The translations under genes and the position numbers were made by a program. Shown here piece after piece: positions 1 to 64,000 of a stretch of 64,000 nt of DNA. Source of the DNA: Prevotella sp. E9-3. GTDB taxonomy: Bacteria; Bacteroidota; Bacteroidia; Bacteroidales; Bacteroidaceae. How positions within the stretch are numbered: position 1 is the stretch's first letter; each line of letters opens with the position of its first letter. Under the pieces are notes generated by a model. The model made no database searches. It was given only the letters and a program-made list of their open reading frames with translations, and was not told the origin of the DNA. The stretch lies in NCBI RefSeq assembly GCF_022024015.1, contig NZ_CP091786.1, positions 1,116,001 through 1,180,000 of the forward strand, written 5' to 3'.

Positions 1-44
1 ACCTCATTTGAGCCTGCTGAATAAGTGAAACCAAAAAGTTATTT

Positions 45-1301
45 ATGAATATTTTCAATAGAATTAGTTTGAGTATAGTCCTTGGCGTATGCACCCTTAT
101 GGGTGTGTACGCTCAAGGCGTTACTTATTCCAACCCTGTTATTAAGAAAAGCTTGCCCGATCCTTCTGTCGTTCAGGCTCCAGATGGTTATTTTTATCTG
201 TATGCAACTGAGGATACCCATAATGTACCCATTTACAAGTCTAAAGATTTGGTAAAGTGGCGTTATGCCGGTACTGCATTTACAGATGCTACTCGTCCAA
301 TGGATTTTGTGCCAAATGGTGCAATTTGGGCTCCAGACATTAACTATGTAGATGGTAAATATATACTCTATTACTCTAAGTCAGAGTGGGGTAAGACATG
401 GGAGTGCGGCATTGGTGTCGCAGTTTCTGATCGTCCCAATGGCGGCTTTCACGATGCAAAGAAACTGTTCATCTCTTCTGAGATGGATTTGGAAAACTGT
501 ATCGACCCCTTCTATATTGAAGATGGTGACAAGAAATATCTTTTCTTTGGTTCATTCCATGATATCTATGGTATTGAGCTTACAGAAGACGGATTGGGTA
601 TCAAAGAAGGTGCAACAAAGTTCAAGATTGCCGGAGGACTTATTGAGGCTACTATGATTGTAAAGCACGATAACTGGTTCTATCTCATCGGTTCTGCCGG
701 TTCTTGTTGCGAAGGTGCAAATAGTACTTATCGTCTGGTAGTGGCCCGTTCACGTCGTGTTACAGGTCCTTATCTTGATCGTAATGGAAAAACAGCTATT
801 GGTGATAATATGTCATTGATGCTTGATAAAAGCGATAAAGTATATGGTCCTGGTCACTGTTCTGAGTTTGTTACCGATGAGGCTGGACAGACCTGGGTTC
901 TCTATCATGGCTTCCAAGCCGACAATGTTGATGCAGGTCGAGTAACTTATCTGGATCGTATTATCTGGGATGATAAAGGATGGCCTACTATTAAGAATGG
1001 CAAGCCCTCTGTATCTGCTGAGGCTCCTATCTTTGATGGCCGCTCAGGAATTAATGATCAGCGTCAGACAAAAGATAATAGCTATATGATTCTGCCTATT
1101 GATGGCAGTAACATGTATCGCATAGATAGTCCCGATGATTCACCTTTTTCATGGTCAGTTTATTCATTGAAAGGCGTGAAGCTGTCCAGCGGCCGATCTA
1201 AGGGAACTGCAATCGTTGATGCTTCATCACAAGGAAAAGGTATTTGCATAATAAAGGTAAACGGAGTTTCAGGTTCAATTAGCGAAAAGGTTGTCATGTA
1301 A
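45..1301 (+). CDS. Secreted GH43-family glycosidase with C-terminal sorting-like tail
   Basis: A 418-residue protein with a signal peptide (about residues 1-24, ending VYAQ) and a GH43-type five-bladed propeller. The three acidic residues expected of an inverting GH43 enzyme are visible: D39 in SLPDPSV (base), D154 in NCIDPF (pKa modulator) and E201 in GGLIEATM (acid); IWAPD (94-98) is also typical. Family members are mostly beta-xylosidases or alpha-L-arabinofuranosidases; the substrate cannot be told from the sequence. The last ~70 residues form a beta-rich tail (WSVYSLKGVKL...GICIIKVNG) resembling the C-terminal part of type IX secretion sorting domains, so export to the cell surface is inferred. 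A terminator hairpin overlaps its stop codon, so it ends a transcription unit whose start lies before the window. Confidence 0.85.
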   Translation: MNIFNRISLSIVLGVCTLMGVYAQGVTYSNPVIKKSLPDPSVVQAPDGYFYLYATEDTHNVPIYKSKDLVKWRYAGTAFTDATRPMDFVPNGAIWAPDINYVDGKYILYYSKSEWGKTWECGIGVAVSDRPNGGFHDAKKLFISSEMDLENCIDPFYIEDGDKKYLFFGSFHDIYGIELTEDGLGIKEGATKFKIAGGLIEATMIVKHDNWFYLIGSAGSCCEGANSTYRLVVARSRRVTGPYLDRNGKTAIGDNMSLMLDKSDKVYGPGHCSEFVTDEAGQTWVLYHGFQADNVDAGRVTYLDRIIWDDKGWPTIKNGKPSVSAEAPIFDGRSGINDQRQTKDNSYMILPIDGSNMYRIDSPDDSPFSWSVYSLKGVKLSSGRSKGTAIVDASSQGKGICIIKVNGVSGSISEKVVM

Positions 1302-1318
1302 TAGATGGCAACCTTTTT
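1285..1318 (+). terminator. Terminator overlapping the end of the GH43 gene
   Basis: Arms AAAAGGTTGTCAT (1285-1297) and ATGGCAACCTTTT (1305-1317) pair with one G-U, with a 7-nt loop that contains the stop codon, followed by T's. Confidence 0.65.
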
Positions 1319-1363
1319 ACTATCTTTCTGTAAATGTTAAATTTGAATAATATAAAAGGTCTT

Positions 1364-1397
1364 TTTGTTTCAGAATCGTTTTTTCTTCGTAATTTTG
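1364..1397 (+). promoter_or_regulatory. Bacteroidetes-type promoter for the DUF6377 regulator gene
   Basis: TAATTTTG at 1390-1397 fits the TAnnTTTG -7 element. TTTG at 1364-1367 lies 22 nt upstream as the -33 element. It has no TTATACA boxes, unlike the promoters of the GH31/GLUG genes downstream. Confidence 0.6.
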
Positions 1398-1432
1398 GCC
1401 AACCGTAAAACAAAAAGAAACTACATGATACG

Positions 1433-1451
1433 GCCCTTTCGGGGCTTTTTT
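1433..1451 (+). terminator. Small GC hairpin plus T-run in the leader of the regulator gene
   Basis: GCCC (1433-1436), loop TTTCG, GGGC (1442-1445), then six T's. It sits between the predicted -7 element and the ATG at 1470, where it could act as a leader attenuator or only back up the previous terminator. The stem is only 4 bp. Confidence 0.3.
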
Positions 1452-1469
1452 CTATTTAACGATATTGAT

Positions 1470-3065
1470 ATGAAAGACCTCATATATTTGTTTGTGATGT
1501 CTGTATTCTTGTTGCCAATGCAGGTACAGGCAGCTTCTTATGATGTATGGCTTGACAAATTGGATGCAAGTCTTGACAAACGAGATTATTACGATAAACA
1601 AAAACAAGAGCGTATTGCCCGTTTAAAAGATGAGATGGAACGGGCAAAAACGGAAGGGCGTCAGTTTGAACAGCTTTACCGGCTCTATGATGAATACAAA
1701 AGCTATTGTTTTGATTCAGCCAATCATTATGCCTATGAATGTCTGCATGTTGCCGAGCTTGGGCATAACGAAGAACATCTTTTGAAAGCAAAATTTGCCA
1801 TTGCTTTCTCTCTTATTTCCGCAGGTATCTTTAATGCTGCTCAAGAAGTGTTAGGGTCTATAGACCGTTCTAAGTTACGTGGAGAGTTACTAACCGAGTA
1901 TTATGAACGTTATGTATTACTATGGCGTTCCATGGCCGATTTTGTTGGTAGCGAGCCTTATTATACTACTTATATAACCCGTAGTAATGCCTATTTGGAT
2001 TCACTCATCCATATTACGCCCGAACATACCATTCAGCTCTTGTCTTATAAAGAATCGCTCCTGATGCGTAAAAAAGAGTATCAGGATGTGATGGAGAACT
2101 ACAATGAACTCCTTGAGATGTCTAGGGATTCAATGGATCTTCACCTTCGGGCAATGACAGCTGCCGAGATGGCCTGGGCAAACCTCTTCCTGGACAATGA
2201 AGACAAGGCAATAGAGTATTTCGCACAATCGGCTATTGCTGATAATGAATCGGCAACTCGTGAAATCACAGCCCTTTATCATTTGGCTCGTCTCATTTAT
2301 AAACGAGGAGATTATGAACGTGCCAGTCGTTATGTGCATCAGGCTTTGGAGGATGTAAATTTCTATAATACTCGTTTGCGTAAGTTGGAAATTAATGGAA
2401 TTTTGCCTATTATTGAGCAGGATCGATACGATATGATGCGTAGTCAGCGCAACTGGTTTATTGCTGCTTCTGCCTTGTTCGTCATTCTTGTTCTTGTTAT
2501 CCTTAAAACATACCATTCTGTTCATAAGCGCAACTTAAAACTTACTGAAGCACGAAATACTATTGCAGGACAGTTGGAACAGTTGAAAAAAGCCAATGAA
2601 CGTTTGGAGGAAGCAGATACAATTAAGAATGCATATATAGGTCGTTCGTTCTCTACGAATGCCGATTACATCGCAAAAGTCGAGAAGATACTGATTTCTA
2701 TTGAGCGAAAAATAGCCACCCGTCAGTATGACGACTTGCGCAATATGATGCAACTGTCGAAAGTTAATGCTGAACGTGAGGATATGTATGCTTCTTTCGA
2801 TATGACGTTCCTTAAACTGTTCCCAAATTTTGTTGACCGTTACAACGAACTGTTTGACGAGAAAGACCGCAAGACACCTCCTGAACATTCGCTCACTTCC
2901 GAGATGCGTATCTTTGCTTTGATTCGCTTGGGTGTTACTGACCCGGAGCGTATAGCCACTTTCTTAAACTACTCTGTTCATACAGTCAATACTTATAAGA
3001 CAAGGATAAAAAATCGGTCAATTGTGGATAATGACCAGTTTGAACAGCTTATAATGGAGATTTAA
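1470..3065 (+). CDS. SusR-like inner-membrane regulator (DUF6377 family) with periplasmic TPR domain and cytoplasmic HTH
   Basis: A 531-residue protein when started at ATG 1470, which gives a good signal sequence (MKDLIYLFVMSVFLLPMQVQA). An in-frame upstream start at 1365 would add 35 residues without secretion features and begin before the promoter's -7 element. Residues ~20-320 are helical, TPR-like and start with the family-typical LDKLDASLDKRDYYDKQK. One transmembrane segment lies at ~330-350 (WFIAASALFVILVLVILK), then a coiled coil, then a LuxR-like helix-turn-helix at ~490-520 (ERIATFLNYSVHTVNTYKTR). This layout, sensor outside and DNA binding inside, is that of SusR-type regulators of Bacteroidetes sugar loci. 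By position it is the best candidate to control the GH31/GLUG genes that follow; that link is inference. It is a single-gene unit with its own promoter and terminator. Confidence 0.8.
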   Translation: MKDLIYLFVMSVFLLPMQVQAASYDVWLDKLDASLDKRDYYDKQKQERIARLKDEMERAKTEGRQFEQLYRLYDEYKSYCFDSANHYAYECLHVAELGHNEEHLLKAKFAIAFSLISAGIFNAAQEVLGSIDRSKLRGELLTEYYERYVLLWRSMADFVGSEPYYTTYITRSNAYLDSLIHITPEHTIQLLSYKESLLMRKKEYQDVMENYNELLEMSRDSMDLHLRAMTAAEMAWANLFLDNEDKAIEYFAQSAIADNESATREITALYHLARLIYKRGDYERASRYVHQALEDVNFYNTRLRKLEINGILPIIEQDRYDMMRSQRNWFIAASALFVILVLVILKTYHSVHKRNLKLTEARNTIAGQLEQLKKANERLEEADTIKNAYIGRSFSTNADYIAKVEKILISIERKIATRQYDDLRNMMQLSKVNAEREDMYASFDMTFLKLFPNFVDRYNELFDEKDRKTPPEHSLTSEMRIFALIRLGVTDPERIATFLNYSVHTVNTYKTRIKNRSIVDNDQFEQLIMEI

Positions 3066-3090
3066 ATAGCTCACAGACGGAATATTTTCG

Positions 3091-3218
3091 TTATACATTG
3101 CTATATTTTTATTTAACGCAAACTCTTGATTAGTAAGAGTTTGCGTTTTGTATTATATAAATATTGCTTATACATTCACTTACTTTCTTTAATGTACGTG
3201 TAGAATGTGTTAATTTTG
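3091..3218 (+). promoter_or_regulatory. Two-box promoter (copy A) of the GH31 - SusE/F-like - GLUG - GH31 - GLUG operon
   Basis: TTATACA boxes at 3091 and 3168 (77 bp apart), with TAATTTTG at 3211-3218, 43 bp after the second box. The same layout recurs at 16505, 19718, 23761 and 28233. An inverted half-site TTGTATTA lies at 3148, 20 bp before box 2. The upstream gene's terminator sits between the two boxes. Confidence 0.75.
3115..3151 (+). terminator. Terminator of the DUF6377 regulator gene
   Basis: Perfect 13-bp arms AACGCAAACTCTT (3115-3127) and AAGAGTTTGCGTT (3135-3147) with a 7-nt loop, followed by TTGT. Confidence 0.8.
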
Positions 3219-3249
3219 CAACAACTAAAAACTCAAAAGTAGTAATGAT

Positions 3250-5517
3250 ATGAAACAACTTAACGATATGAAACAACTATTCAAATTCATTTTTCTCTTT
3301 GTGGGATTGATGCCAGCTGTTGCTCAGGAATATAATCCAGTGGCAAATCCCCAGGCGATTGTTCAGGAGGGTAGGGCACGTTTTACAGTGCTGACTCCCG
3401 AAATGATTCGTATTCAGTATAGCGAAAAGCAAAAGTTTGAAGACCGTGCCACTTTTGCTGTTGTAAACCGCCGCTTGCCGGTTCCTCAGTTCACTACCGA
3501 GCGTGAGGACGGCTATCTGGTTTTAAAAACATCTGCTCTCACACTTAAATATAAATTAGGTAGTGAGATCAAAGCCGGTCGTCCAGATGATTCTGTTCTA
3601 ACCATTTGTTTCAATCTGAATGGACGCAACGTGACGTGGTATCCCGGAAAGGATGATGCACTCAACCTGAAGGGTACTACGCGCACGCTGGATGGTCAGA
3701 TTGGTGACAACAAACGCGCAGAATTAGAAAATGGTCTGTTGTCACGTGCTGGTTGGAGCATCATCGACGAGTCTCCTAAAACTCGTCGCGGTGATGGTTC
3801 AACAACTTTTGCTTTCGACAAGAGCGTTGATGGTATCGAGTGGGTGGCTCAGCCAGTTGACAAGAATGCTATCGACTGGTATTTCCTTGGTTATGGTCAT
3901 CAGTACAAGAAAGCTCTTGGCGATTACATCAAGGTAGCTGGACGTCAGCCCATGCCTCCTCTCTATGTGCTCGGTTATTGGTATAGTAAGTATCAGCGCT
4001 ATACCAGCGATGAGTTCATGGAGATTGTAAACGATGTGAAGCGCAACCAGATTCCTATGGATGTGATGATTTTTGATATGGACTGGCATACGCAAGGATG
4101 GACAGGTTGGACTTGGGATCGTACGGCTATTCCCGATCCAGAGGGTTTGATAGATTGGATGCATCAGAATGGATTAAAGGTTTCATTGAACCTGCATCCA
4201 GCCGATGGCGTTGACGAAGATGAAGACTTCTTTACTGACTTACGTGATGATATGGGTATGGCTGCCGATACAAAGGTTGTTCCTTGGAACCTCAGCGACG
4301 GTAAGTTCTATCACAATATGTTCAACCGTATCATCCGTGCCCGTGAAAAGCAGGGCGTTGATTTCTGGTGGCTCGACTGGCAGCAGAATCTTACCAGTAA
4401 GTATGTCGATGGTCTGAGTGAGACTTTCTGGTGCAATCATGTGTTCTATAACGATATGCGTTTGAATCGTCCCGATCATCGTCCTTTGATTTTCCATCGT
4501 TGGGGTGGACTTGGTAGTCATCGTTATCCTATTGGTTTCTCTGGCGACTCATTCACCACTTATGGAACCCTTGCATGGCAACCCTATTTCACTGCAACTG
4601 CTTCAAATGTATGCTTTGGTTATTGGGGACACGATTTGGGTGGACACCAACAGACTGGTCCTAACGATCCTGAAATCTACCTGCGTTGGATGCAGTATGG
4701 TGTGTTTACTCCCGTTTTCCGTACCCATGCTACCAACTGGGATGGAATTGAGCGTCGCATCTGGAAGTACGAAAACTTCCCCTTGCTTCTTGAAACCGTA
4801 AAACTGCGCTATGCCCTGATGCCATACATCTATACAGCAGCACGTCAGGCTTACGATACAGGCGTTTCGCTCTGTCGTCCTCTCTACTACGAGTGGCCTG
4901 AAGAAGGAAAAGCCTATCAGTTTGAAGATGAGTATATGTTCGGTGACGACATTCTTGTAGCTCCTGTCGTAACACCTTCTGGTGCTGATGGAAAAGCTTC
5001 ACGTCTCACTTGGCTTCCCGAAGGCAAATGGTTCGATGTATGTCGCAATGCTGTAGTTGAAGGAAATCGTACTTTCACCGATAACTATACACAGGAAGAA
5101 ATTCCTTACTTCTATCGTGCAGGATCTGTTATCGTAAACTATCCTCCTGTAATGAATCTTAACACCCGTCCCGACCGCCTTATCCTGAAGGTGGTGCCTG
5201 GTGCCGATGGAACCTCTTCTCTGTATGAGGATGAAGGCGATACTGAAGGTTATAAGAAAGGTGCTTATACCACAACACGTCTTCGTCATGAAGGAAATCA
5301 GCTCACCATTGAGCCACGTGTAGGTTCATTCCCTGGAATGCCTGCCACCCGTGCTTATACGGTTGAGTTCCTGGCCACTGAACGTCCTGCTTCTGTACTC
5401 GTTAATGGCAAGCAGCAAGCCAGTGGCGTATGGAACTATAATGAGCAGACTAAGGTGACCACAGTCTATGTGCCCATCACTTTATGCGATAAGAAAATTT
5501 CTGTCGAGATTCAATAA
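3250..5517 (+). CDS. Exported GH31-family alpha-glycosidase (WLDWQQ type)
   Basis: A 755-residue protein with a signal peptide ending AVAQ. ATG at 3250 or the in-frame ATG at 3268 (MKQLFKFIFLF) both give one. Order: N-terminal galactose-mutarotase-like domain, TIM barrel (~230-560), then DUF5110-like C-terminal beta domains (YEDEGDTEGY). The nucleophile should be D376 in FWWLDWQQ and the acid/base D433 in GFSGDSF. The nucleophile motif differs from the WNDMNEP of the alpha-glucosidase-type GH31s at 9382 and 52685, so specificity probably differs. Its close paralogue is at 28388, and each is followed by a SusE/F-like gene. There is no C-terminal sorting tail, so a periplasmic site is likely. 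First gene of a five-gene operon behind a two-box promoter. Confidence 0.9.
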   Translation: MKQLNDMKQLFKFIFLFVGLMPAVAQEYNPVANPQAIVQEGRARFTVLTPEMIRIQYSEKQKFEDRATFAVVNRRLPVPQFTTEREDGYLVLKTSALTLKYKLGSEIKAGRPDDSVLTICFNLNGRNVTWYPGKDDALNLKGTTRTLDGQIGDNKRAELENGLLSRAGWSIIDESPKTRRGDGSTTFAFDKSVDGIEWVAQPVDKNAIDWYFLGYGHQYKKALGDYIKVAGRQPMPPLYVLGYWYSKYQRYTSDEFMEIVNDVKRNQIPMDVMIFDMDWHTQGWTGWTWDRTAIPDPEGLIDWMHQNGLKVSLNLHPADGVDEDEDFFTDLRDDMGMAADTKVVPWNLSDGKFYHNMFNRIIRAREKQGVDFWWLDWQQNLTSKYVDGLSETFWCNHVFYNDMRLNRPDHRPLIFHRWGGLGSHRYPIGFSGDSFTTYGTLAWQPYFTATASNVCFGYWGHDLGGHQQTGPNDPEIYLRWMQYGVFTPVFRTHATNWDGIERRIWKYENFPLLLETVKLRYALMPYIYTAARQAYDTGVSLCRPLYYEWPEEGKAYQFEDEYMFGDDILVAPVVTPSGADGKASRLTWLPEGKWFDVCRNAVVEGNRTFTDNYTQEEIPYFYRAGSVIVNYPPVMNLNTRPDRLILKVVPGADGTSSLYEDEGDTEGYKKGAYTTTRLRHEGNQLTIEPRVGSFPGMPATRAYTVEFLATERPASVLVNGKQQASGVWNYNEQTKVTTVYVPITLCDKKISVEIQ

Positions 5518-5553
5518 TTATCATTCCCAGACACGCTAAAAAAGCAATTGATT

Positions 5554-6282
5554 ATGAAGAGATTATTATTTCTTTCAATAGCCATTCTGGCCTGCATCGG
5601 CCTCTCAGCCCAGCAGTATAAAGAACTTTGGATTTCAGGTTCTGCCGTTCCTGGTGGTGTGCAGAAACTGGAGAAAGTCAGTGACACCGATTTTAAGTAC
5701 GCTGGTGCCTTGAAGGCAGGCGAACTGTTTGTGACAACTACTAAGAAAGTTGGCAAGGCCACTCGCTTTCTGGCTGCTGGCGTTGCTGATGCCAATATCG
5801 TAAACCGTGGAATCGGTTATCGTGAAAAGACAGATAAAGATGGTGCAGCTTGGCAAGTTGTTGTTGCCGACGATCATTATCGCTTTCATGTCTTAGTCTA
5901 TGAGAAGCGCCTTCAGGGCGAAATCTTCCAACCTTGGGGTGAGCTTTTTATCGCAGGTGGCGCAACTGGTACCAAGTGGCAGAAGGCCGAAGGCCATATG
6001 CTTTTGATGAAACAGAATGTTGAGAATCCTTATATTTGGTCATGGGAAGGCGTCCTCAGTCGTCACGATGATGTAGAGGAACCTGCCAGTTTTAAGTTTG
6101 AAGGACAGGACCGTTGGCGTCCGAAAGAACTGCATCCTTATGCTGCCGATACCGATATCTTAGTTGATCAGCGTCTGCGCACTTTCGGAAGCGACACCAA
6201 GTGGACCATTAGCAAGGAAGGTCGTTACCGTATCGTGGTCGATCTTTTCAAGGAAACGGTGAAGGCTGAACTTTTGAAATAA
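5554..6282 (+). CDS. SusE/SusF-like starch-binding-type exported protein
   Basis: 242 residues from ATG 5554; the TTG six bases upstream is not needed. Signal peptide MKRLLFLSIAILACIGLSAQ without a lipobox cysteine. Two tandem beta-sandwich units begin ELWISGSAVPGG and ELFIAGGATGTKW, with PYIWSWEGVL and a closing GRYRIVVDLFKETVKAEL. These resemble the SusF_SusE carbohydrate-binding domain (glycan binding next to a SusCD system in other loci), but known SusE/F are lipoproteins and this one is not. It lies 37 bp after the GH31 gene, and the same pair recurs at 28388/30813, so the two products probably act on one glycan. Identification rests on motif pattern only. Confidence 0.6.
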   Translation: MKRLLFLSIAILACIGLSAQQYKELWISGSAVPGGVQKLEKVSDTDFKYAGALKAGELFVTTTKKVGKATRFLAAGVADANIVNRGIGYREKTDKDGAAWQVVVADDHYRFHVLVYEKRLQGEIFQPWGELFIAGGATGTKWQKAEGHMLLMKQNVENPYIWSWEGVLSRHDDVEEPASFKFEGQDRWRPKELHPYAADTDILVDQRLRTFGSDTKWTISKEGRYRIVVDLFKETVKAELLK

Positions 6283-6318
6283 TCATTATACAACCAATAT
6301 TACTAATTAACTATAAGT

Positions 6319-9300
6319 ATGAAAAAGAATTTACTCATTTCTATGCTGTTGTCCTTCATGGGATGTTGGACCGGCATGTCTGAGGCCAATGCCTTAGAGA
6401 AAGTTAATGATGTTTACCAGATCACAAACGGACAGGATTTGGCAGACTTCTCAAATGTGGTTGCCAGTGGCAATGGTAGTGCTAATGCCGTTCTGACTGC
6501 CGATATTGACATGACTGGTATTGATTTTGCTCCTATTGGTAGCTTGAGCAGCCCCTATAGTGGAACTTTTGATGGTCAGCAACACTATATCCAGAGTCTT
6601 ACCTTGGAACTTCCCGAGCAGGAGTATGTTGGTTTGTTCGGTGTTTTGAGCAATGGCGCCTATATTAAGAATGTTATTGTCGATTGGTCTTGCGTAATTT
6701 CTGGCTCTGCTTTCGTTGGAGGTATTGCCGGTGGAACTTCAGGCCAGGGTACAGTTACTTTCGAAAATTGTGGTAACGAGGCTGCTGTAGGTGCTACGAA
6801 TCAAAATGCAGCTGGTATTTGTGGCGTGAGCATGGGCAGTGGTTGCGGTATCGTTATGTTGAACTGTTTCAATACTGGTGGTATTGCCGGTGATCGTGAA
6901 TGTGCTGCTCTTTGTGGTTGGGTTGGCGATAATGGTAGTTTGATACAGAACTGCTATAATGCTGGTTTTATTGTCGGTATGGATGGTTCCTTCTCTCTCT
7001 TTAGAAATCAGAGAGGTAAGGGTACAGGCAACTTCGACACTTATGGAAATCAGGGAACTCTGATCAGCAGTGATGAGTATGATCTTGGTTCTGGTTCTGT
7101 TTGCTATCAGATGAACGCTAACAAGACAGAGAATGTTACATGGTATCAGAAGATAGGTGAGGATGCTCATCCCGTACCTTTTGCTTCTCATGGCGTTGTA
7201 TATGCTGTAGGTGAACTCAACTGTGACGGTACTTCTAAAGGCGGCGATTTGTCTTTCTCAAATACTGATGAGTCTATTCGTGATGCTCACACCTTCGAGA
7301 ATGGTGTTTGTACCAAATGTGGTGATGTAGATCACAACTTTAAGCAGCCTGTTGATGGTTATTATGAACTGGCTAACGCTATCGACCTGAACTGGTTTGC
7401 TGGTATGGTGAATCATGGCGTTAAGAAAATCAATGCCCGCTTGACTGCCGATATCGATTTCACTGAATATACCAAGAAAGACATTATGATTGGCGGTTTC
7501 TCAGCAGATGGCAATAAAGAAGATGCTGAAGAGTCAGGATTTGTAGGCATTTTCGATGGTCAGAACCATAAGATCACTATCGACTACAAAGCAACTTATG
7601 ATGCAGTGGCTCTGTTCAAGGTCGTTTCTGATGCTACTATCCGCAATCTTATTGTTGAAGGAACCATTGAGAGTGACATGCGTTTCATGGGTGGCTTGGG
7701 CTTCGTAAGCCGTGGTACCAGTCTCTTTGAAAATATCATCGTTAATGTAAATATTACCGGTAGCTACCCTGGTGATGCAACCGACGGTGGTATCTTTGCC
7801 GTATGTCATGAGTATCCTACTTTCCGTAACTGTGCTTTCGTTGGTTCGATGAATATTCCTTCAAGTGAGGGTAGTGCTGCCATTATCGGTTATGCACACG
7901 GTCAGGTTGAAACTATCATCGAGAACTGCTATGTTGCTCCTACTTTGCTCAGTTTCACTGGCAACTCAACCGTCATTGCCCGTCACGTAGGCAATATTGA
8001 CAACTGCTATTATACTGAGAATATTGATATGATCATTGATGAGGCTACTTCTGTACCTGAAACAGCTCTCGCTACTGGCGAACTCTGCTATCTGTTGAAC
8101 GAAGGTGGTGCCAAGGACGCTTGGCGTCAGAATCTGCCTGGTGATGCTTATCCTGTACCTTTCGCTGACCACAAAATGGTTTATGCTAATGGTTCTTTGA
8201 AGTGTGACGGTACCCTTACCGATGATATTCACTATTCTAATGAAGAGAGTGAGGCTCAGCGTCCCGACCATACCTATGTTAATGATATCTGCACTGTTTG
8301 TGGCGCCCGTATCATCCGCACTGTTGAGCAGCTGCAGCAGTTGGCTGCTGATGTAAACGACGGAACTATTGACAAGAGCATCATTGTTGACCTCGTAGAG
8401 GATTTGGATTTGACTGGTGTAGATTACGTTGCTATTGGTAGCCGCACTAAGAAAATGGTTGATACTGGCGAAGTAGATGATGACCAGCAGCCTATCATGC
8501 GTGAAGAAGACATTAAGTGTCCATTCAATGGTACTTTCGATGGCCATGGTCACCGTATCAGTAATATGGTGATTGAGGCTGAATCAAGCAATCAGGGTCT
8601 CTTCGGTCTGGTTCAGGCAGGTTCAACCATTAAGAATGTAGTTGTTTCTGGTGAAATTTATTCTATTGGCCATTCTGCCGGTATCGTTGGTACATCTGTT
8701 GGCAAGGGTGTTCTTACCATTGAAAACTGCGGTAGTGAAGTGTTGGTTAATGTAGGTGCTGACGGCCCTAATGGTGCAGGTATTCTCGGCGTAAACGATT
8801 TGAGTGCTGCTTATGTTCGCATCATTAACTGCTATAGCACTGGTGATATTGTTGGTTCTCGCGAGTGTGGTAATATCTCTGGTTGGCTTGGTGACCGTGC
8901 TGAGGTTATCAATACCTGGGCAAGTGGTATTGTAAGCGCCGAAGCTATTGACGGTACTAAATCATTTGCACGTTTCAATGCCAATGGTGCTACCTTCACT
9001 AACTGCTATGAGGTGTTGGGTACTCAGGATAACGTTGGTTTTATTGAGTATGATGATCTGGCCAGTGGTAAGCTCTGCTATCTGATTAATAAAGGTTCTG
9101 ACGAGCCTGTGTTCTATCAGAAACTCGGTACCGATTTGTTCCCTGTATTCGATGCAAGCCATGGTCTTGTTTACTACGATGGCAAGGATACTTACTCAAA
9201 CGATCCTTCAGTTGACGTGAAGTCTGTAGTTGCAACACAGTCTGGTACTCCTGCCGTTATCTATTCACTCTCTGGTGCTCGTCAGCAGCAGATGCAGCGT

Positions 9301-9357
9301 GGTATGAACATCGTTCGTATGACTAATGGAACAGTAAAGAAAGTGTTAGTAAAGTAA
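6319..9357 (+). CDS. Large secreted GLUG-repeat protein with Prevotella-type C-terminal tail (1)
   Basis: 1012 residues with a signal peptide (~1-26). Three long modules start near residues 30, 340 and 664. Each opens with a lead such as NGQDLADFSNVV and NAVLTADIDMTG, then GTFDGQ, followed by GLUG-type repeats (GGIAGG, NCGNEA, NAAGI). Such repeats are thought to fold as a right-handed beta-helix. Modules are joined by short linkers with a His and a CxxC pair (CTKCGDVDHNF, CTVCGARII). The tail (VIYSLSGARQQ...IVRMTNGTVKKVLVK) resembles that on other secreted proteins here and suggests surface anchoring or export. GLUG repeats occur in bacterial surface proteins and adhesins; no catalytic motif is visible. 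Third gene of the operon, one of five such paralogues in the window. Confidence 0.8.
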   Translation: MKKNLLISMLLSFMGCWTGMSEANALEKVNDVYQITNGQDLADFSNVVASGNGSANAVLTADIDMTGIDFAPIGSLSSPYSGTFDGQQHYIQSLTLELPEQEYVGLFGVLSNGAYIKNVIVDWSCVISGSAFVGGIAGGTSGQGTVTFENCGNEAAVGATNQNAAGICGVSMGSGCGIVMLNCFNTGGIAGDRECAALCGWVGDNGSLIQNCYNAGFIVGMDGSFSLFRNQRGKGTGNFDTYGNQGTLISSDEYDLGSGSVCYQMNANKTENVTWYQKIGEDAHPVPFASHGVVYAVGELNCDGTSKGGDLSFSNTDESIRDAHTFENGVCTKCGDVDHNFKQPVDGYYELANAIDLNWFAGMVNHGVKKINARLTADIDFTEYTKKDIMIGGFSADGNKEDAEESGFVGIFDGQNHKITIDYKATYDAVALFKVVSDATIRNLIVEGTIESDMRFMGGLGFVSRGTSLFENIIVNVNITGSYPGDATDGGIFAVCHEYPTFRNCAFVGSMNIPSSEGSAAIIGYAHGQVETIIENCYVAPTLLSFTGNSTVIARHVGNIDNCYYTENIDMIIDEATSVPETALATGELCYLLNEGGAKDAWRQNLPGDAYPVPFADHKMVYANGSLKCDGTLTDDIHYSNEESEAQRPDHTYVNDICTVCGARIIRTVEQLQQLAADVNDGTIDKSIIVDLVEDLDLTGVDYVAIGSRTKKMVDTGEVDDDQQPIMREEDIKCPFNGTFDGHGHRISNMVIEAESSNQGLFGLVQAGSTIKNVVVSGEIYSIGHSAGIVGTSVGKGVLTIENCGSEVLVNVGADGPNGAGILGVNDLSAAYVRIINCYSTGDIVGSRECGNISGWLGDRAEVINTWASGIVSAEAIDGTKSFARFNANGATFTNCYEVLGTQDNVGFIEYDDLASGKLCYLINKGSDEPVFYQKLGTDLFPVFDASHGLVYYDGKDTYSNDPSVDVKSVVATQSGTPAVIYSLSGARQQQMQRGMNIVRMTNGTVKKVLVK

Positions 9358-9381
9358 TATTAATAGTAAAGTAGTAATTGT

Positions 9382-11532
9382 ATGACTTTAAGAGTCAGTA
9401 TGTTTCTTAGTAGTCTGGCCATCACCCAATGGGTGATGGCTCAGGCTTCTTTTGTTACCGACGATCGCGTCGCAGTTTTTTATCCGGCCCAGTATGATGC
9501 AAGCCTTCATCAACCTTCGCCCATTTTCGAGCGTGAGCCGGCAGCCATTAACCCTTTACCTTCTGATTGGCAAGTTCGGCCAAAGTTCAGTGAACATGAC
9601 GGGAAGACTGTCGCAACGATTAATATTGAGGAAGGAACAGACTTGTATGGGACCGGTGAAGTCACGGGTCCCTTGCGTCGTAATGGACGTACCGTTGGCT
9701 TGTGGAATATCGATACTCCCGCCTATGGTGTTGATAATGGTACGCATTTGTATCAGAGCCATCCTTGGGTGATGGGTGTCCGTAAAGATGGTAGTGCCTT
9801 TGGTATCATTGCCGACAATACCTGGAAGCAGAGTATCAAGACTGCCGACCGTGAGGTAACTTTCGAGAGTGAAGGCCCTGCTTTCCGTGTTGTAGTCATT
9901 GAACGTAATGATCCCAAAGAGCTGATGCAGGCCCTTGTTGATCTTACCGGAACTATGGAACTTCCACCGTTGTGGTCACTTGGCTATCAGCAGTGCCGTT
10001 TCAGCTATCATCCTGACACCCGTGTTAAGGAGATTGCCGACACCCTTCGCTATCACAAGATTCCTACCGATGTAATCTGGATGGACATCCACTATATGGA
10101 TAGCTATAAGATTTTTACTTTCCATCCACAGGAATTCCCCAATCCCAAAGAGCTCAACGATTATCTGCATCAGAAAAATCTGAAGGCTGTTTATATGATC
10201 GACCCCGGTGTAAAGGTTGAACCTGGCTATTTCGTTGACGATCAGGGTACAGCTGGTGATTTCTGGGTGAAAGATAAGGATGGAAAGCCCTTTGTAGGCA
10301 ATGTTTGGCCTGGTCCTTGTCATTTCCCCGATTTCACTCGTCCTGAGGTACGCACCTGGTGGGCAACTCTTTACAAGGATTATATGGCCACAGGTATTGA
10401 TGGCGTATGGAACGATATGAACGAGCCTTCAGTATTTGGTGGACCCGATGGAACTATGCCTGTTGACAACTGGCATAAGGGTGGTGATGGTGTTGCTGCC
10501 GGTCCTCACGCACGTTTCCACAATGTGTTTGGCCTGAATATGGTGCGCGCCAGTCGTCAGGGCCTTTTGCTGGCCAATCCACAGAAGCGTCCTTTCATTC
10601 TTTCGCGTTCAAACTTCCTGGGTGGTCATCGCTATGCAGCCACTTGGACAGGCGATAACCTGTCTTCTGTCGAGCAGATGAAGCTCAGTGTTCCCATGAC
10701 GTTAACCCTCGGACTTTCTGGTCAGCCTTTCAACGGTCCTGATATCGGTGGTTTCTGTGAAAGCGCTACTGGCGACTTGGTGGCTCAGTGGACAGCTATG
10801 GGTGTATTTTTCCCCTTCGTACGCAACCACACCATTGATGGAAGTGTTAATCAGGAGCCTTGGGCTTTCACTCCCGAAGTGCTTAATGCTTGTCGCACGG
10901 CTATTGAGCGCCGCTATATCCTGATGCCCTATATCTATACAGCCTTCCGTGAGGCCAGTGTTGATGGTATGCCTGTGATGCGCCCCTTGTTTATGGCCGA
11001 TGCCAAAGACCTCTCTCTTCGTGGTGAGGATCAGGCATTCCTGTTGGGTGGCGATCTGATGATTACTCCTCGTTGGGCCGAGAATGTTGCTCAGCCTAAT
11101 GGCGGAACTTGGCAGATTGTTGATTTGTCCACTCTCAACTCTAAACTTTCAACTCCCAAGTCGGATAAGTATCAGGCAGAGCTCCGTCAGCGTCCCGGTT
11201 CAGTGATTCCTGTGGCCAACCTTGCTCAGAGCACCACAGAGATGACTACCGATTCACTCACACTCTTCGTTTGTCTTGATGCTGAGGCCAAAGCCCAAGG
11301 TCAGCTTTACGAAGATGAAGGCGATGGATTCTCATACAGAGAAGGCAACTATGCGCTCTCTACACTCAAAGCTTCACTTGATAAGAAGATACTCACCGTA
11401 TCAGTTTGTCAGACTGAAGGAACGATGTCCAAGCCTGAACGCTCTCTGCGTATTGCCTATGTGAAGAACGGTAAAGTGCAGTACTCTGCATGGCAGAAAG
11501 GCAATCAGGCATCCATGAAAGTTAAGAAATAA
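9382..11532 (+). CDS. Exported GH31 alpha-glucosidase-type enzyme
   Basis: 716 residues with a signal peptide (ending VMAQ). N-terminal beta-sandwich, TIM barrel, then beta domains with YEDEGDGFSYREG. The nucleophile is D345 in WNDMNEPSVF and the acid/base D425 in WTGDN, the classic alpha-glucosidase/isomaltase signature of GH31. It hydrolyses non-reducing-end alpha-glucosyl units in family members. No sorting tail, so probably periplasmic. Paralogous to the GH31 at 52685 (same start VFYPA.YDA..HQPSPIF). Unlike that paralogue it carries an extra ~10 residues (STLNSKLSTPK) near 585, encoded by four copies of a 7-bp repeat. It lies 24 bp after one GLUG gene and 43 bp before another, so it is co-transcribed with them. 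Confidence 0.92.
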   Translation: MTLRVSMFLSSLAITQWVMAQASFVTDDRVAVFYPAQYDASLHQPSPIFEREPAAINPLPSDWQVRPKFSEHDGKTVATINIEEGTDLYGTGEVTGPLRRNGRTVGLWNIDTPAYGVDNGTHLYQSHPWVMGVRKDGSAFGIIADNTWKQSIKTADREVTFESEGPAFRVVVIERNDPKELMQALVDLTGTMELPPLWSLGYQQCRFSYHPDTRVKEIADTLRYHKIPTDVIWMDIHYMDSYKIFTFHPQEFPNPKELNDYLHQKNLKAVYMIDPGVKVEPGYFVDDQGTAGDFWVKDKDGKPFVGNVWPGPCHFPDFTRPEVRTWWATLYKDYMATGIDGVWNDMNEPSVFGGPDGTMPVDNWHKGGDGVAAGPHARFHNVFGLNMVRASRQGLLLANPQKRPFILSRSNFLGGHRYAATWTGDNLSSVEQMKLSVPMTLTLGLSGQPFNGPDIGGFCESATGDLVAQWTAMGVFFPFVRNHTIDGSVNQEPWAFTPEVLNACRTAIERRYILMPYIYTAFREASVDGMPVMRPLFMADAKDLSLRGEDQAFLLGGDLMITPRWAENVAQPNGGTWQIVDLSTLNSKLSTPKSDKYQAELRQRPGSVIPVANLAQSTTEMTTDSLTLFVCLDAEAKAQGQLYEDEGDGFSYREGNYALSTLKASLDKKILTVSVCQTEGTMSKPERSLRIAYVKNGKVQYSAWQKGNQASMKVKK
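11132..11159 (+). repeat. Four heptanucleotide repeats inside the GH31 coding sequence
   Basis: CTCTCAA CTCTAAA CTTTCAA CTCCCAA, four 7-bp units in tandem. The encoded residues are absent from the paralogue at 52685. A gain or loss of one unit would shift the frame. Confidence 0.7.
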
Positions 11533-11575
11533 CTTAATAACTATTCATTAATTATTAACCTATAAGAATGTGATT

Positions 11576-14542
11576 ATGAAAACAAACCTGAAACTAATGT
11601 TTGCCTTAGCTGCATGTTGGCTAACAGGCGCAAGTGCATGGGCCATTGAACCCGTAAATGGTGTTTATCAAATTGGTACCGCACAAGATTGGGCCGATTT
11701 CTGTACTTTGCACAATGAAGGAACAGACCAAAAGCTCAATGCTGAACTGACAGCCGATATTACGGTAGTAGGCAATACCATGATTGGTATCAACGGAAGT
11801 GGTAAGCCCTATCGTGGTGTGTTTGACGGTAAGGGACACAAACTGACTATCAGCTATAATCTGAACGAGGCACGAGTAGCACCTTTCCGTCGTATTAATG
11901 GCGCTACCATTAAGAACCTGATTGTAGAAGGTACTATCTCTACTACAGCGCAGCTTGCTGCTGGTCTGGTTGGTGGATTGTGGCAGAGCGGTTCTACGAT
12001 TCAGAACTGTGTAAGCTATGTCGTTATCAACGACGACCAGGGTGGCGATGCTACTCATGGTGGTATCTGTGGTAGCTTTGAGGATGTGAATGGCGCAAAT
12101 ACTATTGAGAACTGTGCCTTCTTGGGTGAAATCAATGCCCCCAATCGCGAAGGATGTGGCGGTATTGTTGGTTGGACAAACAACAACAATAACAACAACA
12201 TCATCCGTAATTGCCTAGTCAAGGCTGCTGGTTTCAAAGTTAAGACTGGTAGCAACAATGATATTATCTGCCGCAACAACGGTAATGTAGTGAACTGTTA
12301 TTATATAGGTAGTATAACAGGTATGACAAATATCAAGAATGCTACTGCAGCTACAGATGCTCAGGCAGCGAGTGGTGAAATTTGCTTCTTGCTCAATGGC
12401 AGTCAGAGCGTTACGTCCGAATGGTTCCAGTCCATCGGCACCGATGCTGTTCCTTTGCCTCTTGGTACAGCAGTTGTCTATGCCAATGGTTCACTCAATT
12501 GCGATGGCACTCCTAAAGGTAATGTAACTTTCAGCAATACTGAGAGTCAGCCTCAACGCGACAACCACCAGTGGAATGAGTGGGGTTTCTGCTCAAATTG
12601 TGATGAAATTCAGCCCGACTTCCTGAAGGCTGACGAACAAGGTTTCTATCCTATTGCCGATAAGAAAGGCTACAACTGGTTCATGATGATGATCAATAAG
12701 TATGGTGAGCCCAATATGAATGCTAAACTGACACAGGATCTTGATCTGAGCGATTATACCTTCGTTCCCATTGGTGTTGACGGCCGTAACTTTGCCGGTA
12801 TCTTTGATGGCCAGGGTCACCGTATCAAGAATATGACAATCGACGGCACCAAGAAAGAGCAGGGCTTCTTCAGCACTTGTCAGGGTGGTGCTGTTATCAA
12901 GAACCTCATCATCGACAGCAGCTGTAAGATAGTAGGAACTGGCGGTGCAAATGTGGCAGCCCTTATTGGTTGTGTCAACCACAACAATTTCAACAACGAT
13001 GTGGTTCTTATCCAGAATGTCGGCAATGAGATGTCTTTTAATGTGACAACTACCAACAATGCCGGTTTCATCGCACGTGACTTCAGTAATTTCCTGAAGG
13101 TGCAAATAGAGAATTGCTACAACATCGGTAACATTATGGGTGGTATCGAGAACGGTGCTTTCACTGCTTGGACTCCAAATGTTACACTGACCAATTGCTG
13201 GAATACCGGTCGTATTGAGAAGACAGGTGGCTATAATGGAAGTAAGTCTCTGGCTCGTGGCAACCAGCCTAAATTCATTAACTCATACGATTTGAATAGT
13301 GAAAATACCGACAATGCCGGTGCTCCTGAAGGCTATGCTGCTGAATGGCTTACCAGTGGTAAGTTCGCTTATCTGCTCAATGGCAATCAGAGTGCTGATG
13401 TAAACTGGTATCAGGTACTTGGCGAAAACGCCGATGCCTATCCTTATCCTTTTGGTACAGCAGTTGTCTATGCCAATGGTTCATTGCATTGTGATGGCAT
13501 CACTCCTAAAGAGGGAACTCAAGTGACCTTCTCTAACACTGAGGGCAGCAACATCGATCCTCATCAGTTTGTCAATGGGCTCTGCTCTGTTTGTAAGGGT
13601 GTTCAGCCCGATTATCTCACTCCTGTTGAAGGTATATTTGCTATTGCCGATGCCAATCAGCTGAACTGGTTCGCTCATTATACAGGTAAGGTCAATGCAG
13701 CCGTTGATGCTATGCTGACTGCCGATATTGATATGAAAGATATCAGTGACTATCCCGGAATAGGTAGCGAGTCAAAGCGTTTCACTGGTGTGTTCGATGG
13801 TCAGGGCCATCTGATTAAGAACCTCGTGGTTGATACTCCAAATGATCGTGCTGCTGGTCTTATCCGCTTTGCAAATGCTCCTCTTACTGTACAGAACCTG
13901 ACAATGGACGCTTCTTGCAGCTTCAAAGCAAAGAACTATGCTGGTGGTATCATTGGCGATCTCAATGGTAGTGGAGCCGTAACCTTGAGCCAGTTAGGTA
14001 ATGAAGCCACCGTAACTACTGTTGATCAGAATGCCGGTGCTATCGTGGCTTGTAACTTCAGTGGTGAAGCTAAGATTACCCTGACCAACAGCTACAATGC
14101 AGGTGCTATCTCTTCTGGATGGGAAGCTGGTGGCATGTCAGGTTGGTTTGGCAATGATGCCGTATTGACAAACTGCTACAACATGGGTACTGTCACCAAT
14201 GGCGAGTCTTTCGCTCGTGGTAACAACATCCAGCTTACCAATTGCTTCGATTCTGTTTCAGATTGGCCTGCATTGAACAAGGTAGATTTTGCAGCTTTCA
14301 CCGATGGTACCGTTTATGCTCTGTTGGCTGAAGCTGCAGGTGATGGCATCTGGTTCCTCAGTGCTGAAGAAAATGGTCACCCTGTAGTTTACAATACTGG
14401 TATCGTTACCGCTATCCGTGAACATGTTGAAGCCAAGAGCGCTGTTCCTTCAGCTGTTTACAACCTGAATGGTCAGCGTGTGAATGCTCAGCAGGCAAAG
14501 GGAATCTTCATCGTGAATGGCAAAAAAGTTGTTATGAAGTAA
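11576..14542 (+). CDS. Large secreted GLUG-repeat protein (2)
   Basis: 988 residues from ATG 11576; a GTG six bases upstream in frame is less likely. Signal peptide to ~ASAWA, then IEPVNGVYQIG. Modules begin near residues 25, 356 and 685, with GLUG repeats (NCYNIGNI, AGGIIGDLNGSG) and linkers bearing CSNCDEIQPDF and CSVCKGVQPDYL. The tail is AVYNLNGQRVN...GIFIVNGKKVVMK. Much of module 1 is nearly identical at the DNA level to the gene at 23943 (compare 12061-12225 with 24427-24591), a sign of recent duplication or gene conversion. A run of Asn codons (TNNNNNNNI) lies in that stretch. Last gene of the operon starting at 3250, ended by a terminator at 14572. The function is probably surface attachment or glycan interaction, which is inferred. 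Confidence 0.8.
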   Translation: MKTNLKLMFALAACWLTGASAWAIEPVNGVYQIGTAQDWADFCTLHNEGTDQKLNAELTADITVVGNTMIGINGSGKPYRGVFDGKGHKLTISYNLNEARVAPFRRINGATIKNLIVEGTISTTAQLAAGLVGGLWQSGSTIQNCVSYVVINDDQGGDATHGGICGSFEDVNGANTIENCAFLGEINAPNREGCGGIVGWTNNNNNNNIIRNCLVKAAGFKVKTGSNNDIICRNNGNVVNCYYIGSITGMTNIKNATAATDAQAASGEICFLLNGSQSVTSEWFQSIGTDAVPLPLGTAVVYANGSLNCDGTPKGNVTFSNTESQPQRDNHQWNEWGFCSNCDEIQPDFLKADEQGFYPIADKKGYNWFMMMINKYGEPNMNAKLTQDLDLSDYTFVPIGVDGRNFAGIFDGQGHRIKNMTIDGTKKEQGFFSTCQGGAVIKNLIIDSSCKIVGTGGANVAALIGCVNHNNFNNDVVLIQNVGNEMSFNVTTTNNAGFIARDFSNFLKVQIENCYNIGNIMGGIENGAFTAWTPNVTLTNCWNTGRIEKTGGYNGSKSLARGNQPKFINSYDLNSENTDNAGAPEGYAAEWLTSGKFAYLLNGNQSADVNWYQVLGENADAYPYPFGTAVVYANGSLHCDGITPKEGTQVTFSNTEGSNIDPHQFVNGLCSVCKGVQPDYLTPVEGIFAIADANQLNWFAHYTGKVNAAVDAMLTADIDMKDISDYPGIGSESKRFTGVFDGQGHLIKNLVVDTPNDRAAGLIRFANAPLTVQNLTMDASCSFKAKNYAGGIIGDLNGSGAVTLSQLGNEATVTTVDQNAGAIVACNFSGEAKITLTNSYNAGAISSGWEAGGMSGWFGNDAVLTNCYNMGTVTNGESFARGNNIQLTNCFDSVSDWPALNKVDFAAFTDGTVYALLAEAAGDGIWFLSAEENGHPVVYNTGIVTAIREHVEAKSAVPSAVYNLNGQRVNAQQAKGIFIVNGKKVVMK

Positions 14543-14571
14543 CTCCATTTTGTGAATAAAAATTAAATTTT

Positions 14572-14614
14572 AAGGAATAGTCATTCTTGAATGGATGGCT
14601 ATTCCTTTTTTTTG
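14572..14614 (+). terminator. Terminator of the 3250-14542 operon
   Basis: Arms AAGGAATAG (14572-14580) and CTATTCCTT (14599-14607), followed by a long T-run. Confidence 0.75.
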
Positions 14615-14646
14615 TCTTTTAAAGGTCGCTTATAATAAATAATTTG

Positions 14647-14654
14647 TACCTTTG
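14647..14654 (+). promoter_or_regulatory. -7 element of the GH27 gene promoter
   Basis: TACCTTTG fits TAnnTTTG, 40 nt before the ATG. No clear -33 TTTG, and no TTATACA box 43 bp upstream, so this gene does not share the two-box promoter of its neighbours. Confidence 0.5.
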
Positions 14655-14693
14655 TAGCTCCTAAACCTAATTATTCATTACTAATAAACAATT

Positions 14694-16424
14694 ATGAAAA
14701 CCAAATTTTTAATGGCTGCCTTAATGGCATGCTCATGTTGTGTGTCTAATGCTCAGAGTTTTAATCCGCCAACCATGGGCTGGAGTTCATGGAACACTTT
14801 TGCGTTGAACATTAGTGAAGACATCATCAAAAGTCAGGCCGATGCGATGGTAAACACAGGATTGGCCGACGCTGGCTACAAGTACATCAATATCGATGAT
14901 GGTTTCTGGGATGGTCGTGGCCGTGACGGTAAACTGATTCTGAACACTAAATTGTTTCCCAATGGCATGCGTTTTCTAACCGACTACATTCATGGTAAGG
15001 GACTGATGGCTGGTATTTATTCGGATGCAGGCGATAACACCTGTGGCTCTGGAAATACTAAAGCTGATGGACTGAACGTGGGTTTTTACGATCATGAGGA
15101 TGAAGACTGTCAGTTATATTTCGGTGATTGGAACTTTGATTTCATCAAGGTTGACTATTGTGGTGCTGCCCATTTGAACCTGAATGAGCAAATCCAGTAC
15201 ACCCGTATCAGCGATGCTATCAAGCGTCAGGAACAGGTACTTGGCAAAGATATTGTTTTCAATGTATGCCGTTGGGCTTATCCAGGAACTTGGATAAGTG
15301 ACATTGCTGATTCATGGCGTACTACCGGCGACATCTGGTGCGACTGGTCGTCGGTTCGTGACCTTGTGAAACAGAATCTTTACATTCAGGCTTATACAGG
15401 TGGTGGTCACTATAATGATATTGATATGCTTGAGATCGGTCGTACACTGAGTCATGATGAGGAAGTTACCCATATGGCTTATTGGTGTATCACCAGCTCA
15501 CCTCTGCTCATTGGTTGCGACATGACAAAGATTCCTGAAGCTTCGCTGAAATTGCTGAAGAACAAAGACCTCATTGCCATGAACCAGGACCATCTTGGTC
15601 TCGGCGCACCCGTTGTTCAGCGTCTGGCCGATGTATATGTAGTGGCAAAGGATATGGAGCAGCTTCATGGCAACAAGCGAGCTGTGGTAGTGATGAACTT
15701 GAGTGATACTCAGCGCGCAATTCAGTTGGATATCAATGCTCTTGAAATTGGGGGCAATTTCAGACTTCATGACTGTCTGACCGATACCGACACAGAATAT
15801 GCCGAGGGTCAGAGAGTGACAGTCACCATACCTGCCCACGGCTCGCAGGCCTACTTCATCACAGGTACACGTTTGGATCGTACTCGCTATCAGGGTGAGG
15901 AAGCTTGGGCCAATAAGTATCAGGAAATAAATGGCTTCCCCAATGCCCGTCCTATGGAGTCGGCTTCTGCCAATCTTGGCGCTTATATGGGATGGTTGGG
16001 CAATCTTACTGGCAACTATATGGAATGGCGTAATGTCTATAGCACCACCGGTGGTCGCTACAAACTGTCTATCCGTTATGGTTCTGCCGAAGACCGTGCA
16101 CTCCAGATTCATGTGAATGGTGAGGATAAAGGTTTCTACGACAAATTGAACACTGGCGGTTGGGACGATAAGTGGAAGACCCTCGATGTAGAGGTGACAC
16201 TGAAGCCTGGTTTCAATACCATCCGTTTGGGCCATCCTGTAGTATTCTGTCCAAACATCGACTACATGGATGTTACCCTCATTGAACCTGATCAGTCTCA
16301 GGCTGTCAACGCACTAAACATTCAGCCTACTGATTCACGTGTCTATGATTTGAACGGTCGTCAGCGTACTGACAATTTCTCAGGCATCGCTATCGTTGAT
16401 CACAAAAAGGTGGTGCGCAACTAA
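14694..16424 (+). CDS. Secreted GH27 alpha-galactosidase-type enzyme with CBM35/CBM6-like domain and sorting-like tail
   Basis: 576 residues, signal peptide ending SNAQ. The GH27 barrel covers ~24-390: TMGWSSWNTF, INIDDGFWDG, nucleophile D154 in FIKVDYCG, probable acid/base D213 in SWRTTGDIW. GH27 enzymes remove terminal alpha-galactose (some act on beta-L-arabinopyranose or alpha-GalNAc). Residues ~405-530 form a jelly-roll resembling CBM35/CBM6 (YMEWRNVYSTTGGRYKLSIRY...GFNTIRL). The end (RVYDLNGRQRTDNFSGIAIVDHKKVV) is the short tail seen on other exported proteins here, so surface display is likely. It is a single-gene unit between two strong terminators and sits inside the GLUG/GH31 set, but with a different promoter type. 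Confidence 0.88.
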   Translation: MKTKFLMAALMACSCCVSNAQSFNPPTMGWSSWNTFALNISEDIIKSQADAMVNTGLADAGYKYINIDDGFWDGRGRDGKLILNTKLFPNGMRFLTDYIHGKGLMAGIYSDAGDNTCGSGNTKADGLNVGFYDHEDEDCQLYFGDWNFDFIKVDYCGAAHLNLNEQIQYTRISDAIKRQEQVLGKDIVFNVCRWAYPGTWISDIADSWRTTGDIWCDWSSVRDLVKQNLYIQAYTGGGHYNDIDMLEIGRTLSHDEEVTHMAYWCITSSPLLIGCDMTKIPEASLKLLKNKDLIAMNQDHLGLGAPVVQRLADVYVVAKDMEQLHGNKRAVVVMNLSDTQRAIQLDINALEIGGNFRLHDCLTDTDTEYAEGQRVTVTIPAHGSQAYFITGTRLDRTRYQGEEAWANKYQEINGFPNARPMESASANLGAYMGWLGNLTGNYMEWRNVYSTTGGRYKLSIRYGSAEDRALQIHVNGEDKGFYDKLNTGGWDDKWKTLDVEVTLKPGFNTIRLGHPVVFCPNIDYMDVTLIEPDQSQAVNALNIQPTDSRVYDLNGRQRTDNFSGIAIVDHKKVVRN

Positions 16425-16454
16425 CCCCTCGCACCTCCTGAGATAACATCACTT

Positions 16455-16491
16455 AAAACGCCCAAATCTGTTTCGGATTTGGGCGTTTTTC
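16455..16491 (+). terminator. Terminator of the GH27 gene
   Basis: Perfect 14-bp arms AAAACGCCCAAATC (16455-16468) and GATTTGGGCGTTTT (16476-16489) with a 7-nt loop and a T-tail. Confidence 0.9.
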
Positions 16492-16504
16492 TGTTTTATA
16501 ATTG

Positions 16505-16632
16505 TTATACAAAATTAATTGTTGATTTCTTCTAAATGTTTGTATATTAGTTGATTGTGATTGTTTTGTTTCAAAATGGTCTTATACATTTTATATGTAT
16601 TGTACGCGTGTACGTGAAAAGCCTTAACTTTG
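16505..16632 (+). promoter_or_regulatory. Two-box promoter (copy B) of the GLUG gene at 16679
   Basis: TTATACA at 16505 and 16582 (77 bp apart); TAACTTTG at 16625-16632, 43 bp after box 2. A TGTACGCGTG stretch lies between box 2 and the -7 element; a related TGTACGTGTA is at 3193 in copy A. Confidence 0.75.
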
Positions 16633-16678
16633 TCCGAAGAAAACCTAAACAATTTTTTTTATTACTAATTTCAATCAC

Positions 16679-19630
16679 ATGAAAAATTTTACCTCATTAC
16701 TCATGACGACTGCCCTGTTCTTTATGGGGACAGTATCGTCGCAGCAAGCTTTAGCCATTGAACCCGTTGATGGTGTTTATCAAATTGGTTCTAAGCAAGA
16801 TTTCAAGGAGTTTGCAGAGATTGTAAACCATGACGGACGTGCCCACCAGTTTCATGCAGTGGTCACTGCAGATTTTACGGTCGATGAACTCGTGATGGTA
16901 GGAGCACCGAGCAATGCTTTTGCCGGTTCGTTCGATGGTCAGGGCCATACCATTACCGTTAACTACGACCAGCAGACCGGTGGCTATGATGGAGAGTGCG
17001 GACTGTTCCGTCGCATCAACGGCTGTACCATCAGAAATCTTCATGTTACAGGTCAGATTACTACCAAGGGTCTGTGTGCCGGTGGTATGGTTTCTGGCAT
17101 CTGGCAGAAAGCCCTCATTGAAAACTGTGTTGTGTCAACCACGATTAACGATACCCAGAGTGGCGACGGTACCCATGGCGGTATAGTGGCACGTATCAGC
17201 GATAAGAGCGATATTGTGATTCGCAACTGTGTGTTCGATGGCTCAATCCAGGCCCCTCAGCGTGAAGGCAGTGGCGGTATTCTCGGATGGCCCGACAATG
17301 CCAGCACTCAGGTGAAGATTGAGAACTGTTTGATGATAGGCCAACTGAACCTCAAGAAGGGTAGTGACAACGACCTGATTGTCCGTAACTCAGCCACTGT
17401 CACCAACTGCTATTATGTGGATGCCCAAGGCCTGAACAATTCTAAGAATGCCAATAAAGTTCTTGATGGTCAAATGGCCAGCGGTGAGTTGTGCTTCCTG
17501 CTGAACGGTCGTCAGAGTGATACCCCCGCTTGGTTCCAGACCATTGGTACCGATGCTATGCCATCTCCTCTGGCAGAGGGTATTGTCTATGCCAACGGTC
17601 AGTTGAAGTGCGACGGTACGCCCAAGGAAGGCAGCACCGTCACCTATAGCAATACCGATGGTGCCGAGCGTGATGACCACAATTTTGAGCATGGTATTTG
17701 CACCGTATGCCAATTCGTTGACCGTACCTATCTTACTCCTGCTACAGACGGCTATTATGAGTTGGCTACTCCCACAGACCTGCGTTGGTTTGCCTGTTTT
17801 ATCAACAGCAGCGACAATCGTGCCGTCAATGCCCGCCTTACTGCCGATATCGACTTCACCGACTATCAGCTAATGATTGGTGATGGCGATGAAGACTATA
17901 GTTATCAGGGTATCTTTGACGGTCAGGGACATCGTGTAAAAGTGGCCTATACAGTGAGTCAGAAGAATGTAGCCCTTTTCCGCTATCTGCGTGCAGCAAC
18001 CATCAAGAATCTCATTACAGAGGGAACCATTCAGAACGAAAGCAACCCATGTTCTGGCGGTATTTTTGCAGGTTCTCGTTCAAATACTGTTGTAGAAAAC
18101 TGTGTCAGCTACATCATTTTCAACCGCACCACTGACGGTGATGCTACCATCGGTGGTATCGGTGCCTATATGCACGACCACGGAATCATTCGCAACTGTG
18201 CTTTCCTTGGTGCCGTCAATGCTCCTTCAGCTACAGGCAATGGCGGTCTGCTCGGCTATGCCAATGGTGCTAATGATGTGCGTATAGAAAACTGTCTGGT
18301 CAATGCTTCTCAGTTCATGTTTAGTGGCAACTCCGTTTCTTTGGTACGCAACTGCAGCAATGTTGTCAACTGCTATGTTGCCAGCTGCGGTTCAGCCACT
18401 CAGGCTGAGGCCCTTCCTGTTACTGCTTCTCAGCTGGCTTCTGGCGAGCTCTGCTTCCTGCTCAATGGAAAGGTGAGCGGTGGTACTCCTTGGTATCAGC
18501 TCATTGGCACCGATGCTACTCCGTTGCCTATTGTGAAGGATGGTGCGTTGGTTTATGCTGTTGGTGATGCTAAGTGCGATGGTACTTTCAAAGGCGATGT
18601 GACTTTCTCAAATACTGAGGGTGCAGGATCAACAGATCCTCATACCTTCACCGATGGCATTTGCGAAGTATGCGGTGCTCCTGATACAGAGTATATTCAG
18701 GCTGATGGAGAAGGTTTCTATCCACTCGATGAAGCCAAGGACTTGGTATGGTTTGCTGCTATCGTAGGTCAGGTAGATGGTTCTGTGAAAGGCATGCTGA
18801 CCGCCGATATCGATTTCAAGGACGTTGACTTCACTGGCATTGGTACTCCTGACTCTCCCTATACAGGCACTTTCGATGGTCAGAACCATGTGGTGAGCAA
18901 CTTGATGCTCGACAATCAGGCAACCGAACAGCCTGCCGGTTTCTTTAATAATGCAAAGGCTGGTGCGGTGATAAAGGGCTTCACCATCGACAACACTTGC
19001 TATATCGTGGGTCATCACTATGTGGCAGCCTTTGTAGGTCAGATTTCCGGACCTGGCGAAATCACACTCGAGCGTCTGGGCAATGAGAGCGATGTAACCG
19101 CATGGAATCAGAATGCCGGTGGTATTCTGGGCTGCAACACCGATGGAAGTCTGAAAGTGCGGATGATCAACTGCTACAACACGGGTCTCATCAGTTCAAA
19201 CAATGAGAGCGGCGGCGTCAGTGGCTGGCTGGGCGATAATGCTGTGCTGACCAACTGCTACAACATGGGTACAGTGATGGGTGAGAATAGCAAGTCGTTT
19301 GCCCGTGGCAACAATATCACTGTCAACAACTGCTTCGATCCTGTCTCCACTCTGACAGGCCAGTCTTTGCTTACACCTATCGAGGACTTTACCAATGGAA
19401 ACGTCTATACCAAATTGGCTGAGGCCGCTCCTGGAGTATGGTTCCTCAGTGCCAAGGAAAATGGCTATCCTGTGCTGCGCAACACTGGTATCACCACTGG
19501 TATCGAGAGTGTTCAGTCGGCCCGTAATATGAAAAGCGAAGTCTTTGATTTGCAAGGACGCCGCATTGCACCTTCGCAAATGAAGAGCGGACTGTATATC
19601 ATGAATGGTAAGAAGGTGGTGCTGAAATAG
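16679..19630 (+). CDS. Large secreted GLUG-repeat protein (3)
   Basis: 983 residues, signal peptide to ~QQALA, mature start IEPVDGVYQIG. Three modules begin near residues 28, 357 and 678, each with an NAxLTADIDF-type lead, TFDGQ or SFDGQ, then GLUG repeats such as AGGILGCN and NCYNTGLISS. Linkers carry HNFEHGICTVC and HTFTDGICEVCG. The tail is EVFDLQGRRIA...GLYIMNGKKVVLK, a very clear example of the Prevotella-type sorting-like tail. No enzymatic motif is seen. It is a single-gene transcription unit with its own two-box promoter and terminator, so it can be expressed apart from the enzymes but probably under the same regulator. Confidence 0.8.
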   Translation: MKNFTSLLMTTALFFMGTVSSQQALAIEPVDGVYQIGSKQDFKEFAEIVNHDGRAHQFHAVVTADFTVDELVMVGAPSNAFAGSFDGQGHTITVNYDQQTGGYDGECGLFRRINGCTIRNLHVTGQITTKGLCAGGMVSGIWQKALIENCVVSTTINDTQSGDGTHGGIVARISDKSDIVIRNCVFDGSIQAPQREGSGGILGWPDNASTQVKIENCLMIGQLNLKKGSDNDLIVRNSATVTNCYYVDAQGLNNSKNANKVLDGQMASGELCFLLNGRQSDTPAWFQTIGTDAMPSPLAEGIVYANGQLKCDGTPKEGSTVTYSNTDGAERDDHNFEHGICTVCQFVDRTYLTPATDGYYELATPTDLRWFACFINSSDNRAVNARLTADIDFTDYQLMIGDGDEDYSYQGIFDGQGHRVKVAYTVSQKNVALFRYLRAATIKNLITEGTIQNESNPCSGGIFAGSRSNTVVENCVSYIIFNRTTDGDATIGGIGAYMHDHGIIRNCAFLGAVNAPSATGNGGLLGYANGANDVRIENCLVNASQFMFSGNSVSLVRNCSNVVNCYVASCGSATQAEALPVTASQLASGELCFLLNGKVSGGTPWYQLIGTDATPLPIVKDGALVYAVGDAKCDGTFKGDVTFSNTEGAGSTDPHTFTDGICEVCGAPDTEYIQADGEGFYPLDEAKDLVWFAAIVGQVDGSVKGMLTADIDFKDVDFTGIGTPDSPYTGTFDGQNHVVSNLMLDNQATEQPAGFFNNAKAGAVIKGFTIDNTCYIVGHHYVAAFVGQISGPGEITLERLGNESDVTAWNQNAGGILGCNTDGSLKVRMINCYNTGLISSNNESGGVSGWLGDNAVLTNCYNMGTVMGENSKSFARGNNITVNNCFDPVSTLTGQSLLTPIEDFTNGNVYTKLAEAAPGVWFLSAKENGYPVLRNTGITTGIESVQSARNMKSEVFDLQGRRIAPSQMKSGLYIMNGKKVVLK

Positions 19631-19641
19631 CATCACACCAG

Positions 19642-19690
19642 CATTGTTCACCTTCCTGTTTTGGAAGGTGAATAATGTTTTCTTATTTTT
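19642..19690 (+). terminator. Terminator of the GLUG gene at 16679
   Basis: TTCACCTTCC (19647-19656) pairs with GGAAGGTGAA (19663-19672), extendable on both sides, followed by a T-rich stretch. Confidence 0.8.
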
Positions 19691-19717
19691 TTTGAGTGTT
19701 TTCTTACTTGATTATTG

Positions 19718-19846
19718 TTATACAATTGTGCAAACGAAATTTTTATAATTAGCTAAAAATCAATAGATTTGCATTCTGTTGCATTGATTTTTGATTATAC
19801 AATCTATAATATCTGATTTCTCTATGCACAAAATGCACTATTTTTG
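19718..19846 (+). promoter_or_regulatory. Two-box promoter (copy C) of the GLUG gene at 19892
   Basis: TTATACAA at 19718 and 19795 (77 bp apart); TATTTTTG at 19839-19846, 44 bp after box 2. Between the boxes is a 10-bp inverted repeat AAAAATCAAT / ATTGATTTTT (19755-19764, 19783-19792) not shared by the other copies. Confidence 0.72.
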
Positions 19847-19891
19847 TATCTCGAATAGCACTTAAAACTAAAACCTATAAATATAACTAAT

Positions 19892-22800
19892 ATGAAAAGA
19901 CTAAAACAATTACTCATTTCATCCCTAATACTTGGGGGGGGGCATTTTTGGTAATCAGGCCTGGGCGTTGGAACAGGTAAATGGTGTCTATCAGATTGGA
20001 ACGGCCGATGAACTCATCGAGTTTGCGGGTATTGTCAATGGTGGTGCAACTGGTGCCAATGCCGTACTTACGGTAGACATTGACATGACCGATAAGTCAT
20101 GGACACCGATAGGTAGTATTTCAAAAGTCTATGAAGGAACTTTTGATGGTCAAGGCTATCGTATCAGTCATCTGACTATTAATACTAGTGATTCATATCA
20201 AGGACTTTTTGGCGTAGTTACTGACGGCGTCTATATCAAGAATGTTTTCATTGATAATACCTGTTCAATATCAGGTGGTGATTATACCGCCGGTATTGTT
20301 GGTGGCTCAAATGGTGGCAGTAGCAATACAAAGAAGTTAAGAATTGAAAATTGTGGAAATGAGGCTAATATAAACAGTAATGGTGCTAATGCTGCAGGTA
20401 TTTTCGGATGTAACATAAACGGATCCTCATCTGTTAAAATAAAAAATTGCTACAATACAGGAAATATTTCTGGAGGTCGCGAATGTGGAGCCATTTCTGG
20501 CTGGCTTGGTGGTGGCTGGAGTGAAGTTTCTAACACATACAATACTGGAACTGTTAAAAATAATTCAGTAGAATCTAATGAATTTGGAAGGAATAATGGA
20601 TGTAATTTCGTACGTTGTTATTCGACAGGAACCCCTAATCAAGGGACTTCCGTTACAAGCGATCAAATCGCCAATGGCACACTCTGTGGCAATCTGAATA
20701 GTGACCAACCCTATTTTTTTCAGAAAGACGGGAGACCCTTACCTTTGCTTTTTTGTAAGAAAAAGGCAGCTGATGGCTATTATGAGTTAGCGAATGCTGA
20801 TGACGTGAAGTGGTTCTCTGAACGCGTATGGACTTATCGTTACAATGAACTGGGTGGTAGTGATGTTGGAAATGTTGACTGTAATGCGCCTCTGAATGCA
20901 CGTCTTACTGCTGATATTGATTTCACCGATGTCAATGACTACCGTCCTATTGGCGGTTTATGGGGGAGTTCTGCAACTCGGTACACAGGCACCTTCGATG
21001 GTCAAGGACATAAAATCAGTAATCTTATTATCAACAATGGTTATGATAATCAAGGCTTCTTCGGCGTTATTTCAAACGGTGCCGTCATCAAAAACATGCT
21101 TTTAGACAATACGTGCAGTATCAGTGCGAAATCGGCTGTAGGATTTATTGGAAAGGTTTGGAGGTCAACAGGTGGAGATGTTTATATTCAAAACTGTGGC
21201 AATGAAGCTACCATTACCTCAAGTGGCAGTAATGCTGGTGGTATTCTTGGCGTCAATCAGAATAACGATGGCTACGTTGTTCTTCACATGGAAAACTGTT
21301 TCAATACAGGCAATGTGAGTGGAAATGAAAGTGGGGGCTTAACGGGATGGACAGGCGACAATGCTGTATTAACGAACTGCTACACTGCAGGAAGTTCGTC
21401 GGCTACTGATTTCTTTGCAAGGATTGGAAATGGCAGTACCTTGACTAATTGCTATACAACAGGTAGCAAGGATAATGTAACTACCATCACAAGTGAACAA
21501 GTGAGTAATGGCAATCTGGCTTATTTGCTAGGCAATACGGTCTGGCACCAGACTATTGGTACCGATAGGCACCCTTATCCGTTCAGCGGTGACCATATGG
21601 TGGTATCGAAAGACAACGATGATTACTATAATGGTAGTAACTTATTTTCCATAGCTTCTGGAAGTGAATTGAATACTTTCGCTACCAATTACAATAATGG
21701 TATGTATGCTGGAGCATGCAAGGTGAAGTTGACAAGTGATTTGGATATGTATGGTATCAGCTACCCTGGTATTGGTGTTGACAGCCATTATTTTGTGGGT
21801 GTCTTAGATGGTCAGGGGTACATCATTAGTAATCTTAGAATGATAGGCATCGATCACGACAATATAGGTTTTATCAATGCGGCTAATGCACCGTCAAGCA
21901 TCAGAAACTTAACACTCGACAATTCTTGTAGTATCAATGTCTCAGGCATGAAATATGTGGGTGGCATAATGGGCGCTTGTTTTGGAGATGGCATCGTTTC
22001 TTTTTATAATTGTGGAAATGAGGCGGCTATAACAGCAAATAAGAATCCTGGCGGTATTTTGGGATGCAATCTTTCAGGTGGTGTTACCATACAGATGAAA
22101 AATTGTTACAATACTGGTGCAATCACGGGAGCAAACTTCAATGATAGTGAAGGTGGTGGCATTTCTGGCTGGTTGGGGAACAATTCCGTAATAACCAACT
22201 GCTATAGCACAGGTAGTGTAAGCTATGGCGAAGCTTTCGCACGAGGCAACAGTGCTACTGTCACCAATTGTTATGCTCTCGAAGCCAGTGGCGGCGGAAA
22301 TTGTGTTAATGCAAATTATACCAAGACTGCCGATGAATTTGCAGACGGAACTGTGTTTGCGAAACTCTTTGACTACACCAACGATGATCTTGCTGTAAAC
22401 GGTAACGTTTGGCGTATGGACTATGATGCTGCTACTCCTCACCCAGTGCTTTATGGTGATGCAATAGCTATGCGTGAGGACTGCACAAACAGAATGATTG
22501 AAGGAACATACGATTTGACTCTCTATCGCATCATCAAGCAAGGTGGCTGGAACACGTTCTGCGTGCCATTCGACATGACCAGTGCTCAGATTACCGCCTA
22601 CTTCGGCGCAGGTACAGAAGTAGCAGTGCTGGATGAAAGCAAGAATGGTCTCAATGATGATGTACTCCACTTCAAGCAGGTTAACGAAATCGAGGCAGGA
22701 CAGGCCTATCTGGTTTATCCTGGAGTCGCTGCAGACTTTAGCTCCAAGGCAATTGAAGGCGTGACAATCAGCGCAACTTCACCTCAAGATGGTATCACTC

Positions 22801-23129
22801 AGGCAGGCTTTACCTTCAAGGGCGTTTACGAGCCTACTGCATTGGATGCAGCTGTTGACCGTATTGTTGTTTCTGGCAACAAGATTGTGAAGACAACGGG
22901 TGGTAAATTGAATGGCTTCCGTGCTTACTTTAAGCCAACAGGTGCCAATGCTCGTGCTACTCGTTTTGTGATTGACGATGACGATGTGGTAACAGGCATC
23001 ATCACTGCTGAGGGCGAGGTGATTATGGATCAGCCGGTCTATAACCTTCGCGGACAAAGAGTGCAGGAGGGTAACAGCTCTTCACGCGGACTGCTGATTA
23101 AGGGCGGAAAGAAATACGTGAAGATGTAA
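19892..23129 (+). CDS. GLUG-repeat surface protein (4), frameshifted by a 9-G run in the signal peptide
   Basis: Starting at ATG 19892 the frame reads MKRLKQLLISSLILGGGHFW and stops. With one G fewer (8 instead of 9 at 19934-19942) it continues as LILGGGIFGNQAWALEQVNG, a normal signal peptide joined to a 1078-residue protein. From the G-run on, the frame is open to 23129. Three GLUG modules (leads near 19976, 20774 and 21645) are followed by a beta-rich domain with the motif WNTFCVPFDM (shared with the gene at 23943 and loosely with the C10 protease) and a tail PVYNLRGQRVQ...GLLIKGGKKYVKM. It lacks the CxxC linkers of its paralogues. Either the product is phase-variable through the G-tract or the run was miscounted in sequencing. 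Own two-box promoter; followed 54 bp later by a small-protein gene. Confidence 0.75.
19934..19942 (+). repeat. Nine-G homopolymer that sets the reading frame of the GLUG gene
   Basis: Nine consecutive G's inside signal-peptide codons. Eight G's (or eleven) restore the full protein, nine give a 20-residue peptide. Long G runs are otherwise rare in this AT-rich sequence. Confidence 0.9.
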
Positions 23130-23183
23130 ACCTCGTGTGCGCGTATATATTAATAAGGTATATGTAACAAAAAATGTACAATT

Positions 23184-23345
23184 ATGAAAACAAAGAAACA
23201 ATATATTTGTCCGGAGCTCCTCGTTGTGAATGTCAAAGCGCAGCTCCTAACCAATGTATCCATTCAGGATACTAAACAAAGACGAATTGATTGGGAAGAG
23301 AAATACGAAGAGCAAGAGGACTACGATGCTGGCAATGGCTGGTAG
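23184..23345 (+). CDS. Small protein (53 aa) downstream of a GLUG gene
   Basis: It begins MKTKKQYICPELLVVN and ends in an acidic stretch, EDYDAGNGW. The start KKxYIxP matches the second small gene at 27849 (MKKKYISPAL), which also follows a GLUG gene carrying the VPFD domain. The shared N-terminus with a diverging acidic C-terminus ending near a Trp looks like a precursor or adaptor-type small protein, but no function is known to me. It is 54 bp after the GLUG stop with no terminator between, so co-transcription is likely. Confidence 0.6.
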   Translation: MKTKKQYICPELLVVNVKAQLLTNVSIQDTKQRRIDWEEKYEEQEDYDAGNGW

Positions 23346-23406
23346 GTCAACATTTTAGAGTCTATAACTGCATTTCTTTAGATTCTATCTACATACTGTT
23401 ATTTTG

Positions 23407-23469
23407 AATTTTGGCCATTATTTCTAAAATTTTGGCCAAAATTCTTTTAATAATGGCCAAAATTTATTT
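23407..23469. repeat. Array 1: three 21-bp quasi-palindromic units, core TTGGCCAA
   Basis: Units start at 23407, 23428 and 23449, each with GGCCA in the same phase. The middle unit contains the perfect 16-bp palindrome AATTTTGGCCAAAATT (23428-23443). The outer units are exact inverted copies of each other over 16 bp: AATTTTGGCCATTATT (23407-23422) and AATAATGGCCAAAATT (23449-23464). Confidence 0.85.
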
Positions 23470-23556
23470 TAGTCTTTATTCTGTTGACTCTCGAAAGGCT
23501 ATCAGTTACTGCGTAAAGTAATATACCTTTCACTTCAATAGAGCAACGGGTAAAAT

Positions 23557-23619
23557 AAATTATAGCTATAATTTTCGGAATTATAGCCATAATCTTCAAA
23601 ATTATAGCTATAATTTGTT
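23557..23619. repeat. Array 2: three 21-bp quasi-palindromic units, core TATAGCTATA
   Basis: Units start at 23557, 23578 and 23599. Units 1 and 3 carry the perfect 18-bp palindrome AAATTATAGCTATAATTT; unit 2 is a variant with AATTATAGCCATAATC. Unit length and copy number match array 1, but the sequence is unrelated. Confidence 0.85.
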
Positions 23620-23760
23620 TTAATGGTTTTGCGGAATGGATGAAACAGACGTACTATTAGCATGTAGTTTTTGTTCTTTTGCTTACCTATTCTATCGGTT
23701 TTTAAACCTATTTAGTTGTTTTATACTGCGTTTTTACTAATTTTTGAATAAATATTTGTG

Positions 23761-23888
23761 TTATACAACAAAGATTTTAGTAATATGTTAAGTATTTGAT
23801 TTATAGATTATTATGTTTTGTATAATACTTTTTTTTATTATACAATTATTTATTTATGTGCGCGTATGAATAATACTCTTTAAATTTG
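23761..23888 (+). promoter_or_regulatory. Two-box promoter (copy D) of the GLUG gene at 23943
   Basis: TTATACAA at 23761 and 23838 (77 bp apart); TAAATTTG at 23881-23888, 43 bp after box 2. An inverted half-site TTGTATAA at 23818 lies 20 bp before box 2, exactly as in copy A. Confidence 0.75.
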
Positions 23889-23942
23889 CAGGAGAAAATA
23901 ATATAACTAAGCTTAAACCAAAATTTATTACAACTATTAATT

Positions 23943-26900
23943 ATGAAGCAGAATCTAAAAACTTTTTTTCTTACTGCCTTGCTAAGTCTAGCAGTAGGAA
24001 GTGCGTGGGCCATTGAACCCGTTGATGGTGTTTATAAGATTGGTTCGGCTCAAGATTGGTCTGAGTTCTGTACTTTGCACAATGAAGGTGCGAACCAAAA
24101 TCTCAATGCTGAACTTACTGCCGATGTTACTGTTGAAGGCAATGCCATGGTTGGTATCAACGGAGGTGGTAAGCCCTATCGTGGCGTGTTTGACGGTAAG
24201 GGACACAAACTGACTATCAGCTACAATCTGAACGAAGAGCGTGTTGCACCTTTCCGTCGTATTAATGGCGCTACCATTAAGAACCTGATTGTAGAGGGAA
24301 CCATCACCACTACTTCGAAACTTGCATCTGGATTGGTCGGTGGATTGTGGCAGAATGGTACCACAATTCAAAATTGTATAAGCTATGTTGTTATCACCGA
24401 CGATCAGGGTGGTGATGCTACTCATGGTGGTATCTGCGGTAGCTTTGAGGATGTGAATGGCGCAAATACTATTGAGAACTGTGCCTTTTTAGGTGAAATC
24501 AATGCCCCCAATCGCGAAGGATGTGGCGGTATTGTTGGTTGGACAAACAACAACAATAGCAACAACATCATTCGTAATTGTCTTGTCAATGCTGCTGGCT
24601 TCAATGTGAAGACTGGTAGCAACAATGACATTATCTGCCGCAACAACGGTAATGTTGTAAACTGCTATTACATTGGCAGCATTGATGGGATGCGTAACGA
24701 CAAAGGTGCTACGGCTGCTACAACCGAACAGGCAGAGAGCGGTGAGCTGTGCTATATTCTGAATGGCAAAACGAGTACTAATGTTGGATGGTTTCAGACA
24801 ATAGGTGTCGATAATATTCCTTTGCCTATTGGAACAGCCGTTGTCTATGCTAATGGAGAACTAAGATGTGATGGCATAACACCAAAGCCAGGCTCTGAAC
24901 TGACTTTCTCCAATGTAGATGGCAGTACAATAGATCCTCATGATTATGTTGATGGAATCTGTTCTTTTTGTCATGACTTACAATTAGTAGCAGGTGTATA
25001 TCAGATTGGTTGCGCAGACGCGCTTATTCGCTTTGCTGAGATTGTTAACAGTGGTAATGGTACTGCCAATGCTGTTCTCACTAAGAATATAGATATGACT
25101 GATAAGTCGTGGACTCCTATTGGACAAGATGGTAAAGACTTCGCCGGACATTTTGATGGACAGAACTTCCGTATCCAAAATCTTGTTGTAAATAATCTTG
25201 GCGCCTATGATAACCAGGCTCTTTTCGGACAGGTTGTTGGAACAGCTGTGATTGAAAATGTGATAATGGATGCATCGTGCTCTATAAAAGGAAAGGAGCA
25301 TGTCGCAGGCATTCTTGGACATGTCTGGGGACATGGTGCTATCATCAGAAATTGTGTGAATGAGGCATATGTGGAATCATCAGGTAGTCAAGCTGCAGGT
25401 ATTGTGGCAACTGCTGAAAGAAAAGTGTTTATCCAGAATTGTGTAAATAAGGGTGCTGTTAAGAGCAACTCCAATTCTGCTGCGGGTATTTTGGCACGTG
25501 TCTGGGGCGATGGTACGGATACGGAAGTGACTAATTGTACTAATGAAGGAACTATCACTGGAACCGGTGGGGAAATAGGAGGAATTGTCGCTTCCCTCAA
25601 TAAAGCTATAACAGTCAGCAATTGTCGTAATACAGGTTCTGTAAACGGAACTGGCAGTTTTACTGGAGGTGTTGTAGGTCGTATTTGGAGTGATAACGTG
25701 ATTGTCCAAAACTGTGGCAATGAAGGTGCTGTAACAGGTGGTGGTGCCAATGCCGCAGGTATCGTTGGCTGTTCTGGTAATATTGTTAAGATTTTGAATT
25801 GTTATAATCTTGGAAATATTATCGGTGGAAATGAAAGTGCTGCCATTTGCGGATGGATGGGTGCAGGTTCGTCTGAGTTAAAAAACTGTTATAGTACTGG
25901 AACTGTTACAGGTATTGATGGTACAAACTACTTGATTCGCAAAACGGATATTATTAGAAACAACAACTATCAGCTTGCTGGAATGCCAGGTGATCAAGGA
26001 ACATCTTTTGCAGCTGCAGACTTAGCAAGTGGCAAACTGGCATATCTGTTGAATGGTAGCAAGAGTACAGACGTGGCTTGGTATCAGAATCTTGGTGCTG
26101 AAGCCGATGATTATCCTCTGCCTTGGGGCACTGCTATAGTTTATAAGAATGGTGACCTCTATTGTGATGGAAGTTCAAAAGGTAGCGAATCTTATTCAAA
26201 TATTGAAGGCTCAAATCGTGATGAGCACCATTTTGTTAATGGCTTCTGCGATAATGTGAATGGTAGTAGTGTTGTTTGCGACGAGTTAGATCTTTCTTTC
26301 ATGACACCTTCTGAAGGCTATTATCAAGTTTCTACCGCCCGTCAACTTCGTTGGACTGCTGCTGTCTCTCAGGAGTCAGCAAATGCAGGTATCAAAGTTA
26401 AACTGTTGAATAATATTGATATGGCTGGTGAGAAGTTTGATGGCTTTGGTTCTAACGATTCAGAGGCAAATCGCTTTAAGGGTGAGATTGATGGCCAGCG
26501 TCATATTATTTCTAATCTGAAGATGGACTTTGATCGCAATGGCGTTGGACTCGTGAATACAGCTACAGTTGGTGCTATTATTTCTAATCTGACTATAGCA
26601 AGTTCTTGCGAGTTTAAGGGACAGAGTGCAGTTGCAGCCTTTATTGGAGCTGTACGTGGTACTAGTGGTGACCTGTATATTCGCAATTGTGGAAATGAAG
26701 GCTTGGTAACAGCGACAGGAGCTAATGGAGCAGGCTTCGTGGGTTGTAAATACGATGATGATGTAATTCCAAACCTCACAAATTGCTATAATGTTGGCGA
26801 AATTCATAGCTCAAATGATGGAGGTAGCTTCTCGGGATGGATGCCAAAGGCTGTGTTGACAAACTGCTATAGTATAGTATCACCCGATAATGGCTATGGT

Positions 26901-27815
26901 TTCCAAGAGGGAAATCAGTTCGGACGAGGATGGAGTCAAGCTATTAATCATTGCTACGATTACGGTACTGGTGATTGGGGACAAAATAATGGTACATGGG
27001 GCGCAGCCTTTATTGATGGACGTAAAATCACTGTGGTGGACGAGTCTTCTATGACTACAATGTTTGCTGGCTTGCTTGCTTACAACGAAGGCGGTGTTGA
27101 TGGTAGCGTTTGGCGTATGGGTGATGATCATCCTGTACTCTATGGTAATCAGATTGCTATGCGTGAGGACTGCACCAATAGAATTGTGGAAGGTAACTTC
27201 GACGTGAAACTCTATCGCACACTGAAAGCTGATAAGTGGAACACCTTCGTGGTTCCCTTCGATTTGAGCACTGATGAGCTGAAGGCTGCCTTCGGTGATG
27301 GTGTAGAAGTGGCTGAATATAGTGAAACTGCTGATGCTCAGAATGCTGAGAACTCTATTGTGACCTTCAGTTCTATGGCTACTCCTGAAATCACAGCAAA
27401 TGTGCCTGTAATGCTGAAGAGTGCCAATAGTGGCGTGTTCAGCTTCACTGGACGTACTGTTAAGGCTGGTGATGCTATCGTAGCTGGAAACGCAAACTTC
27501 GACTTCGTAGGTTCTTACAACAAGGAGACTGTGGTTGCTGAAAACGACTACTACCTGAGCGATAATAAGATCTTCAAGTCATTGGGTAATGGTTCTACCA
27601 TTTCTGCTACCCGTGCTTATATCAAGACCAAGGATGGTTCAAATGCCCGTATCGCTTCGTTCTTTATCGATGGCGAAGGACAGACTACTGGTATTGTAAA
27701 TGCTAAGAAGGTTGATACAAAAGACTATTACAACCTGAACGGTCAGCGTGTGGATAAAGCTCAGATGAGAAAGGGCCTCTACATTCGCGACGGTCGTAAA
27801 ATGGTGGTGAAGTAA
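23943..27815 (+). CDS. Largest GLUG-repeat surface protein (5)
   Basis: 1290 residues, signal peptide to ~GSAWA, mature start IEPVDGVYKIG. Modules start near residues 27, 350 and 792. Module 2 is expanded, with many short NCxNxGxVxGxxxxxAGI units between ~430 and 650. A beta domain with WNTFVVPFDL begins near 1100, and the tail DYYNLNGQRVDKAQ...GLYIRDGRKMVVK ends it. Linkers carry CSFCHDLQ and a longer Cys pair near residues 770-780. Module 1 is nearly identical in DNA to the gene at 11576. Likely cell-surface; no enzyme motif. Own two-box promoter; followed 33 bp later by a small-protein gene, then a strong terminator. Confidence 0.82.
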   Translation: MKQNLKTFFLTALLSLAVGSAWAIEPVDGVYKIGSAQDWSEFCTLHNEGANQNLNAELTADVTVEGNAMVGINGGGKPYRGVFDGKGHKLTISYNLNEERVAPFRRINGATIKNLIVEGTITTTSKLASGLVGGLWQNGTTIQNCISYVVITDDQGGDATHGGICGSFEDVNGANTIENCAFLGEINAPNREGCGGIVGWTNNNNSNNIIRNCLVNAAGFNVKTGSNNDIICRNNGNVVNCYYIGSIDGMRNDKGATAATTEQAESGELCYILNGKTSTNVGWFQTIGVDNIPLPIGTAVVYANGELRCDGITPKPGSELTFSNVDGSTIDPHDYVDGICSFCHDLQLVAGVYQIGCADALIRFAEIVNSGNGTANAVLTKNIDMTDKSWTPIGQDGKDFAGHFDGQNFRIQNLVVNNLGAYDNQALFGQVVGTAVIENVIMDASCSIKGKEHVAGILGHVWGHGAIIRNCVNEAYVESSGSQAAGIVATAERKVFIQNCVNKGAVKSNSNSAAGILARVWGDGTDTEVTNCTNEGTITGTGGEIGGIVASLNKAITVSNCRNTGSVNGTGSFTGGVVGRIWSDNVIVQNCGNEGAVTGGGANAAGIVGCSGNIVKILNCYNLGNIIGGNESAAICGWMGAGSSELKNCYSTGTVTGIDGTNYLIRKTDIIRNNNYQLAGMPGDQGTSFAAADLASGKLAYLLNGSKSTDVAWYQNLGAEADDYPLPWGTAIVYKNGDLYCDGSSKGSESYSNIEGSNRDEHHFVNGFCDNVNGSSVVCDELDLSFMTPSEGYYQVSTARQLRWTAAVSQESANAGIKVKLLNNIDMAGEKFDGFGSNDSEANRFKGEIDGQRHIISNLKMDFDRNGVGLVNTATVGAIISNLTIASSCEFKGQSAVAAFIGAVRGTSGDLYIRNCGNEGLVTATGANGAGFVGCKYDDDVIPNLTNCYNVGEIHSSNDGGSFSGWMPKAVLTNCYSIVSPDNGYGFQEGNQFGRGWSQAINHCYDYGTGDWGQNNGTWGAAFIDGRKITVVDESSMTTMFAGLLAYNEGGVDGSVWRMGDDHPVLYGNQIAMREDCTNRIVEGNFDVKLYRTLKADKWNTFVVPFDLSTDELKAAFGDGVEVAEYSETADAQNAENSIVTFSSMATPEITANVPVMLKSANSGVFSFTGRTVKAGDAIVAGNANFDFVGSYNKETVVAENDYYLSDNKIFKSLGNGSTISATRAYIKTKDGSNARIASFFIDGEGQTTGIVNAKKVDTKDYYNLNGQRVDKAQMRKGLYIRDGRKMVVK

Positions 27816-27848
27816 ATAATGAATGTTTATCTTTAATAGTTTGAAGTT

Positions 27849-28022
27849 ATGAAAAAGAAATATATTTCTCCAGCACTGTCTTTTGAAGATACCCTGGATT
27901 TAGCTGACATAATGACCGCCTCTATTGTTAGTGTAGGAGGTGAAACAGGCATCGAAAAAGGCGGCGATGAAGTTGAACCGAACCAAGGTGATGCTCGTCC
28001 CTTCGATGTATGGGATGACTGA
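27849..28022 (+). CDS. Small protein (57 aa) downstream of a GLUG gene
   Basis: It begins MKKKYISPALSFEDTLDLAD and continues with a small-residue region SIVSVGGETG and an acidic end RPFDVWDD. The start resembles the 53-residue protein at 23184; both lie right after GLUG genes with the VPFD domain and before terminators or promoters. No signal peptide or known domain. The Gly-rich centre and conserved N-terminus are compatible with a leader-type small protein, but this is only a pattern. Confidence 0.6.
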   Translation: MKKKYISPALSFEDTLDLADIMTASIVSVGGETGIEKGGDEVEPNQGDARPFDVWDD

Positions 28023-28174
28023 TATGACGATTAGTTAGTTGTAGTTTTTATATATAGTTTTGATAGATTTGTTAGTTATTTTGTAGTTGTTAGTAAGAAT
28101 GTTTTACCATTCTGTAAAATGAAATACTGAAGGCTGCGTGATGCAGCTACCAGTCGGAACATATCTCTTTTTGT

Positions 28175-28216
28175 ACAGTCAGGGCAGCACACGGATGCTG
28201 CCCTGATTGTATTTTT
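28175..28216 (+). terminator. Terminator of the GLUG / small-protein unit
   Basis: 15-nt arms ACAGTCAGGGCAGCA (28175-28189) and TGCTGCCCTGATTGT (28196-28210), paired with one G-U, a 6-nt loop and ATTTTTG tail. Confidence 0.9.
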
Positions 28217-28232
28217 GATATACATACTTCTG

Positions 28233-28361
28233 TTATACAAACGGGTGATTGACGAGATGGCTAAGTGGTTGATAGTCAATAAGTATATTATTTTGATAGT
28301 ATAAATATCGTAATACATTTATTATTATATAATAGGTATAGGAGAAAAATGAGTAATTTTG
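28233..28361 (+). promoter_or_regulatory. Two-box promoter (copy E) of the second GH31 - SusE/F-like unit
   Basis: TTATACAA at 28233 and the variant TAATACAT at 28311 (78 bp apart); TAATTTTG at 28354-28361, 43 bp after box 2. Confidence 0.68.
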
Positions 28362-28387
28362 CAGCAGAATATCACTAACTTATAAAC

Positions 28388-30808
28388 ATGAAGAAAATTA
28401 TTTCATTACTGATGGCTTGGCTGTCGTGCTGTTGTATGGAAACAGCACTTGCAGCTGACACCATGAATCCGCAGGCTGACCCTGCGGCTGTTATCGTTTC
28501 AGGAAAGGTCCGATTTACGGTACTCACCCCTGAAATGATTCGTATTCAGTACAGTTCAACCTCGAAGTTTGAGGATCGTGCAACCTTTGCAGTCGTTAAC
28601 CGCCGACTTCCCGTTCCTGCTTTTACCACCAAAGAGGAAGGCGGCTATCTGTATATTGAGACTGCAGCCCTGAAACTGCGCTATAAGGTGGGAGCGTCTA
28701 TCAATCCGCAGCTGAAAACACCCTCAGCGCTGAGCATCACTATGAAGGTGAACGATCATGAGGTGGTGTGGTATCCCGGAAAGGAAGATGCCATGAACCT
28801 GAAAGGCACTAAACGCACACTGGATACCGGAAGCGGTGACAACCAGCGCCCCGATTTGGAAAATGGCATTATATCACGTGGCGGATGGGCCATCATCGAC
28901 GAGTCGCCAAAGACCAAACGTGGCGACGGCTCAACAACCTTTGCTTTCGACAAGGTGGTAGATGGTATCGACTGGGTGGCTCAGCCTGTAGATAAGAATG
29001 CCTACGACTGGTATTTCATGGGCTATGGCCATAACTACAAGAAGGCCATTGGCGATTATATCAAGATAGCAGGTCGCCAGCCCATGCCTCCACTCTATGT
29101 GCTGGGTTATTGGTACAGTAAGTATCAGCGTTACTCACAGCAGGACTTCCTGAACCTGGCTACCGAGATGAAGCGAAACAATATTCCGCTCGATGTGATG
29201 ATCTTCGACATGGACTGGCATCTGGACGGATGGACGGGCTGGACATGGAACAAAGACCTGATTCCCAATCCTGAAGCATTGATTAAGTGGATGCACGGGC
29301 AGGGTATCAAAGTGAGTCTGAACCTGCATCCTGCCGATGGCGTGGCCAGTTATGAGGATCATTTCGCCGAGATAAAGGCCGATATGCATGCCACAGGCGA
29401 CCGTGTGCCCTGGCAGTTGGAAGACTCTACTTTCTATCGCTCAATGTTCAAACACATTATCCGCGACCGTGAAAAACAGGGAGTCGATTTCTGGTGGCTG
29501 GACTGGCAGCAGAATCTGACAAGTGCCTATATCGAAGGACTGAGTGAGACATTCTGGTGCAACCACGTGTTCTTCAACGATATGAAGCAGAACCGTACCG
29601 ACCGTCGTCCGTTTATCTTCCATCGCTGGGGCGGACTAGGTAGTCACCGCTATCCCATCGGTTTCTCTGGCGATACCTACGGTACTTACGGTTCATTGGC
29701 ATTCCAGCCCTATTTCACAGCTACCGCTTCGAATGTGTGCTTCGGTTATTGGGGACACGATATTGGCGGACACCTGCAGATTGGTGATCCCAACCCGCAA
29801 CTGATGTTGCGCTGGTTGCAGTTTGGCGTGTTCTCGCCCATCTTCCGTACTCACGGTGCCAGTCAATGGGGCAATGAGCGCCGCATCTGGAAATACGAGA
29901 ACTTCCCCACCATGCTCGAGGCTGTTAACCTGCGCTATGAGCTGATGCCCTATATCTATACAGCGGTGCGTCAGGCCTACGACACAGGTATCAGCATCTG
30001 TCGCCCGCTCTACTATGAATGGCCCGAAGAGAATGAAGCCTATCGTCAGGAAGGAGAGTATATGTTTGGCGATGATATCCTGGTTTCGCCGGTGGTGACT
30101 GAGGCCGAGATGGACGATAAGGCTTTCCATAAGACCTGGTTGCCCAAAGGACAGTGGTATGACGTGTGCCGTAACCAATTGGTAGAGGGCGAACAGACAC
30201 TGGCCGACTGGTACGGCCAGGAAGAGATACCTTATTTTATAAAGGCCGGAGCTGTCATTCCCTGCAATCCGCATCTGATGAACCTGAAAAAGCGTCCCGA
30301 CCAGTTGGTACTGAAAGTGGTGCCCGGTGCAAGCGGAAGCACAAACCTCTATGAGGATGAAGGCGATACACAGGGCTATGAAGAGGGAGCCTATGCCACA
30401 ACGACCATCAGTCAGGCACGCCGTTCGGCAACTGTTACCCTGAAAATAGGTGCCATCAAAGGACAGTTTGAGGGTATGCCCACCGAGCGTTCCTATGAGG
30501 TGCAGTTCTTAGGTGAGGACAAGCCACAGTCGGTATGTATCAACGGGCAGGTGGTGACTGACTGGAAATATGACGACATAAAGAAAATGGTCACTGTCAA
30601 TGTGCCTAAGACTTCTTGTCAGCAGGTGATTGAAGTGCTGGTGAACCGTTCGGCCACGGCTGTTGAGCATGTTGAGGCCAACACACTGAAGCATGAAAGT
30701 CACTACGACCTGCAAGGCCGTACCGAAGAGAATGGTAAGCGCGGTGTTCACATCGTGCGCCGCACCTGGGCCGATGGTTCCGTAACAACTCATAAAATAA
30801 TGAAGTAA
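28388..30808 (+). CDS. Secreted GH31-family alpha-glycosidase (WLDWQQ type) with sorting-like tail
   Basis: 806 residues, signal peptide to ~ALAA. Close paralogue of the 3250 enzyme, with identical stretches such as RQPMPPLYVLGYWYSKYQRY. Nucleophile D372 in FWWLDWQQ, acid/base D429 in GFSGDTYG, DUF5110-like end domain with YEDEGDTQGYEEG. Unlike the 3250 copy it ends with an extra ~45 residues (ESHYDLQGRTEENGKRGVHIVRR...THKIMK), the Prevotella-type tail. The two paralogues may therefore work in different places: this one outside the cell, the other in the periplasm. First gene of a two-gene unit with a SusE/F-like gene 4 bp downstream. Confidence 0.9.
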   Translation: MKKIISLLMAWLSCCCMETALAADTMNPQADPAAVIVSGKVRFTVLTPEMIRIQYSSTSKFEDRATFAVVNRRLPVPAFTTKEEGGYLYIETAALKLRYKVGASINPQLKTPSALSITMKVNDHEVVWYPGKEDAMNLKGTKRTLDTGSGDNQRPDLENGIISRGGWAIIDESPKTKRGDGSTTFAFDKVVDGIDWVAQPVDKNAYDWYFMGYGHNYKKAIGDYIKIAGRQPMPPLYVLGYWYSKYQRYSQQDFLNLATEMKRNNIPLDVMIFDMDWHLDGWTGWTWNKDLIPNPEALIKWMHGQGIKVSLNLHPADGVASYEDHFAEIKADMHATGDRVPWQLEDSTFYRSMFKHIIRDREKQGVDFWWLDWQQNLTSAYIEGLSETFWCNHVFFNDMKQNRTDRRPFIFHRWGGLGSHRYPIGFSGDTYGTYGSLAFQPYFTATASNVCFGYWGHDIGGHLQIGDPNPQLMLRWLQFGVFSPIFRTHGASQWGNERRIWKYENFPTMLEAVNLRYELMPYIYTAVRQAYDTGISICRPLYYEWPEENEAYRQEGEYMFGDDILVSPVVTEAEMDDKAFHKTWLPKGQWYDVCRNQLVEGEQTLADWYGQEEIPYFIKAGAVIPCNPHLMNLKKRPDQLVLKVVPGASGSTNLYEDEGDTQGYEEGAYATTTISQARRSATVTLKIGAIKGQFEGMPTERSYEVQFLGEDKPQSVCINGQVVTDWKYDDIKKMVTVNVPKTSCQQVIEVLVNRSATAVEHVEANTLKHESHYDLQGRTEENGKRGVHIVRRTWADGSVTTHKIMK

Positions 30809-30812
30809 AGTC

Positions 30813-31727
30813 ATGAAAAAGATACTATTGATATATGTGACGGCCATTGCTTGGGCTGCACAGCCACTTATGGCACAAGATAATCTCTGGGCAACAGGTA
30901 GCGCTGTGCCAGGAGGAATACAACAGTTGGTGAAGCGTCCTGACGGACAGTTCCGCTTTTCAGGTCCGCTGAATGCCGGTGAAGTGAAAATTAGAACTAC
31001 GGAAGAATACCAGCAAGGTACCACCCGTTATCTGATGCCTCAGCTCACAGACTCCTATCTCATCAACTACGGATTGAAGTATTCGCTGACCTCCGATTCT
31101 GCCAAGGCAGGATGGCAGGTGCTGTTTCAGGAAGATACCTACCGCTTCATAGTGAATACCAGCAGTCAGACCGTTACGGGCGAGGTGATGCTGCCCTGGA
31201 ATGAGGTGCTCATTGCCGGCAGTGCCTTCATAGGCGGTTCGGATAATATCGAATGGAAACGCGACAATATGCTTCCCTTTGTCCGTGATCATGAGAATCC
31301 ATACGTGTTCACATGGATAGGAGAATTAGGCATTTATGATAATGTGATAGAACCAGGTCACTTCAAGCTGGAAGGACAGATGACCTGGGGACCACGCGAA
31401 CTGCATCCCTATACAGACGATGAAGACCCGCTGAACAGTACTCAGGTGTGTCTGGGAGGCCCCGACAGGAAGTGGTTCATTAGGACACCCGGAAAGTATA
31501 AGATTACGGTAGATCTGTTTGCTGAGACTTTCCATGCCGAATTGCTGAATGGGGTGAACCGTGAGGAAACTTCCGGTATAGAACAGGTAGAAAAATCGGC
31601 TGAGAAAGGAACCGAAGTGAAGGCGGTCTATGATTTGCAAGGCCGTAGCCAACAGAAACTGCAGCGCGGACTGAACATTGTGCGCAATGCCGATGGGACT
31701 GTAAAAAAAGTGCTGAAAGGATATTAA
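30813..31727 (+). CDS. SusE/SusF-like exported protein with sorting-like tail
   Basis: 304 residues, signal peptide MKKILLIYVTAIAWAAQPLMAQ. Two tandem domains matching the protein at 5554: NLWATGSAVPGGIQQL, EVLIAGSAFIGG, PYVFTWIGELG and GKYKITVDLFAETFHAEL. It has an extra ~50-residue tail AVYDLQGRSQQKLQRGLNIVRNADG that the 5554 copy lacks. The upstream GH31 gene shows the same difference from its own paralogue, so the tailed GH31/SusE-F pair and the tail-less pair look like an extracellular and a periplasmic version of one system. Sugar-binding role inferred from domain resemblance. Confidence 0.6.
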   Translation: MKKILLIYVTAIAWAAQPLMAQDNLWATGSAVPGGIQQLVKRPDGQFRFSGPLNAGEVKIRTTEEYQQGTTRYLMPQLTDSYLINYGLKYSLTSDSAKAGWQVLFQEDTYRFIVNTSSQTVTGEVMLPWNEVLIAGSAFIGGSDNIEWKRDNMLPFVRDHENPYVFTWIGELGIYDNVIEPGHFKLEGQMTWGPRELHPYTDDEDPLNSTQVCLGGPDRKWFIRTPGKYKITVDLFAETFHAELLNGVNREETSGIEQVEKSAEKGTEVKAVYDLQGRSQQKLQRGLNIVRNADGTVKKVLKGY

Positions 31728-31730
31728 AAT

Positions 31731-31794
31731 ATAATTTCTGGTCAGATTATGACGATATATGAATAATATCGGTCATTTTCTGACCAGAAATTAT
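31731..31794. promoter_or_regulatory. Large hairpin with perfect 15-bp arms before the mannan operon
   Basis: ATAATTTCTGGTCAG (31731-31745) and CTGACCAGAAATTAT (31780-31794) are exact inverted repeats. Inside, ATGACGATAT (31749-31758) pairs with ATATCGGTCAT (31766-31776) with one bulge. It starts 4 bp after the SusE/F-like stop and ends 24 bp before the -7 element of the next operon, so it may be a terminator, an operator, or both. Confidence 0.7.
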
Positions 31795-31817
31795 CATTTT
31801 CTCCTATTATTATTTTC

Positions 31818-31825
31818 TAACTTTG
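31818..31825 (+). promoter_or_regulatory. -7 element of the eleven-gene mannan operon
   Basis: TAACTTTG fits TAnnTTTG, 27 nt before the ATG at 31852. No TTATACA boxes at -43 or -120, so regulation differs from the GH31/GLUG set. Confidence 0.6.
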
Positions 31826-31851
31826 CACAGAAATCAACTATAACTATAAAT

Positions 31852-33120
31852 ATGAAACATCTAATAGCTGCAGCTTTGCTGGCATTGTGTGTTGCTTCCG
31901 ACCTGATGGCTCAGGCGGGAAGTGGTGTTTATGTGGGTGGACATATCCGTAGAGCGCGTCCAAACACAGTTACAAATCTGAAAAATTCCGGGTTTACTTA
32001 TGTGATCCTGTTCAATGTGGATGTACAGGAAGACGGAACGCTGAAAACCGATGGAGAAACCATCTGTAAGGATGGCGAGTATGTGTTTGCCAACGAACAG
32101 CCCCACTATGTGGAGGATGTGAAGGCACTGAAAACATGGCCCACAGGTATTGAGCGTATTGAAATATGCATTGGCGGATGGGGCAACCAGTCGTATAGGC
32201 GCATCAAAGCCTTAATTGATGCACAGGGAACGGGCGAGAATTCTATTCTGTACCGTAATTTCAAGGCTTTGAAAGAGGCTATCCCGGAAATTGATGCCGT
32301 GAACAATGATGAGGAAGACCTCTATGACTATACATCGGCAGTGAAATTCCACACTATGATGTATGACCTGGGCTATAAGACGACTGTGGCACCATATACG
32401 TATAAGCAATATTGGCAGAATCTGGTGAACAATCTGAACAGAGCTCGTTCAGGAGCATGCGACCGCGTACTTATTCAGTGCTACGACGGTGGAGCAAACA
32501 ATAATCCTAGTGACTGGAAACTGGGTAATTTGCCTGTTCATGCCGGTCGTACCAACTACCAGAGTACAATGGAGGAGTCGATCAACCAGATGGAGTCTTG
32601 GAGAGACCATAACGGTGTGGTTGGCGGTTTTGTTTGGGTATATAATGATGAGACCTGGAACCTGAATCAGTGGGCTTCGGCCATGAACCGGGTGTTCCCT
32701 TCGCATAAAGTGGAAAATCCTGTAGTAACGCTCTATAGCGAATCAAATTTTCAAGGCTATGCAGTACAACTGCCGGAGGGACGCTACAGCATGGGTGAAC
32801 TGGCAAGCTATGGTATTACCGATAAGGACATTGCTTCATATAAAATGGAACCAGGCTATAAGCTGACGGCTTATGTCAATGCCGATCTTACAGGATTCCA
32901 AAAGGAATATACCGATGCCGAGATGGTACGTCTGGGTACGATGTCAAACCGTGCCTCTTCATTTCTGATTGAGAAAGTGGATGAAGAGGCGGGCATCAAC
33001 GAACTTCAGAACACGACAAATAAAGCAACAGTCTGCTATGACCTTCAAGGCCGACTGTTGAATGGTCGTCCAGAGAAAGGACTCTATATTACAAGACAAG
33101 GAAAATACCTGATAAAATAA
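31852..33120 (+). CDS. Secreted GH18-like protein with beta/gamma-crystallin-like domain and sorting-like tail
   Basis: 422 residues from ATG 31852. A longer in-frame start at 31759 lies upstream of the promoter's -7 element and spoils the signal peptide, so it is rejected. The barrel (~25-280) has RIEICIGGWGNQ and then D148-A-V-N-N-D-E-E155, which aligns with the GH18 motif DxxDxDxE; the acid E155, D153 and D148 are kept but the second Asp is Asn151. GH18 covers chitinases and endo-beta-N-acetylglucosaminidases that release N-glycans; with mannosidases downstream the latter is more likely. Residues ~290-375 (VTLYSESNFQGYAVQL...YKLTAYVNADLTG) look like a beta/gamma-crystallin fold. The tail VCYDLQGRLLN...GLYITRQGKYLIK suggests the cell surface. 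First gene of the operon. Confidence 0.7.
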   Translation: MKHLIAAALLALCVASDLMAQAGSGVYVGGHIRRARPNTVTNLKNSGFTYVILFNVDVQEDGTLKTDGETICKDGEYVFANEQPHYVEDVKALKTWPTGIERIEICIGGWGNQSYRRIKALIDAQGTGENSILYRNFKALKEAIPEIDAVNNDEEDLYDYTSAVKFHTMMYDLGYKTTVAPYTYKQYWQNLVNNLNRARSGACDRVLIQCYDGGANNNPSDWKLGNLPVHAGRTNYQSTMEESINQMESWRDHNGVVGGFVWVYNDETWNLNQWASAMNRVFPSHKVENPVVTLYSESNFQGYAVQLPEGRYSMGELASYGITDKDIASYKMEPGYKLTAYVNADLTGFQKEYTDAEMVRLGTMSNRASSFLIEKVDEEAGINELQNTTNKATVCYDLQGRLLNGRPEKGLYITRQGKYLIK

Positions 33121-33137
33121 CAAAAACCTAATATCAA

Positions 33138-36100
33138 ATGACTAAAAAGACTATTCTTACATCATTGGCTTTGCTCTTCACAATGGGTGTGACGGCAAAC
33201 CCGATTTCGCGTCAGCAGGCGCGTCAGCAGGCTGCTCAGTTCGTGACTGAACGTGGCAAGGTGCTGGCCGAACAGTCGTTCCACCGCGCAGCAAAAAGAG
33301 CGGCTGCCACGGAACAGGAGAATGACTACTATTATGTGTTTAATACAGAGAATAATCGCGGATATGTAATCGTTTCGGGCGATGACCGTACTGCCTCAGT
33401 TTTGGGATATGTGGACCAAGGCTCGTTCGACGAAAACACAATTCCCGACGGACTGCGCTGGATGCTGCAATGTTATCGTGAGCAGATGGATCAGTTGGAT
33501 GGCGTTTTTTCTGCTCATGCAGCCAAAAGAGCCGCCGCCGCTAATGAGCAGAAACTGTACAGCCGTCCCACACGTCACAATATTGAACCACTGTTGCCCA
33601 TGCTGTGGAATCAGGGCGATCCCTATAACTTGCTCTGCCCCCGTTATTACAATGAGGATGGTACCCTTGGCGGACTTAGTGCCACAGGCTGTGTGGCTAC
33701 GGCATTGGCTCAGGTAGTTGGCTATTACCGCTGGCCTGAGAAACTGAAGCGCACTATTCCCGGATATGTTCAGAAATACAGCACCTCACAGGGTGAAAAG
33801 TCGGTACGTATCAATAGCATTCCTGCCGGTTCGGTGATTGACTGGGACAACATCCTGAATAACTATTACGGTTCAGAGACAGAGGCACAGAAAACGGCTA
33901 TTGCCCAGCTGATGTACTGGGTGGGCGTTGACTGCAAGATGAGTTATGGCGCCTCTTCGGCATCTGGCTATTCAGAAGGCGTTGACGGACTGATTAACTA
34001 TTTCGATTTCGATGACGGTACCCATGTGGAGAAACGTGGTAACTATACGCTGCAAGGTTGGACTGACCTCGTGTATAATGAGATAGCAACGGGACATCCT
34101 GTACCTTTTGGCGGTCAGAACTCTGGCGGCGGTCATGCTTTTGTACTTGACGGCTATGATGTGTCGGGATTGTACCATGTGAACTGGGGATGGGGAGGAA
34201 TGGCCAATGGCTATTTCCGTATTGATATTCTCGATCCAGACAATACCAGTGGTATCGGTGCCAGTCAGACTCCTGGCGGATATAACATGGGACAGGACTG
34301 TATTATCGGTATGAAGCGCCCTGACGGAGTGAAAGATACGCCTCCTTCAAGATATAAACTGAGTGCTAACGACTGGCAGATACGTGGTACTGACAGATTC
34401 TTTGCCAACTACGTGAACTGGTCGGGTATATCGGCTTCCTGGAACTACGGTATCGGCTATAAAGATGAGAATGGCGAACTGAAAGTGGTGGGCAACTATA
34501 GCACATCGCAAATCAGTCCCAACTACTATGTGGGAATGGAGTTTGCCGTTCGCGGACTGTCAAAGGGTGTCTATAGGATTGTACCTATCAGCAAACGCTC
34601 GACTGACGCCAAATGGAATACTGACGTATGTCCTGATCTGAACTATATTTATACTGAAGTGAATGAAGCCGGACAGGTAGTGAAGATGGAAATCCGTCCC
34701 ACAGATAATATAGAAATGACTACTATCAGCTTCCCCGGTAATCATAAGCGTGGAGACAACCAGACTGTTTCAGCCACCTTCCACAATAACGGTGAAGACG
34801 AATTTTTCAAGGAAATACATCTGTTTGCAAGTCAGACCAATGACAAAGGCTCGGCTATCTGCCGTACAGCTATTGCGGTGAGACCAGGGTCTGAGGAAAC
34901 AATAGGACTGGTGTTCAAACCAGAACAGAATGGCACCTGGAATATATGGCTGGCTACTGATAACAGAGGTGATAATGTGGTAGGACAGGGAACCCTGGAG
35001 GTAACAGAGACAGGCGTGGCTCCGAACCAGAACCTGCGCTATCTGAGTCATACCGTGACTAACAAGTCAAACAATATGATCTATGGCAACCGTATGCAAG
35101 GTGTCGTAACTGTGCAGAACCAAGGCACTGAACCTTATAACGGAACATTGAAGCTGACTATCTGGAAACTGAATGGCGGCTACTATTGGAGCGATAAGAG
35201 CGCAACGGTTTCTATCAGCGTAGAGCCGAATAAAACAGGAAAGGCTACCTACAATTTCGAAAACCTTGAACTGAATGCTACATACGCAGTAAATTTCAGC
35301 TACGGACAAGGTGGAGAGATTAATAATGGCGGATTGAAAGATATGGGACGTACACAGGCCGGCATCGTTTACTGGCAGTCAAACCAAACCTTGATGGGGA
35401 TGGGCGCATCGGCTACAGTAACTACTCCTTCTGGTGCTGTGGCTATCGATATGACGGGACTGACAAATACCATAAAGACGGTTCGTCCGAACTCAAACAA
35501 GAATACTCTCTATATCTTTGGCGTCAACGACCAGATTCCTGAAGGACTGGAAGAATGTAACGTGGTGAAAGGCAGCAAGGCTGAACATATCACCATGAAG
35601 GACTCGGCGAATTTCTTCTCACCAGTGGCATTTACTGCAGGTGAAGTGAACTATATCCGTACGTTTGCAAAGGACTCATGGGAGACGATAGCCTTGCCGT
35701 TTGCTCCACAGCAGTTGCCTGAGAATACTGTTGTGAAATCGTTCTCAGCACTGGAGAGTGACGATACCGCAGTGTTTACCGCTGTTGAGGAGATGGAACG
35801 TAACGTTCCTTATCTGATAAAGGTGAAAGACGGCGGACAGCAGCAACTCAAGGCATCGGATGTACTGATAGCATCAACCACGGCAGCTCCAATCAAGATT
35901 GGAGTTGATGACTTCTGGTTCTGTGGCAACACGTTGTTTACTTCTTTGACCAAGGTGCTGAAAATGAACGATGATGCTACGGCATTCGAACCTGTCAGCT
36001 CGTTGCGCCTGACTCCTTTCCGCGCTTATTTCCTCGCACCTGAGAATGTAGAGAAAATAGAAATTGGTGGCGGGGATATTGACGGTATCGAAATGGTGAA

Positions 36101-36206
36101 GCACAATCAGATGGAGAACGGTATCGTTTACGACCTGCAGGGCCATCAGGTGAAGAATCCGAAGAGAGGTCTTTATATTATGAATGGTAAGAAAATTGTT
36201 AAGTAA
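33138..36206 (+). CDS. Secreted C10 (streptopain-family) cysteine protease, multidomain
   Basis: 1022 residues: signal peptide; Spi-type propeptide (~20-115, YYYVFNTENNRGYVIVSGDD); C10 catalytic domain with nucleophile C185 in SATGCVATALAQ and H333 in GGGHAFVLDGYD, plus LYHVNWGWGG. C-terminal beta domains follow, then a region with WETIALPFAPQ related to the VPFD domain of two GLUG proteins, and the tail IVYDLQGHQVK...GLYIMNGKKIVK. It cleaves proteins outside the cell. Inside a mannosidase operon it would open up mannoproteins or glycoproteins so that glycans can be released; this role is inferred. It is 17 bp from the GH18-like gene and 2 bp from the GH97 gene, so co-transcription is nearly certain. 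Confidence 0.9.
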   Translation: MTKKTILTSLALLFTMGVTANPISRQQARQQAAQFVTERGKVLAEQSFHRAAKRAAATEQENDYYYVFNTENNRGYVIVSGDDRTASVLGYVDQGSFDENTIPDGLRWMLQCYREQMDQLDGVFSAHAAKRAAAANEQKLYSRPTRHNIEPLLPMLWNQGDPYNLLCPRYYNEDGTLGGLSATGCVATALAQVVGYYRWPEKLKRTIPGYVQKYSTSQGEKSVRINSIPAGSVIDWDNILNNYYGSETEAQKTAIAQLMYWVGVDCKMSYGASSASGYSEGVDGLINYFDFDDGTHVEKRGNYTLQGWTDLVYNEIATGHPVPFGGQNSGGGHAFVLDGYDVSGLYHVNWGWGGMANGYFRIDILDPDNTSGIGASQTPGGYNMGQDCIIGMKRPDGVKDTPPSRYKLSANDWQIRGTDRFFANYVNWSGISASWNYGIGYKDENGELKVVGNYSTSQISPNYYVGMEFAVRGLSKGVYRIVPISKRSTDAKWNTDVCPDLNYIYTEVNEAGQVVKMEIRPTDNIEMTTISFPGNHKRGDNQTVSATFHNNGEDEFFKEIHLFASQTNDKGSAICRTAIAVRPGSEETIGLVFKPEQNGTWNIWLATDNRGDNVVGQGTLEVTETGVAPNQNLRYLSHTVTNKSNNMIYGNRMQGVVTVQNQGTEPYNGTLKLTIWKLNGGYYWSDKSATVSISVEPNKTGKATYNFENLELNATYAVNFSYGQGGEINNGGLKDMGRTQAGIVYWQSNQTLMGMGASATVTTPSGAVAIDMTGLTNTIKTVRPNSNKNTLYIFGVNDQIPEGLEECNVVKGSKAEHITMKDSANFFSPVAFTAGEVNYIRTFAKDSWETIALPFAPQQLPENTVVKSFSALESDDTAVFTAVEEMERNVPYLIKVKDGGQQQLKASDVLIASTTAAPIKIGVDDFWFCGNTLFTSLTKVLKMNDDATAFEPVSSLRLTPFRAYFLAPENVEKIEIGGGDIDGIEMVKHNQMENGIVYDLQGHQVKNPKRGLYIMNGKKIVK

Positions 36207-36208
36207 TA

Positions 36209-38152
36209 ATGAAGAAAATATATAGCATTCTATTTTTGTTCCTTTGTATGGGAACTCTGGTTCAGGCTGCATCAACCACCGAACGCATAACATCACCCAA
36301 TGGTAAGGTGAGCGTAGAAATAACAATTGACAGCGATATCCGTTTCAATGTGCTGAAGGAAGATGAGTTGCTGTTGAAAGACTGTGCAATCAACGCCCAA
36401 GTAGGTAATCAGACATTGGGACAGAACCCGAAACTGCGCAGTAAGAAACGTTCGGTAATTGATGAGACTATTCAGAACGTTGTGCCTCTGAAACAGGCTG
36501 TGACCGTGAATAAGGCCAATGTGCTGACCTTGAAGTTTGCTGGCAAATACGGACTGGAATTCCGAGCCTATGACAATGGTTATGCCTATCGTTTCCTTTT
36601 GGAACAGAAAGGAAAGGTCGAAGTGATGAACGAGGAGATGACGCTGAATTTCCCAGAGTCGTTTACTGCTCATATTTCAAAGACACGCGACTTCTGGACT
36701 TCGTACGAGAATCCTTATACGCATGTGGCCACCACTCAGTATGGGGAAAACGACGAGATGAGTTATCTGCCTATCCTGCTGGAGTCGAAGAAAGGAACAA
36801 AGGTGCTGCTTTCCGAAAGCGATGTACGTGACTATCCTCACATGTTCGTAAAAGGAACAGGAAAGAATGGAATGACTTCCATTTTCCCCAAATCGCCATT
36901 AGACTGGAAAATGGTGGGTGACCGTGGCTTCGGTATTACAAAAGAGGCTCCCTATATAGCACGTACCGACGGCAGCCGTACTCTGCCTTGGCGTTTCGGC
37001 GTTATCGGCAATGACGCTGATATCGCATTGAATGAGATGGAACGTGTGTTGGGAGGAACCTGCGAACTGGACGATACCTCATGGATAAAGCCCGGTAAGG
37101 TGAGCTGGGACTGGTGGAACCACTGGACCATCTGGAATGTGGACTTTGAAACGGGTATCAACAATCGTACCTATAAGTATTTTATTGACTTCGCTGCACA
37201 ATATGGTCTGGACTACATTCTTCTTGATGAGGGATGGAATAAGGATGTGAACCGTCCTTTCGAGATTATTGATGAGATTGACGTGAAGGAGCTGGTGGAG
37301 TATGGCAAAAAGAAGAACGTAGGTGTGATATTGTGGATGACCTGGTTGGCTGTTGAGAATAACTTCGATGTGATTAAGCACTATGCCGAAATGGGCGTGA
37401 AGGGCTTGAAGATAGACTTCATGGACCATAGCGATCAGTGGATGGTGAACTTCTATGAGCGTGTGGCTAAAGAATGTGCTAAGTACAAGCTGATGGTCGA
37501 TTTTCACGGCTCGTTCAAACCGGCTGGATTGGAAATCCGATATCCGAACCTGATTACCTATGAAGGCGTACTGGGTATGGAACAGGGCGGAAACTGTACT
37601 CCTAAGAATTCTGTATATTATCCGTTCATGCGTAATGCCTTGGGTGGTATGGACTTTACCCCTGGCTCGATGGAATCAGCACAACCGGAAGATCTCCGTG
37701 GAACGAATTCATTGCCAATGGGCGAAGGAACACGTGCCTTCCAGATGGCACTCTATGTTTGTTTTGAGAGCGCTCTCCAGATGTTAGCCGACAGCCCCAC
37801 TCGCTACATGCGTGAAGATGAGTGTACAAAGTTCATCGCATCGGTTCCTACTACCTGGGATGAGACACGGGTGCTCAGCGCTAAAGCCGGTGACCATTAT
37901 GTGGTGGCTAAGAGAAAAGGTGATACATGGTTTATAGGTGCCATGACGGGAGATCATCCACAAGAGTTGACAGTATCGCTCGATTTCCTGAGCAAAGAAA
38001 GCGCATTGACTTATTATGAGGATGGAAAGAATGCACACCGTATTGCCGTTGATTATCGTCGCGGACAGAAGAAAGTGGTTCCGAACGAGAAGTTAACCCT
38101 TCGTCTGGCCCGTAACGGCGGTTGGTGTGGCGTGATTTTTCCGCGTCCATGA
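36209..38152 (+). CDS. Exported GH97 enzyme, retaining alpha-galactosidase type
   Basis: 647 residues, signal peptide to ~VQAA. N-terminal beta-sandwich, catalytic barrel (KVSWDWWNHW, YILLDEGW), C-terminal beta domain. GH97 holds inverting alpha-glucosidases (SusB type) and retaining alpha-galactosidases. D403 in GLKIDFMD and E458 in LGMEQ are 55 residues apart, the same spacing as nucleophile Asp415 and acid/base Glu470 of the characterised retaining Bacteroides enzyme, so alpha-galactosidase is favoured. Alpha-galactose caps occur on some fungal galactomannans and on animal N-glycans, which fits a mannan or glycoprotein operon. No sorting tail; probably periplasmic. Starts 2 bp after the protease stop. 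Confidence 0.88.
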   Translation: MKKIYSILFLFLCMGTLVQAASTTERITSPNGKVSVEITIDSDIRFNVLKEDELLLKDCAINAQVGNQTLGQNPKLRSKKRSVIDETIQNVVPLKQAVTVNKANVLTLKFAGKYGLEFRAYDNGYAYRFLLEQKGKVEVMNEEMTLNFPESFTAHISKTRDFWTSYENPYTHVATTQYGENDEMSYLPILLESKKGTKVLLSESDVRDYPHMFVKGTGKNGMTSIFPKSPLDWKMVGDRGFGITKEAPYIARTDGSRTLPWRFGVIGNDADIALNEMERVLGGTCELDDTSWIKPGKVSWDWWNHWTIWNVDFETGINNRTYKYFIDFAAQYGLDYILLDEGWNKDVNRPFEIIDEIDVKELVEYGKKKNVGVILWMTWLAVENNFDVIKHYAEMGVKGLKIDFMDHSDQWMVNFYERVAKECAKYKLMVDFHGSFKPAGLEIRYPNLITYEGVLGMEQGGNCTPKNSVYYPFMRNALGGMDFTPGSMESAQPEDLRGTNSLPMGEGTRAFQMALYVCFESALQMLADSPTRYMREDECTKFIASVPTTWDETRVLSAKAGDHYVVAKRKGDTWFIGAMTGDHPQELTVSLDFLSKESALTYYEDGKNAHRIAVDYRRGQKKVVPNEKLTLRLARNGGWCGVIFPRP

Positions 38153-38190
38153 TTCGGTATGAATTAACCCTAATAAATTAAATAGTAGTA

Positions 38191-41100
38191 ATGATGACAA
38201 AAAAACTATCAGTAGTCGCAATGGCATGTATGCTGTCATTAGGAACCATGGCCCAGGAAAAGACCATGAAAGCCTATATGGTGGCTGATGCCCATTTGGA
38301 CACACAATGGAACTGGGATGTACAGACCACCATTCGTGATCATGTGCGTAATACCCTGACGAAGAACCTCTCTTTATTCAAGAAGTATCCTCACTATATC
38401 TTCAATTTTGAAGGTGCAGTGAAATATGCTTGGATGAAAGAGTACTATCCGGAGATGTATGAAGAACTCAAGAAATACGTGGCTAACGGCCGTTGGCATA
38501 TTGCTGGCAGTAGCTGGGATGCCAATGAGGTGATTATCGGGTCGCCCGAGTCTTGGATTCGCAATGTTACACTCGGACAGGTGTTTTATCGTCAAGAATT
38601 CCAGAAAGAGGGTACGGATATCTTCCTGCCAGACTGTTTCGGCTTTGGCTATACCTTGCCAACGCTGGCTGCCCATTGTGGACTGATAGGATTCTCGTCG
38701 CAGAAACTGGCTTGGAGAGTAAAGCCTTTCTATGAGGATAACAAGAAATATCCTTTCACTGTTGGACTGTGGCAGGGAATAGATGGCAGTAGGGTGATGA
38801 TGACTCATGGCTTTGGCTATGGGGAACGTTGGCCGGATGCCGACCTGTCGAAGAATGAAAAACTGATTGGCGAGATAAAAGAGAGTCCGCTCAATATGGT
38901 CTATCGCTATTATGGCACTGGCGATATAGGCGGTTCGCCAAACCTGCCTTCAGTACGTGCCGTGGAAAAAGGTATCAAGGGAGATGGACCGGTACAGATT
39001 ATCAGTGCCACGAGCGATCAAATGTATAAGGATTTCCTGCCTTTCGACAAGCATCCTGAATTGCCGGTGTTTGACGGCGAACTGACCATGGATCTGCATG
39101 GAAACGGATGTTATACTTCACAGGCCGCCATGAAACTGTATAACCGTCAGAATGAACATCTTGGTGATGCAGCAGAACGTTCGGCTGTTATTGCCGACTG
39201 GTTGGGACAGGCTAAATATCCACAGAGAATGATGACGGAAACATGGCAGCGTGTAATCTGGCATCAGTTCCATGACGACTTGACTGGTACGAGTATTCCA
39301 CGTGCCTATGAGTTCTCATGGAATGACGAATTGCTCTCGTTGGAGAAATTCTCGGATATTCTTACCCATAGCGTGAGTGCCATTGCCAGTAAGATGAATA
39401 CCAACGTGGGCGGAACTCCTGTAGTGGTATATAACAACGAGACTTTCCCCGTTGAGGCTGTTGCCGAGGTAGAACTTGCTACTAAGGGACAGAACTACCA
39501 GGTGAGTGGTCCTGACGGAAAGCGTGTTGCCTCGCAAGTGATAGAGCGTAACGGAAAGCAGGTGCTGCTGTTTGATGCAAAGGTGCCGGCAACTGGTCTT
39601 GCTGTCTATAGCATGAAAGCTGCTGGCAAGCTGAAAAACGTGAAGGCTGGTTCTCAAAAAGAGATTGAGAACAGTGCCTATAGAGTGCGTGTTGATCAAT
39701 ATGGTGACATCGTTTCACTCTTTGATAAGCGTGCGCAGAAAGAACTCGTGGCTCAAGGAAAGAGTATCCGTCTGGTGGTACTGGATCATTGTCCTTCTTT
39801 CCAGTGGCCTGCCTGGGAAATTGTGAAAGCTACGGTTGACAAGGAACCTGTTCCTGTACATGACGGCGCAGAGGTTACGGTAGAACGTGGCCCTCTCCGT
39901 CAGACTATTGTGGTGAAAAAACGCTATGGACAGTCGGACATCGTTCAGCGTATTCATCTCTATGAAGGTGGTCAGGCTGAACGTGTGGACTTCGAAAATG
40001 AGGTGGAGTGGCATTCCAGCAATGCACTACTGAAAGCTGAGTTCCCCCTGTCGGTGAGCAACGAAAAAGCTACCTATGACATCGGTCTGGGCAGCGTGAA
40101 GCGTGGTAATAACCAGGAGAATATGTTTGAGGTCTATTCACACCGTTGGACAGACCTGACTGACCGCTCCGGCGACTATGGCGTAACTGTGATGAATGAC
40201 TCTCGCTATGGTTGGGATAAGCCTTCTGACAATACGATTCGCCTGTCGCTGCTATATACTCCGAATACCAACACAAATTATACATATCAATCTCAACAAG
40301 ATCAGGGACATCATGTGTTTACCTATAGTCTTGTTGGCCATAAGGGACAGGTGAACGAGGTTAAGGCCAATCAGCAGTCAACGGTATTGAACAGTCAGCC
40401 GAAGACATTCTTTGCCACTAAGCATAGAGGTAATTTAGGACGTCAGTTCTCATTCCTGAGTTCAGACAATGAGAATGTGATGGTACGTGCATTGAAGAGT
40501 GCTGAGGTGGGTGATGAATATGTGGTTCGCGTCTATGAACTCAGTGGTAAGCAGGCTCAGAAAGCACACCTTACCTTTGCCGGTGAGATTGTTAAAGCTG
40601 CTGAGGCTGATGGAACAGAACAGACCATTGGCGCTGCTTCCTATGAAAAGAATACCCTTACTGTGGATATCAAACCTTACAGCGTGAAGACCTTTAAGGT
40701 GAAATTGCGTGGCGAACGGAAGACGGTAGTTGATGCACAGCCTGTACAATTGGCTTATGACCGCAATTGCTTTAGTTACAATGAATTCCGTCAGGCAGCC
40801 AACTTTGAAGGTGGCTTTAGCTATGCTGCCGAGCTGTTGCCCGATGAAGGCATTACTGCCGATGACATTCCTTTCCGCTTTGGTGAAAAGGATGCTGCCA
40901 GTGGTATGAGTTGTAAAGGACAGACCATAGCTATCCCTGCAGAAAAGACTTATCGTCACCTGTACCTACTGGTGGCCAGTGACAAGGATGACCGTCAGGC
41001 CACATTCCAGTTTGTGACAAAGAGCAAAGATGAAAAGGCTACAGCCAAGCAGACGGTAAATGTTCCTTTCTATACTGGCTTCATCGGACAGTGGGGACAC

Positions 41101-41796
41101 GACGGTCATACGAAAGGCTTCTTAAAACAGGCTAATGTAGCATATGTGGGTACACACCGTCACTCATCAAACGGTGATGAGCCTTACGAATATACTTATA
41201 TGTATAAGGTCCGTCTTGATATTCCAAAAGGCGTGAAAGAAGTGGTGATGCCTTATGATGAGCATGTTGTGGTCTTTGCAGCCACATTTGCTAATGATGA
41301 GGCCGATCTGGTTCCTGCTGCTCCATTGTTCAAGAGTTCTTTGAAAGAGGATCAACAGACAGGTGAAATCCTGCTGAAAGAAGAACTGCCTAACTTGCTG
41401 AAGAATGCTACTGTTCTTTCTGTTTCTGGCGAGTGCAATGCGGATGAGCGTGCTAAAAACCTGGTGGATGATAACGAGGAAACAAAATGGTGCGACGTGT
41501 CTGCTGCTCCTAACTATGTAGTATTTGATCTTGGCGAACCTACAAAGGTGAGTCGTTGGAATATGGTAAACGCTGCCTGCGAAGACCACAGTTACGTGAC
41601 ACGCACCTGTCTGCTGCAAGGACGAAATAGTGATTCAGAAGAGTGGAAGACTCTGGACTTGTTGGATGGCAATCGTGATAATGTGGTGAACCGTGGATTC
41701 GCTCCCGTAGAGGTTCGCTATATCCGACTGATGGTTATCAGTCCTTCACAGTCTGTAGGAGGCGTAACTCGAATCTATGAACTTGGCGTATATTAA
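38191..41796 (+). CDS. Exported GH38 alpha-mannosidase with C-terminal F5/8-type (CBM32-like) domain
   Basis: 1201 residues, signal peptide ending TMAQ; ATG at 38191 or 38194. GH38 signatures: zinc ligands H35 and D37 in AHLDTQW, nucleophile D148 in FLPDCFGFG, IWHQFHDDLTGTS. Central and C-terminal beta domains follow. The last ~125 residues (AKNLVDDNEETKWCDV...YVVFDLGEPTKVSRW) form a discoidin/F5-8 type sugar-binding module. It removes alpha-mannose by a retaining mechanism. The length is larger than bacterial cytosolic GH38 enzymes, and with the signal peptide it belongs to the exported group. It acts in sequence with the three GH92 enzymes downstream. No sorting tail. Confidence 0.92.
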   Translation: MMTKKLSVVAMACMLSLGTMAQEKTMKAYMVADAHLDTQWNWDVQTTIRDHVRNTLTKNLSLFKKYPHYIFNFEGAVKYAWMKEYYPEMYEELKKYVANGRWHIAGSSWDANEVIIGSPESWIRNVTLGQVFYRQEFQKEGTDIFLPDCFGFGYTLPTLAAHCGLIGFSSQKLAWRVKPFYEDNKKYPFTVGLWQGIDGSRVMMTHGFGYGERWPDADLSKNEKLIGEIKESPLNMVYRYYGTGDIGGSPNLPSVRAVEKGIKGDGPVQIISATSDQMYKDFLPFDKHPELPVFDGELTMDLHGNGCYTSQAAMKLYNRQNEHLGDAAERSAVIADWLGQAKYPQRMMTETWQRVIWHQFHDDLTGTSIPRAYEFSWNDELLSLEKFSDILTHSVSAIASKMNTNVGGTPVVVYNNETFPVEAVAEVELATKGQNYQVSGPDGKRVASQVIERNGKQVLLFDAKVPATGLAVYSMKAAGKLKNVKAGSQKEIENSAYRVRVDQYGDIVSLFDKRAQKELVAQGKSIRLVVLDHCPSFQWPAWEIVKATVDKEPVPVHDGAEVTVERGPLRQTIVVKKRYGQSDIVQRIHLYEGGQAERVDFENEVEWHSSNALLKAEFPLSVSNEKATYDIGLGSVKRGNNQENMFEVYSHRWTDLTDRSGDYGVTVMNDSRYGWDKPSDNTIRLSLLYTPNTNTNYTYQSQQDQGHHVFTYSLVGHKGQVNEVKANQQSTVLNSQPKTFFATKHRGNLGRQFSFLSSDNENVMVRALKSAEVGDEYVVRVYELSGKQAQKAHLTFAGEIVKAAEADGTEQTIGAASYEKNTLTVDIKPYSVKTFKVKLRGERKTVVDAQPVQLAYDRNCFSYNEFRQAANFEGGFSYAAELLPDEGITADDIPFRFGEKDAASGMSCKGQTIAIPAEKTYRHLYLLVASDKDDRQATFQFVTKSKDEKATAKQTVNVPFYTGFIGQWGHDGHTKGFLKQANVAYVGTHRHSSNGDEPYEYTYMYKVRLDIPKGVKEVVMPYDEHVVVFAATFANDEADLVPAAPLFKSSLKEDQQTGEILLKEELPNLLKNATVLSVSGECNADERAKNLVDDNEETKWCDVSAAPNYVVFDLGEPTKVSRWNMVNAACEDHSYVTRTCLLQGRNSDSEEWKTLDLLDGNRDNVVNRGFAPVEVRYIRLMVISPSQSVGGVTRIYELGVY

Positions 41797-41812
41797 AAAT
41801 AGTTTTTAAGAA

Positions 41813-43540
41813 ATGCGTAAATCTAATTACGATAAGTATCCATCAACGGCTGTCAGTGGGACAGCCGTTGTTGGGTGGAACAATATAGTTGACGCATTAT
41901 CCTCTTCGTTCAGTTCAGAGCCTGTATGGGCGATTGACCTGTATGTGGGAAGTTATGAAACCGATTTCTTTGATGCTTTTCAGAAAACGGGCAGACAATT
42001 GGTGGACGTCCGTACGCTGATGCGTCCAGAGAATGAGATCGAAGAACTGACAAAACGGTTTCTGACTGACGATGTGCTGTTCGGCTATATCTCAAATATC
42101 CGACTTAGCGAGTATTTTGATAAAGAAAAAATCGAAAAGTTGCATCAACGTATCAGCGAGGGTGGCCAATATATAATAATAGGTACAGGCGCTGGTTATG
42201 TGACTTCAAGTGATGTGCCAGTAGTTTATGCCGACCTGGCCCGTTGGGAAATCCAACAACGTTTCCGTCGCCACGAGGTGAAAGCGCTGGGAATAGACCG
42301 GCATGAGGAAGCTCCATCGCTTCAATATAAACGTGGCTATTTCAACGATTGGAATATCTGTGATGCCCATAAGGATGAACTGTTTTATTCAGGACGTATC
42401 CGCTTTTGGCTGGACCACAACGACCGAAAACAACCGAAACTGATTACGCACAGTCAACTGACGGAAGGATTAAAGCAGACGGTGGCTCGTCCATTTCGTG
42501 TGGTTCCTTTCTTTGATCCGGCTCCTTGGGGCGGTCAGTGGATGAAAGAGGTGTGCGACTTGAACCGTGAGGAACAGAACTATGGATGGTGCTTTGACTG
42601 TGTGCCTGAAGAGAATAGCTTGTTGCTGCAGACGGAAAATGCAACTCTTGAGTTCCCGTCACAGGACCTCGTTTTATGGCAGTCAAAGTCTTTGTTGGGT
42701 GAACGAGTATGGTCGCGCTTTGGCCGAAGTTTCCCCATTCGTTTTGATTTCCTTGATACGATGGGAGGAGGTAACCTTAGTCTGCAGGTGCATCCCACGA
42801 ATGAATTTGCTCATCGTGAATTCGGATTGGCTTATACACAGGATGAAAGCTATTATCTGCTGGATGCGGCTGATGATGCTGTGGTCTATTTAGGCCTGAA
42901 AGAAGGGATTGACTCCGTACAGATGATAGAGGATTTAAGGGCGGCTCAGCGAGGAGAAATATCTTTCCCCGCAGAAAAATATGTCAATAAGTTTCATGCT
43001 CGCAAGCATGATCACTATCTGATTCCCAATGGAACGATCCATTGTTCAGGACAAAACAGTATGGTACTGGAAATTAGTTCTACCCCCAATATCTTTACAT
43101 TCAAGTTGTGGGACTGGAATCGCTTAGGCTTGGATGGAAAACCACGTCCGATCAATGTGGAGAGAGGTAAGGATGTTATTCAGTGGGAACGTACTACTCC
43201 TTTTGTGATGGAGCAACTGTATAACCATTTTGAAGTGTTGAGTCAAGAGGAGGGCATTCAGGAAGAACGTACCGGATTGCATGCCAATGAGTTTATAGAA
43301 ACTCGTAGGCATACATTCTCTAAAACTGTTGAACACGACACCCAAGGTGGAGTGAATGTGTTGAACCTCTGTGAAGGTGAAGAGGTCTCGGTGGAAAGTC
43401 CTACTGGAGCCTTTGAACCTTTTATCGTGCACTATGCTGAAACATTCATCGTACCTGCCGCTGTTGGTGCATATACAATAACTCCGAGCGGGATTTCTGC
43501 AGGTAAGGCCTGCATGACCATCAAGGCAATTGTAAGATAG
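41813..43540 (+). CDS. Class I mannose-6-phosphate isomerase with an extra N-terminal domain
   Basis: 575 residues and no signal peptide, so cytoplasmic. The isomerase domain begins near residue 220 (RPFRVVPFFDPAPWGGQW) and has the zinc-site motif SLQVHPTNEF (Q325, H327) and H410 in NGTIHCSGQ. It interconverts mannose-6-phosphate and fructose-6-phosphate. Typical enzymes have ~300-400 residues; here ~215 residues precede them (WAIDLYVGSYETDFFDAFQ, YIIIGTGAGYVTSSDVPVVYADLARWE). These look like a folded alpha/beta domain I cannot assign. It lies 17 bp after GH38 and 49 bp before a ROK kinase; together they would carry mannose released by the operon into glycolysis. Confidence 0.85.
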   Translation: MRKSNYDKYPSTAVSGTAVVGWNNIVDALSSSFSSEPVWAIDLYVGSYETDFFDAFQKTGRQLVDVRTLMRPENEIEELTKRFLTDDVLFGYISNIRLSEYFDKEKIEKLHQRISEGGQYIIIGTGAGYVTSSDVPVVYADLARWEIQQRFRRHEVKALGIDRHEEAPSLQYKRGYFNDWNICDAHKDELFYSGRIRFWLDHNDRKQPKLITHSQLTEGLKQTVARPFRVVPFFDPAPWGGQWMKEVCDLNREEQNYGWCFDCVPEENSLLLQTENATLEFPSQDLVLWQSKSLLGERVWSRFGRSFPIRFDFLDTMGGGNLSLQVHPTNEFAHREFGLAYTQDESYYLLDAADDAVVYLGLKEGIDSVQMIEDLRAAQRGEISFPAEKYVNKFHARKHDHYLIPNGTIHCSGQNSMVLEISSTPNIFTFKLWDWNRLGLDGKPRPINVERGKDVIQWERTTPFVMEQLYNHFEVLSQEEGIQEERTGLHANEFIETRRHTFSKTVEHDTQGGVNVLNLCEGEEVSVESPTGAFEPFIVHYAETFIVPAAVGAYTITPSGISAGKACMTIKAIVR

Positions 43541-43588
43541 AAATAAGTACATAAAAATCAATATAAATATTCCTTAAACTCCTAAATC

Positions 43589-44686
43589 ATGTACACGACT
43601 GATAATAGAATTGTGATGACCTTAGATGCCGGCGGCACAAACTTCGTTTTTTCTGCTATCAAAGGCTATAAGGAAATAGTTGAACCCGTCCGTCTGGATG
43701 CTGTTGTGGATAATATCGATGGCTGCCTTCAGACTATTGTGGAGGGATTCAAACTGGTAAAGAATCAACTGACTGAAACTCCTGTAGCCATTAGTTTTGC
43801 ATTTCCCGGACCTGCAGACTATGAACGTGGCGTAATAGGCGATTTGGGTAATCTGCCTGCTTTCCGAGGTGGTATTGCCTTAGGCCCATATTTGAATCTT
43901 GTATTTGGCATTCCAGTATTCATCAATAACGATGGTAACTTGTTTGCCTATGGCGAAGCACTTGCCGGTTTCCTTCCTGAAGTAAATGACGAACTGCAGA
44001 AGGCCGGTCAATCACGTCAATATAGTAATCTGATAGGTATCACACTTGGAACAGGCTTTGGCTGTGGTGTGGTTATTGATGGCGTGTTGTTGCGTGGAGA
44101 TAATGGTTGCGGAGGCGATTTGTGGTGCACTCGTAACGCAAAGTATCCAAAGATGATTGCTGAGGAGAGCGTGAGCATTCGTGCCGTACGTCGTGTCTAT
44201 GCTGAAGAAAGCGGACAGTCTGCCGATGCATTAACTCCCTATGATATCTTCCTGATAGCTGAAGGACAGAAAGAGGGTAATGCTGATGCTGCAAAGGCTT
44301 CTTTCCGACAGTTAGGACAGGTGGCTGGTGAGGCAATTGCGAACGCACTGAACATTGTTGATGGACTGGTGGTGATTGGCGGCGGACTGGCCGGTGCAGG
44401 AAAATATATACTCCCAGGAGTGATGGACGCTCTACGTGGCGAGGCCGGAACCTTTGGCGGAAATAGTTTCCCTGTACTGCAGTCGAAAGTCTATAATTGG
44501 GAAGATGATGCTGAGCGTGAGTCATTCCTGAAAGTAGGACTTACCACAGTAAAAGTTCCCCAAAGTATGACCACTGTTCCTTATTTGAAAGAGCGTTCTG
44601 TGTGCGTAGGTCTATCGAAGAACAGTACCAGTAGCAGTATCATGTATGGTGCATATGCTTATGCACTCAGTCAATTATTATATTAA
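43589..44686 (+). CDS. ROK-family sugar kinase, probably manno- or hexokinase
   Basis: 365 residues, cytoplasmic. ATP-binding motif LDAGGTNFVFSAI at the N-terminus, catalytic Asp115 in INNDGNLFAYGE, second phosphate motif ITLGTGFGCGVVIDG. The usual ROK zinc motif (CxCGxxGC) is replaced by GDNGCGGDLWCTRN. ROK kinases phosphorylate glucose, mannose, fructose or N-acetyl-hexosamines at the 6-position. Next to a mannose-6-phosphate isomerase and inside a mannosidase operon, mannose is the natural guess for the substrate; N-acetylglucosamine is the alternative. Confidence 0.85.
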   Translation: MYTTDNRIVMTLDAGGTNFVFSAIKGYKEIVEPVRLDAVVDNIDGCLQTIVEGFKLVKNQLTETPVAISFAFPGPADYERGVIGDLGNLPAFRGGIALGPYLNLVFGIPVFINNDGNLFAYGEALAGFLPEVNDELQKAGQSRQYSNLIGITLGTGFGCGVVIDGVLLRGDNGCGGDLWCTRNAKYPKMIAEESVSIRAVRRVYAEESGQSADALTPYDIFLIAEGQKEGNADAAKASFRQLGQVAGEAIANALNIVDGLVVIGGGLAGAGKYILPGVMDALRGEAGTFGGNSFPVLQSKVYNWEDDAERESFLKVGLTTVKVPQSMTTVPYLKERSVCVGLSKNSTSSSIMYGAYAYALSQLLY

Positions 44687-44700
44687 TTCATTTTCTAACA

Positions 44701-47043
44701 ATGAAAAAAACATTATCACTATTCTTACTCATTTCCATTTTATCGCTACCCACAGTGGTGGTTGGCGCAGAAAAAAGCAAGTCACTAACTAAGTATGTAG
44801 AGCCAAGAATCGGTACGGCTCATTGTCGCTATTTCCATTTTGCACCAGGGGCATTACCCTTTGGAATGGCAAAACCAGGCCCTTCAACCAATGGCCATTT
44901 AGGCAATAAAGATGGTTGGGAGGCTACAGGATATGATTATCGTGATACTTCCATTGAGGGATTTCCATGTGTGCATGAGTTTCAGGTTGGTGGTATCACA
45001 CTGATGGCCACTCGTGGCGGTGAACAACCTGTTGTCGTACCGGGGCATCCTAACGATACTGAACGAAATGGTTATCGTTCAGCTTTCAGTCATGACGAAG
45101 AAATAGTTCGTCCTGGCTACTATTCAGTATTACTGAAAGACTATAATATTCGTGCAGAGGTTACCGCTACAGAGCGTGTCGCTTTCCAACGTTTCACCTT
45201 CCCAGCCGACTCACATAGCAGAATCTTGTTTAATATAGGTAGCCGCATGGGTGAGAGTGGCGCTGTAAAGGATGCAAGTGTTGAATTGTGTTCTGACGGT
45301 ACTATCGAGGGATGGGTAATCACTTTGCCTGAATATGTGAAGAAATATCAGCCAGGTGCCGAGGTTCCTATCTATTTCTCGGCCACACTTGATAAGAAAC
45401 CCGCAAAGGTGGGAACCTTTAACGGAGAAAGAATAAATGCAAGAGCAACTAAGACAACTGGCGTGGGAGCTGGTCTATATTTGGAATTTTCAACCACCGA
45501 TGGTGAAGCGGTTACTGCAAAGGTAGGCGTTTCCTATACCTCTGTAGATAATGCCAGACAAAACCGTTTGGCAGAAGCCCGCACGCTATCGTTTGATAAA
45601 GCAAAGGTAAAGGCCTTGAAAACATGGGAAGACTATTTGGGGCGTATCTGTGTTGAGACTGATGTTGAGGCCGACAAAGTGAAATTCTATACGGGTTTGT
45701 ATCATGCCTTGTTGGGAAGAGGCGTGTGCAGTGATGTGAATGGTGCATATCCTAAGCACGACGGAACGGTTGGACAGTTGCCTATGAAGAAGGGACGTCC
45801 AGCTTTTGATTTATACAATACTGATGCAATGTGGGGCGGACAATGGAATCTGACTCAATTGTGGGCATTGGCTTATCCTGAACATCTGTCACAGTTTATC
45901 AGTTCTCATCTGCAAGTATATAAAGACTGTGGATGGTTGGGGGATGGATTGGCCAACTCTCGCTTCGTTTCTGGTGTGGGTACAAACCAATTGTCGCTGA
46001 TGATTGCTGCTGCCTATCAGTGCGGCATTCAGGATTTTGATGTTGATTTGGCTTATGAAGCCTGTAGAAAGAATGAACTGGAAGGACAGAACCGTCCGAT
46101 GGGAGCAGGTAAGTCAGATACTGACCAGTTTGTAGAATATGGCTATGTGCCTCATGCTGAAGAGGGTAGTGGACCGCAAGAAGCATTTATGTTCTCGGCC
46201 TCTCACACTCTTGAGTATGCCTATCAGGCTTATGCAGTAGCTCAGTTTGCAAAGAAACTGGGAAAGGAAAAGGACTATCTGAAGCTCAGCAATCTGTCAA
46301 GAGGATGGGAGCGCCTTTATGATGATAGTCAGAATTTTGTGCGTCCGAAACTGAAGAATGGACAGTTCATCAATAATTTTGATCCCTTGCAGGTGTGGAG
46401 AGGTTTCCAAGAAGGTAATGCCTGGCAGTACACTTTTTATGTTCCTCACGATGCGCGCCGATTGGCAGAACGTGTAGGACTTGACCGCTTTAACGCCCGT
46501 TTAGACAGTATCTTCACTCTTTCTCAGCCAAAGATTTTCAGTGGCGGAACAGAAGTTGGCGCCTTTGCAGGGCTTCGTACTCTCTATAATCAGGGCAACC
46601 AGCCTTGTCTGCATATCTCTTGGCTGTTTAATGAAGCCAGTCGTCCTTCACTTACTCAGAAATGGGTGCGGGCTATACTTAATGAGTTCTATGGAACAGA
46701 TGGCGTTCATGGCTATGGATATGGTCAAGATGAAGACCAAGGTCAATTGGGAGCTTGGTATGTCATTTCATCTATAGGCCTTTTCGATGTCAAAGGACTT
46801 ACCGACAGTAATCCCTCGTTCTCTGTTGGTTCTCCTTTGTTCAGAAAAGTAACAGTCAAGTTGGATAGAAAATATTATAAAGGAAAGCAATTCGTGATTT
46901 CGACAAATGGTGCAGGTACTTATGTGAATAAACTCCTGTTGAATGGACAACGCATGTATGATACCCATATTCTGTTTCAGAATGTAGTTGACGGTGGACG
47001 TTTGGATCTTACTCTGTCGGCTATTCCTACAGATAACTATTAA
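44701..47043 (+). CDS. Exported GH92 alpha-mannosidase (1)
   Basis: 780 residues, signal peptide to ~VVGA. N-terminal beta-sandwich (YVEPRIGTAHCRYFHFAPGA...PFGMAKPGP), then an (alpha/alpha)6 barrel. Catalytic acid E571 in QEGNAWQYTFYVPHD; base pair D677/D679 in GQDEDQGQLGAWYV. GH92 enzymes are calcium-dependent inverting exo-alpha-mannosidases acting on N-glycans and yeast mannan. The Ser of the usual GQxSAW motif is Gly here. First of three consecutive, well diverged GH92 genes, which suggests they split different linkages (alpha-1,2, -1,3, -1,6) between them. 14 bp after the kinase gene. No sorting tail, probably periplasmic. Confidence 0.93.
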   Translation: MKKTLSLFLLISILSLPTVVVGAEKSKSLTKYVEPRIGTAHCRYFHFAPGALPFGMAKPGPSTNGHLGNKDGWEATGYDYRDTSIEGFPCVHEFQVGGITLMATRGGEQPVVVPGHPNDTERNGYRSAFSHDEEIVRPGYYSVLLKDYNIRAEVTATERVAFQRFTFPADSHSRILFNIGSRMGESGAVKDASVELCSDGTIEGWVITLPEYVKKYQPGAEVPIYFSATLDKKPAKVGTFNGERINARATKTTGVGAGLYLEFSTTDGEAVTAKVGVSYTSVDNARQNRLAEARTLSFDKAKVKALKTWEDYLGRICVETDVEADKVKFYTGLYHALLGRGVCSDVNGAYPKHDGTVGQLPMKKGRPAFDLYNTDAMWGGQWNLTQLWALAYPEHLSQFISSHLQVYKDCGWLGDGLANSRFVSGVGTNQLSLMIAAAYQCGIQDFDVDLAYEACRKNELEGQNRPMGAGKSDTDQFVEYGYVPHAEEGSGPQEAFMFSASHTLEYAYQAYAVAQFAKKLGKEKDYLKLSNLSRGWERLYDDSQNFVRPKLKNGQFINNFDPLQVWRGFQEGNAWQYTFYVPHDARRLAERVGLDRFNARLDSIFTLSQPKIFSGGTEVGAFAGLRTLYNQGNQPCLHISWLFNEASRPSLTQKWVRAILNEFYGTDGVHGYGYGQDEDQGQLGAWYVISSIGLFDVKGLTDSNPSFSVGSPLFRKVTVKLDRKYYKGKQFVISTNGAGTYVNKLLLNGQRMYDTHILFQNVVDGGRLDLTLSAIPTDNY

Positions 47044-47126
47044 CAACTGTGCTTGGATTTTTTTTGATTCTTAAATAGTGGAAAACTAAATGTGAGTCGT
47101 TCTTAAAGAAACAATAGTAATGTTTC

Positions 47127-49361
47127 ATGAGAAGAATTAGAATATATCAAGTCCTGCTGATGCTATCTGTTGCGATGGTTAGTTATGCTCGGGACCTAAC
47201 AGAATTGGTTGATACCCGACAGGGTACGGACTCACATTTTGGATTCAGTAACGGAAATACGTTCCCGGCCACAGGCATGCCATTTGGCATGCATCTGTGG
47301 TCGCCACAGACAGGACGTAATGGTGATGGCTGGAAATATCAATGGGCTGCCGAAACAATGCGCGGCCTTTGTCAGTCGCATCAGTGTAGTCCGTGGGTAG
47401 GAGACTATGCTGTTTATGCGTTGATGCCTGTCAGTGGTACATTACGTACAGATGGAGATGAACGTGCAGTGGCATTTAGCCATAACGATGAAGTGGCACG
47501 CCCTCATTATTACAGTGTAAAACTGGAGAATGGTACTAAAGCGGAAGTTGCTCCTACAACCCGAGGGGCTCATTTCCGTTTTAGTTATCCGAAGGGAAAA
47601 GCATCATGGTTGGTGATTGACGGCTATACTGGAGAAAAGTCTTTCAAAGTAGATGCTGATAAAAAGCAGATCACAGGATGGGTGAATAATCAGCGTTTTG
47701 TGAACAAGGCTGAGACATTCCGTTGTTATATAGTGATGCAGTTTGATAGCCCAATTCTTGAAAGTGGTGAATGGGAAGATGGAGTGTATGTACGTTTTGC
47801 TTCAGGAAAGCATGTACAAGTGAAAGCTGCGTCCTCATACATTAGTGAAGAGCAGGCACTACAGACATTGAATACAGAATTAGGTAAAGACCGTACGATA
47901 GAGAAGACTGCTAAGCGTGGACAAGAAACTTGGAATAAGTTGTTGGGCCGTATGCTGGTTGAGGGTGGTACTTTGGAACAACAGTGTACTTTCTATAGTT
48001 GTCTGTTCCGTGCTAACCTGTTCTCTCGTAAGTTCTACGAACGCAAGGCTGATGGTACACCTTATTATTATAGCCCTTATGACGGAGCTGTTCACGATGG
48101 CTATATGTTTACCGACAATGGCTTTTGGGATACTTTCCGTTCACAATTCCCACTGACAAACCTGTTGCATCCAACCCAGCAGGGACGCTATCAGCAAGCA
48201 TTACTGCAGGCATGGCATGAGTGCGGATGGTTGCCATCATGGTCGTTTCCGGGCGAGACTGGCGGAATGGTGGGAAATCATGCCATTTCACTTATAGCTG
48301 ATATGTGGGCAAAAGGAATACGTACGGTTGAGGCTGATACAATTTTGAAAGCCTATGCTCACGAGGCAATGAACAAAGGACCATGGGGTGGGGCCAATGG
48401 ACGTGCCGGTTGGAAAGAGTATTTTACATTGGGGTATGTTCCTTTCCCCGAATCGCATGGTTGTGTTACCCAAACTTTAGAATATGCCTACGATGATTTC
48501 TGTGCTTATCAGTTGGCACGAGAGAGTAATCAGGAACTTTACAAGCGCATATTCGGGACTACGATGTTTAATTACCGGAATCTTTGGGATAAAAAGACTG
48601 GTTTTATGCGTGCCCGTTCATCTGAAGGACGATGGTACGAACCGTTTGATCCGTTGGAGTGGGGTGGACCTTACACTGAAGGGAATGCATGGCATTACAT
48701 CTGGTCAGTATTTCATGACGTACAGGGACTTATCAATTTGTTTGGAAGTGACGAAGCATTTGTTGAGAAAATTGACAGCGTATTCATGATGCCTAATACG
48801 GTAAAGCCTGGATGGTATGGCGGAATGATTCATGAAATGATTGAGATGCAGGCTGCCAATATGGGACAGTATGCGCATGGTAATCAGCCTATCCAACATC
48901 TTCCATATTTGTACAGTTATGCCGGACAACCCTGGAAAACACAATACTGGGTACGGCAGATTATGGATAGACTCTATAATAGTACTCCACAGGGATTTCC
49001 TGGAGATGAGGATCAAGGCGGTATGTCGGCTTGGTATGTGCTAAGTGCGCTTGGACTTTATGCCGTAACTCCCGGCACAGATCAATATGTAATAGGAAGT
49101 CCGCTGTTTTCACGTATTACTCTAACTACAGAAAGTGGTAAGAAATTTGTGATTGAAGCCCGTGACAATTCTTCTGAGAATGTGTACATTCAGCAAGGAA
49201 CACTTAATGGAGTTCCTTTAGAACGTAACTATTTGACGTATGGTGAAATAGTTAATGGAGGATACTTGCAGTTTACAATGGGACCTCAGCCAAACAAGCA
49301 GAGGAATATCTCAAAATCAGCTTCACCATTCTCACAATCCAAACCAATAGTACATAATTAA
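47127..49361 (+). CDS. Exported GH92 alpha-mannosidase (2)
   Basis: 744 residues, signal peptide to ~VSYA. VDTRQGTDSHFGFSNGN opens the beta domain. Acid E518 in TEGNAWHYIWSVFHD and bases D627/D629 in GDEDQGGMSAWYV; these spacings (109 and 111) equal those of the characterised BT3990-type enzyme (E533, D642, D644). The most canonical of the three GH92 proteins here at the active site. The 83-bp gap before it is the largest inside the operon and holds a T-run (47059-47067) but no hairpin, so the operon probably reads through. Ends 11 bp before the third GH92 gene. Confidence 0.93.
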   Translation: MRRIRIYQVLLMLSVAMVSYARDLTELVDTRQGTDSHFGFSNGNTFPATGMPFGMHLWSPQTGRNGDGWKYQWAAETMRGLCQSHQCSPWVGDYAVYALMPVSGTLRTDGDERAVAFSHNDEVARPHYYSVKLENGTKAEVAPTTRGAHFRFSYPKGKASWLVIDGYTGEKSFKVDADKKQITGWVNNQRFVNKAETFRCYIVMQFDSPILESGEWEDGVYVRFASGKHVQVKAASSYISEEQALQTLNTELGKDRTIEKTAKRGQETWNKLLGRMLVEGGTLEQQCTFYSCLFRANLFSRKFYERKADGTPYYYSPYDGAVHDGYMFTDNGFWDTFRSQFPLTNLLHPTQQGRYQQALLQAWHECGWLPSWSFPGETGGMVGNHAISLIADMWAKGIRTVEADTILKAYAHEAMNKGPWGGANGRAGWKEYFTLGYVPFPESHGCVTQTLEYAYDDFCAYQLARESNQELYKRIFGTTMFNYRNLWDKKTGFMRARSSEGRWYEPFDPLEWGGPYTEGNAWHYIWSVFHDVQGLINLFGSDEAFVEKIDSVFMMPNTVKPGWYGGMIHEMIEMQAANMGQYAHGNQPIQHLPYLYSYAGQPWKTQYWVRQIMDRLYNSTPQGFPGDEDQGGMSAWYVLSALGLYAVTPGTDQYVIGSPLFSRITLTTESGKKFVIEARDNSSENVYIQQGTLNGVPLERNYLTYGEIVNGGYLQFTMGPQPNKQRNISKSASPFSQSKPIVHN

Positions 49362-49372
49362 AAGTAACAGAT

Positions 49373-51511
49373 ATGAGCAACCGTATATTCTCTTTCCTGC
49401 TGACAATAACAATCTTCTTTAGCGCACAGGCTTCCAATCGTTCATCTTTGGTGAACCCTTTTATCGGAACACAAGGCGTTGGATTAACTTCTGGCTATTT
49501 GTTTCCTGGTGCAACCTATCCACATGGTATGGTGCAATTTACTCCCACCTATTTTGCAAAGAATGCAGGATTCGTTGTCAATCAGAATAGTGGTGGCGGA
49601 TGTGAACATATGGGAAACTTTCCGACTTTTCCAGTGAAAGGGGCATTAATTGTTTCGCCCGATCAAATTCGCAATGCGCGCTTTCAGGTGACTGACGAGC
49701 AGGGCCATGCCGGATATTATGAAGCAAAGGTGAATGAGGATGTGAAAGCATCGCTGACTGTAACCGAACATACGGGAATGGCCCGTTATGATTTCCCTGA
49801 TACGTGTACTCGTGGTACTGTAATAATTGGTGCTGGCATCGCTGCTACACGTATTAGTGAGGCGGCACTTGTGATAACAACCCCTAACCGTGTGGAAGGT
49901 TATGCTGATGGTGGCTATTTCTGTGGCATTCGTACACCTTATAAAATATATATGGTGGCAGAATTTGATGTGCCTGCTGTGGCTACAGGCACATGGAAAG
50001 GTGAATCGCTTCATCCATCGGCAACCTTCGCTGAGGGTATGAGTTCAGGTGTTTTCTTCACTTTTGATGTGAGCAAACAGAAAACTGTTCATTACAAAGT
50101 GGGAATCAGTTATGTTTCAGTAGAGAATGCACGTCAGAATCTTCATACAGAAAATTCAGATTGGAATTTTGAGTTGGTTCGTAAGCAGGCTGAACAGGCA
50201 TGGGATGAGAAATTGGGACTTATCGATGTGGAAGGCGGTACTCAGACTCGTACCATTCAGTTCTATACCCATCTGTACCGTTCGTTCATTCATCCCAGTG
50301 TGTCAAGTGACGTGAATGGTGAATACATGGGGGCTGATTATAAGGTGCATCGCACCAATTCTCGTCAGTATTCCCAATTTAGTAACTGGGACACCTATCG
50401 TACACAGATACAATTGCTTTCTATTTTGGAACCCGATGTGGCCAGTGATATTGTATTGTCTCATCAGGATTTTGCCCTGCAGTCGGGCGGCTCATTTCCC
50501 CGTTGGGTGCTTGCCAATATTGAGACGGGCATCATGCAGGGAGATCCCTCGGCTATTTTGGTAAGCAATGCTTGGGCTTTTGGTGCGCGTAACTATGACC
50601 CGAAACCACTGTTCGAAATCATGCGACGAGGAGCTGAGGTGCCTGGTGCAAAATCACAGCAGGAAGAAACAAGACCACACCTGAAACAGTATCTAGAGAA
50701 AGGTTATTGTCCGGCAAGTATTCAGCTGGAATACACTTCAGCCGATTTTGCTATTGGTCAATATGCACTCAGGGCTGTAGGCGATGAATTTGCCTCTTGG
50801 CGATATTTTGGTATGGCTCGTTCTTGGAAGAATCTTTATAATCCGGAAACTGGATGGTTGCAGTCGCGTAACGAAGATGGCTCATGGAAACCTCTTTCAG
50901 AAGATTTTCGTGAGGCTACCTATAAGGACTATTTTTGGATGGTGCCCTACAATCTGAAAGGACTCATTGAACTGATTGGTGGAAAAGAAAATGCTGAAAA
51001 ACGTTTGGATGAGTATTTCACTCGTTTGGATGCTGGATACGGTGATCAGTGGTTCGCTTCGGGTAACGAACCCAGTTTTTGCGCTCCATGGATTTATAAC
51101 TGGGTGGGCAGTCCTTGGAAAACATCAAAAGTGTTGAGGCGTACAATCAATGAACAGTATTCTGACCGTCCCAATGGATTGCCTGGCAATGACGACCTTG
51201 GGTCAATGGGAGCTTGGTATGTTTGGACCTGCTTAGGGCTCTATCCTGAGATTCCTGGCGTGGGGGGCTTTGCATTGAATACCCCAGTGTTTCCTAAAGC
51301 CATTATTCATTTACCCCGTCATGAAGTGTGTATCATAGGTGGTTCGGAGAAAGAGATATATACGCGCCGACTGTTGGTCAATGGAAAGGAGCATCTTTCA
51401 ACATGGATTGACTGGCAAGTTCTGGCAGAAGGAGCAAAACTAGAGTATAAGACCTCTGCTCAGCCAGACAAGAAATGGGGTACGCAGGTTGCACCGCCTT
51501 CATTTGAGTAG
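49373..51511 (+). CDS. Exported GH92 alpha-mannosidase (3), divergent active-site motif
   Basis: 712 residues, signal peptide to ~FSAQA. VNPFIGTQGVGLTSGYLFPGATYPHGM is the family's N-terminal signature (given here as VNPFIGTQG and FPGATYPHGM). Acid position E514 in FREATYKDYFWMVPYN, bases in GNDDLGSMGAWYVWTCLG (D607, D608). The DxD of its siblings is N-D-D, and the acid motif EGNAW is EATYK. It therefore belongs to another GH92 branch and may prefer a different linkage or a modified mannose. No sorting tail. The next gene (GH130) follows after 31 bp. Confidence 0.9.
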   Translation: MSNRIFSFLLTITIFFSAQASNRSSLVNPFIGTQGVGLTSGYLFPGATYPHGMVQFTPTYFAKNAGFVVNQNSGGGCEHMGNFPTFPVKGALIVSPDQIRNARFQVTDEQGHAGYYEAKVNEDVKASLTVTEHTGMARYDFPDTCTRGTVIIGAGIAATRISEAALVITTPNRVEGYADGGYFCGIRTPYKIYMVAEFDVPAVATGTWKGESLHPSATFAEGMSSGVFFTFDVSKQKTVHYKVGISYVSVENARQNLHTENSDWNFELVRKQAEQAWDEKLGLIDVEGGTQTRTIQFYTHLYRSFIHPSVSSDVNGEYMGADYKVHRTNSRQYSQFSNWDTYRTQIQLLSILEPDVASDIVLSHQDFALQSGGSFPRWVLANIETGIMQGDPSAILVSNAWAFGARNYDPKPLFEIMRRGAEVPGAKSQQEETRPHLKQYLEKGYCPASIQLEYTSADFAIGQYALRAVGDEFASWRYFGMARSWKNLYNPETGWLQSRNEDGSWKPLSEDFREATYKDYFWMVPYNLKGLIELIGGKENAEKRLDEYFTRLDAGYGDQWFASGNEPSFCAPWIYNWVGSPWKTSKVLRRTINEQYSDRPNGLPGNDDLGSMGAWYVWTCLGLYPEIPGVGGFALNTPVFPKAIIHLPRHEVCIIGGSEKEIYTRRLLVNGKEHLSTWIDWQVLAEGAKLEYKTSAQPDKKWGTQVAPPSFE

Positions 51512-51542
51512 AGATTTAGTATGTAAATAGAATAGTTCATTT

Positions 51543-52646
51543 ATGAAAGGATATTGTTTGTTTTTTCTTTCTGTTTTCCTTACTGTAAGTAGTGCTGTAG
51601 CTCAGCAGAGTTGGGCTTGGGGACCATTTGTGCGCCCTGTAGGAGTAAACCCGATTGTGCGTCCCGATACGAACAGCGTGTTTTATTGTCCAATGCGTCA
51701 GCATTCTGTAGCATGGGAAGGTAGCGATACTTTCAATCCTGCAGCCACAGTGATGAACGAAAAAGTGGTTTTGTTGTATAGGGCAGAAGATAATTCTGCT
51801 GTAGGCATCGGTTCCAGAACATCACGAATCGGTTACGCTTCATCTGCTGATGGTCTTCACTTCGTTAGGCATGGAGCTCCAGTATTATTTCCTTCAAAGG
51901 AAGATAATCAGGCAGAGAATGAATGTCCTGGCGGTTGTGAAGACCCACGTGTGGTAATGACTGATGATGGACTCTACGTGATGATGTACACCCAATGGAA
52001 TCGAAAACAGGCTCGTTTGGCTGTAGCCACTTCACGTGATTTGGTTACCTGGGAGAAGCATGGACCAGCATTTGCCAAAGCCTATGGAGGTCGTTTCAAG
52101 GATGACTTCTCGAAGTCTGCTTCTATTGTAACCGAGGTTAAGGATGGATGTCAGGTTGTGGCTCGTGTCAACGGAAAGTATTGGATGTACTGGGGGGAGA
52201 GCTTTGTTAATGTGGCAACTTCAGACAATCTTGTTGATTGGACTCCTTTGCTTGATGATCAGGGCGATTTACTTAAAGTAATGTTGCCAAGAAAAGGGCA
52301 TTTTGATAGTCAGTTGACAGAATGTGGACCTCCTGCAATTCTTACTGATAAAGGCATATTACTCATTTATAATGGCAAGAATCTTGCTACTGAAGATGGA
52401 GATAAACGTTATACTCCCAATTCATACTGTGCAGGACAGGCATTGTTTAGTGCCAGTAATCCCACGCAACTTATTGACCGGTTGGATAAGCCGTTCTTCC
52501 TTCCTGAAGAAGATTTTGAACGTAGCGGACAGTATCCTGCAGGAACCGTTTTTGTTGAAGGAATGGCCTTCCATGGCGGGAAATGGCTGCTATATTATGG
52601 CTGTGCCGACTCACGTGTGAGTGTGGCTATTTATCAGCCCCAATAA
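51543..52646 (+). CDS. Exported GH130 beta-mannosidase-type enzyme
   Basis: 367 residues, signal peptide to ~AVAQ. Five-bladed propeller with FNPAATVMNEKVVLLYRAED, CEDPRVV (catalytic Asp134), LYVMMYTQWN, LTECGPPAI and WLLYYGCADSRVSVA. GH130 contains beta-mannoside phosphorylases and beta-1,2-mannosidases. A signal peptide argues for a hydrolase, since phosphorolysis is normally cytoplasmic. Targets would be beta-1,2-mannose caps of yeast mannan or the beta-1,4-mannose of the N-glycan core. Its place after three alpha-mannosidase genes supports removal of a beta-linked residue left by them. Confidence 0.9.
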   Translation: MKGYCLFFLSVFLTVSSAVAQQSWAWGPFVRPVGVNPIVRPDTNSVFYCPMRQHSVAWEGSDTFNPAATVMNEKVVLLYRAEDNSAVGIGSRTSRIGYASSADGLHFVRHGAPVLFPSKEDNQAENECPGGCEDPRVVMTDDGLYVMMYTQWNRKQARLAVATSRDLVTWEKHGPAFAKAYGGRFKDDFSKSASIVTEVKDGCQVVARVNGKYWMYWGESFVNVATSDNLVDWTPLLDDQGDLLKVMLPRKGHFDSQLTECGPPAILTDKGILLIYNGKNLATEDGDKRYTPNSYCAGQALFSASNPTQLIDRLDKPFFLPEEDFERSGQYPAGTVFVEGMAFHGGKWLLYYGCADSRVSVAIYQPQ

Positions 52647-52684
52647 AAGAAATACCAATTACTATGATAATTATCAACTAGAAA

Positions 52685-54808
52685 ATGAAAAGAATTTATT
52701 TATTGTTTTTAACTTTGACTACCGCCGTGGTGGCGATAGCTCAACAGTCGTTTTTAATCGACAATCGTGTAGCTGTGTTCTATCCTGCTAATTATGATGC
52801 AGCCCAACATCAGCCTTCACCTATTTTTTTACGCGAGTTGGCTCCCATCAGTCAGAACCTTCCAGATGATTGGCAGTTACGTCCTCGATTTACAAAAGAG
52901 AACGGACATAGTGTAGCAACTTTTGAAGTAGGAGATGCTGACCTTTACGGTTGTGGTGAGGTATATGGTGACCTAAAACGCAATGGTGAGACGGTAGGTC
53001 TTTGGAACAAGGATAATGGCTTGTATATGACCGAAGGTGGAAAACGTTTGTACCAGAGTCACCCTTGGGTGCTGGGTGTTCGTAAGAATGGAACAGCTTT
53101 TGGCCTGATAGCTGACAATACATGGAAATCAAAACTTACTACTGACCATCAGGTGCGTTTTGATAGTGAAGGCCCCGCTTTCCGCGTTGTAGTGATAGAG
53201 CGTAACTCTCCTGTTGAGGTGCTACAGGAACTGGCCAAACTCAGTGGTACTATTGAAATGCCGCCCTTGTGGTCGTTGGGCTTCCACCAGTGTCGTCATA
53301 GTTATGTGCCCGATACGTGGGCAATGCAGATTGCCGACACGTTCCGTGATAAGCAGATTCCCTGTGATGTCATTTGGATGGATATTATCTATATGGATGG
53401 TTTCCGTATCTTCACTTTCTCACCGAAAGAGATGCCCAATCCGAAGGCGTTCAACGATTATCTGCACAGCAAAAAATTCAAGTCTGTGTTTATGATTGAC
53501 CCAGGTGTGAAAGTTGACCCTAATTATTTTGTTGATCAGCAAGGAATGGCCAACGACTACTATGTAAAGACAAAAGACGGAAAACCGTTCGTTGGACAGG
53601 TTTGGCCAGGCGATACTCATTTCCCCGACTTTACACGTCCTGAAGTGCGTCGTTGGTGGAGTACACTTTATCCTGACTTTATGGCTACTGGCATTGACGG
53701 TATTTGGAATGATATGAACGAACCTGCTGTATTTGATGGCCCTGATAGTTCGATGCCTGAAGATAATGTCCACTTAGGTGGAGAGGGACTGGCTGAAGGA
53801 CCTCATTTGCGTTATCATAATGTGTATGGATATAATATGGTAAAAGCGACTCGTGAAGGTATGCTTTTGGCCAATCCACAGAAACGTCCTTTCGTTCTTT
53901 CACGTTCAAATTTTCTTGGCGGTCAGCGCTATGCAGCAACATGGACGGGCGATAATGCTTCGACTTGGGAGCATATGAAAGCAAGTATTCCAATGACCTT
54001 GAACATGGGACTCACCGGACAACCTTTCAATGGTCCTGATATTGGTGGCTTTGCTCGTGATTGTAATGGGGAATTGCTGGCTCATTGGACTGCTATTGGC
54101 GTTTACTTCCCATTTGTCCGCAATCATTGTAGCTTGGAAGAAGTTCAACAAGAGCCATGGGCATTTGGGCAGCAAGTAGAGGACGTATGTCGTACAGCTA
54201 TCAATCGTCGCTATCGTCTGCTGCCTTATGTATATACATTGTTCCGTGAAACCTCTCAAACAGGTATTCCTGTAATGCGTCCAGTATTCATGGCCGATGT
54301 GAATGATGAAACGCTCCGTTCAGAGCAACAGGCATTCCTTCTTGGTGGCGATTTGTTGATTGTACCTCGTTGGGCTGAGAAACCAGCGCTGCCGAAAGGA
54401 AACTGGGCAACCTTCAGTATGGAGAATGGAGATGACGGATATCAGGCTCGTTTGGCTCTTCGTCCCGGTTCTGTGCTTCCTTTGGCTAACCTGTATCAGA
54501 ATACAGTTGATTATTGTACTGACTCATTGACATTGGTGGTAAATCTCGATGAGAAAGGCCTGGCACAAGGAAGACTTTATGAGGATGATGGTGATGGATT
54601 CAACTATCGCTCTGGCGATTATTCTGACTATCAGTTGAAGGCAAATACAGATGGCAAAACCCTGACAGTAAGTCTTCAGAAAATTGATGGAAAACGTAAA
54701 GCATCAAATAAGCGTTGGCTACGTATTGCTCAGATTGTTAAAGGTCGATTGGTGTATTCCAATTGGCAGGAAGGTAATCAAGCTGTTGTTAAGTTGCGAA
54801 AGAAATAA
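52685..54808 (+). CDS. Exported GH31 alpha-glucosidase-type enzyme, last gene of the mannan operon
   Basis: 707 residues, signal peptide to ~VAIAQ. Nucleophile D343 in WNDMNEPAVF and acid/base D423 in WTGDN; YEDDGDGFNYRSG in the C-terminal beta domain. Closely related to the enzyme at 9382. An alpha-glucosidase in this operon could remove glucose caps of immature high-mannose N-glycans, or it may be a recruited copy with another target. No sorting tail. Followed by a terminator at 54826. Confidence 0.92.
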   Translation: MKRIYLLFLTLTTAVVAIAQQSFLIDNRVAVFYPANYDAAQHQPSPIFLRELAPISQNLPDDWQLRPRFTKENGHSVATFEVGDADLYGCGEVYGDLKRNGETVGLWNKDNGLYMTEGGKRLYQSHPWVLGVRKNGTAFGLIADNTWKSKLTTDHQVRFDSEGPAFRVVVIERNSPVEVLQELAKLSGTIEMPPLWSLGFHQCRHSYVPDTWAMQIADTFRDKQIPCDVIWMDIIYMDGFRIFTFSPKEMPNPKAFNDYLHSKKFKSVFMIDPGVKVDPNYFVDQQGMANDYYVKTKDGKPFVGQVWPGDTHFPDFTRPEVRRWWSTLYPDFMATGIDGIWNDMNEPAVFDGPDSSMPEDNVHLGGEGLAEGPHLRYHNVYGYNMVKATREGMLLANPQKRPFVLSRSNFLGGQRYAATWTGDNASTWEHMKASIPMTLNMGLTGQPFNGPDIGGFARDCNGELLAHWTAIGVYFPFVRNHCSLEEVQQEPWAFGQQVEDVCRTAINRRYRLLPYVYTLFRETSQTGIPVMRPVFMADVNDETLRSEQQAFLLGGDLLIVPRWAEKPALPKGNWATFSMENGDDGYQARLALRPGSVLPLANLYQNTVDYCTDSLTLVVNLDEKGLAQGRLYEDDGDGFNYRSGDYSDYQLKANTDGKTLTVSLQKIDGKRKASNKRWLRIAQIVKGRLVYSNWQEGNQAVVKLRKK

Positions 54809-54825
54809 AATTGTCGCATAGCGTG

Positions 54826-54873
54826 AAAATTGAGCCAAACTACTCTAAAAAGGGCAGTTTGGTTCAATTTTTA
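54826..54873 (+). terminator. Terminator of the mannan operon
   Basis: Arms AAAATTGAGCCAAACT (54826-54841) and AGTTTGGTTCAATTTT (54856-54871) pair over 16 bp with one G-U, then T's. A further direct copy of the second arm's end (GGTTCGATTTTTAT, 54883-54896) follows 22 bp after the first (54861-54874). Confidence 0.8.
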
Positions 54874-54918
54874 TTATAATTGGGTTCGATTTTTATGTAG
54901 TCTCTATAGGTTAATGGT

Positions 54919-54926
54919 TAATTTTG
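54919..54926 (+). promoter_or_regulatory. -7 element of the sigma factor gene promoter
   Basis: TAATTTTG fits TAnnTTTG, 35 nt before ATG 54961. No clear -33 element. Confidence 0.5.
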
Positions 54927-54960
54927 CCCACAGAAACAATCAGTACCTAAAACTATGATA

Positions 54961-55452
54961 ATGGATTACTCCGAATTATACAAGACCTACTTTCCTCAAC
55001 TTGTAATGGTGGCAAGTCGTTGGCTTTCGAAAGAAGATGCTGAAGACTTGGTACAGGATGTAATGGTACGTTTGTGGGTACGCCGCGATACTGTGAAATA
55101 TCTAACCGATTTCTTTCCTTATGCGCTAACAGCTGTAAGAAATCGATGCCTTGATCATATAAAACATCTTACTTACGTTCGCGAATATGAGCATACTGCA
55201 TCGGCAAATTTGCGAATGGCTATCGATATGGAGAATCCAATGACTCGTATGGAATACTGTGAATTTGAGAAAAAAGTAAATATGGCTGTTTCTTCGTTGC
55301 CTACACGTTGTAGAACGGTATTTATGATGAGTCGTTATGAAGATAAGAAATATGACGAGATTGCTACAGAACTTGGCATTTCTCTGAATACAGTCGAGAA
55401 TCATATGACATCGGCTCTTTGTAAATTGCGTAACGTATTACTTGTTTCTTAA
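54961..55452 (+). CDS. ECF-type RNA polymerase sigma factor
   Basis: 163 residues from ATG 54961; an ATG two codons upstream (54955) is also possible. Region 2 (LYKTYFPQLVMVASRWL...EDAEDLVQDVMVRLW) and region 4 (LPTRCRTVFMMSRYEDKKYDEIATELGISLNTVENHM) are clear. It directs RNA polymerase to a specific promoter set. In Bacteroidetes such factors often control glycan loci with a FecR-like anti-sigma next door, but here the next gene is a SGNH hydrolase and no anti-sigma gene is present. It may control the two genes downstream or part of the GH set; inference only. Confidence 0.88.
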   Translation: MDYSELYKTYFPQLVMVASRWLSKEDAEDLVQDVMVRLWVRRDTVKYLTDFFPYALTAVRNRCLDHIKHLTYVREYEHTASANLRMAIDMENPMTRMEYCEFEKKVNMAVSSLPTRCRTVFMMSRYEDKKYDEIATELGISLNTVENHMTSALCKLRNVLLVS

Positions 55453-55513
55453 AATGAACAATAAATACATGAATTAATAGTTTGTAATTATATAGTTATA
55501 ATATTAAGCAATA

Positions 55514-56899
55514 ATGAATAAAAAAGCAATCTTTTCCCTGCTTCTCACTTTGTTTCTCTGTTTGGGAGTGCAGGCACAGCAGGTGGCTCCTTTTAAAAAA
55601 GGTGACCGGGTAACGTTCGTGGGTAATAGTATTACCGACGGAGGACATTATCATTCTTACATCTGGCTTTATTATATGACTCACTTCCCCTTCGATGAGA
55701 TGTGGATGGCCAACTGTGGTGTTGGTGGTGATACCAGCTTGGAAATTCTCAACCGATTGGACGGAGATGTTTTTGCAAAGCGTCCAACAGTGCTGACGCT
55801 TACTTTCGGAATGAATGATAGTGGATATTTTGAGTATAATGGTGATGAGCCCGAGAAGTTCGCTGCCGAAAAGTTGGCTACTGCCAAGAAATACTATTAT
55901 GAGATTGAGAAACGCCTGAAGGCCCGTCCTGAAACGCGTATGATCATGATTGGTACTTCACCCTATGATCAGACATCGACCTTTAATGATAATGTGTTTA
56001 AGAATAAGAACAATACTATCGGTAAGATTGTAGCTTTCCAAGATTCTGCAGCTAAGGCCAATAATTGGGAGTTTGTTGACTTCTGGGCTCCTATGAACAG
56101 AATCAATGAGGAACAGCAGAAAGTTGACCCAGCATTCACTATTTGTGGAAACGATCGCATTCATCCTGACAATGACGGTCATCTGGTGATGGCCTATCTC
56201 TTTTTGAAAGCACAGGGTATGGCTGGTAAAAAGATTGCCGATGTTCAGGTGAATGCCAAACAGAAAAAAGTTCTACGTAGTGAGAACTGTGAGATATCAA
56301 ATGTTGAAAACCGTAGCGGTGTGGTGACTTTCGATTACTTGGCTCATTCACTACCTTTCCCGCTTGACACTATTCCACGTGGCTGGGAGTATCGCCGTCA
56401 GCAGGCTGCTGCTTTGAAAGTAATTCCTCAGTTTATGGAAGAAATGGACAACGAAGCCTTCAGCGTAACAGGTCTGAAAGGTAACTATCAGTTGTTGATT
56501 GACAATGAGCCTATTGATACTCTTACTGCCACTCAGCTGGCAAAAGGCATCAATCTGGCAAGTTATAGAAATACGCCTCAGTATCAGCAGGCAAAGGTAA
56601 TTATGGAACTGAATGAAAACCGTTGGGAAATTGAGCGCCAGTTCCGCGACTATTCTTGGCTTCAGTATAACTTCTTCATGAAGAAAGGAATGCTTGAACA
56701 GAATGATGAACAGGCAGCACGTGTGTTCCGTGCCGGTCAGAACGATGGGTGGGTAGCTGCTAAACGCGGTCTTTACGATAAGATGATTCATAAGGAGGTT
56801 CGCGATATGTACATCAAGCAGATGGATATGATTGTAGAGCGTATTTACGAGATAAACAAACCGCAGACACGCAAGGTGAAGCTGCTTCCAGTAAAGTGA
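55514..56899 (+). CDS. Secreted SGNH/GDSL-family hydrolase
   Basis: 461 residues, signal peptide to ~VQAQ. Block I S39 in FVGNSITDGG, block II Gly in GVGGDT, block III Asn in FGMNDSG, block V D214/H217 in GNDRIHPDNDG. The SGNH fold covers ~25-240; the second half (~245-461) is a separate, mostly helical region with no recognised domain. Such enzymes are esterases, including deacetylases of plant polysaccharides and of acylated sugars. No sorting tail. 12 bp before the next gene, so they are probably co-transcribed. Confidence 0.88.
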   Translation: MNKKAIFSLLLTLFLCLGVQAQQVAPFKKGDRVTFVGNSITDGGHYHSYIWLYYMTHFPFDEMWMANCGVGGDTSLEILNRLDGDVFAKRPTVLTLTFGMNDSGYFEYNGDEPEKFAAEKLATAKKYYYEIEKRLKARPETRMIMIGTSPYDQTSTFNDNVFKNKNNTIGKIVAFQDSAAKANNWEFVDFWAPMNRINEEQQKVDPAFTICGNDRIHPDNDGHLVMAYLFLKAQGMAGKKIADVQVNAKQKKVLRSENCEISNVENRSGVVTFDYLAHSLPFPLDTIPRGWEYRRQQAAALKVIPQFMEEMDNEAFSVTGLKGNYQLLIDNEPIDTLTATQLAKGINLASYRNTPQYQQAKVIMELNENRWEIERQFRDYSWLQYNFFMKKGMLEQNDEQAARVFRAGQNDGWVAAKRGLYDKMIHKEVRDMYIKQMDMIVERIYEINKPQTRKVKLLPVK

Positions 56900-56910
56900 T
56901 TTTATAGGTT

Positions 56911-58986
56911 ATGACGAAAAAGCGTAAGATATTCTGTCTCCATCTATTAGGCTGTATGGCCTTCATGGCAGTCTTGATGGTATCTTGTTACAAGATAACA
57001 CTTGTTCAGCAGGCTCATACTGTTGTAAAAGGAAATGTGTTCAATGGCAAATTGGTCGTAAAAAGTACCGATAATACTGCCGGTGGCGTTTATCATGTTT
57101 ATGGCCTTTTCGGTATCCGAGTTCCTCAGGGGTGGGAGGTTGATGGTGATCTGGTGATGACACAGGTGGCCAAACCAACTACTGATGTCGGCGATCCTGA
57201 TTATAATAAAACGATTACTCGTAAACTGGTAGTGAGTGAGCAATATACTAATATTCTCAATGAAAACTATCCTCGTAAAGGATATACCTGGTTGGGCTTT
57301 ATAACAGATAAAGACTTTAAATCACTACTTAGCGGAGATGATCCCGACAAGCGTGTGGATAGTATCTATGTCACATTTACTATTGCTACTCCTTATGACC
57401 ATACTGGTGTTTACTATCTGGATTATGTGGCTGGACATGTTGATAACGGAAAACGAAATGATCTTTCACAGGCCGACAAGGATTGGATGACACGTGTGGC
57501 AACTTTCTCTGGCGATCACATCAGTAGCGTGGTCTATACAAATACGAGTATTAAAGTAACCAATAGTGATGGTTCTGTTGACGAAGCGGGTGATGAAGAA
57601 TGGGCAACTCCTGCCGAATGGAATCTGGAAGCTATGCCCAATGCAACACAGGCTGGAACTGCTCGCGCTTATAGAGATTTGAAATACAATAAACTGTTCA
57701 CTCGTACCCGTGGATGGAATGGTGGCGACGGCGTTCTAACTGTTGGGTTGCCTAATGGCGATGTGTTTTGGACTTTCAACGATAGTTTCTATGGTCTTGT
57801 TGATGCCCGTACCCGTGCCCGTGGTAATTGTAATTTTCCACGTAATAGCGTGATGGTCCAGAAAGCACATGATGGTGTATTGGGCGAGACGGAAAGTGAT
57901 TTTGTTTGGTTGGCCGATTATGTGAATTGGAACAACCGCAATGCTGGCCGTTATTTCCACTGCCGTACTCACTTGCGTCATCCACTTGGTGAGAAGACTG
58001 ATGCCGAGATAGCTGCAGGTGATATTGACCAGGGAAAAGTTTATTGGTCAGGTGATGGTACTATCTATGATGGAAAACTTCAGATGATTTGGGTTGGAGT
58101 AGAGTCTGCTGAATTACTGAATCTTGATGCTGCAATTGCCACCTATAGTCTTGAGGGTAACGAGCCGCAGGGGTACTATCTAAATACAATCCCTGACTAT
58201 CTGCCTCATGAGGGTGACTATCTGTATCGTGAGAGTGTGCAGACCGATAAACTTGTTGGACCATGTGCCTATGGCTCTACTCTTTGGGAAGATGAAGATG
58301 GTCATGTATATCTTTATGCTGTTGAAAATATGGGAACTGTTGTGGCCCGTTCTCAAACACGCGACCTTTACAGCCCATGGCAATATTACGTCAAAGATAG
58401 TAATGGTGATTGGAATTGGCAGGATGAATATCCCACTGAGGAAGAGCGTCGCCGTTCAAACATTATGACGGGCAATGCTTCCATTATGTTACCTTGGGTG
58501 TTCAAGGAGGGTGATTGGTATTTTATGACTTCACAGGCACCAATCTTTAGTCCAGATGTTTATATCTATCGTTCTAAGAGTCCTTATGGTCCTTTTGGCG
58601 AACGCAAATTGTTGTTCCGTTTGCCCGACCACTTGGATAAACAGGGGCCCCAGGCCTATCACTGGCTCTATATGGTCAATCTGCATCCTGCATTATCGCG
58701 TGAGGGTGAACTGGTTTTCTCTACCAATAGCGATCCAGATGATTTCTGGATGAACTTCAACGATACTGGTTCGGCCGACTATTATCGACCTTTCTTCTAT
58801 CGTGTGTTTGATTGGAAGAATGTTTACGACGATCTTTATGAGAAACCTGAAAAGGATAAAATTGACAATCCTTCAGTGAATAAAATGCATAAAGAGAGTA
58901 CCTATTATAACCTTCAAGGACAACGAGTAAAGAATCCGCAGCATGGCATATTTATCCGTGACGGACGCAAAGTTATGCTGAAGTAG
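56911..58986 (+). CDS. Predicted lipoprotein with beta-propeller (DUF4185/DUF5005-like) domain and sorting-like tail
   Basis: 691 residues. The N-terminal signal ends MVSCYK, a plausible though imperfect lipobox. Residues ~30-210 form a beta-rich domain (GIRVPQGWEVDGDLVM, YPRKGYTWLGF) I cannot name. From ~250 a propeller shows LPNGDVFWTFNDSFYG, VYLYAVENMGTVVARS, WYFMTSQAPIFSPDVYIYRS, which resembles DUF4185/DUF5005 and distant GH43/GH117-type propellers. The tail YYNLQGQRVK...GIFIRDGRKVMLK is the Prevotella-type one. It is odd to have both a lipobox-like signal and a tail. It may be a carbohydrate-active propeller enzyme; no assignment is safe. It ends 7 bp from the convergent trpF. Confidence 0.65.
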   Translation: MTKKRKIFCLHLLGCMAFMAVLMVSCYKITLVQQAHTVVKGNVFNGKLVVKSTDNTAGGVYHVYGLFGIRVPQGWEVDGDLVMTQVAKPTTDVGDPDYNKTITRKLVVSEQYTNILNENYPRKGYTWLGFITDKDFKSLLSGDDPDKRVDSIYVTFTIATPYDHTGVYYLDYVAGHVDNGKRNDLSQADKDWMTRVATFSGDHISSVVYTNTSIKVTNSDGSVDEAGDEEWATPAEWNLEAMPNATQAGTARAYRDLKYNKLFTRTRGWNGGDGVLTVGLPNGDVFWTFNDSFYGLVDARTRARGNCNFPRNSVMVQKAHDGVLGETESDFVWLADYVNWNNRNAGRYFHCRTHLRHPLGEKTDAEIAAGDIDQGKVYWSGDGTIYDGKLQMIWVGVESAELLNLDAAIATYSLEGNEPQGYYLNTIPDYLPHEGDYLYRESVQTDKLVGPCAYGSTLWEDEDGHVYLYAVENMGTVVARSQTRDLYSPWQYYVKDSNGDWNWQDEYPTEEERRRSNIMTGNASIMLPWVFKEGDWYFMTSQAPIFSPDVYIYRSKSPYGPFGERKLLFRLPDHLDKQGPQAYHWLYMVNLHPALSREGELVFSTNSDPDDFWMNFNDTGSADYYRPFFYRVFDWKNVYDDLYEKPEKDKIDNPSVNKMHKESTYYNLQGQRVKNPQHGIFIRDGRKVMLK

Positions 58987-58993
58987 TTATTTA

Positions 58994-59647
58994 TTATAGT
59001 TGAGTTATGAATCTTTTCAGAGCCTGGACATCTTTGATGCCAGGCTCTATTTCAAATCTGGAGTTTAAGTCAATGCCGGCAAACATGGGGTGATGGAATG
59101 ATTTTACCCTTTCATAATCATCGGGGCCGATGCCACCGCTTAATAGGAATGGTTTGGACCCGTCATAACTGTCCAAGACACTCCAATCAAACTGCTGACC
59201 ACTTCCCCCTACAGTTTTGCAACGTGTGTCAAACAGAAAATAATCCACGCACGTTTCATATTGCTTATAAGATGCGATGTCCTCAACGGAACTCACGCTG
59301 ATAGCTTTGATGAACTTGATACCAGGACGGAGATCGGGATCGAGCGTCGCCCTAAGATTGCGGATAAGGGTAGGGGTCTCGTTTCCGTGAAGCTGGATGA
59401 AGTCTAAGTTGAAGTTGACAGCACGTGTGATGATGTTCTGTGCCATCTCGTCAACGAATACACCTACACGTTTAGACTTCTTTTTTATCTCAGGTGCACG
59501 GTCGGGAATGATTCCTGCATGAGTGGGAATCATGGATACATAGCGAGGAGACTTTGGCCAGAAAATCAGACCAATCCAATCAACTCCAAGAGCCTCCACA
59601 TCGTAGATGTTCTGACCATCACGCATACCGCAAACTTTTATAATCAT
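58994..59647 (-). CDS. trpF: Phosphoribosylanthranilate isomerase (TrpF)
   Basis: 217 residues from the ATG at 59647 (MIIKVCGMRD). An open frame continues upstream to 59725 but includes the promoter and the repeat array, so it is not used. Cys6 in KVCGM and the Asp of YFLFDT are the catalytic pair; WPKSPRYV and LLSGGIGPDD are typical. It converts phosphoribosyl-anthranilate to CdRP. Last gene of the trp cluster, separated from trpA by 149 bp with its own consensus promoter. Confidence 0.93.
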   Translation of the reverse strand: MIIKVCGMRDGQNIYDVEALGVDWIGLIFWPKSPRYVSMIPTHAGIIPDRAPEIKKKSKRVGVFVDEMAQNIITRAVNFNLDFIQLHGNETPTLIRNLRATLDPDLRPGIKFIKAISVSSVEDIASYKQYETCVDYFLFDTRCKTVGGSGQQFDWSVLDSYDGSKPFLLSGGIGPDDYERVKSFHHPMFAGIDLNSRFEIEPGIKDVQALKRFITQL

Positions 59648-59673
59648 TGCCTTCGTCTTTTTTTTGAATGCTG

Positions 59674-59704
59674 CAAATGTACAAAAAAAAGAGGGCATTT
59701 CAAA
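59674..59704 (-). promoter_or_regulatory. Consensus promoter for trpF
   Basis: On the minus strand TTTG (59704-59701), 19-nt spacer, TACATTTG (59681-59674): a full match to the TTTG-N19-TAnnTTTG Bacteroidetes promoter, 26 nt before the trpF start. The -33 element lies inside the first unit of the 22-bp repeat array. Confidence 0.7.
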
Positions 59705-59785
59705 AGAATACCCTAAGTATTTCAATGAAATGCCCTAAGTGTTTCAAAGGAATACCTTATGTATTTCAATGAAATACCATTTCAG
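59698..59785. repeat. Array 3: four 22-bp tandem units between trpA and trpF
   Basis: Units start at 59698, 59720, 59742 and 59764, each beginning TTTCAA and most carrying a TTTCAATGAAAT-like quasi-palindrome and a CCCTAAGT-like end. The fourth is intact for ~15 bp. An 11-bp inverted repeat AGGGCATTTCA / TGAAATGCCCT joins the flank to unit 2. Confidence 0.8.
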
Positions 59786-59796
59786 TGGCTTTGGTC

Positions 59797-60573
59797 TTAT
59801 GCGTTGAGAGCTTCAAACAGACGGTCCAAAGCGCGGTCGGCGTCGCCTTCTTCATCAAGGAGAGTAACAAACTTTGAACCAATGATTGCACCGGCAGCAT
59901 TTTGCTGGGCGGCCTGTAGCGTCTGTTTGTTACTGATACCAAAGCCTATCATTCGTGCATTACGTAAAGTCATGTCATTGATGCGGCGGAAGTATTCCTG
60001 TTTTTGTTCGTCAAATGATTTCTGTGCACCAGTAATTGCAGCACTTGAAACCATATAGATAAATCCGTCTGTGTTTTCATCGATGAACCGAATACGTTCT
60101 TCTGAAGTCTCAGGCGTGATGAGCATGATGACTCGTAGGTCGTAGCGATCGGCCACAGGCTTCACTTGTTCCATATAGTCTTTGAAGGGTAGGTCTGGAA
60201 TAATCATTCCACTAACGCCAGACTCAACGCAACTTTTACAGAATTCTTCAATTCCGTAATGGAGTATTGGGTTTAGATAACCCATGAGGATAAGAGGAAT
60301 CTCAACTTGGTCCTTAATACTGGTTAGCTGACTGAATAGCGTATGGAGGTTCATTCCGTTTTTTAGCGCTTTTGTGGCAGCACTTTGAATGACGGGACCA
60401 TCTGCCAGGGGGTCGCTGAAGGGAATGCCCACTTCAATCATGTCAATGCCTCGGCGTTGCATGGCAAGAATTGTACTTGTCGTGCTATCGAGTGTTGGAG
60501 TACCAGCACAGAAATAGAGAGAGAGAAGTTTGCGATTGCCCCGTTGGGCAAAGAGGGTATTAATCTTGTTCAT
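59797..60573 (-). CDS. trpA: Tryptophan synthase alpha subunit (TrpA)
   Basis: 258 residues from ATG 60573, preceded by GAAAGGAAT as a weak ribosome site; an in-frame TTG 21 bases upstream is less likely. [21 protein letters not shown] motif (given as [14 protein letters not shown]), [17 protein letters not shown]. It cleaves indole-3-glycerol phosphate to indole for TrpB; trpB is not in the window and probably lies upstream of trpE. Confidence 0.95.
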
Positions 60574-60614
60574 ATTCCTTTCTTTTTTATTCAAGTCGTT
60601 TTTGTCCTAACTAA

Positions 60615-61358
60615 TCAGGCATGAATCTGTTTCAGAAAATCTTTCAGTGCCATACCTGGATTATCTGCCTTCATGAAGGTCTCGCCAATCAAGAATCCGC
60701 GGAAGCCAACTTCACGCAATTGTCGTATCGTCTCCGGTTGTGAAATACCACTTTCGCTAACCTTTACAGCTGTCTTAGGCAATTTTTCAATCAGTCGGAA
60801 AGAATTGTCAACATCAGTAACGAACGATCCTAAATTGCGATTGTTTATACCGCAAAGGTCTGGTTCCAGTTCAGCATATTCCAGTTCACTTTCAGAATGC
60901 ATTTCAAGTAGCACTTCCAATCCTAGCGAATGAGCCATATTTATCAGATGACTGCATTCCTTCTTGGTGAGACAGGCGGCAATCAGCAGAACGGTTGATG
61001 CCCCACAGAGCAATGCCTGGTATAATTGCAGTTCACTGACCACGAAATTTTTGTAGAGGATGGGGATAGTGACTCCCGATTGTCGAGCGGTTCGGATGAA
61101 ATCATCGTGACCGCCAAAGTAATGTTCATCGGTGAGGATGGAGAGGGCTGCGGCACCATTCTGCTGATAGGAGAGAGGAATGATGTCGGCACGACCTTCT
61201 TCTTTAATCCAGCCTTTTGAGGGTGAGCGGCGTTTAAACTCAGCGATGATGCCCGTTTTGGAAGCAAGCAGAGCCTCGCGCATGGATGGCTTCTTGGCCT
61301 TGAGAAAAGTTAGTTCCTCATGCTTGTGGGCGATTATTTCTTGGAGAATATCTTTCAT
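60615..61358 (-). CDS. trpC: Indole-3-glycerol-phosphate synthase (TrpC)
   Basis: 247 residues, single-function enzyme (no TrpF fusion). EFKRRSPSKGWI, LTDEHYFGG, LYKNFVVSELQ, CGINNRNLGSF and VSESGIS are the family's phosphate-binding and catalytic motifs. 41 bp before trpA and 23 bp after trpD on the minus strand, clearly one operon. Confidence 0.95.
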   Translation of the reverse strand: MKDILQEIIAHKHEELTFLKAKKPSMREALLASKTGIIAEFKRRSPSKGWIKEEGRADIIPLSYQQNGAAALSILTDEHYFGGHDDFIRTARQSGVTIPILYKNFVVSELQLYQALLCGASTVLLIAACLTKKECSHLINMAHSLGLEVLLEMHSESELEYAELEPDLCGINNRNLGSFVTDVDNSFRLIEKLPKTAVKVSESGISQPETIRQLREVGFRGFLIGETFMKADNPGMALKDFLKQIHA

Positions 61359-61381
61359 AAAGGAATGGATACAAATGATAC

Positions 61382-62392
61382 TTATGAGTTGAGCTCGACG
61401 AACTTCTTAAAGGTGCGAAGAGCGTTTCCGCTGTCAATGCTCTCGCGGGCAATGGCGATGCACTCTTCAATACTCTTCTCACCCTTCTCGAGAACCTGGA
61501 TGCCGAAGGCGGCGTTGGCCAGTACGATGTTTTTCTGGGCGGGCAGGGCACGGTTTTCAAGTACGGAGTCGAAGATCTTGGCGGCTTCTTCCTCAGTGGC
61601 ACCACCAACGAGCTCTTCAGGCTTTGCTATGTCGAAACCGAGATCCTGAGGACTGAAGATGCGTTCGTACTGTTTAGTGGTCACTTTGAAGTCTCCGGTG
61701 AGCGAAATCTCGTCGTAGCCGTCGATGGAGTTAACGATTCCGTAGTCGATGCCGATCTTTTGGTACACCTGATTGTAGAGGCGCATCTGGTCAAGGTTGG
61801 CCACACCGAGCAGTTGACATTTGGGTTGTGAAGGATTGACAATAGGACCAAGAAGATTAAAGATGGTTGGGAACTGCAATGCCTTGCGGATTGGACCGAC
61901 AAACTTCATAGCCTTGGCGAAGAGCTGGGCGTGTAGATAGACGATGCCAGCCTCGTTGAGCGAGCGGTTCAGACGGTCGATGTCGTCGGTAAACTTGATA
62001 CCGTGGTGCTGAATGACGTTGGAGGCGCCGCTGACAGAGGTGGCGGCATAGTTGCCGTGCTTGGCCACTTTGTATCCTGCGCCGGCAATGACGAAGCAGG
62101 ATGTAGTAGAGATGTTAAAAGTATTTTTGCGGTCACCGCCAGTGCCTACCACATCGATGTAGCGGTCGGCATCAAGAATGGCGGGTACACCGGTCTCTAA
62201 TATCCCGTCGCGGAAGCCTAACAGTTCGTCAACGGTCACGCCTCGCATTTGCAGACAGGTCAGCAGGGCTGTAATCTGCTCGTTGGGGTATTCGCTTTGA
62301 GTGATACCTATCAGGATGGTCTTCATCTCCTCACGGGAGAGCTCTTCGTGATTCAGCAGGCGGAAGAGATAGCCTTTCATTGTCTGTTCCAT
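61382..62392 (-). CDS. trpD: Anthranilate phosphoribosyltransferase (TrpD)
   Basis: 336 residues; the second Met (codon 5) is an alternative start. PRPP-binding GTGGDRKNTFNIST and KHGNYAATSVSGASNV motifs, NLLGPIVNP. It transfers phosphoribose to anthranilate. 53 bp after trpG. Confidence 0.95.
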   Translation of the reverse strand: MEQTMKGYLFRLLNHEELSREEMKTILIGITQSEYPNEQITALLTCLQMRGVTVDELLGFRDGILETGVPAILDADRYIDVVGTGGDRKNTFNISTTSCFVIAGAGYKVAKHGNYAATSVSGASNVIQHHGIKFTDDIDRLNRSLNEAGIVYLHAQLFAKAMKFVGPIRKALQFPTIFNLLGPIVNPSQPKCQLLGVANLDQMRLYNQVYQKIGIDYGIVNSIDGYDEISLTGDFKVTTKQYERIFSPQDLGFDIAKPEELVGGATEEEAAKIFDSVLENRALPAQKNIVLANAAFGIQVLEKGEKSIEECIAIARESIDSGNALRTFKKFVELNS

Positions 62393-62445
62393 AGTTTTTA
62401 TGTATTATTTTATTATTATTTATCTGTTTGGTGGGGTATAGCGAT

Positions 62446-63009
62446 TTATAAATACATCCAGTTCTGTAGCATTTTCTTTCCGTCTGGAGTAAGTACACTC
62501 TCGGGATGGAACTGAATGCCGCGTACGTTTAGCTTGCGATGGCGCATGGCCATGATCTGTCCCTCGTCTGAGACCGCTGTTACCTCGAGACAGTCTGGCA
62601 AACCCTCTCGTGATACTACCCATGAGTGGTAACGGCCGATGGTGATGTCGCGCTCGATACCAAAAAACAACGGGTCGTCAGCTACGATATGACAGGGGGT
62701 GGCGACACCGTGGAATACCTCTGAGAGGTTTTCCAGCTTTCCGCCGAATGCCTCACCGATGGCTTGATGACCGAGACAGACACCTAAGATTGGCTTCCGG
62801 TCGGCATAGGTGCGGATAACGTCGAGCAAAAGACCTGCCTCGCTGGGAATGCCAGGTCCTGGTGAGAGAATGATTTTACTGAACTGCTCCAACTGCGGGA
62901 GTTCGAACTGGTCGTTGCGTAATACGGTAACTTCGGCGCCCAGCTCCTTCACTAAATGACTCAAATTGTAGGTGAACGAGTCATAGTTGTCGATAATGAC
63001 TATTTTCAT
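62446..63009 (-). CDS. trpG: Anthranilate synthase glutamine amidotransferase subunit (TrpG)
   Basis: 187 residues. NYDSFTYNL start, SPGPGIPSEAG, nucleophile Cys in LGVCLGHQAIGE, and His-Glu in IQFHPES. It supplies ammonia to TrpE. 36 bp after trpE. Confidence 0.95.
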   Translation of the reverse strand: MKIVIIDNYDSFTYNLSHLVKELGAEVTVLRNDQFELPQLEQFSKIILSPGPGIPSEAGLLLDVIRTYADRKPILGVCLGHQAIGEAFGGKLENLSEVFHGVATPCHIVADDPLFFGIERDITIGRYHSWVVSREGLPDCLEVTAVSDEGQIMAMRHRKLNVRGIQFHPESVLTPDGKKMLQNWMYL

Positions 63010-63045
63010 AATTCGTAAATCCGTTTGATCTTTGAAATCCGTTTT

Positions 63046-64000
63046 TCAAATCTTCTCTGCAGTTTCAATCGCCCTGCGCAGCGCGCCCAGTTTGTTGTTC
63101 ACTTCTTGCAGTTCATATTCCTCATCGCTCTTGGCCACAATGCCGCCGCCAGCCTGGAACCATAACTCGCCGTTGCGACTCACGAAGGTGCGAATGGTGA
63201 TGGCTTGATTCAGCGAACCGTCCAACCCGATAAGTCCGATGCATCCACCATAGGCACCACGGTTGTGTGGCTCGTACTCAGAGATGAGTTGCATGGCGCG
63301 AACCTTTGGCGCACCCGACAAGGTGCCGGCAGGAAAAGTGTCGATGAAAGCCTTGATAGGATCTGCACCCTCATCGAGCTCGCCACTGACACGGCTTACG
63401 AGATGAATTACGTGAGAATAGTATTGAACGTCTTTATAGTAATCAACTTTTACATTGTGGCAGTTACGGCTCAAATCATTGCGAGCCAAATCGACAAGCA
63501 TTACGTGCTCGGCATTCTCTTTCGGATCGTTACGTAGAAATTCTGCTCCCTTTCGGTCGGCCTCGGCATTGCCCGTTCGCTTTGTTGTTCCGGCAATAGG
63601 ATCGATATAGGCACGTATTTTTTTTGTAGATGAGACAGTATCATCCACTGCTTCTATCCGGCAATGTGTTTCAGGTGAAGAACCAAAAATGCGGAAACCT
63701 CCGAAATCGAAATAGAACAAATATGGAGAGGGGTTGATACTACGCAAGGCACGGTAGAGCTTGAAGTCATCACCCTCATATTTCTGAACGAATCGGCGTG
63801 ACAGCACAATCTGGAATACATCGCCACGCAGACAGTGCTGAATACCTTTTCGGATATTGGCCTTGTGCTCTTCATCAGTAAGAGGAGAAGTGAACGGTCC
63901 CACGGGGTGGAAGTCGTATGCCTTAACGTTGGCTTTGTTCATCGCCTTGAGGATATTGTCAATGTCTGCCGCATCGCCCAGCGTGATTACTTTCAGCATG
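63046..64000 (-). CDS. trpE: Anthranilate synthase component I (TrpE), 5' end outside window
   Basis: The C-terminal ~317 residues are present; the usual length is ~460-500, so the first ~150 residues lie beyond 64000 and the Met at the window edge is internal. FQIVLSRRF, SSPETHCRI, IAGTTKRTG, VDLARNDLSR, TFPAGTLSGAPKVRAM and GGGIVAKSDEEYE are the chorismate-binding motifs. It makes anthranilate from chorismate with TrpG. Confidence 0.95.
   Translation of the reverse strand, partial: MLKVITLGDAADIDNILKAMNKANVKAYDFHPVGPFTSPLTDEEHKANIRKGIQHCLRGDVFQIVLSRRFVQKYEGDDFKLYRALRSINPSPYLFYFDFGGFRIFGSSPETHCRIEAVDDTVSSTKKIRAYIDPIAGTTKRTGNAEADRKGAEFLRNDPKENAEHVMLVDLARNDLSRNCHNVKVDYYKDVQYYSHVIHLVSRVSGELDEGADPIKAFIDTFPAGTLSGAPKVRAMQLISEYEPHNRGAYGGCIGLIGLDGSLNQAITIRTFVSRNGELWFQAGGGIVAKSDEEYELQEVNNKLGALRRAIETAEKI

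Follow-up and report, generated by a model that had tools for sequence, protein, structure and literature searches.

A conserved midpoint element in the two-box operators around susR of Prevotella sp. E9-3

Six promoters surrounding the susR gene of Prevotella sp. E9-3 carry a three-part operator, in which two direct-repeat boxes flank a conserved midpoint element and the whole stands at a nearly constant distance from the -7 element. Comparison of related genomes makes this architecture near certain for the genus. We consider it likely that SusR activates from the two sites, joined by DNA bending through an IHF/HU-like protein. Sus-like glycan systems take their name from the starch system, and SusR was the first of its regulators to be described. 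In B. thetaiotaomicron, it senses oligosaccharides and activates PUL genes, according to the available part of Ravcheev et al. (2013; PMC3878776), and its mechanism was said in 2019 to be one that "remains undefined" (PMC6874557, in excerpt). The same part of the 2013 study predicts the SusR, SusR2, SusR3 and SusR4 motifs of Bacteroides as direct repeats with centers separated by 67 or 77 bp, suggests that a SusR dimer occupies one side of the DNA across a "long non-conserved spacer", and notes that similar regulators have similar motifs. The two-box design was thus already predicted and is not new; the conserved midpoint in the spacer is.

Layout of the operators and the genes they serve

Five of the operators lie in the window, the whole 64,000-nucleotide stretch that was analyzed (NZ_CP091786.1, positions 1,116,001 to 1,180,000). 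Start to start, the layout runs box 1, 28 bp, midpoint, 49 bp, box 2, 43 bp, -7 element. The features are listed below by position in the window; the boxes, the extra box copy and the -7 elements come from sequence scans, and the GH31 genes from a Pfam search of the ORFs.

1470..3065, + strand: susR; TPR-type sensor part, one hydrophobic membrane stretch (by eye), DUF6377; ORF open from 1365
3091..3097, + strand: operator 1 box 1, TTATACA
3115..3147, + strand: terminator-like hairpin after susR with the midpoint at its center; 14 pairs, then a T-rich tail
3119..3136, + strand: operator 1 midpoint CAAACTCTTGATTAGTAA; 12/14 consensus positions at 28 bp from box 1; bases 1-13 agree with the IHF consensus on the other strand
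3168..3174, + strand: operator 1 box 2, TTATACA
3211..3218, + strand: operator 1 -7 element TAATTTTG
3250..5517, + strand: GH31, first gene behind operator 1
16505..16511, + strand: operator 2 box 1, TTATACA
16533..16550, + strand: operator 2 midpoint TAAATGTTTGTATATTAG; 12/14
16582..16588, + strand: operator 2 box 2, TTATACA
16625..16632, + strand: operator 2 -7 element TAACTTTG, upstream of ORF 16679-19630
19718..19724, + strand: operator 3 box 1, TTATACA
19746..19763, + strand: operator 3 midpoint TAATTAGCTAAAAATCAA; 13/14
19795..19801, + strand: operator 3 box 2, TTATACA
19839..19846, + strand: operator 3 -7 element TATTTTTG, upstream of ORF 19932-23129
23761..23767, + strand: operator 4 box 1, TTATACA
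23789..23806, + strand: operator 4 midpoint TAAGTATTTGATTTATAG; 12/14; bases 1-13 agree with the IHF consensus (PMC8942017) on the other strand
23819..23825, - strand: operator 4 extra box copy, inverted, upstream of box 2
23838..23844, + strand: operator 4 box 2, TTATACA
23881..23888, + strand: operator 4 -7 element TAAATTTG, upstream of ORF 23943-27815
28233..28239, + strand: operator 5 box 1, TTATACA
28262..28279, + strand: operator 5 midpoint TAAGTGGTTGATAGTCAA; 13/14; bases 1-13 agree with the IHF consensus on the other strand
28311..28317, + strand: operator 5 box 2, TAATACA
28354..28361, + strand: operator 5 -7 element TAATTTTG, upstream of GH31 28388-30808

A preliminary description of this DNA had placed the ten boxes here, with spacings of 77, 77, 77, 77 and 78 bp and with box 2 lying 43, 43, 44, 43 and 43 bp before TAnnTTTG; these values were recovered exactly, while a sixth copy had been missed and the spacer had been called non-conserved. 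The sixth operator stands upstream of susC/susD, 6.8 kb beyond the left end of the window. The hairpin region after susR (3100-3165) has a folding z of -6.0. Behind the first GH31 gene follow 5548-6282 (weakly SusF_SusE-like), 6319-9357, a second GH31 (9382-11532) and 11570-14542. Other served genes had been described as encoding GLUG surface proteins, a label that Pfam did not confirm, as these ORFs had no match at E<=0.001.

Frequency of the pattern in the genome and genus

The window holds 23 copies of the box word TTATACA, where shuffles give 10.4 +/- 3.5. Genome-wide (3.73 Mb), the strict pattern TTATACA-N65..75-TWATACA-N30..45-TANNTTTG has six matches, every one on the + strand and between 1,109,160 and 1,144,361, and the reversed-pattern control has none; the pairs are real, exactly placed and far above chance. 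When the -7 requirement is dropped, nine TWATACA pairs at 75-79 bp are found, the six operators included, with two in the control. A tolerant scan of the window and 20 kb leftward (at most three mismatches over both boxes, spacings of 66-68 and 75-79, box 2 at 42-44 before T[AT]nnTTTG) found no operator beyond the six. The preliminary description had named the GH27, mannan, sigma-factor and trp promoters as lacking it, and the scans show no additional copy.

The pattern is kept in related Prevotella. A search of 398 genomes of the genus that allowed any spacing from 62 to 92 gave 89 matches. Of these, 85 span 126-130 bases in total, which corresponds to a box spacing of about 75-79; the reversed pattern matched twice in the same genomes. 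One match (in genome G146) has odd distances of 79 and 48 bp although the genome carries a strong SusR, and it may be a chance pair. Chance as the origin of the pattern as a whole was rejected on the reversed-pattern controls and on the midpoint in held-out genomes, described below.

SusR as the candidate regulator

The protein encoded at 1470-3065 matches NCBIfam NF058541 (SusR_regulator) with 482.9 bits, narrowly above the cut-off of 480, over profile positions 3-515 of 515, and also has a PF19904 match. Its predicted structure has a pLDDT of 84.7 for the whole model and 95.1 for the last 102 residues. When the C-terminal part of this model was compared with known folds, LuxR/NarL-type entries ranked top, so DUF6377 of SusR probably ends in a helix-turn-helix of this type. 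A fold search with the whole model returned mainly TPR proteins.

The proposal that the boxes form a two-site operator for one regulator, with the SusR-like protein at 1470 as best local candidate, is well supported by several comparisons. No second strong SusR occurs in the genome (the next own-genome match listed has 27 bits), the stop codon of the 1470 gene ends 25 bases short of box 1 of operator 1, and all six operators surround that gene within the same 35 kb. Eight of eight loci fetched by SusR protein similarity alone hold one TWATACA pair each, at 76-79 bp, and SusR is present at E<=9e-125 in 21 of the 22 pattern-bearing genomes. The relation between boxes and recognition helix, given below, points the same way. 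Against the model counts that, at the thresholds used (midpoint score of at least 8, boxes 6/9 alike), the operator was found in only 11/30, 6/8, 8/28 and 25/60 SusR loci. No SusR operator data were found in the available portions of PMC12632263 and PMC11633381.

Two further features recur near the boxes. An inverted copy, TTGTATAA, stands upstream of box 2 in 19 of 57 operators, 15 of them at 19-20 bp (reversed control word, 1/57), and ATAT occupies -9..-6 of box 1 in 37/57. Both may be further SusR contacts.

A conserved midpoint in the spacer

The preliminary description is well supported as to a SusR two-site operator, but its statement that spacing rather than sequence is kept is wrong or incomplete, because the midpoint sequence is kept as well. 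Counted from the start of box 1, the element begins at 28 bp in four spacers of the window and at 29 bp in the fifth, whose boxes are 78 bp apart; its consensus is YAA-N4-YTGAWWWTCAR, with 14 scored positions. The six own-genome operators match 12-13 of these, none showing the full consensus. Of 44 held-out matches from 25 genomes outside the discovery set, 43 carry a midpoint of at least 12/14 at 27-29 bp from the start of box 1, in what the 2013 description takes for a non-conserved spacer; at each of nine shifted offsets the count is 0/44.

Across all genus matches, a score of at least 12 is reached in 85/89, as against 1.9% of shuffled spacers and 3/89 spacers read backwards. Reverse-complemented spacers reach it in 50/89, because the element is palindromic, and its direction rests on the YAA. 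Conservation was taken from the 85 midpoints and is therefore slightly inflated, the four matches left out having scored below 12 or lain in the wrong place. Three of eight named SusR loci (L048-L050) have a degenerate midpoint.

It is very improbable that the two boxes alone matter, as in the 2013 model, with midpoint likeness due to shared ancestry or terminator sequence: duplication can give tandem operators, 15/85 midpoints lie in stems of at least six further pairs and 11 of 28 pairs from other genera score below 5, but the N4 gap adjoining the element varies freely across the 85 midpoints, 69/85 have fewer than four further stem pairs and keep the element, which also led us to reject a mere terminator loop or stem, and the element occurs with unrelated boxes in other genera.

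Other genera and recognition-helix classes

Around SusR genes of other genera, pairs picked by box identity alone peak at spacings of 66-68 (17 pairs) and 77-79 (13 pairs), with none at 69-76. Using a matrix built from own-genus midpoints only, a midpoint score of at least 5 is found in 17/28 pairs at 66-68 or 76-78, in 0/24 at spacings outside 65-80 and in 28/2066 other -7 trials; two 79-bp pairs were left out of both groups. Those scoring below 5 include two clear ACTCCTTTTT pairs (L149 and L182).

Across paralogs and other genera, box sequence varies with the recognition helix of SusR. For 24 of 68 regions (44 had no box-only match; one row per region, best midpoint score), boxes resemble each other more within a helix class than across classes, with 0/2000 permutations as extreme for either box, whereas midpoints are not (580/2000). 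With a midpoint score of at least 2, 17 regions are left, giving 0/2000 for the boxes and 885/2000 for the midpoint. The permutation ignores descent and a helix class is also a clade; therefore it is the contrast between box and midpoint that forms the argument. Several class members are probably chance pairs, namely three of four in class Q and one or two of seven in class A.

Candidate proteins at the midpoint

The midpoint grammar resembles the IHF consensus, which makes a bending protein of the IHF/HU (DNABII) family the favored candidate. The consensus WATCAANNNNTTR, as given in the available part of PMC8942017, reads YAANNNNTTGATW on the other strand and is exact in 24/85 midpoints; 48/85 fit if the first T becomes Y, and three of the six own-genome operators carry it exactly, by reading. 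The two patterns differ in that the right half of the midpoint, TCAR, is conserved about as well as the left, a demand that the classical IHF consensus does not make. The match is also weakened because G9 is often A in other genera (A in 9, G in 8, of 19). PF00216 is matched five times in the genome. Among three of these proteins that were examined, the best score is as HU for one and as an IHF subunit for the other two, and all three fall below the NCBIfam equivalog cut-offs. In the literature searched, no paper names both SusR and integration host factor, and BHFa did not appear among the matches listed when an IHF-like factor of Bacteroides was looked for.

A second sequence-specific regulator acting with SusR, such as a global catabolite regulator, is an unlikely occupant in place of an architectural protein. 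YTGAWWWTCAR is nearly palindromic with both halves conserved, like the site of a dimeric factor, and it does not vary with SusR class, but such a regulator leaves the YAA-N4 part and the position near the middle of the boxes without explanation. The Crp-like palindrome predicted for Bacteroides, in the part of PMC3878776 available, has a different sequence and was not adopted as the midpoint.

Still less probable is a third contact of a SusR oligomer on the midpoint. The element does occur at SusR operators at a kept distance from box 1, yet boxes vary by recognition-helix class and the midpoint does not, and exact midpoint matches also occur away from the six operators, with 32 in the genome, some being the two strands of one place.

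About half of these 32 sit in one dispersed repeat, which shows the same words and a variable N4 gap. Its alignment covers 14 of 17 places; two (L239, L240) are partial and one (L227) has the motif but missed the filter. RIB/RIP are IHF-bearing dispersed repeats of E. coli, to which the repeat here, carrying midpoint words, may be likened, sequence and phylum being different.

Proposed mechanism

Activation by SusR from two sites joined by a bend would proceed as follows. SusR would sense an oligosaccharide in the periplasm, and its cytoplasmic helix-turn-helix, probably LuxR/NarL-type, would read both direct-repeat boxes. A DNABII protein on the near-palindromic midpoint would bend the DNA sharply, setting SusR at box 1 (about -127) beside SusR at box 2 (about -50), immediately upstream of RNA polymerase. 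The assembled SusR would then activate PUL genes at a promoter with only a T-rich stretch where the -33 element would lie. The sequence comparisons show that the three parts occur at rigid spacing in the genus, that spacings peak at 67 and 77 in other genera, and that the boxes depend on helix class and the midpoint does not; that SusR and a DNABII protein bind, that the DNA bends, and that the outcome is activation and not repression is what we infer from them. The bend-like midpoint gives the earlier suggestion of looping, itself plausible, a candidate physical basis.

For a wider reading the chances appear even: that the whole SusR family, membrane-spanning sugar sensors of gut bacteria, works through a helically phased DNA U-turn. 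The two boxes and an IHF/HU-like bend site between them would then make up a single nucleoprotein switch, conserved even as the boxes vary according to a one-helix recognition code. Against a U-turn stands the direct-repeat arrangement, which lacks the two-fold symmetry that suits it best.

Relation to known systems and implications

At NifA/sigma-54 promoters, activation is assisted by IHF, whose bend site joins the upstream activator site and the promoter. A bend or bend-like site that brings sites together is common to both systems; unlike NifA/sigma-54, the operators here have SusR as putative activator, two direct-repeat sites with the bend-like site between them, and a Bacteroides-type -7 element. 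They share with the 2013 prediction the two-site direct repeat at 67 or 77 bp and SusR-like regulators of glycan genes, and differ from it in the midpoint, the fixed -7 distance and the recognition-helix relation, none of which is given in the available part of that source (PMC3878776). The direct repeats found here have the 67- or 77-bp distance of the 2013 SusR operators, and we take the conserved spacer to amend the SusR motif description, not to exclude membership.

With a fixed midpoint in a three-part operator, the mechanism of SusR becomes testable by simple promoter variants. Such an operator offers a reason for both the 67- and the 77-bp spacing and suggests an architectural protein as partner. 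The apparent relation of helix to box could let the targets of uncharacterized SusR proteins be predicted. If the switch is as proposed, new glycan circuits would arise from changed boxes and one helix, with the bend retained.

The SusR operators and their distribution

The preliminary description proposed five two-box promoters under a SusR-like regulator, and its ten boxes and five −7 elements (TAnnTTTG) were all correctly placed when checked in the window sequence. Across the genome of 3.73 Mb the complete pattern has six matches, which share one strand and lie within about 35 kb; a reversed control has none. The sixth copy (G000:C1:1109160, own genome, contig C1) precedes SusC-type and SusD-type genes (locus L044:13335-18824), and a mismatch-tolerant scan of the window and the 20 kb to its left found no further copies. 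The window also encodes the only strong SusR of the genome, which scores 483 bits against the NF058541 profile versus 27 bits for the next own match among those listed; the first box begins 25 bases past the susR stop. For five large ORFs of the cluster (983 to 1290 aa), Pfam gave no hit at E ≤ 0.001:

6319-9357, large ORF
11570-14542, large ORF
16679-19630, large ORF
19932-23129, large ORF
23943-27815, large ORF

Ravcheev et al. (2013, PMC3878776) predicted that SusR-like regulators use directly repeated sites spaced 67 or 77 bp apart, the spacer between them being long and non-conserved, and remarked that motifs resemble each other when the regulators do; the present box spacing was therefore already predicted. 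The −7 consensus TAnnTTTG and an uncertain −33 element agree with those in PMC7366714.

The strict TTATACA pattern occurs in 22 of 200 genomes of the genus (reversed control, 2), and 21 of these 22 encode a SusR at E ≤ 9e-125. The one exception, G158, has a weak SusR match only (1.3e-4). Since NF058541 matches at E ≤ 0.001 are found in 166 of the 200 genomes (many weak) and exceed the cut-off in 75, the exact TTATACA pattern is absent from most SusR-bearing genomes. When the spacing was left free at 62-92 bp, 89 matches were obtained in 47 of 398 genomes searched, with a total length of 126-130 bp in 85 of them. Among the 57 operators with full sequence, the box spacing is 75-79 bp in 55, and box 2 lies exactly 43 bp before the −7 element in 52. 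When eight named Prevotella/Prevotellaceae loci were chosen solely for the similarity of their SusR proteins, every one proved to contain a single TWATACA pair, spaced 76-79 bp; five have box 1 beginning at most 30 bp past the end of susR.

Additional sequence is found near the boxes. ATAT stands at −9 to −6 before box 1 in 37 of 57 own-genus operators, which suggests that the box 1 site exceeds the heptamer in length. Upstream of box 2, 19 of 57 operators have the box in inverted form, TTGTATAA, 15 of them at 19-20 bp, against 1 of 57 for a reversed control word; one instance is in the window:

23819-23825, inverted copy TTGTATAA, upstream of box 2 of operator 4

A conserved element between the boxes

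Alignment of the operators revealed that the spacer carries YAA-N4-YTGAWWWTCAR near the middle between the two boxes. This midpoint element scores at least 12 in 85 of 89 spacers; the same threshold is reached by 1.9% of spacers after shuffling and by 3 of 89 when read backward. Of the 86 spacers with a score of 11 or higher, 85 place its start 27-29 bp from that of box 1. In a held-out set of 25 genomes outside the discovery set, it was present at this distance in 43 of 44 matches; when nine alternative offsets were tried, none gave it in any of the 44. The four of 89 matches without the element at the expected place (G140:C22, G212:C251, G132:C2 and the lone match of G158, on C59) may be chance hits, as the reversed control also gave two. 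With scores of 12-13 of 14, the six own-genome copies all fall short of the full consensus. The three-part architecture is almost certainly real in this genus.

Formation of a hairpin or terminator was considered as an explanation of the element. The terminator reported inside operator 1 is borne out by a terminator-like hairpin whose apex is the midpoint element:

3115-3147, terminator-like hairpin in operator 1, downstream of susR

At least six further stem pairs surround the element in 15 of 85 own-genus operators (operator 1 and 14 others). However, 69 of 85 retain it with fewer than four further pairs, which rules out this explanation and indicates that hairpins were built round the element in some copies. 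In the 15 operators with a hairpin centred on the midpoint palindrome, one stretch of DNA may be both terminator and operator part.

The element resembles the consensus of integration host factor (IHF), WATCAANNNNTTR, a protein able to bend DNA through as much as 180 degrees (PMC8942017). Read on the other strand, this consensus is YAANNNNTTGATW, and its words and four-base gap are identical to those of the midpoint; the match is exact in 24 of 85 midpoints and extends to 48 of 85 if the first T is relaxed to Y. The halves YTG and CAR are symmetrically placed, which fits the paired kinks of the IHF complex. Two features of the midpoint count against an IHF site: its right half shows more conservation than IHF requires, and outside the genus G9 is equally often A. 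The own genome has five matches to PF00216, the family of DNABII (IHF/HU) proteins; among the three checked, the best score is as HU for one and as an IHF subunit for two, and none reaches the equivalog cut-offs. A DNABII protein may well bend DNA at the midpoint. One IHF-like protein of this genome (L151:1501-1800) has RNIS where the DNA-intercalating arm usually has RNP, and thus is missing the proline to which a role in that arm is ascribed.

Midpoint words also occur in a roughly 160-bp dispersed repeat, found by BLAST at 17 places on the own contig (G000:C1, loci L225-L241), all outside the window and mostly outside long ORFs. The repeat bears CAA-N4-TTGATATTCAG-N4-TT, and in an alignment of 14 copies the first N4 gap is variable while the adjoining words are largely fixed. 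It recalls the dispersed repeats of E. coli that bear IHF sites. Genome-wide, the exact 14-position consensus has 32 matches, compared with 0 in the reversed control; since about half are repeat copies and some represent both strands of a single place, the figure is not a count of independent sites.

Spacing classes in other genera

Within the family, 101 of the 151 genomes contain an NF058541 match, and in 32 it is over the cut-off. Sixty regions round SusR genes (1.02 Mb, 17 genera) yielded 54 pairs picked by box identity alone, the midpoint being ignored: 17 at 66-68 bp, 13 at 77-79 bp, none at 69-76 bp, the other 24 being spread over 55-64 and 84-101 bp. Ten base pairs are about one helical turn. 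Two own-genus matches belong to the short class (G245:C78:6838 and G223:C5:34287; total lengths 117 and 118 bp, spacing about 66-67 bp), and their midpoint is still 27-29 bp from box 1; the lost turn thus falls between midpoint and box 2. A matrix built solely from own-genus midpoints was applied with a threshold of 5. Of the 28 pairs spaced 66-68 or 76-78 bp, 17 reached it and 11 did not, the latter including two clear ACTCCTTTTT pairs (L149, L182); none of the 24 pairs with other spacings reached it, and other trials did so in 28 of 2066 cases. A search starting from the midpoint gave 40 placements scoring at least 8 at the right −7 distance in 31 of the 60 regions; some of these, with unlike boxes, may be chance.

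Box sequence and the SusR recognition helix

Outside the own group, boxes mostly differ from TTATACA.

SusR recognition helix and associated box
YSVTTIYNYR: ACTACTTTTT
Y[SA][VAP]NTIYNYR: TCCACTTTT
YSLAT[IV]YNYR: TTTATATTT
YSVKTIYNYR: ACTCCTTTTT
YSVHTVNTYK: TTATACA
YSVHTIYNYR (L177): TCTACTTTT

The helix seems predictive of the box across SusR loci L045-L052, L130-L149 and L155-L194, a possible recognition code. Such a code is not single-residue, since VHT pairs with TTATACA in VHTVNTYK and with TCTACTTTT in VHTIYNYR.

In 24 regions, with descent ignored, identity within versus between helix classes is 0.69 versus 0.51 for box 1 and 0.73 versus 0.50 for box 2 (each 0/2000 permutations), and 0.54 versus 0.52 for the midpoint (580/2000). 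The midpoint, the fixed −7 distance and the helix-box relation are absent from the abstract and section 7 of Ravcheev et al. (2013), and a search covering mostly literature outside subscription found no paper that names both SusR and integration host factor. The two-box layout is of an already predicted kind, and the three-part architecture is a new form of that kind. The natural reading of the helix-class comparison is that the boxes would be read by SusR and the midpoint by something common to these species.
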